A DNA stretch of 35,976 nucleotides from a virus. Each line of letters starts with the position of its first letter. Position 1 is the first letter of the stretch. A model generated the notes under the pieces. The model ran no database searches. It was not told the DNA's origin and saw only the letters and a program-made list of their open reading frames with translations. Both the position numbers and the translations under genes were made by a program. This document shows positions 1-35,976 of the stretch, in pieces. The stretch lies in the IMG/VR virus record IMGVR_UViG_3300032118_000027, positions 1 through 35,976 of that record. One strand, given 5' to 3'.

Positions 1-168
1 CATCTTGCATTAGGTTTTAAAGAGGGTTTCATCGCAGCGGTTGTGTTTCTAATTACGATGTTTTTCGTACTTGGAACATTCTTTATACACCTTTATCTAA
101 AGATCGCATTGGTGATATTTATATACTACTCATACAAGGGCTTCATAAGAAGTCTTAACAATAACTAA
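1..168 (+). CDS. Small membrane protein, 5' end outside window
   Basis: An open frame runs from the first base to a TAA at 166-168, giving 55 residues without the N-terminus. Two hydrophobic stretches (about residues 10-30 and 33-45) are separated by a short polar turn, followed by a basic, asparagine-rich tail. This looks like a small two-helix inner-membrane protein. It lies 19 bases ahead of the next gene in the same direction, so the two are probably co-transcribed. I do not recognise the family; a holin-like or host-takeover role is possible but nothing in the sequence shows it. Confidence 0.55.
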   Translation, partial: HLALGFKEGFIAAVVFLITMFFVLGTFFIHLYLKIALVIFIYYSYKGFIRSLNNN

Positions 169-187
169 CTCAAAGAGAGAATATACA

Positions 188-643
188 ATGAATAAAATAG
201 AAAACGCAGTATTAAAAACAGCTTCTGCACTTGGCTTCAAATATCTGTTGGAACCCACTATTGTGGTTGGCGGTCAGAAGGTGAGACAAATAGTGGCATG
301 TAAAGATTTCGGTAATATAAAAAGAGGGGATTTGGGTGGTTATGTAAGTACCGCAAAAAACCTATCGCATAAAGGCACTTGCTGGATTTATGATAGTGCA
401 AGAGTGTTGGAAGATGCACGCATTGTGGACGATGCTGAGGTTAAAGACTTCGCAGTTGTAGAGGGCACAACTCTTGTTGAGGGTTATGCTATCATTAAAG
501 ATACAAGTTATGTATCAGGTAACTCCCGCATTAAGGGTGGTTCTTTTGTTTCAGGAAGAGCTAAGGTCTATAACTCTTTAATCTTCGATGAATGTGTTGT
601 ATCCATCTTCGTAAATAATGGGATACAACACAAATGCAAATAG
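188..643 (+). CDS. Left-handed beta-helix-like hypothetical protein
   Basis: A 151-residue protein preceded by a purine-rich GAGAG ribosome site. After a compact N-terminus (1-40), residues about 50-135 show hexapeptide-like periodicity, with small or hydrophobic residues every five to six positions (SARVLEDARIVDDAEV, then AVVEG, AIIKD, SRIKG, AKVYN). This is the pattern of a left-handed parallel beta-helix as in hexapeptide transferases and some phage proteins. No transferase active-site histidine is evident, so enzymatic activity is not claimed. Its end overlaps the next start by 10 bases, indicating translational coupling. Function unknown. Confidence 0.7.
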   Translation: MNKIENAVLKTASALGFKYLLEPTIVVGGQKVRQIVACKDFGNIKRGDLGGYVSTAKNLSHKGTCWIYDSARVLEDARIVDDAEVKDFAVVEGTTLVEGYAIIKDTSYVSGNSRIKGGSFVSGRAKVYNSLIFDECVVSIFVNNGIQHKCK

Positions 644-930
644 ACATCGAGGGTTGGTATATTAATGATGAAAAACAAAAAGATGTCAATACGGAAGACA
701 TCTATTTAAGTACTAAGCTATACTCCAAATCAGTTAGACGTTTTGAAGTTAGTGATTTGGTAATTGTGGACTTCGAAAAGGTTATAGGGGGTTTCCTGAA
801 CTTTATCATATTGACTATGGTGGTGAACACCAAAGGGTCTCTAAACCCATTCTATATTGATGAAAAGAATAAACCTAAGCTACAAGCTCTTGTAAATAAG
901 TACAAAAAAGCTGATGTTATAACCTTGTAG
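634..930 (+). CDS. Hypothetical protein, 98 aa
   Basis: A 98-residue open frame starting inside the end of the beta-helix gene and stopping just before a strong terminator. It is a soluble, mixed-charge protein with one hydrophobic strand-rich stretch near residues 50-66 (FLNFIILTMVV) and a lysine-rich C-terminus. No catalytic motif was recognised. The coupling and the shared terminator mark it as the last gene of the early operon that begins upstream of the window. Function unknown. Confidence 0.6.
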   Translation: MQIDIEGWYINDEKQKDVNTEDIYLSTKLYSKSVRRFEVSDLVIVDFEKVIGGFLNFIILTMVVNTKGSLNPFYIDEKNKPKLQALVNKYKKADVITL

Positions 931-935
931 TAAAA

Positions 936-990
936 CCTCCCATTATCCCTTCGGGGATAATGGGAGGCTCTTCCTCTTATTTTTTTCTTT
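936..990 (+). terminator. Rho-independent terminator with UUCG tetraloop
   Basis: A perfect 14-bp stem (936-949 with 954-967) closed by a TTCG tetraloop is followed within about ten bases by a T-rich tract. It sits 5 bases after a stop codon and separates the upstream operon from the RNA polymerase region. Confidence 0.9.
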
Positions 991-997
991 TAAAAAT

Positions 998-1123
998 ATG
1001 ATAAAGATACGACAAGCTACACTAATACTTATAAGCTTCATTTTAATATTTGGAATTTCAATCGGTACATTTATAACTTCCGCACTTGCATACTTTTATA
1101 TGCGCGGTAAATATAAATGCTAA
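998..1123 (+). CDS. Small single-span membrane protein
   Basis: A 41-residue frame: short basic start (MIKIRQ), a hydrophobic helix over about residues 7-33, then a basic tail (MRGKYKC). It has the look of a small inner-membrane protein. The ribosome site is poor (T-rich then A-rich), and the gene lies directly after a terminator, so it may be read from a new promoter or not made at all. It ends 43 bases before the polymerase start. Confidence 0.4.
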   Translation: MIKIRQATLILISFILIFGISIGTFITSALAYFYMRGKYKC

Positions 1124-1166
1124 TCATTTTCTTTGTGGTAGTGTTACTATACTTGGCTTCAAAATT

Positions 1167-1907
1167 ATGAGACAAAAACTGATACAACATTTAAAAAGAC
1201 GTATTCAAACGGAAATTGCTCCCCAAAGCCCTTTGAAAATATTGCTATCAAAAGAGCCCGAAGAATACGTAGACAAACTAATATCCATAACCTATCTTTA
1301 TACACGCCCCAAGAAAGGTGAGAATCAATCTATATATCTAGTGGAAATAATTTCAGCCATAGGTCATGGTCTGAACAACTCATTCAAGATAAAGAAAGAT
1401 TCATCATTGGCCGCAAAAGTTGGTGCGTTCATGTTGTACACGTTCGAGGAAATGGAAATACTGGAAATGCTGTTGGGTAGTGGAGGAAATGGGCATGCCA
1501 CCTATATCTTGAAAGTACTGAACGAAGATGCAATCAGGAACCTGTGGTCCACAGTCACATTGAAAAATTCATCAAAGCTGCCTTCCGAAACACCATACGA
1601 ACCTTGGACTTCGACCAAACATATCACCGGTACCACGATGATAAAGACGGCGAATCGAGAAGTCTTGGCGAAGGTCACACCGGAAACACATCCGATGGTG
1701 TTCAGCTCGATCAACAAGTCTCAGGAGATAGGCTGGCAAATAAACAAAGAAGTATATGCGATCACTCAATGGGCTTTGAAGAACAAGACGGATGCGTTTT
1801 CAGATATTTGGGAACAACAGAATCCTGAAGCGAAGAAGACCAAATTGAGAGAATCAAAGGCCATAATCGAGATAGCCACAAAGCTTATGGATACGATCTT
1901 CTATCAT
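1167..1907 (+). CDS. T7-like RNA polymerase, exon 1 (N-terminal part)
   Basis: Exon 1 of a single-subunit DNA-dependent RNA polymerase that would transcribe phage genes from dedicated promoters. It encodes 247 residues up to the predicted splice site. The region around MVFSSINKSQEIGWQINKEV corresponds to the T7 polymerase segment where an asparagine, a glutamine and WKINKKVL precede the fingers and palm. The first ATG is at 1167; the open frame extends to a TTG at 1086, but no clear ribosome site supports either start. The spliced protein is about 746 residues against 883 in T7, the shortfall being in the N-terminal promoter-binding domain. Unspliced RNA would end at TAA 1908-1910, the first three intron bases, giving an inactive fragment. 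Confidence 0.85.
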
Positions 1908-2693
1908 TAATTAGGTGATGGTTAAACTCCGTGAATTCAGGGAACATCCCAAGTGGACAATCCTGAGCTATGAAAGTAGTGCAACGACTATCGAAAGACA
2001 CCTGTGGATTCAGGTAAGTTGAGTAGAGTACACCATAAGTATGGTGGAAGCGCGGAGCGTTGAGGAGTCAACGATGATATAGTCTAATCTATATGGTAAC
2101 ATATAGCTGTTAATTAAACATAATTGGAGTATTATGATGGAAATTTGGAAAAATTTTAATGAGTATTACGAAGTTTCTTCTTTTGGCAATGTACGCAGTC
2201 ATGTACGTATAGTTAGAAGCACACATGGCGGTGAATACATAAAAGAAGGCAAGGTTTTAAAACAAAATGATAATGGACAAGGTTACTTACAAGTCATGCT
2301 TTGTATAAACGGCTCAAACAAGACAGAAAGAGTGCACAGGCTTGTTGCCCTAACCTTTATCGATAACCCTGGAAATCTGCCAAAAGTAAATCACATAGAT
2401 GCGAATAAGAGAAACAACACTATTGAAAATCTAGAATGGTGCACACAACAAGAAAATATAACCCACGCTAAAAATAACGGCCTGATGATAAAAGGTGAAA
2501 CAGCAAACAACGGCAAACTCACAGAAGACTCTGTCAAAGATATAAAAGCCTTGATGAGAGCTGGGTGTTCCAATACCGATATTGCAGCGTTATTTGAAGT
2601 ACACAGGGGCACAATAAATTGTATTCGCACAGGTAGAAACTGGTCTCATGTTAATTAACGAATTTCATCTAACGAATGGAATTGAATATCTTG
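1908..2693 (+). mobile_element. Group I self-splicing intron (IA-type) with homing endonuclease
   Basis: The catalytic core is readable. P1: exon bases 1901-1907 pair over 7 bp with the guide at 1915-1921, with the conserved U.G at the splice site. P3: 1927-1931 with 2053-2057. P4: 1937-1941 with 1962-1966. P7: GACTA 1986-1990 with TAGTC 2080-2084. P8: 2058-2063 with 2068-2073. P9: 2089-2095 with 2100-2106, GTAA loop. Two extra hairpins (2000-2015 and 2031-2046) between P7 and P3 are the mark of subgroup IA. The intron ends at G2693. Its length, 786 nt, is a multiple of three. Joining the exons restores IFYHLYYFDFRGR, matching the T7 polymerase region around FPYNMDWRGR. The HNH gene lies beyond P9. 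Confidence 0.9.
2134..2658 (+). CDS. HNH homing endonuclease (NUMOD4-HNH-HTH) inside intron
   Basis: A 174-residue intron-encoded endonuclease with a GGAG ribosome site just upstream. Domains in order: NUMOD4-like N-terminus (MEIWKNFNEYYEVSSFGNVR, residues 2-21); an HNH nuclease core around residues 70-110 (VHRLVALTF, then VNHIDANKRNN, then NLEWCTQQEN) containing the conserved His and Asn ligands; and a C-terminal helix-turn-helix (about 127-170, including SNTDIAALFEVHRGTI) that would bind the target. The family cleaves intronless alleles so that the intron is copied into them during co-infection. Its location in the peripheral P9 extension, clear of the catalytic core, is usual. Confidence 0.9.
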   Translation: MMEIWKNFNEYYEVSSFGNVRSHVRIVRSTHGGEYIKEGKVLKQNDNGQGYLQVMLCINGSNKTERVHRLVALTFIDNPGNLPKVNHIDANKRNNTIENLEWCTQQENITHAKNNGLMIKGETANNGKLTEDSVKDIKALMRAGCSNTDIAALFEVHRGTINCIRTGRNWSHVN

Positions 2694-4193
2694 CTTTACT
2701 ATTTTGATTTTAGAGGTCGTAAATACCCAACCACAGCATATTTACACGAACAAGGAGCTGATCTTTCCAAAGGTCTTCTTCTACGTGATGACAAGAAAGC
2801 TATGGGCTATCCAGGCTTTCAATGGTTGATGTTCAGTATAGCTTCCAATTGGGCGGGAGATTCAGGGCGAGAAGATGGTTTCAAAACTGACAAGATTCCG
2901 ATGATGGATAGGTTTCACTGGGCTATGGATAATGAGGAGATCTTACTCTCATACGCAGCATCACCCAAAGTAAACCAAGGTTGGATGAAAGCTGATAAAC
3001 CTTGGCAATTTCTCGCGGCTTGTCTAGAACTCAAGAAACTTCGCGAGTGGCAATACTCGGAAGCTCTCGGAGATTTTGATAACTATGACTATGAGTGTCA
3101 CTTGGAGTGCTTCATAGACGGTACAAACAATGGTTCACAACACCTCTCGGCTTTAACTCTCGATGAGATAACCGCACCGTTGGTAAATCTTGTACCACTC
3201 GAATTTCCGGGCGACTTATATAAATATGTGGCAGATCATGTGTGGGAGAGGCTTCGAGCTGAAAGAGATAAGATGTCCGACGATGCTGTAGAGCTGTGTG
3301 AAGAGTTCATTGACGAACTTCTACTGATAAAGAAAGCAATATATCGTGAAGAGATGCGCAGTGAAAAGAGAGCTAAACTGCTCGAAAAGATTCATGCATT
3401 CCGTGCAGTAAACCAAGATCTAATTCGGGCTTCTTGTTGTGTATGGTGGCTGAGAATCACAGACGCCAAACATAAAAGAAAGATCGTGAAACGAGGTGTA
3501 ATGACTATACCTTATGGTGGATCACCTTATGGCCTTGGTCAGCAGATCATCGATGATTCAAAGAAACACGGTATCGAATTGCTTCTATTTTCAGAACATA
3601 AATGGAGCGCTTATCTGGGACGTGAGATATATGAAACTTGTAAAACATCTCTCGAACGTCCAGTACAGCTTTTATCCGTGTTTGAAGATGCCGGTAAATT
3701 GGCCGAGAAAGAGGGTAGATTCCTGAGCTGGACAGTCCCTGTCACTAACTTTCCTGTAGTACAAAACTACGTTGAAGGAAGAGTGAAGAAAATCTGGGTT
3801 CAATATGGTCCTCCGAAAGGTCTGAGAAAAAGTACTGGATACTTCGAAAACACATTACAACTGGCTATATGCTTCATTGAGGATACTGTACCTTCAAAAA
3901 GCAAACAAGCTAAAGGTGCAAGTCCGAACGCAATTCACAGTCTGGATGCCGCGCATCTGACATTGACAACTCATCGCGCGGAATTCCCGATAACAACCAT
4001 CCATGATTCTTTCGGATGTCTGCTGGCTGATATGCCCAAACTATACTCATTGATAAGAGAAACCTTTGTGGAATTGTATGACTCAAATCCATTGGAACAA
4101 TTAATGCGAGAGATAGGTGGGGATATTGAGCACGTCCAAATGGGCAATCTTGACATACGTGAGATATTGGAGTCAGAATATTGCTTTAGCTAA
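2694..4193 (+). CDS. T7-like RNA polymerase, exon 2 (palm, fingers, C-terminus)
   Basis: Exon 2 supplies 499 residues carrying the whole active site. Spliced numbering from the predicted ATG: DFRGR near 252-256; motif A with catalytic Asp389 in FIDGTNNGSQH; motif B with Lys513 and Tyr521 in VKRGVMTIPYG, the same K-to-Y spacing as T7 Lys631/Tyr639; motif C with catalytic Asp685 in TIHDSFG; and the C-terminus IREILESEYCFS, matching T7 LRDILESDFAFA. The frame is open to an internal ATG at 2676, but bases 2676-2693 are read as intron. The product likely recognises the 17-bp elements at 5013, 21201 and 23513. Confidence 0.95.
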   Translation, partial: LYYFDFRGRKYPTTAYLHEQGADLSKGLLLRDDKKAMGYPGFQWLMFSIASNWAGDSGREDGFKTDKIPMMDRFHWAMDNEEILLSYAASPKVNQGWMKADKPWQFLAACLELKKLREWQYSEALGDFDNYDYECHLECFIDGTNNGSQHLSALTLDEITAPLVNLVPLEFPGDLYKYVADHVWERLRAERDKMSDDAVELCEEFIDELLLIKKAIYREEMRSEKRAKLLEKIHAFRAVNQDLIRASCCVWWLRITDAKHKRKIVKRGVMTIPYGGSPYGLGQQIIDDSKKHGIELLLFSEHKWSAYLGREIYETCKTSLERPVQLLSVFEDAGKLAEKEGRFLSWTVPVTNFPVVQNYVEGRVKKIWVQYGPPKGLRKSTGYFENTLQLAICFIEDTVPSKSKQAKGASPNAIHSLDAAHLTLTTHRAEFPITTIHDSFGCLLADMPKLYSLIRETFVELYDSNPLEQLMREIGGDIEHVQMGNLDIREILESEYCFS

Positions 4194-4202
4194 GAGGCCA
4201 AC

Positions 4203-4256
4203 ATGTTAGACTATTATGGAGAAGAAGACTCCCACCCCATAGATGGGGGACAGTGA
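4203..4256 (+). CDS. Possible 17-aa leader or first part of a frameshifted gene
   Basis: A short frame begins with ATG eight bases after a good AAGAGG ribosome site and ends at TGA after MLDYYGEEDSHPIDGGQ. It overlaps the next frame (4243-4413) across a run of five G (4245-4249). A +1 shift at that run would join the two into one acidic-to-basic protein of about 70 residues. It may be a real small peptide, a programmed frameshift or a sequence error. Confidence 0.3.
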   Translation: MLDYYGEEDSHPIDGGQ

Positions 4257-4413
4257 CAATTACAACCAATATACACCGAGTGAATATCGCTCTTTTTCCA
4301 GGAAGTCTAAGATGCCATTCTACACAGATTCGAAATATTACCATTCATGTGTGGAGTTCGAATCCGTTAAAGAACTGGAAAAAGTTATCTTGTCCCTTAT
4401 GAAGGCTGCTTGA
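4243..4413 (+). CDS. Small hypothetical protein, 56 aa
   Basis: A 56-residue frame with a tyrosine- and serine-rich N-terminal half (NQYTPSEYRSFSRKSK) and an amphipathic C-terminal helix (SVKELEKVILSLMKAA). There is no ribosome site directly before its ATG and the frame is closed immediately upstream, whereas the overlapping 17-residue frame has a good site. This suggests that the two belong together. A sequence resembling a tRNA T-loop near 4365 lies inside this coding frame and is not a tRNA. Family not recognised. Confidence 0.45.
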   Translation: MGDSDNYNQYTPSEYRSFSRKSKMPFYTDSKYYHSCVEFESVKELEKVILSLMKAA

Positions 4414-4519
4414 TATTCATTCCAAAGAAAATCGTCAAGGAGTGTAAAGGTTTAAAATTGCTGATACACACCTTAACCTTCCGTGCTATTTGCAGATCAA
4501 CTCTTGAGAGGAGAATAAA

Positions 4520-4966
4520 TTGAAAGAATTCAAAACACTGCGTCAAATTTCTGAATCAAACACCGATCAATCAATCTATAATGAAATTAAGTTCTTGATG
4601 GAACGTATCGCTGTGGATGGTGTTGAATTGGTGGAAGGTGAAGACATAACACATCTGGCCATGGATATTGATTTCATGGAAGCATTGGGTGGAAACGTCT
4701 TTGTATTGGAAACAGAAGAAGATCTTAAACAAATATCGGTAAATGATACTAATTTGTTTGAGGCCGCAACATTGTTCGACATTGCACATTTGTTGCAAGA
4801 TCTTAAACATATGGTGTTGGTTACGATGACTTCAGATACCGGAGGTGCCACATACTTTGTGCCAGACAGTATCTTCTCGTATCATTCGACAATATTGATG
4901 AGTTTGATTCTGACTCATCACCAATCAACGGTCAGTACATTTATTAAACAAGAAACAATTTACTAA
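4520..4966 (+). CDS. Hypothetical protein, 148 aa
   Basis: A 148-residue protein starting at TTG with a strong GAGAGGAG site six to seven bases upstream; no ATG fits that site as well. It is acidic, with helical segments at residues 1-40 and 70-100 and a predicted sheet-like tail (HMVLVTMTSDTGGATYFVP). No known motif was recognised. It is separated from SSB by a hairpin and a phage-type promoter, so it belongs to the preceding polymerase transcript. The 106 bases before it (4414-4519) hold no gene that I can support. Confidence 0.6.
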   Translation: MKEFKTLRQISESNTDQSIYNEIKFLMERIAVDGVELVEGEDITHLAMDIDFMEALGGNVFVLETEEDLKQISVNDTNLFEAATLFDIAHLLQDLKHMVLVTMTSDTGGATYFVPDSIFSYHSTILMSLILTHHQSTVSTFIKQETIY

Positions 4967-4978
4967 CAGCACCTTATT

Positions 4979-5014
4979 GGGTCTGTACTAAGTTGAATAG
5001 CGGATTACAGACCC
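4979..5014 (+). other. Inverted repeat immediately before a phage promoter
   Basis: GGGTCTGTA (4979-4987) pairs perfectly with TACAGACCC (5006-5014) across an 18-base loop. The right arm overlaps the first bases of the 17-bp promoter element at 5013. No T-tract follows, so this is not a classical terminator; it could be a transcript 3'-end structure or a protein-binding site. Confidence 0.6.
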
Positions 5015-5029
5015 CGTTAAATTAACCCT
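5013..5029 (+). promoter_or_regulatory. Candidate phage RNA polymerase promoter, copy 1
   Basis: CCCGTTAAATTAACCCT, identical over 17 bases to copies at 21201 and 23513. It is intergenic, 28 bases before the SSB start. The core GTTAA-A-TTAAC is an odd-length palindrome. Exact repetition in front of gene modules on the coding strand, in a genome that encodes its own T7-like polymerase, supports the reading; the start of transcription is not determined. Confidence 0.7.
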
Positions 5030-5057
5030 ATATACAATTCTTAATAAGAGACTGAAA

Positions 5058-5567
5058 ATGGCTATCATTAAAAACGTTCAAATATACTTCGCCAAACTTA
5101 ACCCAAATCGTCCAAACCCAAAATTCAACAAGAAGAATCCTACGTGGGAACTTCAATTGAGAACTTCAGACAAAGTACAAAAAGCTGAATGGGAAAAACT
5201 TGGATTGGCGGTTAAAGCTGTAATACCTGAAGAGGGAGCACCGTATTATCGTGTGAATCTCAAAAAGAAAAGTATCAAAGAAGATGGTTCGCCATCTTCA
5301 GTGGTCAGTGTGATTGACGGTAAACTCAAACCCATAGATCCAGATACAATCGGAAATGGGTCGGTTGCGAACATACGTATATTTCAATACGAATACACGA
5401 ATGAAGGTAAGAAGGGGATAGCGTCAGTTCTTATGGCGGTTCAACTCACTAAACATTTAGTATATACAGCTCCTCCTCGTGATGATGACTTCGAAGAAAC
5501 GGAGACTGAAGCAATCGAGATGAGCGCCAATGATAACAAGAAGCCTTTTAATGATGATGATTTCTAA
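5058..5567 (+). CDS. Single-stranded DNA-binding protein, T7 gp2.5-like
   Basis: A 169-residue protein with an OB-fold-like basic and aromatic body (residues about 1-135, including KNPTWELQLRTSDK and YRVNLKKKS) and a strongly acidic tail ending in KPFNDDDF. The acidic C-terminus closed by phenylalanine is the hallmark of T7 gp2.5, where it contacts the DNA polymerase and the primase-helicase. It is shorter than gp2.5 (232 residues). The gene stands alone between a candidate phage promoter and a terminator, which suits a protein needed in stoichiometric amounts at replication forks. The assignment rests on architecture and context rather than a full alignment. Confidence 0.8.
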   Translation: MAIIKNVQIYFAKLNPNRPNPKFNKKNPTWELQLRTSDKVQKAEWEKLGLAVKAVIPEEGAPYYRVNLKKKSIKEDGSPSSVVSVIDGKLKPIDPDTIGNGSVANIRIFQYEYTNEGKKGIASVLMAVQLTKHLVYTAPPRDDDFEETETEAIEMSANDNKKPFNDDDF

Positions 5568-5576
5568 ATAGAACCC

Positions 5577-5607
5577 AAGGCCACCTTCCGAGGTGGCCTT
5601 TATTTGC
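5577..5607 (+). terminator. Terminator after SSB
   Basis: A perfect 10-bp stem, 5577-5586 with 5591-5600, with loop TCCG, followed by a short weak T-rich stretch (TATTTG). It starts 9 bases after the SSB stop. The short T-tract suggests partial termination, allowing some read-through into the replication genes. Confidence 0.75.
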
Positions 5608-5624
5608 AACTGAGTGGAGAAAAC

Positions 5625-5798
5625 ATGACATCCGAAAAATTGAAAGAAACAAGAATGAAAATCGCCTACAACATCATGCAAGGCTTCGCTGCTTCCGGCA
5701 ATGATTTTGATGAAGACTTTTTTGAAAAAGAAGTGGAATTCGCCTACAAACTTGCTGATGAAATTCTCAAACAAGGAGGATATCCGAATGTACTATAA
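5625..5798 (+). CDS. Small helical phage protein with AYxxADE motif
   Basis: A 57-residue protein whose ATG at 5625 follows a GGAGA site; an upstream in-frame TTG lies in the terminator and is not needed. It shares a pattern with the protein at 19668: a start helix, a short M-Q-G-x-x-A-S-G/D segment, then FAYKLADEILKQ. Such short proteins recur in tailed phages, sometimes in several copies, without a known function. Its stop overlaps the next start. Confidence 0.65.
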   Translation: MTSEKLKETRMKIAYNIMQGFAASGNDFDEDFFEKEVEFAYKLADEILKQGGYPNVL

Positions 5799-6522
5799 CC
5801 TATATAATAGAGAACGAGTATGTGTAGATACTCGTTGGGATTCACCTTACGAACATTTAAGTAAGTATGATGTTTCAAATGGTCGTTATGTCAAGATTGT
5901 GGCATCTGACGATACACAGATAAGTCTCTTTTCGTTGGATGATTTAATCGGATATCGTGATTCCATAGCACGTGCCGCAACTTGGCACAAAGATGTGAAA
6001 CCGCCTGAAGAGTTAACTTTCGGTGAAAAGATATCAGAATCGGATATCAAACTCTTGGAGCAACGCGTTAAAGATAGTGATGCATTTGTGGAAACCGCAA
6101 GAAGACTGAAAGAGCTCCCACCATTCACTTGTAATCCCGGTCTCGCTCAAAGCAAACAACAAAGGGAACAGTTCGAAAGCAAAGATGTTGATGCGCAGCT
6201 GGGTGAAACCGTGGCCTCGGTCTTTGATCCCATATTTTCAAGAAAGAAAGACCCCGTGAAACCGGATCACTACAAAGAGTATATGCCTGGAATGCAATGG
6301 TTGGAAGCCATGCAACATCTGCCACGTTTCAGGAACAATCCTGAGGCTTTCAAAGGAGCTGTGGAACTTCAAGTTCGTAAGTATCTCGACAGAAACGGTA
6401 AAGACGAAGAATTGCAAGAGTTGTCCAAAGCCCTATGGTATCTAAGATTCCTTGTGGCTTACATTAAGAACGGCGATAAGCCGATTAAACATACAGACAT
6501 TACCTCAATCTTGGGAGAATAA
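5788..6522 (+). CDS. DUF3310 protein, related to T7 gp1.7 nucleotide kinase
   Basis: A 244-residue protein; ATG 5788 follows AAGGAGG directly and overlaps the previous gene by 11 bases. The C-terminal 75 residues carry the DUF3310 pattern: DPVKPDHYKEYMPGMQWLEA, then AVELQVRKYLDRNGK, then DELQELSKALWYLRFLV-like sequence. T7 gp1.7, a nucleotide kinase, belongs to this domain family. The N-terminal half (YYNLYNRERVCVDTRWDSP and a helical region) is of unknown role. No Walker motif is visible, which agrees with gp1.7 being an unusual kinase. Kinase activity here is inference from family and from its place among nucleotide-metabolism genes. Confidence 0.7.
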   Translation: MYYNLYNRERVCVDTRWDSPYEHLSKYDVSNGRYVKIVASDDTQISLFSLDDLIGYRDSIARAATWHKDVKPPEELTFGEKISESDIKLLEQRVKDSDAFVETARRLKELPPFTCNPGLAQSKQQREQFESKDVDAQLGETVASVFDPIFSRKKDPVKPDHYKEYMPGMQWLEAMQHLPRFRNNPEAFKGAVELQVRKYLDRNGKDEELQELSKALWYLRFLVAYIKNGDKPIKHTDITSILGE

Positions 6523-6523
6523 A

Positions 6524-6895
6524 ATGACACCATTAACAGAAGCTCCAAAAACGGGTGTACCGAACTTCAACATACCTACCAGTATGGCCACGGCACTCAC
6601 AACACCTTACGGTACTGCTCCGGGAATAATGGCAATCAACCACACGATCTCGGCAATCAACCACACGATCTCGGTAATCCAAGTCAGATACAGCGGTTCC
6701 GACTCGAACTACACATATCTCTACCCTTTAACCGAAAAGATCGACATCGGAGATTTTGTGGTCGTCAGAGCGAGAAAAATACTGACTTTGGCTAAGGTGA
6801 CTGCGATAGGTAACGGCGACCTTCTTGACCCAAATGCCACTTTTAAATACTTGAGTGTAATTGACAGAGTGGATCTTTCAAGAGAAGGTAAATAA
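6524..6895 (+). CDS. Hypothetical protein with tandem heptapeptide duplication
   Basis: A 123-residue protein starting at ATG 6524, directly after the DUF3310 stop. Residues 37-43 and 44-50 are the same heptapeptide (AINHTIS), the product of an exact 21-bp tandem duplication. The C-terminal half (YTYLYPLTEKIDIGDFVVVR, then AKVTAIG) resembles the small beta-barrel seen at the N-terminus of PriA and in many short phage proteins; that is a weak similarity. Its stop TAA shares a base with the DNA polymerase ATG. It could be an accessory replication factor, but function is unknown. Confidence 0.6.
   Translation: MTPLTEAPKTGVPNFNIPTSMATALTTPYGTAPGIMAINHTISAINHTISVIQVRYSGSDSNYTYLYPLTEKIDIGDFVVVRARKILTLAKVTAIGNGDLLDPNATFKYLSVIDRVDLSREGK
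6632..6673 (+). repeat. Exact 21-bp tandem duplication within a coding region
   Basis: Two identical adjacent 21-base units (6632-6652 and 6653-6673), in frame, followed by a diverged partial third unit. The perfect identity suggests a recent slippage duplication. Confidence 0.9.
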
Positions 6896-8763
6896 TGTCA
6901 AGGTACATGTTCGACATCGAGACGGATGACTTGCTCAAAAATGTCACCAAACAGTGGATCCTGTATACCATAGACCTTGACAGCGGCGAAAAACGGCACT
7001 GGCTGGACGGTGACCTAGGCTGGAAAAAAGTCCTATCAGAGGCGACGCTTTTGGTGGGACATAACATTTGCAATTTTGATTTGATGGTTTTGGAGAAGTT
7101 GTTCAATTTTATTCCGTCCAAACATACGAAGATTCACGACACACTTATCCTCTCTCAGGTGTTGGACTATAAACGGTTTGGCACGCTGGGTCATGGTTTG
7201 GCCACTTGGGGCTTGTCACTGGACTATCCGAAAGGAGATTACGATGACTGGTCTCATTACAGTGAAGAGATGTTGAAGTATTGCGAACGAGATTGTGACC
7301 TGAATGAAAAGGTATACAGAATCTTAATTGCTGAGTTGAACGAAAAGAAAGAGAAATCACCCAAGCTGATCCAATACATTAAGGCGGAACATGCGGCGAC
7401 GACATGGGTAGGCAGAGCGAGTCTGTACGGTTGGCCTTTCGATTTGAAAGCTGCTCATGACTTGTTTGATACACTACAAGGTGAGATGGATAACGCATAC
7501 AACATACTCAATGAAAGATTGGGTTTGAAAGTTGTGGCGAAAGATAAATGCAAAGGTATCGTCACAACCAAAAAACCTAAATGGACAAAGATGGGTTTTT
7601 ATGATGCTCACACATCAAATTGGTTCGGAATTGATCCGTGTTCAGGTTTCGAAGATGAAGAGAGAATGGTGGAAGGGCCGTACTCTCGTGTGGAGATAGT
7701 TCCACTCAAGCTTTCTTCGGTCACCGATGTCAAGACATTCCTTTTCAGACACGGTTGGGTTCCCACGGAATTCAACTTCAAGATGTGTGAGTTGACAAGA
7801 AAGAAAAAGAAAACATCACCCAAGATTACTGAAGACAGTTTGGAATTTTTGGGCGGTGACGGCAAGATCTACACAGACTATCTTACATCCAAAGCTAGAT
7901 TCAGCATCCTCAAAACTTGGATTGAGAATACAGATGAAAACGGCAATCTGCACGGTGACTGTATGGTCATCGGCACACCCAGTATGAGAGCGCGTCACAG
8001 TATTATTGTGAATGTTCCTTCGGGTGACAGTAAATGGGGGCCGGAAATGCGGAAGTTGTTTCGATGCAAAGAGGGATGGAAGCTTGTGGGTTGTGACTCA
8101 GCGGGTAATCAAGCTCGTGGCTTGGCTCATTATTTGAATGATGAGGGTTTCACAAAAACACTACTGGAGGGTGACATACATCAGTACAATGCGGATACAC
8201 TCACGGCTGTGTTAAAAGGTATGGGCAACAAAACTGTAGTGTCAAGACCTCAAGCAAAGAGAATCTTATATGCTTTCTTATTCGGAGCCAGTGGTGGAAA
8301 ACTCTGGTCATACATATTTGGAACAATAAATGCCAGCGAAGGCAAAAAACTTAAAGATGGGTTCACTCGAGCCGTGCCTGGATTTAAAAACCTATTAGAT
8401 AAATTGGAGAGACTGTATGACGCTACTTCAGAGCGTGGAAGCGGTTATATCACTTCTATTGCTGGTAATCGCATTTATGTGGATTCTCTACATAAGCTTC
8501 TCGTATATCTATTGCAATCTTGTGAGAAAGTTACGTGTGCTTCGGCTGTCATGCTCACAATGGAGAGATTGGAAGAAGCCTGTATACCGTATATGCCTTG
8601 CATTTTTTACCACGATGAGTTTCAGTTTATGGTACCTGAAGCGTTTGCGGATAAAGCTGTGGAGATAGGTATATCGGGATTTAAAGAAGGTCCGAAATTG
8701 TTCGGAGTGAATATAATGGATGGAAGCGGAAGCTTCGGAGATAATTGGTATGACACACATTGA
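6895..8763 (+). CDS. DNA polymerase, family A (T7-like)
   Basis: The replicative polymerase, 622 residues (T7 gp5 has 704). Exonuclease motifs: I, FDIETDDLL (Asp7, Glu9); II, GHNICNFDLMVL (Asp62); III, YCERDCDLNEKVY. Polymerase motifs: A, VGCDSAGNQARGLAHY (Asp401); B, SRPQAKRILYAFLFGASGG; C, FYHDEFQFM (His573, Asp574). It ends NWYDTH, matching T7 NWAICH including the terminal histidine. Between exonuclease and palm, a segment from about residue 212 to 275 (LGLKVVAKDKC, then FGIDPCSGFEDEE, then GPYSRVEIVPLK) occupies the place of T7's thioredoxin-binding insert and ends with a matching APYTPVE-like stretch. It overlaps the preceding stop by one base. Confidence 0.95.
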   Translation: MSRYMFDIETDDLLKNVTKQWILYTIDLDSGEKRHWLDGDLGWKKVLSEATLLVGHNICNFDLMVLEKLFNFIPSKHTKIHDTLILSQVLDYKRFGTLGHGLATWGLSLDYPKGDYDDWSHYSEEMLKYCERDCDLNEKVYRILIAELNEKKEKSPKLIQYIKAEHAATTWVGRASLYGWPFDLKAAHDLFDTLQGEMDNAYNILNERLGLKVVAKDKCKGIVTTKKPKWTKMGFYDAHTSNWFGIDPCSGFEDEERMVEGPYSRVEIVPLKLSSVTDVKTFLFRHGWVPTEFNFKMCELTRKKKKTSPKITEDSLEFLGGDGKIYTDYLTSKARFSILKTWIENTDENGNLHGDCMVIGTPSMRARHSIIVNVPSGDSKWGPEMRKLFRCKEGWKLVGCDSAGNQARGLAHYLNDEGFTKTLLEGDIHQYNADTLTAVLKGMGNKTVVSRPQAKRILYAFLFGASGGKLWSYIFGTINASEGKKLKDGFTRAVPGFKNLLDKLERLYDATSERGSGYITSIAGNRIYVDSLHKLLVYLLQSCEKVTCASAVMLTMERLEEACIPYMPCIFYHDEFQFMVPEAFADKAVEIGISGFKEGPKLFGVNIMDGSGSFGDNWYDTH

Positions 8764-8772
8764 TGGGTTGAT

Positions 8773-8913
8773 ATGATTGATTGGTTAATTAAAGTGGCAC
8801 TGTGGTGTTTGGAAGCGGAAACAGACACACTCAAAAAACATGCACAAGTAGAATATTTCCGTAACATGAGACGTGAAAGAGCAAGATCTTATTTAAAAAG
8901 GACAAGGTATTGA
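8773..8913 (+). CDS. Small basic protein, 46 aa
   Basis: A 46-residue frame just after the polymerase: an amphipathic or hydrophobic start (MIDWLIKVALWCLEAE) followed by a very basic helix (RNMRRERARSYLKRTRY). A GGGTTG sequence upstream could serve as a weak ribosome site. Its stop overlaps the TTG start of the next gene by four bases, consistent with translational coupling. Possibly membrane- or nucleic-acid-associated; family not recognised. Confidence 0.55.
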   Translation: MIDWLIKVALWCLEAETDTLKKHAQVEYFRNMRRERARSYLKRTRY

Positions 8914-9467
8914 TCACAACAAGATTTTCAAATGTATTCGATGAAGAAACCTTTAAAGAGTTGGTGCAATACTTTAAAAATAAAAAGTATCGTAGTCTTT
9001 TGCGTGAAGAGGGTACACACATGTACTATTGTGAAATACCTGAAGAATATCAAAAAGTATTGACAAAGACATTGGAAACACATTTCCAAAAAGAAGTGGA
9101 GATATTACATACCTTCGGTAGAATAAACACTTCAAAACACGACACGGTGTTTCGCATACATGCTGACGGTAAGGTAAGAGGCGTACAACCGACGGTGGCT
9201 GCATTGTTTTATTTGGAAACAAGTGACAATTCAGGTACTGCATTTTATAAACATGAGCTAAAAGGCGATAAAGCAATTGAAGGCGAATATGCGATATTTT
9301 CCGAAGATGACGGCAAGTGGAGCATGACTGAAAAACATTATGAAGAAGCCAATAGTATGTTAGTATACGATTCATTGTTATTTCATGCCAGATTTCCTTG
9401 GGTGTCAAGAGGCACCAATACAAAAAACGGTAGAATAGTTTTGGTAAATTTTTTAAAAACAATATAA
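8910..9467 (+). CDS. 2-oxoglutarate/Fe(II)-dependent oxygenase
   Basis: A 185-residue protein starting at TTG, overlapping the previous stop, with AAGGACAAGG upstream. It has the marks of the prolyl-hydroxylase-like 2OG-Fe(II) oxygenase fold: iron ligands HxD at His84/Asp86 in FRIHADG; the strand-turn PTVAALFYLETSDNSGTAF; a distal iron ligand His159 in LLFHARFPW; and Arg175 in GRIVLVNFL for the 2-oxoglutarate carboxylate. Such oxygenases are common in marine phages. The substrate (protein residue, nucleotide or base) cannot be read from the sequence. Its place between DNA polymerase and nucleotide-pool genes makes a DNA- or nucleotide-linked role plausible but unproven. Confidence 0.8.
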   Translation: MITTRFSNVFDEETFKELVQYFKNKKYRSLLREEGTHMYYCEIPEEYQKVLTKTLETHFQKEVEILHTFGRINTSKHDTVFRIHADGKVRGVQPTVAALFYLETSDNSGTAFYKHELKGDKAIEGEYAIFSEDDGKWSMTEKHYEEANSMLVYDSLLFHARFPWVSRGTNTKNGRIVLVNFLKTI

Positions 9468-9483
9468 TCCTGGAGTAGTCAAT

Positions 9484-9723
9484 ATGACAAAAGTCGAAGA
9501 ACATTTGATTGAACAAATTCACGATCTCAGAGAAGCCTCATTCAATCGTATCTGTATATTGGAGGATAAGTATCGAAGAGATATCTCATTAGCACAAACC
9601 AAATACAATGTATCGAAAATTGCTCTGATCTTTATGACAATTGTGGCCAGCGCCGCCATTCTAATACCGCAGGAAACAGTCCTGAACGCATTCAATGGCA
9701 TGATGAAGGGGTTTTATGAATAA
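9484..9723 (+). CDS. Coiled-coil plus transmembrane small protein
   Basis: A 79-residue protein with a GGAGTAG ribosome site. Residues 1-42 form a charged helix with coiled-coil-like spacing (EEHLIEQIHDLREASFN); residues about 43-62 (SKIALIFMTIVASAAILIP) are a single transmembrane helix, with a short tail after it. Probably a tail-anchored inner-membrane protein with its N-terminus in the cytoplasm. It overlaps the MazG-like gene by 8 bases. No family recognised. Confidence 0.65.
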   Translation: MTKVEEHLIEQIHDLREASFNRICILEDKYRRDISLAQTKYNVSKIALIFMTIVASAAILIPQETVLNAFNGMMKGFYE

Positions 9724-10012
9724 AGAACAATATCTCTTGAACAGTCTATCTGAAGAGTTGGGCGAAGTACAGCAGTGTGTCGGCAAGTGTTTGAGATTCG
9801 GAACACACCATCAGTATGAAAAATACGATGAAACAAACCTTGAAGCTTTAGTTCGTGAAATGAATGATGTACACGCGACACTCATGGCAATGGAAGTCTT
9901 ATGTGATTTGAAAATTCATCTTGATATTGATAGGGTTGACCAGAAATACGAGAGAATACTGAGTATGATGAGAGTATCCGAAGAGTTGGGTATATTTGAC
10001 GGAAAGTATTGA
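9716..10012 (+). CDS. MazG-like nucleotide pyrophosphohydrolase
   Basis: A 98-residue, all-helical protein with the MazG/all-alpha NTP pyrophosphohydrolase signature: EELGE at residues 13-17 and EMND at 48-51, the metal-binding acidic clusters EExxE and ExxD. Enzymes of this family hydrolyse nucleoside triphosphates to monophosphates, and phage forms are thought to cleanse or reshape the dNTP or alarmone pool. The middle segment (QQCVGKCLRFG) matches the usual spacing. It is coupled to both neighbours by short overlaps. Substrate not deducible. Confidence 0.75.
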   Translation: MNKEQYLLNSLSEELGEVQQCVGKCLRFGTHHQYEKYDETNLEALVREMNDVHATLMAMEVLCDLKIHLDIDRVDQKYERILSMMRVSEELGIFDGKY

Positions 10013-10821
10013 TGATAGCAATTATTGACGGTGATATCCTCGCGTATTCGGCATGCAAACCGAGATGGCAAGATAAAGCTGAAAACGGATGTGTGACAGT
10101 GGCGCTCGATGAGAACGGTAATCGTAAACCTTTTGAATTTACCAAGAAAGAAGATCAATTGTATCTTCAACAGTGTTGGAAAAATTTGAAGAAAGATTTG
10201 GATAAACTTTTAGATACAGTATTTTGTACTGAATACATAATGGCTGTGAAGGGTGAAAATAATTTCAGAGACCTTGTATATCATGATTACAAAGCTAACC
10301 GAAAAAACAACCCACAAAATCACAATAGATTTGTACCCTCAATGCGAAAACTCATGGCCAAGGAAGGTTATGCTGTTGAAGCTAATGGCAGAGAAGCTGA
10401 TGACCTCGTCAGGATTTGGGCGGAAGAATGCAGAATGTCCGGAATTGATTTCATTGTCTGCTCCATCGACAAGGATCTCGAATGTATTCCGGGTAAACAC
10501 TACCTGATGCACAAAGATGAGGTGTTGGATATTTCGGAAGAATACGCCATGAGGTTCTATTATGAACAACTTCTCAAAGGCGATCCAACTGATAACATTC
10601 CAGGTGTTCCGAGGATCGGTAATGTCAAGGCTAAGAAACTGCTGGCTGATTATGACACAGAAGAAGGATACCAGCAGGTTGTATTGAATGCTTATATCGA
10701 AGCCTACGGAGATGAGTGGCACCACATGTTGCTCATAAATGGCAAGATGATACATATCCAACGAGATGTTGGAGATTACTTTTGTTTTGATGAATGGCCG
10801 TTGGCTCAGGAACTCTTATGA
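10012..10821 (+). CDS. 5'-3' exonuclease (T7 gp6-like / FEN family)
   Basis: A 269-residue nuclease. ATG 10012 overlaps the preceding TGA; an upstream TTG at 10009 adds only one residue. PIN/FEN metal-binding motifs in order: IIDGDILAY (Asp6, Asp8), then YKANRK of the helical arch (residues about 92-97), EADDLVRIWAEE, CSIDKDLECIPG, and the helix-hairpin-helix region KGDPTDNIPGVPRIGNVKAK that grips DNA. T7 gp6 (300 residues) removes RNA primers and degrades host DNA; the same role in primer removal, mature-end formation and nucleotide recycling is inferred here. Confidence 0.9.
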   Translation: MIAIIDGDILAYSACKPRWQDKAENGCVTVALDENGNRKPFEFTKKEDQLYLQQCWKNLKKDLDKLLDTVFCTEYIMAVKGENNFRDLVYHDYKANRKNNPQNHNRFVPSMRKLMAKEGYAVEANGREADDLVRIWAEECRMSGIDFIVCSIDKDLECIPGKHYLMHKDEVLDISEEYAMRFYYEQLLKGDPTDNIPGVPRIGNVKAKKLLADYDTEEGYQQVVLNAYIEAYGDEWHHMLLINGKMIHIQRDVGDYFCFDEWPLAQELL

Positions 10822-10910
10822 TTGAAAATATACTTTTGTCGATGATCATCTTTTGTGCTTTTTCACTGGGAGTTTGTGCAGGTGCAATCTATGAGCTGAC
10901 TCGATGTTAA
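10818..10910 (+). CDS. Tiny single-span membrane protein
   Basis: A 30-residue frame overlapping the exonuclease end by four bases (ATGA) and the next gene by seven. It is almost entirely one hydrophobic helix (residues 4-24), with a C-terminal EL-TRC. The tight overlap on both sides favours it being translated. Function unknown. Confidence 0.5.
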   Translation: MIENILLSMIIFCAFSLGVCAGAIYELTRC

Positions 10911-11377
10911 TACCGAAGATTGTTAAATTGAATTTTACAAACTTCAATAACGGCCACTGGCATTTTCCCGAACAAATGGGTGGTCTGAAAAAGGTTGGAT
11001 TTCTTTATATCATACGTGATACGGTACTTGAAAGATTCTATCTGGGAAAGAAACAATACCGAGGCACAGGTAAGATTAATAAAGGTAAAGAATCCAACTG
11101 GAAGAAGTATATGTCATCTTCAAAGATGTTAATTGAGTTGATCAAAGCAAGACCAATTGAAGAGTTTGAATTTATATGCTTGGAAGAGTATACAGCCAAA
11201 GGTGCTCTGGCCTATGGTGAAACATGGTCGCTGTGCTTAGTTGAAGCACCGACAACGAAAGAGTGGTACAACACGAGAATTGAAGCCATATCATGGTCAG
11301 TTAAGGAAGGTATCACAGATAGACACAAAGAACGTTTAAACAAAATAATCAAATGGGAAAATTTTAATGAAAGATAA
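10904..11377 (+). CDS. Putative GIY-YIG-like endonuclease
   Basis: A 157-residue protein with a diverged GIY-YIG-type core: VGFLYIIRD (residues 26-34) and FYLGKKQYRG (40-49), corresponding to the two short strands of the motif and the following arginine, then ESNWKKYMSSSKMLIE and a Glu in ALAYGETWSL that could be the metal-binding residue. Similar short proteins with an ESDWKxYxxSS-like segment are found in T7- and T4-type phages and are usually called putative endonucleases. T7 has its endonuclease I gene in a comparable part of the genome, but this sequence does not resemble it. Activity is inference. Confidence 0.5.
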   Translation: MLIPKIVKLNFTNFNNGHWHFPEQMGGLKKVGFLYIIRDTVLERFYLGKKQYRGTGKINKGKESNWKKYMSSSKMLIELIKARPIEEFEFICLEEYTAKGALAYGETWSLCLVEAPTTKEWYNTRIEAISWSVKEGITDRHKERLNKIIKWENFNER

Positions 11378-11555
11378 AAAGAGTTACACATGGTCACAAA
11401 TTGCTTGGAGTTTATTAGGTTTTCTGTTAATGTTCTACTCAGGTTATGTTATATTGTCTTCGGTTTCTTGGCCTTTCCCTCCGGTTGATTTATTCATCTT
11501 AGCATCATGCTGTTTGGTGTTAAGTATTGCATTCAAACCAAACGAACCTGTTTAA
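11367..11555 (+). CDS. Small two-span membrane protein
   Basis: A 62-residue protein overlapping the previous gene by 11 bases. Two hydrophobic helices (about residues 12-32 and 39-56) flank a SVSWPFPPVD turn; the N-terminus is charged (MKDKKSY). This topology suggests an inner-membrane hairpin with both ends in the cytoplasm. It ends one base before the primase-helicase ATG, so it is co-translated with replication genes. Function unknown. Confidence 0.6.
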   Translation: MKDKKSYTWSQIAWSLLGFLLMFYSGYVILSSVSWPFPPVDLFILASCCLVLSIAFKPNEPV

Positions 11556-11556
11556 T

Positions 11557-13176
11557 ATGGGAACTGTGGTTGTACACAACCAACCATGTCCAAACACAAA
11601 TTGTGGATCGTCCGATGCCCGTCAGGTTTACGATGATGGGGCTTCGTTCTGCTTTTCTTGCCACGGTTGGTTCGGGAAAATCGACGGTGAGATTTATGTA
11701 GAAGAAAAGAAGGAACAAAATAAAAGAATGAGTATTGATGAGGTCAAAGAATTCCCCTCAAGGGGATTCAGAGAAAGAGGAATCACAAAAACCATAACTG
11801 AGTTTTATGATGTTAGAGTCTCATACGGAGATAATGGTGAGATTGATACACATTACTATCCGTATGATGGCGGTAGTGCTTACAAGATAAGAAAACTCCC
11901 CAAAGTATTCTCGTGGATAAACAAATCCACAGCACTGTTCGGTATGGATAAATTCGGAGCAGGAGGTAAGAGACTCATCATAACCGAAGGTGAAATAGAT
12001 ACTTTAACAATGGCCACAGCCAGTTATGATCGGTATCAAAAACATTATCCAATTGTTGGTTTGTCTTCTTCAGCTATGACAAAATCACTTCTGGAAAATA
12101 GAGATTGGGTTCGCTCTTTTGATGAAGTTGTCTTATGCTTTGACAATGACGATGCAGGAAAGAAAGCATTAGAGGCTTCAATCAAGATAGTCGGTATTGA
12201 TAAAGTCAAAATAATGTCACTACCTGAAAATGATATCAGTGACACATTCACTAAGTTTTCAGGTGCAAGGCTCATGCAATGCATGTTCGATGCGTCACCA
12301 TTTATACCTTCAGGGATTATCTCCACTGATGAAATTTGGAAGGCCATCGAAGAACGAGACAAAATACCCGCCGTGCCATATCCAGCTTGCATGAACAGTA
12401 TCAATAAAAAGCTGAAAGGCATGAGACTGAATGAGATCACACTGTTCATCTCAGGGACTGGTTCAGGTAAGTCAAGTATATTGCGTGAAATAATGTTACA
12501 TGCATTACTGACCACGCCAGACAAAATCGGTATAATTTCCCTTGAAGAGACACCTGCGGAAACGGGCGCGAAACTGTCAGCCATAGCAATTTCAAAGAAC
12601 TCTGCGTATGAAGAGATTCCTTTGGAAGAACTCCGAATAGGTTTTGACAGTGTGTTCGGCGACAATCGTGTCGTACTGCTGAATCATGAAGGCAACTTCG
12701 CGGATGGCTCAATCGTTGATAAGATTGAGTATATGAGTCTAGTCGGCTGTAAGTATATCTTTATCGATCACATAACAATCCTTGTATCTGAAGGTATCTC
12801 AGACCTTACAGGCAATGAAGCACAAGACAAAATGATGAATGAGCTTTCAAGAATCGTTCAGAAACATCCTGTTTGGATCGGCCTTGTTTCACATTTGAGA
12901 AAAGCTCCGAGCGGCGGTAAATCATTTGAGGAGGGTAAATTACCCACACTGGATGATATTAAAGGTTCAGGTTCAATTAAACAAATTAGCTATGACATTA
13001 TCGCATTCGCGAGAAACATGGCTGCTGAATCTGAGACTGAGAGAAATACAATAAAGATGTCAGTCTTGAAAGCCAGAACAACAGGACAAACAGGTCCAAC
13101 CAAGAATCTTTTCTATGTACACTCTCAAGGCAGAGTGATCGAAGAGCCTTACAGTGATGATTTTGAAGAATTATGA
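11557..13176 (+). CDS. Primase-helicase (T7 gp4-like)
   Basis: A 539-residue bifunctional replication protein. Zinc-binding domain at residues about 7-37 (CPNTNCGSS and FCFSCHGW, four cysteines) for template recognition; TOPRIM primase with LIITEGEIDTL and VVLCFDNDDAGKKALEA; RecA-like helicase with Walker A FISGTGSGKSS, IISLEETP, Walker B-like KYIFIDHITIL and SHLRKAP. It has an acidic tail (YSDDFEEL), as in T7 gp4 (566 residues), where the tail contacts the polymerase. ATG 11557 places the zinc finger at the N-terminus as in gp4; the upstream TTG would add ten residues overlapping the previous gene. It would synthesise primers and unwind DNA at the fork. Confidence 0.95.
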   Translation: MGTVVVHNQPCPNTNCGSSDARQVYDDGASFCFSCHGWFGKIDGEIYVEEKKEQNKRMSIDEVKEFPSRGFRERGITKTITEFYDVRVSYGDNGEIDTHYYPYDGGSAYKIRKLPKVFSWINKSTALFGMDKFGAGGKRLIITEGEIDTLTMATASYDRYQKHYPIVGLSSSAMTKSLLENRDWVRSFDEVVLCFDNDDAGKKALEASIKIVGIDKVKIMSLPENDISDTFTKFSGARLMQCMFDASPFIPSGIISTDEIWKAIEERDKIPAVPYPACMNSINKKLKGMRLNEITLFISGTGSGKSSILREIMLHALLTTPDKIGIISLEETPAETGAKLSAIAISKNSAYEEIPLEELRIGFDSVFGDNRVVLLNHEGNFADGSIVDKIEYMSLVGCKYIFIDHITILVSEGISDLTGNEAQDKMMNELSRIVQKHPVWIGLVSHLRKAPSGGKSFEEGKLPTLDDIKGSGSIKQISYDIIAFARNMAAESETERNTIKMSVLKARTTGQTGPTKNLFYVHSQGRVIEEPYSDDFEEL

Positions 13177-13334
13177 TGAGAAATGAACCATTGGAATTTG
13201 CAGTATGGTGTGATGTATTCGGTGATGAAGCAATGATTAAAGCCGCAGAAAGCGGAAGCGACCGAGAGGGCAACTACGATCACGAAAGGTACATGGTGAT
13301 GGAATATGAAGCATATTGTGAGGGAGTTAAATGA
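13176..13334 (+). CDS. Small acidic hypothetical protein, 52 aa
   Basis: A 52-residue frame starting within the stop of the primase-helicase (ATGATGAG) and ending in an ATGA overlap with the next gene. It is acidic with an aromatic start (EPLEFAVWCDVFGDEAM) and a tyrosine-rich tail (ERYMVMEYEAYCEGVK). Coupling on both sides supports translation. No family recognised. Confidence 0.6.
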   Translation: MRNEPLEFAVWCDVFGDEAMIKAAESGSDREGNYDHERYMVMEYEAYCEGVK

Positions 13335-13615
13335 CAAAGTTTACCGTGGATTTGGAGACAGCCGAATTCCAAAAATATTTGGATGAGGCTGCATCAAAGG
13401 CTATACAAGGCTTCATAAAAAGTAAAGTCACGGCTTGGGATTTCAACAAGGATATTGCAACGCTGGTGAAGAAACATTTTGATGAGCGTGTGGAAGCTTT
13501 GATTTTGGAGAACTTAAAAGATGCTGATATGATAGGAAAAGAAATAAAGAAAGCAATAACAACAAACTTAACAAGAAAGATAAACAAACTAATCAAGGAC
13601 TCGGATGACAAATAG
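13331..13615 (+). CDS. Helical hypothetical protein, 94 aa
   Basis: A 94-residue, lysine- and aspartate-rich, mainly helical protein with a GAGGGAG ribosome site. The N-terminal half (TAEFQKYLDEAASKAIQGFI) and C-terminal half (IKKAITTNLTRKINKLIKDS) look like amphipathic helices that could form coiled coils or bind a partner. It overlaps the NrdA start by 11 bases. Function unknown. Confidence 0.6.
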   Translation: MTKFTVDLETAEFQKYLDEAASKAIQGFIKSKVTAWDFNKDIATLVKKHFDERVEALILENLKDADMIGKEIKKAITTNLTRKINKLIKDSDDK

Positions 13616-15368
13616 TTACAAAATAGAATTAGAGTTAACAAGGGATTCCCTTTTCGATGAGATGGGGTTGAGACGTCTTCGTGAGTCTTATATGCGGGAT
13701 GATGAAACATCGCCCCAAGAGAGATTCGCGTACGTGGCGAAAGCATTTGCGAGCAATCAAGGTCATGCTGAAAGGCTTTATAGATATTTGAGCAAGCATC
13801 AGCTCAGCGCCTCAACACCAATACTGTCATATGGTGTATCGAAGAAAGCCTTACCCATTTCCTGTTATCTGGCTTATATAGATGACAGCGCAAGTGGGCT
13901 GGTCAATACGATGGCTGAAGTCGCTTGGCTCAGTGTGTTAGGTGGTGGCGTCGGTCTCGGCATGGGTATGAGATCTGAAGATGACAAATCTGTCGGTGTT
14001 ATGCCCCACTTGAAGACGTATGAGGCGGTATCACTGGCCTACAGACAAGGCAAGACAAGAAGAGGCTCTTTTGCCGCGTATTTGAGTATCGATCATCCCA
14101 ATATCATGCAATTTATTGATATGAGAAAATCGACCGGAGATGCGAATCTGAGGTGTCAAGAGCTACATCATGGTATCAACATCACCGACAAGTTTATGCT
14201 TTTAATTGAACAGAGTATGTTGGATGACAATTTTGATGATAGTTGGTCTTTGGTCGATCCACACACAAAAGAGATTAAAGATACCGTATCAGCGAGAAAA
14301 CTTTGGGAAAATATACTTGAAACAAGAATGCGTACGGGCGAACCTTATCTTCATTTCATCGATGAGAGTAATCGTCAGTTGCCTCAATTTCAGAAAGACT
14401 TTGGGTTGAAAGTTACACAAAGCAACATTTGTACAGAAATAACACTTGCCACAAATGAGTTCAGAACAGCTGTTTGTTGCTTGGCTTCTTTGAATCTCGA
14501 ATACTGGGACGAGTGGAAAGATAATTATTTATTCTATAAAGATGTGGCTGAAATGTTGGACAATGCACTCACAATCTTTATCAGAGATGCACCTGAAAAA
14601 GTTGAAAGGGCTGTATACAGTGCACAGAGAGAGAGATCAATCGGGGTGGGTGTTCTGGGATTTCACGCCTTATTGCAACAAAGAGGTATACCATTTGAGA
14701 GTGCATTAGCTTCTTCATTGAACCATCAGATCTTCCAGAAATTTGAAGAACACTTGTTTAAAGCAAACAGAGACTTGGGATTTGAAAGAGGAGAGTGTCC
14801 GGATGGAGAAGGTTATGGAATACGTTTTAGTCATACTAGGGCCATTGCTCCTAATGCTTCTAGTTCTATTCTCATGGGAAACACATCGCCAAGTATTGAA
14901 CCCTTCAGAGCTAACGCATATCGACAAGACACAATCTCGGGTTCGTTTCTAAAAAAGAATAAATATCTTGAAAAAGCTTTGGAGTTTTTCTTTTCAGAGC
15001 CGGAGCAGGAAGAAGAAGTCTGGAGTTCAATTGTATCCAAAGCCGGTTCGGTTCAACATTTGGAGTGGTTACCTCCTGAGATTAAAGAAGTATTCAAAAC
15101 AGCTTCGGAATTGGATCAAAATTGGATTATACAACATGCTGCAGATCGCCAGCCTCATATTGACCAAGCTCAATCGGTTAATCTCTTTTTCAAAGCGAAT
15201 GCAGCCATTGAATACATACATCATGTTCACTTCATGGCTTGGAAGAAAAAGCTTAAAACCTTGTACTATTGCAGATCTGATAAGCTCTATTCTGGGGATT
15301 CTATGAATAGAAAAGTGGAAAGAATAAAGATGAAATCTATCGAAGAGGATTGCTTAGCATGTCAGTAA
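13605..15368 (+). CDS. nrdA: Ribonucleotide reductase large subunit, class I
   Basis: A 587-residue class I reductase alpha subunit that turns ribonucleoside diphosphates into deoxy forms. Visible residues: the first active-site cysteine in LPISCYLAYI; NICTEITL (the Asn-Cys-Glu radical and acid-base motif); the partner cysteine in CCLASLNLEYW; the paired tyrosines in LYYCRSD used for radical transfer; and a C-terminal CLACQ redox pair. Bacterial NrdA is about 760 residues; the missing part is mostly N-terminal, and the usual ATP-cone activity domain is absent. The phage enzyme would therefore escape dATP shut-off, a known trait of virus-encoded reductases. It overlaps nrdB by 10 bases. Confidence 0.95.
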   Translation: MTNSYKIELELTRDSLFDEMGLRRLRESYMRDDETSPQERFAYVAKAFASNQGHAERLYRYLSKHQLSASTPILSYGVSKKALPISCYLAYIDDSASGLVNTMAEVAWLSVLGGGVGLGMGMRSEDDKSVGVMPHLKTYEAVSLAYRQGKTRRGSFAAYLSIDHPNIMQFIDMRKSTGDANLRCQELHHGINITDKFMLLIEQSMLDDNFDDSWSLVDPHTKEIKDTVSARKLWENILETRMRTGEPYLHFIDESNRQLPQFQKDFGLKVTQSNICTEITLATNEFRTAVCCLASLNLEYWDEWKDNYLFYKDVAEMLDNALTIFIRDAPEKVERAVYSAQRERSIGVGVLGFHALLQQRGIPFESALASSLNHQIFQKFEEHLFKANRDLGFERGECPDGEGYGIRFSHTRAIAPNASSSILMGNTSPSIEPFRANAYRQDTISGSFLKKNKYLEKALEFFFSEPEQEEEVWSSIVSKAGSVQHLEWLPPEIKEVFKTASELDQNWIIQHAADRQPHIDQAQSVNLFFKANAAIEYIHHVHFMAWKKKLKTLYYCRSDKLYSGDSMNRKVERIKMKSIEEDCLACQ

Positions 15369-16345
15369 AAGATATATTTGGAGAGAGTAAATCATTTAAG
15401 CCTTTTGAATATCCTTGGGCTTATGATATGTGGTTAGAACACGAAAAGATGCATTGGCTGAGCAGAGAAGTAGCTCTTCATGACGATGTGCGTGATTGGA
15501 ACAACAAGCTTAATAAAACAGATCAAAGCTTTCTCGGTAATACTTTCCTTCTGTTCACTCAAAGCGATATCGATGTAGCTGGTGGTTATATTAAAGACTA
15601 TCTACCTCATTTCAAACACCCTGAAATAAGAATGATGTTGTTAGGTTTCGCATCAAGAGAAGCCATACATATTGATGCATATTCATATTTGATTGAAACG
15701 CTGGGCAAACCTGATTCATTCTACAGTGAATTTTTAAATATTCCCGTAATGAAAGCCAAGCACGATTTCTTTGAGTTATTGGTGGACGGGTCTTCAGAGA
15801 AGAAAACATTACCACTTCAGATTGCCGGTATCAGTGCGTTTACTGAAGGTATGTTCTTATTCTCATCATTTGCGATGCTACTTAATTATCCACGCCAAGG
15901 TTTAATGAAAGGTATGGGTCAGATAGTGTCGTGGAGTGTGCTCGATGAACAGAAACATGTTGAAGGTTTAATTCAGATCTTTAGAGAGGTGATTACGGAA
16001 AACCCCAAACTTTGGACAGATGATATTAAGAGCGAAATCTACTCCACAGCTGAGATGATGACGGAACTTGAATGGGATTTCATCGATGAAGTGTATGGTG
16101 ATAAATTAGAAATTCGAGGGTTGCATAAATATGATTTGAAAATGTATATCAAATATATTGTGGATCGTCGGTTACTTGAAATGGGTTTACGTGCTATTCA
16201 TGGTGTAAAGGTTAATCCTCTTTTATGGATAGATGAAATGATTTCAAGTCAAAATCATGAAAACTTTTTTGAGAGTCGTGCCACAAGTTACGCAAAAGGT
16301 GCACTTTCAGGTTCTTGGGGCGATGTGTGGGGTAAATATGAATGA
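15359..16345 (+). CDS. nrdB: Ribonucleotide reductase small subunit, class I
   Basis: A 328-residue beta subunit that carries the di-iron tyrosyl radical. Ligand pattern: the Asp in SDIDVAGGYI; Glu, His and radical Tyr in the E-x-x-H-x-x-x-Y segment of REAIHIDAYSYL; Glu in FTEGMFLFSSF; Glu and His in LDEQKHVEG. ATG 15359 is inside the end of nrdA; an in-frame TTG at 15350 is less likely. The tyrosine is present, so this looks like a canonical Ia-type centre rather than a tyrosine-less Ic form. No thioredoxin or glutaredoxin gene is seen in the window, so host reductants probably recycle the enzyme. Confidence 0.95.
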   Translation: MSVKDIFGESKSFKPFEYPWAYDMWLEHEKMHWLSREVALHDDVRDWNNKLNKTDQSFLGNTFLLFTQSDIDVAGGYIKDYLPHFKHPEIRMMLLGFASREAIHIDAYSYLIETLGKPDSFYSEFLNIPVMKAKHDFFELLVDGSSEKKTLPLQIAGISAFTEGMFLFSSFAMLLNYPRQGLMKGMGQIVSWSVLDEQKHVEGLIQIFREVITENPKLWTDDIKSEIYSTAEMMTELEWDFIDEVYGDKLEIRGLHKYDLKMYIKYIVDRRLLEMGLRAIHGVKVNPLLWIDEMISSQNHENFFESRATSYAKGALSGSWGDVWGKYE

Positions 16346-16529
16346 TGATTTTACGGAAGCTTTAACAGCTTTTTTATACAGGCATCAAATTGGGCATTAC
16401 GCTTGCATAGATACGACTAGACTGGCTGTCCATTTAATCGAAGAAATTGAAAAAGTGAAGCAAGAACGGCTGTACGGTAAGTTGAGTAAAGTGCTTAATT
16501 TAGCCTATGAGACAATTGGATACGAATAA
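16338..16529 (+). CDS. Hypothetical protein, 63 aa
   Basis: A 63-residue helical protein; ATG 16338 overlaps the nrdB stop by eight bases. It contains LIEEIEKVKQERLYGKLSKV, a likely surface helix, with histidine and cysteine in the middle (RHQIGHYACIDTTR). The frame is open further upstream inside nrdB, but ATG 16338 best fits the compact layout. No family recognised. Confidence 0.55.
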   Translation: MNDDFTEALTAFLYRHQIGHYACIDTTRLAVHLIEEIEKVKQERLYGKLSKVLNLAYETIGYE

Positions 16530-16702
16530 TGCAAATATATCTAGTCGGAAATTCAAAACAAAGAAGAACGCAGTTGAGAGTTTTAAAAAGAAAGTATCAA
16601 TATGTTGAACAGAATGAGTGGTATAAGGCTGCATACGAGTGTTATGGCCTCTTATATGAAGATGGACATTCGATTCCAGCTTTAATTTCATTAACCCATT
16701 AG
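16529..16702 (+). CDS. Small basic hypothetical protein, 57 aa
   Basis: A 57-residue frame that shares one base with the previous stop (TAATG) and ends seven bases before the ligase gene. A basic N-terminal half (SKQRRTQLRVLKRKYQ) is followed by a tyrosine-rich helix (EWYKAAYECYGLLYEDG). It is too short for confident assignment; context suggests a small accessory protein of the nucleotide/ligase operon. Confidence 0.5.
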   Translation: MQIYLVGNSKQRRTQLRVLKRKYQYVEQNEWYKAAYECYGLLYEDGHSIPALISLTH

Positions 16703-16709
16703 AGGCAAT

Positions 16710-18023
16710 ATGAACAGTACAGAAATATTAGAAGCATTACAATTCATCGCAGATGACAGTAGTAAAATCAATAAGTCTAAATACCTAAAAAACTTTCTTG
16801 AAGATGCGGAGTTTAGAAGAGTAATTTGTTTGGCTTACGATCCATTTGTAACATTCGGTATTAAAGAAACAGCTAAGCCATTTGCTCTGGGTGTTCCTTT
16901 AGATTTCACGGAGCAAACATTCTCGTTGTTTCACGATCTCTCGACAAGAACGTTGTCGGGAAATGCCGCCAAAGATGCTGTGTTCAATCATATAATTTAC
17001 CTAAATGTACCTTCCCAAGTCTTATTTCAGATGATTCTAAATAAGAACCTTGGAGCTGGTTTCGATGTGAAAAGCATCAACAAAGCCATGCCTGGATTGG
17101 TGCCTCATTTCGCTTACATGCGTTGCTCCTTGCCCAAGGAAGTTAAATTGGAAACTTGGGATTGGGCGGGCGGTATATTCTCTCAAGAAAAGATGGACGG
17201 TCTATTTATTAATGTGACCACAACCAAAGGTGCTGTATCATTTCATACGAGGAAAGGTCAAGAGTTTCCAAAAGAAGAGTTGTTTGAGCTATCTGAAGAC
17301 TTCATATCTCTGGGCTTTCATGGACATCAATACCACGGAGAAATGCTGGTCAGGCGTGACGGTAAATTGCTTTCGAGAAAAGAGGGTAATGGTATATTGA
17401 ACAGTATTTTGAAAGGCGGTAAATTCAAAGAAGGTGATGAAGCTGTTATCGTGGTTTGGGATTGCATAAAGTTGTCGACGTTGACGGGTGACGTTGATGA
17501 GCCGTACAGTACGAGATTTATCAAATGCAGATCGGCGTTGAGACAATCCGATTTAATTAGTGCAGTCAAATATAAGATGTGCTACTCAATTCAAGAGTCT
17601 CAAGAGCATTTTGACCTGATGCGGAAATTGGGTAAAGAAGGCACAGTGGTTAAAGAATTTAACGGCTACTGGAAAGATGGTACTTCGAAATCTCAAGTTA
17701 AAATGAAAGATACTAAATACTCGGATCTCAGAGTGATTTCAAAACTGAATGGCACGGGGAAGAATGTGTCCACATTCGGTTCTCTGTATTGTATTTCGGA
17801 AGACGGCAAGTTGGGAGTGACCGTCTCGGGTTTCACCGACGAACAACGAGGTTGTATTTTCGACGAATGGGAAGATTGGAAGAATTGCATAGTCACCGTA
17901 GCTTTCAATGAAGTAATAACCAGTGTCAAGAGTGAAACGTACTCGATGTTCCTACCTAGATTCATTGAGCGACGCTATGACTTGACTGAAGCTGACATGA
18001 TCGAAAGAATACTTATGATGTAA
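16710..18023 (+). CDS. ATP-dependent DNA ligase
   Basis: A 437-residue ligase with a GAGGCA site upstream. Nucleotidyltransferase motifs: I, EKMDGLF with the adenylated Lys161; Ia-like segment FHTRKGQEF; III, HGEMLVRRDGK; IV, EGTVVKEF; V, SQVKMKDTKYSDL. The C-terminal OB-fold region (about 340-437) includes VTVSGFTDEQRG. It is somewhat longer than T7 gp1.3 (359 residues), with an extra helical N-terminal region of about 120 residues before motif I. It seals nicks left after primer removal on the lagging strand. A strong terminator follows at once, ending the replication operon. Confidence 0.95.
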   Translation: MNSTEILEALQFIADDSSKINKSKYLKNFLEDAEFRRVICLAYDPFVTFGIKETAKPFALGVPLDFTEQTFSLFHDLSTRTLSGNAAKDAVFNHIIYLNVPSQVLFQMILNKNLGAGFDVKSINKAMPGLVPHFAYMRCSLPKEVKLETWDWAGGIFSQEKMDGLFINVTTTKGAVSFHTRKGQEFPKEELFELSEDFISLGFHGHQYHGEMLVRRDGKLLSRKEGNGILNSILKGGKFKEGDEAVIVVWDCIKLSTLTGDVDEPYSTRFIKCRSALRQSDLISAVKYKMCYSIQESQEHFDLMRKLGKEGTVVKEFNGYWKDGTSKSQVKMKDTKYSDLRVISKLNGTGKNVSTFGSLYCISEDGKLGVTVSGFTDEQRGCIFDEWEDWKNCIVTVAFNEVITSVKSETYSMFLPRFIERRYDLTEADMIERILMM

Positions 18024-18027
18024 CTTA

Positions 18028-18052
18028 AGCCCTCTTCGGAGGGCTCTTTTTA
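18028..18052 (+). terminator. Terminator after DNA ligase (UUCG loop)
   Basis: A 7-bp stem, AGCCCTC (18028-18034) with GAGGGCT (18039-18045), TTCG tetraloop, then CTTTTTATT. It is a compact and typical intrinsic terminator, four bases after the ligase stop. Confidence 0.9.
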
Positions 18053-18061
18053 TTGGAGACA

Positions 18062-18109
18062 ATGCTGCAAGCATTTATAGATAGAATAGCAAAAATCGAA
18101 AAACTTTAA
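18062..18109 (+). CDS. Possible 15-aa peptide
   Basis: A very short frame (MLQAFIDRIAKIEKL) with a GGAGAC site six bases before its ATG. It is an amphipathic helix in outline. It follows the ligase terminator and precedes the next block of small genes. Reported only because of the good ribosome site; it may be chance. Confidence 0.25.
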   Translation: MLQAFIDRIAKIEKL

Positions 18110-18126
18110 CTGTTGGGGCGATTATT

Positions 18127-18357
18127 ATGAAAGAGACAATACAATTTAAAGGTACAGAATTGATCGTGGATTACGATTATGTCGCTGCGTTTTCAGGATC
18201 TCAATTCGATCCTCCGCATTCGGATTCGGTTGAGATAAATGAGATAAAGCTGGGAGATTCGAAAGTGGATCTGATTGAGCTTTTGGAGGATTACTTGGGT
18301 GACATCGAGATTGCCATCTTTGAAACTCGTTCAGATTGGATGGGAATGCAACCATGA
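18127..18357 (+). CDS. Acidic hypothetical protein, 76 aa
   Basis: A 76-residue acidic protein, the first of a run of short overlapping genes. A GGGGCG sequence ten bases upstream may be the ribosome site. It begins with two strands (TIQFKGTELIVDYDYV) and has an acidic helix (SKVDLIELLEDYLGDIEIAIF). It shares with the next gene a start in which a short strand and a V/D-Y motif alternate (ELIVDYDY and TVVVDGYDVECEYE), so the two may be distant paralogues. Function unknown. Confidence 0.6.
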   Translation: MKETIQFKGTELIVDYDYVAAFSGSQFDPPHSDSVEINEIKLGDSKVDLIELLEDYLGDIEIAIFETRSDWMGMQP

Positions 18358-18557
18358 GTGAATATCGAACAACGGTAGTGGTTGATGGTTATGATGTTGA
18401 ATGTGAATATGAGACAATTCATTATGAATGGCCTTATTATGAAGTTAATATTTTCAGGATGGATAATAAACAATATCACGAATTTCCCGAAAGCACGCTC
18501 AGAGATGTGAGAGAGCAAATTAAAAATGGTATATCGGACTTAGCATATGAAAATTAG
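18354..18557 (+). CDS. Hypothetical protein, 67 aa
   Basis: A 67-residue protein whose ATG overlaps the previous stop by four bases (ATGA). It starts with strands (YRTTVVVDGYDVECEYETI), is rich in tyrosine and acidic residues, and ends in a helix (STLRDVREQIKNGISDLAYE). Such a beta-then-helix outline recalls small phage proteins that bind host factors, but no family is recognised. It overlaps the next gene by 11 bases. Confidence 0.6.
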   Translation: MSEYRTTVVVDGYDVECEYETIHYEWPYYEVNIFRMDNKQYHEFPESTLRDVREQIKNGISDLAYEN

Positions 18558-18747
18558 ATTTATAACTGAAGATGTAAAAGAAATAAAACACAGGGTGATC
18601 GACATTATCTTAACGGCGAATCAATATGATCAATTGGATTTAGGGAGGTACGAAAAGATAAGCAGTATCCGGCTAATACCTAATGATGTTAGAGAGGCCG
18701 TCTGCGCAACGTCGGATCACCCCATCACTCCTTTAATGGACAACTAA
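18547..18747 (+). CDS. Hypothetical protein, 66 aa
   Basis: A 66-residue protein starting inside the end of the previous gene (CATATGAAAATTAG). It has alternating strands and helices (KIRFITEDVKEIKHRVIDII, then SSIRLIPNDVREAV), possibly a small alpha/beta fold. It ends 55 bases before the next ATG; that gap includes a GGAG ribosome site for the following gene. Function unknown. Confidence 0.55.
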   Translation: MKIRFITEDVKEIKHRVIDIILTANQYDQLDLGRYEKISSIRLIPNDVREAVCATSDHPITPLMDN

Positions 18748-18802
18748 AAACGTGGCGAGAGCCTGTGGCTACGGTCACAGGTTTCACACCTTGGAGATAG
18801 AA

Positions 18803-18973
18803 ATGGACTACAAAAAAGGGATGAAATTCAAAGCGAAGGTAACACATGAAGTAATTATGTTAGTTGGAAAGAAAGGAGATTGGTGGAATATTATACGTGT
18901 AGATGGAAAAAAGAAAACCCACAAGCTATCTAGACAAACACTCAGGAGAGGTTATGAGAGAACTGAGCAATGA
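18803..18973 (+). CDS. Small basic, SH3-like hypothetical protein
   Basis: A 56-residue, lysine-rich protein. ATG 18803 follows TTGGAGATAGA; an upstream GTG at 18752 in frame is less likely. Short strands (MKFKAKVTHEVIMLVGKKGD, then WWNIIRVDG) suggest a small beta-barrel of SH3 or KOW type, often nucleic-acid-binding. It overlaps the next gene by 20 bases. Function unknown. Confidence 0.55.
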   Translation: MDYKKGMKFKAKVTHEVIMLVGKKGDWWNIIRVDGKKKTHKLSRQTLRRGYERTEQ

Positions 18974-19331
18974 TGAATGCCATGAATTGTTTTTGAATAA
19001 TTCATTGGGACTTTACGATACAATACGTTTAATATATAAGGAAGGTTATGATGAAAGAAGTGAAGAGTTGGATGCAAACATTGACGGAACTGAAAGCGAC
19101 GTTGAAAGCGGAAGCACCGAAGACAGTCCCATCGAAGAGACAGTTAAAACGACAACAATGGAAAAATTGAATGAAAAGGAGGTTTCTGGATTACTACATG
19201 TCGATAGCGCAACTATCAGCGGAGATGTCGTATGCGAAGAAGTTGAAGGTGGGGGCGATAATCGTGAAGGATCAGAAGATCATATCGATGAGCTGGAATG
19301 GGACACCACCGGGTTGGGACAACAATTGTGA
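18954..19331 (+). CDS. Hypothetical protein; only the first ~35 residues look real
   Basis: A 125-residue frame with a good GGAGAGG site before ATG 18954. Residues 1-35 (ELSNDECHELFLNNSLGLYD and the helix after it) look like a normal small protein. The rest becomes an acidic, low-complexity stretch that overlaps both the basic 19048-19170 frame and the first 161 bases of the dCMP deaminase, and is probably the shadow of those genes. Either the true product is short and continues by a frameshift into the 19048 frame, or the overlap is real but extreme. Confidence 0.35.
   Translation: MRELSNDECHELFLNNSLGLYDTIRLIYKEGYDERSEELDANIDGTESDVESGSTEDSPIEETVKTTTMEKLNEKEVSGLLHVDSATISGDVVCEEVEGGGDNREGSEDHIDELEWDTTGLGQQL
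19048..19170 (+). CDS. Small basic protein, 39-40 aa
   Basis: ATG at 19048 or 19051 follows GGAAGG, and the frame ends in TGA directly before the deaminase ATG (TGAATG). The product is strongly basic (LKATLKAEAPKTVPSKRQLK, then RQQWKN) and helical, resembling a small nucleic-acid-binding protein. Its ribosome site and its exact junction with the next gene support it over the overlapping acidic frame. No family recognised. Confidence 0.5.
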   Translation: MMKEVKSWMQTLTELKATLKAEAPKTVPSKRQLKRQQWKN

Positions 19332-19671
19332 GGATAAGGAATGGACACCCGAAGGGCCTTTTTATTTTGAAGTTGATTATCCTTTCGTGGAGTACTCAGA
19401 CGATGATACTGATGCGGCTATAGGTAGGTACAGGCACAAAACAAAGCCCGAAGTAATTCACGCGGAGTCTCACGCCATTACCAAGTTGGCTCGAGGTGCT
19501 GAATCATCGGAGGGCGCGATCATGTTCTGCACTCACTCACCTTGTGTGGATTGTGCAAAATTGATATCTCAAGCGGGAATTCAAACGCTGTATTACAAAG
19601 AACCATTTAAGAACCTTGATGGGCTTAATTTATTAATTACGATAGGCGTTACTGTGGAGATATTAACATGA
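19171..19671 (+). CDS. Deoxycytidylate (dCMP) deaminase
   Basis: A 166-residue zinc-dependent deaminase that turns dCMP into dUMP, the substrate for thymidylate synthesis. Motifs: VGAIIVKDQKIISMSWNGTP, the zinc/catalytic HAESHAI (His-Ala-Glu), and SPCVDCAKLI, the PCxxC zinc ligands. Between them, residues about 56-90 form an acidic and aromatic insert, as in T4-type dCMP deaminases (193 residues). The start is fixed by TGA-ATG contact with the previous gene. It completes, with NrdA/NrdB and MazG, a nucleotide-pool set; no thymidylate synthase was seen in this window. Confidence 0.9.
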   Translation: MKRRFLDYYMSIAQLSAEMSYAKKLKVGAIIVKDQKIISMSWNGTPPGWDNNCEDKEWTPEGPFYFEVDYPFVEYSDDDTDAAIGRYRHKTKPEVIHAESHAITKLARGAESSEGAIMFCTHSPCVDCAKLISQAGIQTLYYKEPFKNLDGLNLLITIGVTVEILT

Positions 19672-19847
19672 ATACACCAATAACGATGAGTTTAAGAGAT
19701 TGGTTCGCAAGTATGGCTATGCAGGGTTTATTAGCTTCTGATGTAAACACACATTGGGACGCTGACGAAATTGCAGATTTAGCCTACAAACAGGCAGATG
19801 AAATGATCAAAGAAAGACATAGGGATCGTTCAAATGGACAAATGTAG
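19668..19847 (+). CDS. Small helical phage protein with AYxxADE motif, second copy
   Basis: A 59-residue protein overlapping the deaminase stop by four bases. It has the pattern SLRDWFASMAMQGLLASD, then IADLAYKQADEMIKER, typical of a short tailed-phage family, and matches the outline of the protein at 5625 (FAYKLADEILKQ). The two are plausible paralogues, though diverged. Its function in any phage is not known to me. It overlaps the next gene by 14 bases. Confidence 0.7.
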   Translation: MNTPITMSLRDWFASMAMQGLLASDVNTHWDADEIADLAYKQADEMIKERHRDRSNGQM

Positions 19848-19998
19848 TTTTTGTAGTGAAGATAAAGTGGAAGGTGTGACGCATGTGAAGGCGGGTGACC
19901 TTGCCATATGTCGTCATTGTATAGTGAAATCGAAACAACTGATACGTGCCACAAAGTTCGTCAATATGAAAATTCTGAATATACGGGAACCTTTATGA
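19834..19998 (+). CDS. ClpX-type zinc-finger mini-protein
   Basis: A 54-residue protein with two CxxC pairs: CSFC at residues 4-7 and CRHC at 26-29, separated by a segment with AGDLAI. The order C-S-F-C, then A-G-x-x-x-I-C-x-x-C-I, is that of the ClpX N-terminal zinc-binding domain (Pfam zf-C4_ClpX type), which in ClpX binds adaptors and substrates. No ATPase domain follows, so this is a free-standing domain. It could bind host ClpXP adaptors or nucleic acid; both are inference. It overlaps both neighbours. Confidence 0.65.
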   Translation: MDKCSFCSEDKVEGVTHVKAGDLAICRHCIVKSKQLIRATKFVNMKILNIREPL

Positions 19999-20525
19999 GT
20001 GAAGAAAGAGAGTTATTGGAACGTTTATACGACTGGGATAGTGCCCCAGTCATTTGCGAACTTAATGGGTATAAATGGGTCTTAGGCCCAGAACATGAAA
20101 AAAAATTGAACTGGCAAGATGCCGTCGAATGGTGTCACTCGGTAGGCGGTGAATTGCCACCTAGAGACGTTTTGTTGCAAGCTTATTTTAAGTTGGAGCT
20201 AAAAAGTAGGTTCGCTAGTAACGACTACTGGAGTTTTTTGGAGAACAATAGCAACAACGCGTGGTACCAGAACTTCAACAATGACAACCAGTACAACAAT
20301 AAGAAATACACATTGCCTGTTAGGGCAGTGAGGGTTTATAAAATATTGGCTGACACTAAAGAACTACTCGCCCAACCTGAACTACAAAAACGTGAGCCTG
20401 TGAGTGATGAAGAGCTCAATATATCAACTCAAGGCATGTCTGAGTTTAGCAGTGATATGTTCAAAGCCGGTTTCAGGTCGGCCGAACGGTATTATTTAGA
20501 ATTAATAAGCGGAGAGATAGAATGA
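19995..20525 (+). CDS. DUF1566/C-type-lectin-like protein with asparagine-rich loop
   Basis: A 176-residue protein starting at ATG 19995, overlapping the zinc-finger stop. Residues about 25-117 follow the DUF1566/Lcl pattern of a C-type-lectin fold: LNWQDAVEWCHSVGGELPPR, YWSFLE, NAWYQNF and VRAVRVYK. Residues 82-104 are unusually rich in Asn encoded by AAC and AAT, as in the variable regions of diversity-generating retroelements. No reverse transcriptase or second template copy was seen, so retargeting is not claimed. A helical C-terminal part (residues 117-176) is of unknown role. It may be a ligand-binding or virion-associated protein. Confidence 0.7.
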   Translation: MSEERELLERLYDWDSAPVICELNGYKWVLGPEHEKKLNWQDAVEWCHSVGGELPPRDVLLQAYFKLELKSRFASNDYWSFLENNSNNAWYQNFNNDNQYNNKKYTLPVRAVRVYKILADTKELLAQPELQKREPVSDEELNISTQGMSEFSSDMFKAGFRSAERYYLELISGEIE

Positions 20526-20692
20526 ATGAAGCATTTAAAAAAGAATTGAAAAGGAACGCAGATATAAGTTTTGAATATCATAAGAGTTCAGATCTATACA
20601 AAGTATCCGGAGAGAAAATAATTATTTCAGATAAAAACTTTGTCGTGTTGGCGGAGGTAGAGGGCTATTGCATGGACGCGAGTAATTTATGA
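20522..20692 (+). CDS. Hypothetical protein, 56 aa
   Basis: A 56-residue protein starting within the previous stop (ATGA). It has a basic helical start (NEAFKKELKRNADISFEYHK) followed by three probable strands (LYKVSG, KIIISD, FVVLAEVEGY), suggesting a small mixed fold. It overlaps the next ATG by four bases. No family recognised. Confidence 0.6.
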   Translation: MNEAFKKELKRNADISFEYHKSSDLYKVSGEKIIISDKNFVVLAEVEGYCMDASNL

Positions 20693-20859
20693 GTGACGGT
20701 GGAAAGGGTTCTAAAAGAATACCGTCTCAGGTTTCACGCCAACAGGTCTCGGATAACTGGGATCTGATATGGGGTAAGAAAGCTGAGCCGATCAACAACG
20801 ATACAGTGTCGGAAAATGAATCTTATGAGCAATACAAGGTGAGTGATAATGATAAATGA
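20689..20859 (+). CDS. Small phage protein of the GGKGS...WDxIxGKK type
   Basis: A 56-residue protein beginning MSDGGKGSKRIPSQVSRQQV and continuing SDNWDLIWGKK. Short proteins with a glycine/serine-rich basic start and a W-D-x-I-x-G-K motif are widespread in T7-like and other podoviruses, without known function. The tail is acidic and probably disordered. Coupled by overlaps to both neighbours. Confidence 0.65.
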   Translation: MSDGGKGSKRIPSQVSRQQVSDNWDLIWGKKAEPINNDTVSENESYEQYKVSDNDK

Positions 20860-21199
20860 GTGCACGGCGAGTGATCTCGCATTTATGATCGGAGAATTTA
20901 ATGATTATTTCGTTGGAGCGTATGAATCCCAAGAAGCAATCAGTGAAACTGAATTCGGTATTGCTGAGGGAGTTTATAATGACTATAAAGAATACTGTGA
21001 ACAAAATCAGATTGTGTGGGATTATGAGTTCAAGTTAAATAATTCAGAGTACATGAAAAAGATCTTCAAGAAAGCCCTCTCTCGAATTTTGGGACAACCT
21101 GAGTCTCCGAACCTGGAAGAGGAAATTCAGTACGCAGAAGAGAATCCTGATGCCAACTCGACCGCGTGGCTCACACCCGTGCCACCGCTCACCAATTGA
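20849..21199 (+). CDS. Acidic hypothetical protein, 116 aa
   Basis: A 116-residue acidic protein; ATG 20849 overlaps the previous gene by 11 bases, with AAGGTGAG upstream. It has helices in residues 5-75 (SDLAFMIGEFNDYFVGAYES, then YNDYKEYCEQN) and a proline-rich end (TAWLTPVPPLTN). It is the last gene before the second phage promoter, whose element starts two bases after its stop. Function unknown. Confidence 0.6.
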   Translation: MINECTASDLAFMIGEFNDYFVGAYESQEAISETEFGIAEGVYNDYKEYCEQNQIVWDYEFKLNNSEYMKKIFKKALSRILGQPESPNLEEEIQYAEENPDANSTAWLTPVPPLTN

Positions 21200-21200
21200 A

Positions 21201-21217
21201 CCCGTTAAATTAACCCT
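21201..21217 (+). promoter_or_regulatory. Candidate phage RNA polymerase promoter, copy 2
   Basis: The same 17 bases as copies 1 and 3 (CCCGTTAAATTAACCCT). The leader from here to the ATG at 21366 is about 150 bases and includes a CCGTAT/ATACGG hairpin near 21249-21268. The gene that follows has its own terminator. Confidence 0.7.
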
Positions 21218-21365
21218 CAAGAAAAAATGAGGACGAAATTTGAACGTTACCGTATGCGGAAAATACGGCATCTTATCTGATAACCATAAAAAGTTATTAT
21301 AATTAAATGTGACTTTCTCAATGGAGGATAACCTAATCATATCAAACATAATTTAAGGATTCAAA

Positions 21366-21935
21366 ATGTCATTAGAAATCAGCCAAGTCTTTTCAGTAAA
21401 CGGTATCAACTTTGAAACTAAAGCTGAAGCACTAGATTACATACGTCGTCCAAAGATCTCTGAAGCTTTAACAGCTTTAACAGGTCAGGGTAATGAAGAA
21501 CTTGTAGTATGGCTATTGGACAATCAAGAAAGCGTTGAGACTGCTTTCGAGAGCGGCACGGTCAAACGTGTCACAAAGGCTGAAAATGCCAAATTGATTA
21601 AGGCTTTGGATGCGATCGTTGCATCAGGTAATAAAGACTTCTCATTCATTATTGAGAATGTTGATGCAGTTAAAGATTCATTCAGATGGCCTTCGGTCAA
21701 AAGAATGACGGATGAAGAAAAGAGTCTCACCGCACGTAACACATTGATCGCAGCTTCGGGTAACGAAGAACTTGCGGACTGGGTTATCACAAACAAAACT
21801 GCCGTGATTGAAGCATATCAAGCGGGTATTGTTAAACGTGAGGTGAGTAAGAATGCTTCAGACGCATTAGCTGCTTATCAAGCTAAGAAGAAAGCAGAAA
21901 AAGAAGCAGCTTTAGTATTAACTAAAAAAGCTTAA
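21366..21935 (+). CDS. Three-repeat protein with its own promoter and terminator
   Basis: A 189-residue protein with an AAGGA ribosome site. It contains three related units of about 40-45 residues, each with the order A-x-x-G-N-(E/K)-(E/D)-(L/F), a tryptophan or aromatic, an N-x-x-x-V or similar helix, and ending V-K-R: near residues 33-69, 77-116 and 122-158. The C-terminus is a lysine/alanine-rich helix. No known family was recognised. A candidate phage promoter 150 bases upstream and a terminator 63 bases downstream make a one-gene unit, like SSB, so high expression is likely. It could be a scaffold, a host-factor binder or a DNA-associated protein. Confidence 0.75.
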   Translation: MSLEISQVFSVNGINFETKAEALDYIRRPKISEALTALTGQGNEELVVWLLDNQESVETAFESGTVKRVTKAENAKLIKALDAIVASGNKDFSFIIENVDAVKDSFRWPSVKRMTDEEKSLTARNTLIAASGNEELADWVITNKTAVIEAYQAGIVKREVSKNASDALAAYQAKKKAEKEAALVLTKKA

Positions 21936-21997
21936 AGAAATAAGACCTGAGCAATTCGAGCCTCTCACTCGTATGTCCTTAAACTGCTCACCCAATT

Positions 21998-22020
21998 CCT
22001 CACACAAGTGGGGATTTTTT
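21998..22020 (+). terminator. Terminator after the three-repeat protein
   Basis: CCTCAC (21998-22003) pairs with GTGGGG (22008-22013), with one G.U pair and an ACAA loop, followed by ATTTTTTT. It is a short but clear intrinsic terminator. Confidence 0.75.
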
Positions 22021-22044
22021 TATGACTTGAACAAGGTGTTAAAA

Positions 22045-22188
22045 ATGAAAAAGTTTAAAATATTTGAAGCTGCAACGTACATCGCATTGGAAGAGATCGT
22101 TAATTATCATCTCAGCTTTGGCTGGGAGATTCAGGGTAGTGTTTGTTTCTTTCAAGACAAATACACCATTGCGATGGTGAAGTCATGA
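22045..22188 (+). CDS. Small hypothetical protein, 47 aa
   Basis: A 47-residue protein; ATG 22045 follows CAAGGTG at good distance. An in-frame ATG at 21973 lies ahead of the terminator and is rejected as the start. It begins with a basic strand and helix (KKFKIFEAATYIALEEIVNY) and includes a GWEIQGSVCFF segment, resembling the short phage proteins of DUF1737 type in outline only. It overlaps the next start by four bases. Confidence 0.5.
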   Translation: MKKFKIFEAATYIALEEIVNYHLSFGWEIQGSVCFFQDKYTIAMVKS

Positions 22189-22340
22189 TTATTATATCGA
22201 AATTTATAAGCGAGCTAAAAAGAGATAAAGATCTTTTAAGGTATCTCATATCGGGCGAGAGGGTTTTATTCGAAGGGATCATATTCGCCCTCGATAAAGG
22301 TCAACTTACAACAACCAATAAATTCGGAGAAAACCTATGA
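22185..22340 (+). CDS. Small hypothetical protein, 51 aa
   Basis: A 51-residue frame starting at ATG 22185 within the previous stop. A helical first half (ISKFISELKRDKDLLRYLIS) is followed by a hydrophobic segment (VLFEGIIFALDKG). It overlaps the tiny frame at 22337. Function unknown; the coupling argues for translation. Confidence 0.5.
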   Translation: MIIISKFISELKRDKDLLRYLISGERVLFEGIIFALDKGQLTTTNKFGENL

Positions 22341-22405
22341 CTGGTGGATATGATACAGTTTACCAAAAAGAAAAGGTGAAGGTCGAGACGACTTCATGCA
22401 TGTGA
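22337..22405 (+). CDS. Possible 22-aa peptide
   Basis: A short frame (MTGGYDTVYQKEKVKVETTS and two more residues) that overlaps the previous stop by four bases. It could be a tiny gene of the operon or part of a gene broken by a frameshift into the frame at 22396. Weak support. Confidence 0.3.
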   Translation: MTGGYDTVYQKEKVKVETTSCM

Positions 22406-22524
22406 CACCGAGTGTCACAATTTTAAGCGACAGTCCATGGATCAGAGGTGTAATCACTTCTGATTTTAAACAGTTAGTGTTTAACCTGAAAAACAGGTTT
22501 GTTAACTCTGCACAACAAACCTAA
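22396..22524 (+). CDS. Possible 42-aa protein
   Basis: A 42-residue frame overlapping the end of the preceding tiny frame by 10 bases (MHVTPSVTILSDSPWIRGVI and further residues). No clear ribosome site. It has mixed strand-like composition with a basic end. It may be the continuation of the 22337 frame. Low confidence. Confidence 0.35.
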   Translation: MHVTPSVTILSDSPWIRGVITSDFKQLVFNLKNRFVNSAQQT

Positions 22525-22615
22525 GAAGAAAGAGCCACGAGAAGAATATATCGAAGCTTGGGTTAACATAACAAAACAGGGTGGCTTAGGTCACCCTTTT
22601 TTTTTTTCTTTTTGA
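22499..22615 (+). CDS. Possible 38-aa protein running through a terminator
   Basis: A TTG-started frame with a basic core (HNKPKKKEPREEYIEAWVNI) that reads on through the terminator hairpin and T-tract, ending in phenylalanines. The central part looks protein-like, and small phage genes sometimes end inside a terminator, but the start is uncertain and the overlap with 22396-22524 is unexplained. Confidence 0.3.
   Translation: MLTLHNKPKKKEPREEYIEAWVNITKQGGLGHPFFFSF
22579..22607 (+). terminator. Terminator with long T-tract
   Basis: GGGTGG (22579-22584) pairs with TCACCC (22591-22596), one G.U pair, loop CTTAGG, followed directly by about eleven T. It ends the small-gene run before the 22625 gene. 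Confidence 0.85.
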
Positions 22616-22624
22616 GGTAGTATT

Positions 22625-23404
22625 ATGATGGATATAGAAGTTGGACAAAAATGGGTAACTAGTAGTAATAATATTGTTTTAATTAAGTGTATTGACTCGA
22701 CTGAAGGATTAACATTCCCGATATATGGGGAAGACATCAATACAGGTGAAGGCGTATCGTACTTGCATACCGGAAGGTACTATTCAACAGATTCTAAGAG
22801 TGATTGGGATCTAATCTCTCTTATCGAAGAGAAGGAGGAACTGTTCAAAATCGGAGATGTATGGTTGAACGGTGAAGGTACTGAAGTTACTATAGTTGAA
22901 AGCAACGACACAGGTTTATCAGGGACGGAAGGTGGGAGAAATTGGCACTATCATCTTGATGGTAGATTTATAACGTTCGGTTGTGCCAACTCTTATCAAC
23001 ACAAAAGAAATTTGGTGTCAAAAAAAGAAGAATTCAAAACACAAGCGGAGATATGGCAATATCTCCTTGAAGGTAATGTTGTACACATGAAGGGGTGTCC
23101 TCAGTATTATGCCATGATTGAAGGTTCCCTTCACTTAGTCAACAAGAGAGGTGAAGTTGAAGCTGAGTTTGGTCAGGTAATGTCCTTTTTATCTCCGGAA
23201 AATTGGGAGAAGGTTGATCCAATCTGGATTCCAAGTAAGACAACACTGTGCTTGGTGCCACACCCTTCGTCTTCCGTCGGCAGAGTGGTGGTGGTGACTC
23301 ATTACAACCATCAAAAAAAGAAGTACGTTAATGAGATTTCAGGAGAGGAGTGGGATGAAGTAACACCCATGACTTTGTCTCAAGCAGCTGAACTCTTGAA
23401 TTAA
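22625..23404 (+). CDS. Hypothetical protein, 259 aa, repeated beta-rich modules
   Basis: A 259-residue protein with a TTGAGGTAG ribosome site. The sequence is rich in short strands, with tryptophan and tyrosine at module ends, and two segments look alike: residues 4-65 (VGQKWVTSSNNIVLIKCID and its continuation to SDWDLI) and 74-125 (IGDVWLNGEGTEVTIVESND and its continuation). They share a G-x-x-W start and a V/L-x-I core, suggesting duplicated SH3- or KOW-like barrels. The third part (140-259) differs. It stands alone between two terminators just before the packaging module. No family recognised. Confidence 0.65.
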   Translation: MMDIEVGQKWVTSSNNIVLIKCIDSTEGLTFPIYGEDINTGEGVSYLHTGRYYSTDSKSDWDLISLIEEKEELFKIGDVWLNGEGTEVTIVESNDTGLSGTEGGRNWHYHLDGRFITFGCANSYQHKRNLVSKKEEFKTQAEIWQYLLEGNVVHMKGCPQYYAMIEGSLHLVNKRGEVEAEFGQVMSFLSPENWEKVDPIWIPSKTTLCLVPHPSSSVGRVVVVTHYNHQKKKYVNEISGEEWDEVTPMTLSQAAELLN

Positions 23405-23411
23405 TTGATTT

Positions 23412-23486
23412 CCACACTTCACTCATGATGTCCCTTCGGGGATGTTGTGGGTGAGGTGTGGATTAACACTTATTTTTTTTTCTTTT
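23412..23486 (+). terminator. Very long terminator hairpin (23 bp, UUCG loop)
   Basis: Arms 23412-23434 and 23439-23461 pair along all 23 positions if G.U pairs are allowed, with one internal A-A exception, closed by TTCG. A T-rich tract (23471-23486) follows after a 9-base spacer. It separates the accessory block from the packaging and virion genes. Confidence 0.85.
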
Positions 23487-23491
23487 TCGTG

Positions 23492-23497
23492 TATAAT
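23492..23497 (+). promoter_or_regulatory. Possible host-type -10 box
   Basis: TATAAT in an intergenic region, 16 bases before the third phage-type promoter. The upstream spacer is T-rich and no good -35 hexamer is visible. It could give host polymerase access to the packaging module, or be chance. Confidence 0.25.
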
Positions 23498-23512
23498 CCA
23501 GCTTAGTCGGAA

Positions 23513-23529
23513 CCCGTTAAATTAACCCT
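23513..23529 (+). promoter_or_regulatory. Candidate phage RNA polymerase promoter, copy 3
   Basis: The third exact copy of the 17-bp element, preceded as in copy 2 by GAA and followed by AAAGAC. It lies between a strong terminator and a 300-base leader ahead of the terminase genes, so it probably drives the late transcript. Confidence 0.7.
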
Positions 23530-23829
23530 AAAGACGTACGTATTTCGACGAACATCGGAAACATATATAAGATAAAGAATAAACAACAGCATTAAGACGT
23601 TTATTACGACGTGAGTCTCAAATCATCTTCAGTTGTCAAAGGAGGCGATTGCGAGCCTCCGAAGGAAGCATGTCAAATGAGTAAGACGTTAGAAGTTGAC
23701 GTAATCCGTCACGTCGATAAGAACTTTTGTTGTGTATTGTTGATCTAAAAACAAAAGAATTAAGATGTCAGAGTTGAAAGTACGTTCTCACTAAATCTTT
23801 TAAATGAATATGGATGGAAAAATAAGTGT
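23530..23829 (+). other. 300-base leader without a clear gene
   Basis: No good gene was found between the third promoter and the small terminase gene. The stretch has repeated ACGT-containing words (GACGTACG, TACGACGTGAG, GACGTAATCCGTCACGTC) and a hairpin GGAGGC/GCCTCC at 23641-23660. A 23-residue frame at 23677-23748 (MSKTLEVDVIRHVDKNFCCV and three more) has only weak support. Candidates are a structured 5' leader, a small RNA, or a packaging (cos/pac) or replication site, given the position before the terminase genes. Confidence 0.45.
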
Positions 23830-24288
23830 ATGAAAGATATGGTCGAAACTAAAACGGCTTTGAAGATAATGACACAACCTAAGACTTTGCCTGGTGATAA
23901 GCCCAGGAAGCCAAGCTATCACAGCGGAGCTAAACGATCCATTAGTCGTATGGATGATTTAAGCTTTGACCCAATTAAAGAATTGGTGTTGAAATATAGA
24001 AAGCTCGAAGATGAATTGGTGTATCAAGAAGATGTTAGGGCGAATAAGATTGTCCCTTTAACTGCTGAAGGTAAAATTCGAAGATACAATGAAGAAACTC
24101 ATATGGCCATTTATGAGAAGCTCATAAATACCAGCGAAAAGCTATTGAGATATTATTATGGTAGAGTTCCTGAAACAACCATTGTGGAAGAAAAGAAGGT
24201 GTCGCCTCTCATCGTCAATCTGACGAGAGCCGGTGATGTGTATCAAATCGGTAAAGATTTGGAAGAATTTGAATTCATTGAGGATTGA
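23830..24288 (+). CDS. Putative small terminase subunit
   Basis: A 152-residue protein immediately before the large terminase. It has a basic, proline-rich N-terminus (TLPGDKPRKPSYHSGAKRSI), a central helical region (DPIKELVLKYRKLEDELVYQ, then KIRRYNEETHMAIYEK) and YYYGRVPETTIVEEK near the end. The small terminase recognises viral DNA and regulates the motor. The sequence shows no recognised DNA-binding motif, so the call rests on size, charge and position. ATG 23830 is used; ATG 23839 is an equal alternative. Confidence 0.55.
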   Translation: MKDMVETKTALKIMTQPKTLPGDKPRKPSYHSGAKRSISRMDDLSFDPIKELVLKYRKLEDELVYQEDVRANKIVPLTAEGKIRRYNEETHMAIYEKLINTSEKLLRYYYGRVPETTIVEEKKVSPLIVNLTRAGDVYQIGKDLEEFEFIED

Positions 24289-24316
24289 TATAAATTACTT
24301 ATTAATATTTAGTTTT

Positions 24317-24496
24317 ATGTGTCGCTGTCGTAACGTATGGCTTGATGAAATCGTTGCTATGAACGAAGAATCGATGATCAGTAAGATTATGTATTGGGTG
24401 ATGTTCGTAACGTATTTCCCTTGTGTAATCATTTTCACAAATAACCCAATAAAAAATAAATTATGGCCATCGATTTACACATTAATCAATCAATAA
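24317..24496 (+). CDS. Possible small membrane protein overlapping terminase start
   Basis: A 59-residue frame with an N-terminal polar part (MCRCRNVWLDEIVAMNEES) and one hydrophobic helix (about residues 23-41, MYWVMFVTYFPCVIIF). It overlaps the terminase ATG by 34 bases. No ribosome site is clear. It may be real, since it fills an otherwise empty 174-base gap, but it could be chance. Confidence 0.35.
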   Translation: MCRCRNVWLDEIVAMNEESMISKIMYWVMFVTYFPCVIIFTNNPIKNKLWPSIYTLINQ

Positions 24497-25827
24497 TATA
24501 CGAAGATATATTTATCAAACGTGATGCAAGGTTTTATACAGTTAATTGCAGTCGAGGTTTCGGTAAATCGTATCTCGCAGCAACTGTAGCAATAACTGCA
24601 GTGTTTGAACTTTTAGACCTGGCTGAAAGCGTACCAAATAAACTGGTGTTCATCATTGCACCGACTTATGAACAAGTAACCGACATTTACTACCCATTGA
24701 TTATGTATGATTTGGGTATGGAAGATTATGTGATTAAATCATCAAGAGATCTAGGTCGCTTCTGGTTTCCAAATAATGTCGAATTACGCTTGCTTTCATA
24801 TGAAGCGGTGGAACGAATGCGCGGTAAGGGTTGCTATTTTGCCATATGGGATGAGGTGTCGTCATGCAAGCGTGGGGTAAGCCCCACTGAAGCTTGGAAT
24901 TCGGTTATAAGTCCCTGTATAATAACAAGATGGTCAAGACAAAGATCTGAGGCGGTAAGAGCAATATCACCCGGAAGAGCGTTGATCATCGGAACACCCA
25001 AAGGATACAATTTCTTTCACACATTGTGTATGAGGTATGAATCCGATCCAGACTGGAAGTATTATCATTATGATTACTTCCAGTCTCCTTTTTTGGATCC
25101 CGTTGAAATTGAGAAGCAAAAACATCTCATGGATCCGGTACAATTTGCGTCTGAGTATCTTGCATCATTTGAAGAATCAGGCAATGCTGTGTTTTATTGT
25201 TTCAACAGGTCAAAACATGTCAGTAAAGAGTTATTGGAATTCAATCCAGTTGTGTATAACGAAGATGGCGATGTTGAAGAGTTGGGGGAAGATGTTCATG
25301 TCGCAATCGACTTCAATGTTGGACTCCAATGTACATCAGTCTTTGCCATACGTGGTGGACAGTTACATTTCCTCGATGAGTTCAAAGGTCATCCGGACAC
25401 AGAAACGTTGGCCATTGCCATATCGACCAAATATAAAGGGCATAAGATATACGGTTATCCCGATCCTTCAGGCAGAGCAAGAAAATCTTCAGCTGCGGTC
25501 GGTCGTACGGACTTTAGTATTCTTGAGTCATACGGAATAAGATGCTTGGCACATTCCAAAGCACCTCCAATAATAGATAGTGTTGCAGCGGTTAATCGCA
25601 AATTGATGACAGCTTCAGGTGAGATAGGCATATATGTACACCCTCGTTGCATAGGTGTCGTGGGATCCTTGGAAAGAACTAAATGGGTCGATAGAACCCC
25701 AGATACAGCCACGATTGATAAATCGGAGGGAGTTGAACACTATTCAGATGGTGTTCGCTATGCGGTTGAATATTTATTTCCAGTTAATGGAGGTAATAAA
25801 CGAACCGTTCGTGGTTTTAACTTTTGA
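24463..25827 (+). CDS. terL: Terminase large subunit
   Basis: A 454-residue packaging motor. ATPase part: Walker A-like NCSRGFGKSYLAATV (Gly32-Ser36), Walker B YFAIWDEVSS (Asp130, Glu131) and coupling motif ALIIGTPKGYNFFH. Nuclease part of RNase H type: first acidic residue Asp283 in VHVAIDFNVG, and further acidic residues in LHFLDEFKGHPDTE and YGYPDPSGR. It cuts concatemeric DNA and drives it into the head through the portal. The length is usual for the Terminase_6 type. It starts without a good ribosome site, possibly by coupling with the frame at 24317. Small subunit upstream, portal 6.4 kb downstream: fibre and lysis genes lie between. Confidence 0.9.
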   Translation: MAIDLHINQSIIYEDIFIKRDARFYTVNCSRGFGKSYLAATVAITAVFELLDLAESVPNKLVFIIAPTYEQVTDIYYPLIMYDLGMEDYVIKSSRDLGRFWFPNNVELRLLSYEAVERMRGKGCYFAIWDEVSSCKRGVSPTEAWNSVISPCIITRWSRQRSEAVRAISPGRALIIGTPKGYNFFHTLCMRYESDPDWKYYHYDYFQSPFLDPVEIEKQKHLMDPVQFASEYLASFEESGNAVFYCFNRSKHVSKELLEFNPVVYNEDGDVEELGEDVHVAIDFNVGLQCTSVFAIRGGQLHFLDEFKGHPDTETLAIAISTKYKGHKIYGYPDPSGRARKSSAAVGRTDFSILESYGIRCLAHSKAPPIIDSVAAVNRKLMTASGEIGIYVHPRCIGVVGSLERTKWVDRTPDTATIDKSEGVEHYSDGVRYAVEYLFPVNGGNKRTVRGFNF

Positions 25828-25836
25828 GGAAAGATT

Positions 25837-26034
25837 ATGGAAGATTGGAAGAAACGTCTCATTGAAGAACAACGTGACCTGGATGAGAAGATCTCGATAT
25901 TGGAAGCATTTACACGCAGCGTTGAGTTTACTAAGTTGTCTGTAAGAAATGCAAACTTACTTAAGCGACAGAAAACAAAGATGAGAGAATATTCGCATAT
26001 ACTATCTGACCGTATATTCGATGGAGATTTCTAA
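25837..26034 (+). CDS. Coiled-coil protein, 65 aa
   Basis: A 65-residue, all-helical protein with a GAGGAAAG ribosome site. The charged heptad-like start (WKKRLIEEQRDLDEKISILE) and the basic middle (LLKRQKTKMREYSHILSDR) suggest a short coiled coil. Proteins of this outline occur next to terminase or lysis genes in many phages, with no known role. Its stop shares a base with the next ATG (TAATG). Confidence 0.65.
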   Translation: MEDWKKRLIEEQRDLDEKISILEAFTRSVEFTKLSVRNANLLKRQKTKMREYSHILSDRIFDGDF

Positions 26035-26384
26035 TGTCACAACAAGAATATATAAATCTATTAATTGGTCTGGTCTCTGTATTCGGCGGCTGGCTATTCA
26101 AAGGTTTTAGCGACAGGCTTGAAGAGTTAAAAAATGTGGACAAAGAACTTGTCTCACAACTTAACAGAATCGAGATACTTGTCGCCAGTGATTATGTGAA
26201 GAAATACGATTTGGAAAAAGCCATGGATACAATAATAATGAAACTAGATAAAGTTGAGAATATTGAGATCGTCATGGCTGAAGAGTATGTTAAGAAAAAC
26301 GACATCAACTTAATCACGGATAGGATTTTCAGGAAACTGGATAGTATCGAAGAAAAAATAGACAAGAAAGCAGACAAAAATTAA
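26034..26384 (+). CDS. Membrane-anchored coiled-coil protein
   Basis: A 116-residue protein: residues 7-23 form one hydrophobic helix (INLLIGLVSVFGGWLFKGF), then a long charged coiled coil containing two copies of a unit with YVKK (DYVKKYDLEKAMDTIIMKLD and EYVKKNDINLITDRIFRKLD), about 40 residues apart. A single N-terminal anchor plus coiled coil fits an inner-membrane or spanin-like lysis protein, but no lipobox partner is visible nearby. It is also compatible with a tail-associated accessory. Role unknown. Confidence 0.6.
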   Translation: MSQQEYINLLIGLVSVFGGWLFKGFSDRLEELKNVDKELVSQLNRIEILVASDYVKKYDLEKAMDTIIMKLDKVENIEIVMAEEYVKKNDINLITDRIFRKLDSIEEKIDKKADKN

Positions 26385-26396
26385 CAAGGAGGCGAT

Positions 26397-26747
26397 ATGT
26401 CAGCAGCATTAGATTTACCGAACATAGAAATGGGTGCCACATATCGTCACACATTGTTCTGGACAAACCAAGCAAAAGTACCAATTGATCTAACTAACGC
26501 CACAGCACGTATGCAAATACGTTCGGATGTAGCCTCGCCAGATATTCTTTGGCAGTTGACCACAGAAGATGGCGGCATATTGATAGTGCCCTCGGAAGGC
26601 CGTATAAGCCTTTTTATCAGTGCTATAAATACAGCATTATTGACTACAAGCGGTGGTGTTTATGATTTGGAAGTTGTATTCTCAGACGGTTCAGTGGAAA
26701 GACTTGTGGAGGGTTCTGTAGCGTTTAGTCCGGAGGTCACACGATGA
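26397..26747 (+). CDS. BppU N-terminal-like fibre/baseplate adaptor
   Basis: A 116-residue beta-rich protein with an AGGAGG ribosome site. The pattern GATYRHTLFW, PIDLTNATARMQIRS, EDGGILIVPSEGRISLFIS and YDLEVVFSDGSVERLVEG follows the domain found at the N-terminus of lactococcal phage BppU and in many fibre-linked proteins. It overlaps the collagen-like fibre gene by four bases, so the two are made together. Likely an adaptor in the tail-fibre or baseplate complex; the exact place is inference. Confidence 0.65.
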   Translation: MSAALDLPNIEMGATYRHTLFWTNQAKVPIDLTNATARMQIRSDVASPDILWQLTTEDGGILIVPSEGRISLFISAINTALLTTSGGVYDLEVVFSDGSVERLVEGSVAFSPEVTR

Positions 26748-27799
26748 CTTCTTCGGTAATCACTTCTTACTTAGGTGCTACAGGTTTACAAGGCATACAA
26801 GGGATCCAAGGCGATATCGGTATACAAGGTGTACAGGGGATACAAGGCGATATCGGTATACAAGGCATACAAGGGATCCAAGGCGATATCGGTATACAAG
26901 GTGTACAGGGGATACAAGGTGTTCAAGGTGATATCGGTATACAAGGCATACAAGGGATCCAAGGCGATATCGGTATACAAGGCATACAAGGGATACAAGG
27001 CGATATCGGTATACAAGGCATACAAGGGATCCAAGGCGATATCGGTATACAAGGTGTACAGGGGATACAAGGTGTTCAAGGTGATTCGTCTGATATGGTA
27101 TCGGTTGCCGGTAAAACCGGTGCGGTTACACTAGTAGCCAGTGATGTTGGTTTGAGTAATGTAACGAACGTGGCTCAACTTGCTTCCTCACAAACTCTTG
27201 CGATTACAGGTGATGTCACGGCAATTTCCACAGGTCTAAACACCGGAACAATTGCCACAGAATTAGCTGCGGTTGGTACTGCAGGGACTTATAACAACTC
27301 TGCTACAGAAACCCAATCATTCACCACGGATGCTAAAGGTCGTGTCACTTCCACAGGCACCCTTAAAACAATCACGCCAGCATTTAGTAGCATCACAGCC
27401 AAACCAACAACTCTTGCTGGTTATGGAATCACAGATGCTCTATTAAACAAGGGTACAGCAAATACTTCATTAACTCTATTTAATGGTGAAATAGGCTCAG
27501 CCACGTTTGTCACTTCGACAGCCACAGCCTATCAAGTTATCGACTCAAACTCTTCAACTGTGTATAGGTCTGCCACTTATCAAATACAGTTAACATCAGG
27601 TAGCGAGTATCAATCTTGCATAGTGACTTTAATACATGACGGCACAACAGTTTCTGTTGTTGAGTATGCCAATATCTCAACAGGTGCTGTATTAGCAACA
27701 TTTGACGCTGACATTAGTACAGGTAGTCTTCGTCTATTGACAACACCAACTAATTCTGTAACCACATATAAAGTTATCAAAACTTTAGTTAATATTTAA
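26744..27799 (+). CDS. Collagen-like tail fibre protein
   Basis: A 351-residue fibre protein. Residues 11-113 are uninterrupted Gly-X-Y triplets, made of seven units that begin DIGIQG, with length 12 or 15, a collagen-type triple helix without proline. It is followed by [20 protein letters not shown], common in trimeric phage fibres, a serine/threonine-rich shaft, [20 protein letters not shown], and a beta-rich tip with many T and S. It probably forms a trimer. The repeat region keeps reading open in other frames and on the opposite strand, which gives shadow ORFs there. A terminator follows. Confidence 0.85.
26774..27082 (+). repeat. 36/45-bp tandem repeats encoding collagen triplets
   Basis: Seven units in tandem, each coding for a DIGIQG-led block; five are 36 bp and two are 45 bp with an additional VQG triplet. 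Units differ mainly by ATA/GTA (Ile/Val) and GGGATCC/GGGATAC. Near-identity at the DNA level suggests recent expansion or recombination, giving variable fibre length. Confidence 0.9.
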
Positions 27800-27806
27800 T
27801 AACGCT

Positions 27807-27830
27807 GCCGGTTTAACGACCGGCTTCTTT
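27807..27830 (+). terminator. Terminator between the two fibre genes
   Basis: GCCGGT (27807-27812) pairs with ACCGGC (27819-27824), loop TTAACG, followed by TTCTTTT. The short T-tract suggests partial termination within the late operon. Confidence 0.7.
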
Positions 27831-27853
27831 TAACGTCACGAGGATAGTGAATC

Positions 27854-28948
27854 ATGACAATAGCAACAATGAAAGCCTTTGTCGCAAAGAATGGGTTGGA
27901 CACAAACGGTAAGAAACTTTTCAATGTGGCCACACCAACAGTTTCCACAGATGGTGCAAATAAAGGTTATGTAGATTCGATTGTACCTTTAAATGGCTCT
28001 TATTTAACTCCAACTTTTGCAACTTTAACAGGAGAGACAGCATTAAGAGGTTCGTACGGTTCAGGGGCTATCTATAGTAACTTTATAGTCGGAGATAATG
28101 CAGCCACGCATAATACTACAGGCAGCTACAACACAGGCTGCGGAGTGAATGCACTTCAGCTTAACACAACAGGCAACCAAAACACAGCAGTAGGTAATAG
28201 TGCTCTTCAGCAGACCTTAACAGACAGTAACAATACGGCCATGGGTTATGGTGCTCTCGGCAAGATAGCAGGTGGCAATAACACAGCAATGGGTTATAGT
28301 GCTCTCGGCAAGATAGTAGGTGGCAATAACACAGCAATGGGTTATGCTGCCGGTTACAGTATAACTGCTGGTAGTAACAATTCTATTTTAGGTTGTTACA
28401 CAGGATCGGCTGCTCCCATTAGTGGCACCGGTTCAAACTTTCTAGTATTGTCAGACGGTTCGGGCACGGTCAGACAAACAATAAATTCCACAGGAGCGGT
28501 GGCTTTTGATACTTCAGGTACATCTTTCGGTACACTAGGAACCATTCTGCAATCAAATGGTTCCACAGCTCCGCCTACATGGGTTGTAGGTGGTGCTATG
28601 ACAACGACAATGGTTGTACCTGCCACTTCTGTAGCAAGTGCTACTCTAACAGCGTCTCAGATAAACAAAAAGGCCATAGTCAGTACAACCACAGCGGTAG
28701 CTACTTATACACTGCCGACAGGAACTCTAATGGATACCTTTTTTGGTTCTTATACAGCAGTCGGTATGGGACTCGAATGGTCAATAATAAATTTAGCAGC
28801 TTTTGTACTCACTGTTGTTGCGGGTGTGGGGCATACTATTCCTGTGGCAATCGGTACAATCTCGGCAGGTTCTCTAGCAGCCCCTTCACGAGGTATATTT
28901 AGAACCATAAAAACAGCAGCAAACACATATACCACTTATAGGATATAA
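27854..28948 (+). CDS. Fibre protein with YadA-like head repeats
   Basis: A 364-residue protein with a GAGGATAG ribosome site. The N-terminus (GLDTNGKKLFNVATPTVSTD, then GANKGYVDS) is a motif that joins or caps phage fibres. Residues about 85-180 consist of repeats with N-T-A-x-G-x-x-A-L, the left-handed roll of YadA-type trimeric adhesin heads (AMGYGALGKIAGGNNT, twice more). The rest is T/S/A/V-rich and beta in outline, ending TYTTYRI. It should be a trimer that contacts the host cell. It shares the Asn/Thr/Ala richness of the neighbouring fibre genes. Confidence 0.75.
   Translation: MTIATMKAFVAKNGLDTNGKKLFNVATPTVSTDGANKGYVDSIVPLNGSYLTPTFATLTGETALRGSYGSGAIYSNFIVGDNAATHNTTGSYNTGCGVNALQLNTTGNQNTAVGNSALQQTLTDSNNTAMGYGALGKIAGGNNTAMGYSALGKIVGGNNTAMGYAAGYSITAGSNNSILGCYTGSAAPISGTGSNFLVLSDGSGTVRQTINSTGAVAFDTSGTSFGTLGTILQSNGSTAPPTWVVGGAMTTTMVVPATSVASATLTASQINKKAIVSTTTAVATYTLPTGTLMDTFFGSYTAVGMGLEWSIINLAAFVLTVVAGVGHTIPVAIGTISAGSLAAPSRGIFRTIKTAANTYTTYRI
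28241..28345 (+). repeat. 48-bp tandem repeats in the fibre gene
   Basis: Two full units and a partial third start at 28241, 28289 and 28337, each coding for 16 residues (MGYSALGKIVGGNNTA). They differ at only a few bases. Such in-frame repeats change adhesin length. Confidence 0.85.
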
Positions 28949-28950
28949 GA

Positions 28951-29355
28951 ATGATAGCTTATCCACTCGATTCTGGCCCTTATCTTATTAAGTCAGTCTC
29001 AAAAGACTCAACTGTGATTACATCAGTTTCAAAAGATTCAACGGTGGTTACATCAGCAATACAAGGTCCTCCAGGATCTACCGGTAAGGTAACCATACAA
29101 GCTTTAGCAATACCAACCATAGCATCATCGGCAACTTTAACACTTACTTCAGATGTGGTATTTGTCATTGGCACCGGTATGATTTCAAATATTGTCGCAT
29201 TACCATTAGGTAATAGTGAAGTTAAACTTATACCGAAAGGCTTGTGGCAAACTAATACTGTAGGAAATATCGCACTTGCCACAACAGCTATCGTGAATAA
29301 GGTGTTAACATTAACCTACGATTCGGTAACACAATTGTGGTACTCATCATACTAA
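28951..29355 (+). CDS. Short fibre-associated protein with a minimal collagen segment
   Basis: A 134-residue protein starting two bases after the previous stop. Residues 15-36 hold two copies of SVSKDSTV followed by I/V-T-S. A short GPPGSTG segment follows, then a beta-rich C-terminus (ATLTLTSDVVFVIGTGMISN, then KLIPKGLWQ) that ends in aromatic residues (QLWYSSY). It looks like a fibre tip or trimerisation module. No family is named with confidence. Confidence 0.6.
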   Translation: MIAYPLDSGPYLIKSVSKDSTVITSVSKDSTVVTSAIQGPPGSTGKVTIQALAIPTIASSATLTLTSDVVFVIGTGMISNIVALPLGNSEVKLIPKGLWQTNTVGNIALATTAIVNKVLTLTYDSVTQLWYSSY

Positions 29356-29369
29356 TATAAGGAACTATT

Positions 29370-29639
29370 ATGGCTTTAGGCAAATCGATTGATACAGAAT
29401 ACGGAATACCTGCCACATACTGGGTAATCTCGACTGAAATTGAAAACTTCAAAGAAAAGTGGGTAGATGTTGAATACTGCGGTTATGCGACACAAGATGC
29501 ATATGTAGCCGGTAATCTTCCGTTAACTTGTAGGAGATTCAGAGTGTCTGGAGAGGCATATACAGGCGATCTCTCTCGTGCAGACCTTTATCCACAAATG
29601 AAAACATTGCCGGATTTTATAGGCTCTGTTGACGTTTAA
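29370..29639 (+). CDS. Hypothetical protein, 89 aa
   Basis: An 89-residue protein with an AAGGAAC site. It has strands in outline (ATYWVISTEIENFKEKWVDV and FRVSGEAYTG) and two cysteines. Similar short proteins are often encoded between fibre and lysis genes in phages. No known function. It ends 46 bases before the next ATG. Confidence 0.55.
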   Translation: MALGKSIDTEYGIPATYWVISTEIENFKEKWVDVEYCGYATQDAYVAGNLPLTCRRFRVSGEAYTGDLSRADLYPQMKTLPDFIGSVDV

Positions 29640-29685
29640 ACAAGTGCAACTGACAATCACTCACTTTCGACAATATAGGTGTAAC

Positions 29686-30042
29686 ATGGAAAACTTGATA
29701 TCATTATTATTTCTGGCCAGAGACTTCGCTCATCGTGAGCATCTGCACACAACATCGTATTCACAACATATGGCTTTGCGTAGCTTTTACGAAGATATTT
29801 TGGACATTGCAGATTCAATAGCCGAAGCCTATCAAGGTCGTTTCGGGCTGATGTCTTTGGTGCCGATAATAGGCCATACAGCCGACACACCGATAGTCGA
29901 GATTCTGAAAACACATCTAAAATGGATTGACGATAATCGTTACGCCGTTGTGGATAAGAAAGAAACCACTTTGCAAAATTTGATCGATGAAGCTGTCGCC
30001 ATCTATTATGAAGCGCTTTATAAACTGGAAAATTTAAGTTAG
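29686..30042 (+). CDS. Helical protein of DUF5856 (Dps-like) type
   Basis: A 118-residue helical protein. ATG 29686 is chosen over ATG 29629, which would overlap the previous gene and lacks a ribosome site. The pattern LLFLARDFAHREHLHTTSYS, then HMALRSFYEDILDIADSIAE, then AYQG is shared by short tailed-phage proteins (DUF5856) that recall ferritin/Dps four-helix bundles through their histidines and acidic residues. Metal binding is not shown. The gene is two bases ahead of the holin. Function unknown. Confidence 0.6.
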   Translation: MENLISLLFLARDFAHREHLHTTSYSQHMALRSFYEDILDIADSIAEAYQGRFGLMSLVPIIGHTADTPIVEILKTHLKWIDDNRYAVVDKKETTLQNLIDEAVAIYYEALYKLENLS

Positions 30043-30044
30043 AT

Positions 30045-30479
30045 ATGTTCGGAATAGATGATGCAATAAATTCGGTGAGCACTCTGGCCACGACTGTGGT
30101 TTCGAGAATATGGCCCGATGCCACCGTGGTGGAAAAAGCCAAATTGGACCAAATGGCCAGTGAAATAACCAATGAATATAATTTGGTTATTGGCCAATTG
30201 GATATAAATAAAGTGGAAGCAAGTAGCACTCATTTCTTTGTCGCCGGTGCAAGACCTGCGGCCATGTGGGTGGGTGTTATTTCTTTATTTTATATGGGAA
30301 TTGGAGTTAGTCTATTGTCGTGGGTGGCAAGTTGTTTTGGTTTACCCACACCCCCTGTGTTGAGTGATTATACGTCAACAGATATCCTGACAGGTTTGTT
30401 GGGGTTGGGTGGTTTACGCACTTTTGATAAAGTGAAAGGCATAGACACCAAAAACATACATTTAATACAACCAAGGTAG
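30045..30479 (+). CDS. 3TM-type holin
   Basis: A 144-residue protein. A helical amphipathic first half (VVEKAKLDQMASEITNEYNL) leads to FFVAGARPAAMWVGVISLFY, a long hydrophobic helix, a second one (GIGVSLLSWVASCFGLP), then LTGLLGLGGLRTFDKVKGI. The order A-R-P-A-x-x-W and L-L-G-L-G-G-x-R-T-x-D-K is the signature of the three-membrane-segment holin family (Pfam Holin_3TMs). It would open the inner membrane so that the endolysin at 31388 can reach the wall. Confidence 0.85.
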   Translation: MFGIDDAINSVSTLATTVVSRIWPDATVVEKAKLDQMASEITNEYNLVIGQLDINKVEASSTHFFVAGARPAAMWVGVISLFYMGIGVSLLSWVASCFGLPTPPVLSDYTSTDILTGLLGLGGLRTFDKVKGIDTKNIHLIQPR

Positions 30480-30487
30480 TAGGATTT

Positions 30488-31165
30488 ATGCGTAAGCCTA
30501 AAAAGTCAAGGGAAGTGATCTCCACACCTGAACGTCAATCAAAACTCTTGAAACCCAGAAACGAGAATCAAAAAGAATTGATGCGTTCTATCCGTAATGA
30601 TTTTATAACCATAGCATGTGGACCAGCCGGTACAGGTAAGACGTACATCGGTGCAAGCTTAGCTATGGATATGTTATTGGCGGGTGCAGTAAAGACAATA
30701 ATACTAACAAGACCCTATATTCCCGCAGGTGAGAAATTGGGCTTTATTCCGGGAGAGATTTCGGAAAAGTTCGCTCCATATTTAGAACCTTATATGGATT
30801 GCTTCTCAGACCGCGTGGGTAAACTCCTGGTCAGCGCAATGATAGCTGACGGTCGTATACAAGCCAAACCTATTTCATTTATCCAAGGTAAAACATTTAA
30901 CGATTCAATGATCTTGGTGGATGAAGTTGAAAATGCCACAGATGATCAAATTAAATTAATCTTGACCCGTATGGGTGAGAATACTAAAGCCGTACTTATG
31001 GGAGATCCCGCCCAGACATACATAAATAATTCAGGCTTTACGAAAGCGATGGAAATACTCAAAGATGTCCCCAGATTGGGTATTGTTAGATTCAATGTAA
31101 GTGATGTAGTACGTTCAGTGACATGTCGTCACGTTTTAGAAGCATATGAGAAGGTTGGAAAATGA
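30488..31165 (+). CDS. phoH: PhoH-like P-loop ATPase
   Basis: A 225-residue PhoH-type protein with an AGGATT site. Motifs: LKPRNENQKELMRSI (the Q-motif-like region), Walker A CGPAGTGKTYIG, LTRPYIPAGEKLGFIPGEIS, Walker B MILVDEVENAT, and MGDPAQTY. This order is the standard for phage PhoH. The biochemical role in phages is not settled; helicase/ATPase and RNA-related activity are known for family members. The gene stands between holin and endolysin, unlike the usual place near replication genes. Confidence 0.9.
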   Translation: MRKPKKSREVISTPERQSKLLKPRNENQKELMRSIRNDFITIACGPAGTGKTYIGASLAMDMLLAGAVKTIILTRPYIPAGEKLGFIPGEISEKFAPYLEPYMDCFSDRVGKLLVSAMIADGRIQAKPISFIQGKTFNDSMILVDEVENATDDQIKLILTRMGENTKAVLMGDPAQTYINNSGFTKAMEILKDVPRLGIVRFNVSDVVRSVTCRHVLEAYEKVGK

Positions 31166-31404
31166 TAGCGGATTTCAAAAAAGCAAAAGATAAAAGAGAT
31201 GGAATCAGAACGGCAAATGAAATACTTGACGAAGCTAAAGACACTCTAGCTGAAGTGTTATTGTTGGGTGTAACAAACGATTCTGAGATGTACTTTACAT
31301 CGACATTCACAGATAAAGCTAAAATGCTTTTCTTGATTGAACAATTCAAATTCGAATTACTTGCCGGTGTTTATGATGAGGATGCTGATGGCGACGAATA
31401 TTGA
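31162..31404 (+). CDS. Hypothetical protein, 80 aa
   Basis: An 80-residue protein overlapping the PhoH stop by four bases (ATGA). It has a basic helical start (ADFKKAKDKRDGIRTANEIL), a central hydrophobic helix (LAEVLLLGVTN) and an acidic tail (YDEDADGDEY). It overlaps the endolysin start by 17 bases. Function unknown; coupling to PhoH and endolysin suggests translation late in infection. Confidence 0.55.
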   Translation: MIADFKKAKDKRDGIRTANEILDEAKDTLAEVLLLGVTNDSEMYFTSTFTDKAKMLFLIEQFKFELLAGVYDEDADGDEY

Positions 31405-31990
31405 TATGATGCTGACCGCTGAACAATTACATCTCATGCTGCCTCGTGCTTCCGATAAAAATGTAAAGCTTTATCTCGGTCCACTCAACACAGCCATGGA
31501 GAAATTTGAGATATCTACCCCATTGCGTATAGCGGCCTTTATTGCACAATTAGGACATGAGAGTGGTTCGCTATATTATGTTGAAGAATTGGCAGATGGT
31601 TCCGCTTATGAATATAGAAAAGATTTGGGGAATTTGGAAGAAGCCGCACTGACAGCAGCCCACAGTAACAAGTCAACTACAGGCAAATGGTTTAAAGGTC
31701 ATGGTTTGTTTCAAATTACCGGTTACTACAATCACAAATTGTGCGGTGATGCGTTGGGTTTGGATCTTGTCAACAACCCACGACAACTGTGTGATCCCGA
31801 ATATGCTACTTTATCTGCGGCATGGTTTTGGGATTTGCATAAATTGAATATACAGGCCGACAGCGAGGCTTTCGGCAAAATCACAAAAACAATAAATGGT
31901 GGTTTTAACGGAGCAGCGCAAAGAATCGCACTTTATTCCAATTGCAAGAAGGTTTTACAGTGCGATATGTCCCAGGGGTTACCTTCGTAA
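31388..31990 (+). CDS. GH19-type endolysin
   Basis: A 200-residue lysozyme/chitinase-fold (GH19) endolysin. Features: catalytic Glu58 in AQLGHESGS, a second glutamate near position 67 (YYVEELADG), FKGHGLFQITGYYNHK (substrate groove and G-x-x-Q-x-T/I), NNPRQLCDPEYATLSAAWFW, and TKTINGGFNG. It lacks a signal peptide, so it depends on the holin. ATG 31388 is preferred to the upstream ATG 31337, which is further inside the previous gene. It hydrolyses peptidoglycan at the end of infection. Confidence 0.9.
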   Translation: MATNIDMMLTAEQLHLMLPRASDKNVKLYLGPLNTAMEKFEISTPLRIAAFIAQLGHESGSLYYVEELADGSAYEYRKDLGNLEEAALTAAHSNKSTTGKWFKGHGLFQITGYYNHKLCGDALGLDLVNNPRQLCDPEYATLSAAWFWDLHKLNIQADSEAFGKITKTINGGFNGAAQRIALYSNCKKVLQCDMSQGLPS

Positions 31991-32016
31991 TCTTTAAAGA
32001 AACAAAATACGGAAGC

Positions 32017-32049
32017 AGAGTACTCTACTCCACAAGATTAGTGTACTCT
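32017..32049 (+). repeat. Inverted repeat after endolysin gene
   Basis: AGAGTAC (32017-32023) pairs with GTACTCT (32043-32049) over a 19-base loop. The left arm is part of a palindrome (AGAGTACTCT), so alternative pairings exist. No T-tract follows. It might be an RNA-processing or binding site in the 90-base gap before the next gene. Confidence 0.4.
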
Positions 32050-32080
32050 GATAATTACATTAAACAATTTAGGAATGACA

Positions 32081-32260
32081 ATGAAAGAGCAAGCAGAAAC
32101 AGTAACACCAGTAGTTGAACCAGTAGTTATAGCGGTATCACCTATATCTGAATGGAAAATAAGAATCTTGGATAACAGCACTTACGTGCTTACAGAGCCT
32201 TTGACAAACAAAGAGATTTTCTGTAGTTCTCTTGATATTGAAAACATCTTGAGAAACTAA
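32081..32260 (+). CDS. Hypothetical protein, 59 aa
   Basis: A 59-residue protein. ATG 32081 has AGGA six bases upstream; ATG 32075 would place this site directly against the start, so 32081 is chosen. A T/V/P-rich first part (ETVTPVVEPVVIAVSPIS) precedes a compact part (WKIRILDNSTYVLTEPLTNK). It starts the head-gene segment, one base before the portal gene. Function unknown. Confidence 0.55.
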   Translation: MKEQAETVTPVVEPVVIAVSPISEWKIRILDNSTYVLTEPLTNKEIFCSSLDIENILRN

Positions 32261-32261
32261 A

Positions 32262-33860
32262 ATGGCTGTTATTAACGCTGCCCAATCTTCGATCAAACAG
32301 GTTGCGGATCCAAATGCAGAATATGAATCTCTAAAACCATTATGGAACAAGACAAGAGCTATTTGTAGTGGGGAGCGTTTTGTTAAAGATTTCGACAACT
32401 ATGTTGATCCTGTCTTTTTCAGTAATCTCTTATTACCGTTTTCTCCATCTATGTCGCAACAGCAATACTCTTTTTATAAAGCTGAAGCTGAATTACCGGG
32501 CATCACGGCACAGTTTGCCAAAATGTTGGTCGGAGGGTTGTTACGCAAACAACCGATATTGAAACTACCAGCAAGTGTGCCGGAAGAAGCCAAGAATTGG
32601 ATAATGAATGAATTCGGCAAAGACGATGCTCCGCTCACATCGTTTCTTGATTCAGCTCTTTGGGAAGAAGTTCAAACATCTCGTGCATGGGTCTTCGTCG
32701 ACTATCCTTCAGTTACGAATATCGATAGTCTTTCAAAAGAAGAAGCTGATAAACTCAAACCATATCCAGTTCTCCATCAAGCTGAAGCTATTGTAAATTG
32801 GAGAACTCGCGCCAATTCTTTTGGAAAAACTGTGTTGGACAGAGTAATCGTTCGTGGCTATGATGAGTCATATGGAGAAAACGAATGGCATCCATCATAC
32901 CGTGACACGGCTCGTGTTCATGAACTAGATGAAAGCGGTTTTTATCAAATACGTGTATTTCAGAGACCTGCTGCCAGTACCAATGTGCCAATCATTGACG
33001 GTAAACAGTATCGAGACTATTCTCGTAATCGTGCACCTTTCGAATTGATTGATACAATTACTGATATTCTTGACAATGGTGAACGTTTGACGGAGATTCC
33101 TGCATGGCCTTTGAACGGTAACACAGACGTCGTTGAACCTATGTTGATGTCCATCATCGACAAAGAAGTGAGTCTGTACAATAAGATAAGCAGACGTAAT
33201 CATCTCTTGTATGGTGCGTCAACATATACACCGATAATAATATCCGATATGCCGGATGAAGCCTTCACAGATATTGTCAACGCGGGACTGGGCTCTTGGA
33301 TAAGACTCCGACAAGGCGATGATGCGAAGGTTCTTGAAACACCCACAGCTGCGTTGGCCGATATGGATAGAGCAATATCTTCATCCATCGAAGAAATGGC
33401 CAAATTGGGTATTCGTATGCTATCTCCGGAATCTGCACAATCTGGTGTGGCTTTGGAAATAAGGAATGCGGCTCAGACGGCACAACTCGGCACATTGAGT
33501 AACAAAATTAGCAATGTGATGAAACAAATTATATGCTGTATGGTGAACTGGAGATACGGACTGGAAATCAACTCCAGTGATATTGAATTCACCTTGACTT
33601 CAGATTTTAACCCAGTACCTCTCGGTTCGGATTGGTTAAGATTGGCGACGGAATGGTATCAAAATGGACTAATACCCAGATCTGTTTGGATTCAGTTGTT
33701 GAAACACAATGATATGATTGAACCTGAATTCGATGATGATGCCGCAAAAGAAGAAATAACTTCCGATGACTTGATTATGCCTCCGACTCAACAGAACGAT
33801 GCATATGCTCAAGATATCAGTGGAAATCAACCATTAAAGAAAACCCAGGTGAAAAAATGA
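32262..33860 (+). CDS. Portal protein (DUF4055 type)
   Basis: A 532-residue protein. The N-terminal part (LKPLWNKTRAICSGERFVKD, then LPGITAQFAKMLVGGLLRKQ and QTSRAWVFVDYPSV) and the central part (IPAWPLNGNTDVVEPMLMSI, then SRRNHLLYGASTYTPIIIS) follow the DUF4055 portal-like family, whose members stand next to terminase and MuF genes. A portal forms the dodecameric DNA channel at one vertex. T7-type portals look different, so the head module is of another lineage than the replication genes. No enzymatic motif is expected; the role is inferred from family and context. Confidence 0.75.
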   Translation: MAVINAAQSSIKQVADPNAEYESLKPLWNKTRAICSGERFVKDFDNYVDPVFFSNLLLPFSPSMSQQQYSFYKAEAELPGITAQFAKMLVGGLLRKQPILKLPASVPEEAKNWIMNEFGKDDAPLTSFLDSALWEEVQTSRAWVFVDYPSVTNIDSLSKEEADKLKPYPVLHQAEAIVNWRTRANSFGKTVLDRVIVRGYDESYGENEWHPSYRDTARVHELDESGFYQIRVFQRPAASTNVPIIDGKQYRDYSRNRAPFELIDTITDILDNGERLTEIPAWPLNGNTDVVEPMLMSIIDKEVSLYNKISRRNHLLYGASTYTPIIISDMPDEAFTDIVNAGLGSWIRLRQGDDAKVLETPTAALADMDRAISSSIEEMAKLGIRMLSPESAQSGVALEIRNAAQTAQLGTLSNKISNVMKQIICCMVNWRYGLEINSSDIEFTLTSDFNPVPLGSDWLRLATEWYQNGLIPRSVWIQLLKHNDMIEPEFDDDAAKEEITSDDLIMPPTQQNDAYAQDISGNQPLKKTQVKK

Positions 33861-34036
33861 TAAATGGAAATAAGAAAGCGCAAGAAACTGATGGAATAAC
33901 ACCAACTCATATAGCTCACGCAAAAGCAGGGATGAAAATTATGAGTGGCCAGCAATCACCAATGGCAGTAACTTCAACCGAATCACCTAAAGTAGTTTCA
34001 GAAAAACCGATTAAATATAATTTTTCAAAGAAATAG
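33857..34036 (+). CDS. Small disordered protein between portal and MuF genes
   Basis: A 59-residue protein overlapping the portal stop by four bases (ATGA). It is polar and serine-, threonine- and lysine-rich (TPTHIAHAKAGMKIMSGQQS, then a tail ending KYNFSKK), and probably flexible. The overlap supports translation. It might be a small head accessory or scaffold-related peptide. No family recognised. Confidence 0.55.
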   Translation: MINGNKKAQETDGITPTHIAHAKAGMKIMSGQQSPMAVTSTESPKVVSEKPIKYNFSKK

Positions 34037-34045
34037 GAAAAACAC

Positions 34046-35976
34046 ATGGCCATCAATAGTAACACCGAAATTTATGACAAAGCTATAGATAGAGCTGCAA
34101 TGGTAAGGCTTTTTGAAAGACGAGTTAATGGTAAGGTATCGCTGGTACTTGATGGTCATGTTGTTCGCTTGGATAAGTTGATACGTGATGCGAATTTATC
34201 TCAAAAAGGTCTGAACACATTCAGAGAAGCCGTCGATCAGGAACTTAAAGGAACTTATCGAGAAGCACTGAATGTGTCAAAGAAAGACCTGACATCACTC
34301 GCGGCCGATCAGCTTTCCTTCACTTATCAAACATTGGAAACAACAATGGGTAAGATTTGGAAAGTCAATCGACCGACAATTATACCTGAAAGTCTCGTAC
34401 TCGAGAGACCGCTGTACAATGACCAGACTCTTGCAGCGGGCTGGGTGGGTGTAAGCTTAGACGAAAGAAAAAGATTAGAACAAGTAATACGAAAAGGTAT
34501 TGCTTCCGGTCATACGCCAAATGAGATTGCCCTTGAAGTTAGAAAGGGCAATTTTCACAATATTTCGAGAAACCAATCTCAATCCCTTGTGGTGACAGCG
34601 ATCACAAGTGTTAAAGCTCAAGCAGACTTGGCGGTTTACAAAACCAACGAAAAAGCCCTGACGGGATGGCAATATGTGGCCGTTCTGGACGCGAGGACGA
34701 CACCTCTGTGTGCGCATCGCGACGGGCATATCTACCCTATGAGCGACACAGCGCACTTGCCTCCGGCGCACTGGTATTGCCGTTCGACTACGGTTCCTGT
34801 TTTTAAATCTTGGAATGACATCTCGAAGATAGAAAACAGTGCTCAAGTAAGACGAACAAATATGGCAAACTTGACCAAAGAACAAATAGCCTTTTACGAT
34901 GGACAGACTCCATTGGCCGAATCGTACAACAAGTGGTTGATGAGACAGCCACACGCTGTACAGTTAAAACATCTGGGTGATTATCAGAAAATGGAACTAT
35001 TCCAATCAGGGCAACTGACTGTAGACGGTTTTACAAATTCAGCAGGTAACACGATAGGTATTAAAGAGCTGAGAGCCATGACTGATTCAGGTTACACTCT
35101 ACCCAATGATACTATTAAGTTTGCCAACGCCAAAGCTAAACTGGATTCAATGCAGTTGTGGGCAACAAAGCCTGATGATTTCATAAATGATGCCAAACTT
35201 GCAAAAACACTTCAAGATTATTATTTGCTACAATCTGGTGAATTGGATGGTACACTTTCATTGACCAATTATCGAGGAACCCTAATCGGTAATAAGAAAT
35301 CGGCAAAGAAGCGTGTATTGACATCTCCTCCAAAAGAAGAGCAGATGAAATACAATCCAATCACAAGCAGATATGAAGATGTTCGTATATACCAGCCGAA
35401 TATTTCTGTATTGAATAATAACTTACGGCTTATGCGTGAAAGCGACAAGCTCTTATCCAAAGACAAAGAGTTTCTTGAGACATTCATTGGTGGTTTGTCA
35501 GAAAAAATGAGTGCGAATGAACGTGCGGCCGTGGTTGATAATCTTCGTATAGTGTTCGGCAGGTATCGTGAGAATGGAGAACTTTGGGGCAACTTCAAAG
35601 CTGTTACACAAAGTCAGATTAAGTTTGACATAATGAACGTATCAGACGCAATCGAAACACAATTGCGCAAAGACACTGATCCGTTGAAGAAACTATTACT
35701 CGATGACTACATAGATCCTGTACTTGGACCGACACAACTTCAAACCTTGCATGACAACTTTTTGGATAATATTGTGGCGAGGAATAGGTGGGAAGATACT
35801 CAAGCACCTGCAATCGCACGTGAACTTCGTAATACATTTAATTACAAGATACCTTTGAAACTGAAGAATCGCATATCGGATAGTGAACTTCAACAGTTTT
35901 ATCTGCGGTTTGCTCAACGTTTAAGTATGGCGGATATGCCCGATCGTGATCAATTTGCGGTGACATTGGGACGTGA
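34046..35976 (+). CDS. MuF-like minor head protein with long extension, 3' end outside window
   Basis: A frame open from ATG 34046 (AGGAAA upstream) to the window edge, at least 643 residues. Residues about 130-255 match the phage Mu gpF/SPP1 gp7 minor head domain: SLDERKRLEQVIRKGIASGH, then VAVLDARTTPLCAHRDG (Cys222, His224) and PPAHWYCRSTTVPVF, the cysteine/histidine pattern of the family. The protein is needed in the family for head assembly or DNA exit. The 390 or more residues that follow are mostly helical and unlike MuF. Such C-terminal extensions can carry ejected enzymes or toxins; what this one does cannot be told here. Confidence 0.8.
   Translation, partial: MAINSNTEIYDKAIDRAAMVRLFERRVNGKVSLVLDGHVVRLDKLIRDANLSQKGLNTFREAVDQELKGTYREALNVSKKDLTSLAADQLSFTYQTLETTMGKIWKVNRPTIIPESLVLERPLYNDQTLAAGWVGVSLDERKRLEQVIRKGIASGHTPNEIALEVRKGNFHNISRNQSQSLVVTAITSVKAQADLAVYKTNEKALTGWQYVAVLDARTTPLCAHRDGHIYPMSDTAHLPPAHWYCRSTTVPVFKSWNDISKIENSAQVRRTNMANLTKEQIAFYDGQTPLAESYNKWLMRQPHAVQLKHLGDYQKMELFQSGQLTVDGFTNSAGNTIGIKELRAMTDSGYTLPNDTIKFANAKAKLDSMQLWATKPDDFINDAKLAKTLQDYYLLQSGELDGTLSLTNYRGTLIGNKKSAKKRVLTSPPKEEQMKYNPITSRYEDVRIYQPNISVLNNNLRLMRESDKLLSKDKEFLETFIGGLSEKMSANERAAVVDNLRIVFGRYRENGELWGNFKAVTQSQIKFDIMNVSDAIETQLRKDTDPLKKLLLDDYIDPVLGPTQLQTLHDNFLDNIVARNRWEDTQAPAIARELRNTFNYKIPLKLKNRISDSELQQFYLRFAQRLSMADMPDRDQFAVTLGR

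Follow-up and report, generated by a model that had tools for sequence, protein, structure and literature searches.

The promoters of phages T7, T3 and SP6 are ~20 nt long and recur as many near-identical, co-directional intergenic copies, matched by a phage polymerase of the T7 fold. They share an initiation core of the TATAG or TAAAGGG type. EM1 RNA polymerase, a T7-like enzyme of an elephant-dung phage derived from a metagenome, has promoters that were predicted and then confirmed in vitro (PMC9596486). Here we analysed a window of 35,976 bases, a single virus record, which contains a repeated element that resembles the T7, T3 and SP6 promoters in length, arrangement and matching polymerase, but lacks their initiation core. 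It also differs from the EM1 system, in which the promoter, TCAGAAGTCACACTATAA, is T7-like and the phage measures 41 kb (PMC9596486).

Two described phages are similar to the window phage. DSS3_VP1 (Naomviridae), a distantly related, cultured roseophage with dU-DNA, has a similar order of genes for polymerase, DNA polymerase, primase/helicase, RNR, terminase, PhoH, portal and head proteins. Its terminase large subunit (TerL) is 54% and its polymerase 37% identical to those of the window phage, and the specificity loop of its polymerase is 13 residues shorter than that of the present family. The 17-mer described below has no copy in DSS3_VP1. This genome carries a repeat of its own, ATAGG(G/T)(T/G)NCGTTAAAGAGGGG, in 13 forward and 0 reverse copies (TAGGKKVCGTTAAA); the repeat is unannotated in the records (L173/L174; for example, at record positions 2333, 7408, 19237 and 45926). 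The forms ATAGGGTGCGTTAAAGAGGGG and ATAGGTGACGTTAAAGAGGGG are intergenic and co-directional and have CGTTAAA in common with the present block, but they are SP6-like, with a probable G start. One variant, TAGGTGACGTTAAAGA, is closely like the SP6 promoter TAGGTGACACTATAG as printed in PMC9596486. By this analogy, the DSS3_VP1 repeats would anchor a promoter role for such repeats in the phage group. The second phage, EBPR siphovirus 1, is a partial genome from activated sludge with a terminase 57% identical to that of the window. It has three intergenic plus-strand variants, TCCGTTGAATTAACCCT, ACCGTTACATTAACCCA and ACCGTTATTTTAACCCA, at 2–4 mismatches from the 17-mer.

Scanning the window for the 17-mer CCCGTTAAATTAACCCT at ≤3 mismatches returned three sites, all exact and all on the plus strand (5013–5029, 21201–21217 and 23513–23529), and no others. 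All three are intergenic and point in the same direction as the genes. Shuffled windows averaged 0.05 matches and never reached three. The initial annotation had described exactly these three copies, found nowhere else in the window, and had called their chance recurrence negligible; both statements hold. Predicted promoter copy 1 (5011–5029, plus strand; 19-nt block ACCCCGTTAAATTAACCCT) lies 28 nt upstream of a gp2.5-like SSB gene (5058–5567, plus strand; PHROG 112, E = 8.8e-10), and an orthologous site precedes SSB in most relatives that bear the RNA polymerase. Predicted copy 2 (21199–21217, plus strand; AACCCGTTAAATTAACCCT) lies 148 nt upstream of the gene for a conserved 189-amino-acid three-repeat protein (21366–21935, plus strand), a position matched in 11 relatives. 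This protein is helical, is 44–60% identical among the homologues aligned, follows directly after a promoter copy in those 11 relatives, and has no Pfam, PHROG or fold match. Predicted copy 3 (23511–23529, plus strand; again AACCCGTTAAATTAACCCT) lies 300 nt upstream of a conserved 152-amino-acid ORF in the packaging module (23830–24288, plus strand). Homologues of this ORF, a candidate small terminase subunit, precede TerL in relatives, and TerL itself follows in the window (24463–25827, plus strand). Between the terminase and portal genes, a further ORF encodes collagen-like (GIQGIQGD)n repeats (26786–27079).

The element extends far beyond the window. In an IMG/VR scan, other viral contigs yielded at least 119 stretches with the exact 17-mer and one with the reversed word. 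Across 40 whole contigs, copies at ≤2 mismatches numbered 1 to 8 each and occupied a single strand per contig in 40/40, with 0 matches for the reversed control. An RNA polymerase match was found in 31 of the 40, including all contigs longer than 40 kb, at 57–72% identity; those with no match, and also G019 with one too weak to count, are fragments no longer than ~36 kb. An independent set of loci (1.31 Mb), fetched by related RNA polymerase alone and not by the motif, contained 87 coding-strand matches at ≤2 mismatches (27 exact, 46 with one change and 14 with two) versus 0 on the reverse strand. Among 28 more whole contigs, mostly chosen by polymerase, the standard form was confined to one strand in 21/21 contigs that have it and was absent from 7; control matches were 0. 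A genome-collection scan added 10 single matches, one of which (L283), on a contig as long as that of G037, is probably the same phage binned with a bacterium. Searchable open-access literature does not contain the 17-mer; GTTAAATTAAC occurs there in one paper, on an unrelated subject. Absence from the open-access literature is no proof of novelty.

About eight of the genomes examined gene by gene are near-complete. Six large relatives (G003, G005, G006, G007, G010 and G011) have copies at five common places: upstream of the pre-polymerase genes, ~3–9 kb ahead of the polymerase, and upstream of SSB, of the three-repeat protein, of the packaging/terminase module and of the capsid module. G037 and G040 occupy four of these places, the SSB copy alone being missing, and G002, which begins at the polymerase, carries additional copies but lacks one for the capsid module. 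The window holds the SSB, three-repeat and packaging places, while the other two fall to the left of base 1 and to the right of base 35,976. Further copies had been expected ahead of capsid and tail genes; relatives have them upstream of capsid genes, but none was seen upstream of tail genes. At some places, many relatives carry tandem copies spaced 64–156 bp apart, and the block stands ~28–300 nt ahead of the next gene start. Repeated intergenic copies, almost identical and oriented along the coding strand of the operons that they precede, are the arrangement of a promoter family.

We examined 122 non-redundant sites, with near-copies removed, to define the conserved sequence. As these were collected at ≤2 mismatches, the true spread is somewhat wider, and SSB-linked sites located by gene position do display a wider spread than the mismatch-collected ones. 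The conserved block is A-N-CCCGTTAAATTAACCCT, a unit of 19 and not 17 nt: in 97% of the sites, A stands two positions ahead of the first C. Positions 1–6 and 10–16 of the 17-mer are nearly invariant; positions 7–9 and 17 vary. Over the 122 sites, no other position within 60 nt of the block is comparably conserved, no host −10/−35 element or TATAAT lies at a fixed distance from it, and no strong G preference appears at a fixed position downstream. The block is thus compact and free of host promoter elements, and a relative with 65% GC (G022) retains it. It ends in TTAACCCT, where the T7/T3/SP6 consensus has TATA or TAAA and then a G start (GGG or GA). The element had been described as unlike the T7 class, which is correct for the initiation core (no TATAGGG), with two qualifications: the relative's promoter is clearly SP6-like, and the T3 promoter (AATTAACCCTCACTAAAGGG, as printed in PMC9596486) opens with the 10 nt of AATTAACCCT. 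We judged this T3 identity to be probably chance, because the bases equivalent to T3 −7 to +6 are not conserved, the block ending where the specific core of T3 begins.

The window encodes a complete T7-family single-subunit RNA polymerase with palm, motif B and HDSFG motifs, on the plus strand. The first exon (1167–1909; PHROG 414 match) was aligned with intact relatives, giving an inferred ATG start at 1167 and an approximate splice site. It is followed by a group I intron core (1876–2106; Rfam RF00028, 71.6 bits, E = 2e-16) and, within the intron, a NUMOD4/HNH homing endonuclease gene (2134–2658). The second exon, listed as an ORF at 2676–4193 and beginning at ~2690, contains the palm, fingers and specificity loop (Pfam RNA_pol, E = 7.5e-66; relatives 57–72% identical). 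The spliced phage polymerase assumed in the initial annotation is real, and it is T7-like. It can be aligned with T7 RNAP, also across the specificity-loop region, and a model of a relative's polymerase best matches the T7 RNA polymerase–promoter complex, with modest confidence (pLDDT 71, loop low). In many relatives the gene is uninterrupted, with an ORF of ~750 amino acids. In others (G003, G009, G011, G014, G021, G031 and G036) it is broken elsewhere, at about residues 150 and 280 of the second exon; these differing positions suggest that introns have invaded the polymerase gene repeatedly.

Copies within a genome change together. Position 9 is C in every copy of G050 and of G057, and every copy of G042 has a final A. 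In one polymerase clade the copies are jointly altered to CCCGTTAAATTAATGAT: G044, G051 and G059 have CCCG(T/C)TAAATTAATGAT-type (TGAT-type) copies in place of the standard form, and those of G059 occupy the same five places. In a tree of 63 distinct polymerases, the enzymes of these three genomes form one branch (support 100/95). The branch also includes L237, whose copies changed otherwise, to CCCTGAAAATTAACCCT. Joint change following the polymerase was thus observed as one clade-level switch, with one further-diverged member inside the branch and one mixed genome outside it. The mixed genome, G060 (L267), combines CCCT-type with TGAT-type copies, which may be two promoter classes or a switch under way. 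No single specificity-loop residue tracks the TGAT change. The copies of a genome share lineage-specific bases. The simplest cause of their joint change would be a common trans-acting reader.

We propose that this reader is, very probably, the phage's own T7-like single-subunit RNA polymerase and that the element is its promoter. The strand bias, the five syntenic positions, the lineage-specific joint change and the lack of a fixed host −10/−35 all support the promoter family suggested at the outset. Whereas the sequence, strand, placement and conservation of the copies and their joint change within genomes and a polymerase clade are direct observations, we infer binding of the polymerase to the block, the start site and the timing, for which middle/late is the best reading. 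The host enzyme would transcribe the early genes, leading to production of the phage polymerase. This enzyme would bind the 19-nt block upstream of the five gene blocks, and rightward transcription would switch on the genes for replication (SSB), the three-repeat protein, packaging and the capsid.

As the polymerase belongs to the core genes of the entire group, some other DNA-binding protein inherited along with it would also be compatible as the reader. A phage-coded transcription factor might use the near-palindromic element as an operator or activator box and steer host RNA polymerase; inherited with the polymerase, it would yield the same co-occurrence. The inverted repeat GTTAA-A-TTAAC and a TATAAT 21 nt upstream of copy 3 are in keeping with such a factor, which we nonetheless consider improbable. 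The lack of any −10 or −35 at a fixed distance speaks against it, as do the asymmetric outer bases (CCC/CCCT) and the fixed orientation. Moreover, the inverted repeat is not kept: 19 of the 122 sites alter position 7 or 8 in the left half, and the partner bases compensate in none. As the right half shows no corresponding change, selection does not act on the symmetry, and we rejected a dimeric operator site, which would place a symmetric constraint on both half-sites. The palindromic core, stressed as notable in the initial annotation, is, to judge from these sites, incidental.

For the phage polymerase, initiation would most likely occur at the AA|CCC junction (A12–C14 of the 17-mer), given the relative's SP6-like promoter and the variable bases; the DSS3_VP1 repeats suggest, by analogy, a start just after TTAA(A). 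Because position 14 may be C, T or A, a start at A12 or A13 is the better guess. The terminal CCCT would then be part of the RNA, with a 5′ hairpin at about a third of the sites. In 32% of sites versus 11% of shuffled ones, C14 or C15 opens a stem of at least 4 pairs, in most cases with a GGG further downstream; this fits transcripts beginning at or before C14. In the window, the last bases of copy 2 form part of a predicted 5′-leader hairpin, CCUCA..UGAGG (21215–21232, plus strand; −6.2 kcal/mol, z = −3.7). Such hairpins, beginning at CCC, and the location of the copies in coding-strand leaders might also indicate an element acting in RNA, either an endonuclease processing site or a leader signal in long transcripts. 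We regard this as very unlikely: the conserved block itself is under no pairing constraint, its distance to the next start varies, DSS3_VP1 has its SP6-like promoter repeat in like places, and a strong terminator directly precedes copy 3. This terminator-like hairpin with a T-run (23411–23480, hairpin 23411–23462, plus strand; −39.9 kcal/mol, z = −8.5) and another upstream of the polymerase gene (935–995; −27.3 kcal/mol) are both very strong and UUCG-capped. A terminator ahead of every copy is not general (6/63 sites versus 21/325 random places). T7-like promoters can double as origins, and copies near SSB and terminase, in tandem in many relatives, might suggest a replication or packaging signal instead of or besides a promoter, but about five co-directional places per genome, each opening a gene block, exceed what an origin or packaging would need and leave this hardly credible.

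The promoter reading implies a new promoter family with its own consensus across a broad uncultured phage group, which the comparison of relatives supports well. More tentatively, and with chances that we place somewhat below even, it may also point to a class of single-subunit phage polymerases with a new specificity. Such a class would be marked by a compact promoter (about −13/−15 to +4), a start at A (or C) and not G, and a matched natural polymerase–promoter series in uncultured phages, including one clade with jointly switched promoter 3′ ends. The polymerase–promoter pair is defined by sequence and apparently orthogonal, and the series of 63 polymerases could reveal how a polymerase and its five promoters change specificity together. 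The block would allow transcription units to be read in metagenomic phages of the group, and the predicted DSS3_VP1 promoters become testable in a cultured phage. Some promoters (in L020, L041, L047, L054 and L088) have, ~24–29 nt downstream, a second block that has decayed, for example CCCCCTCAATTAACCCT.
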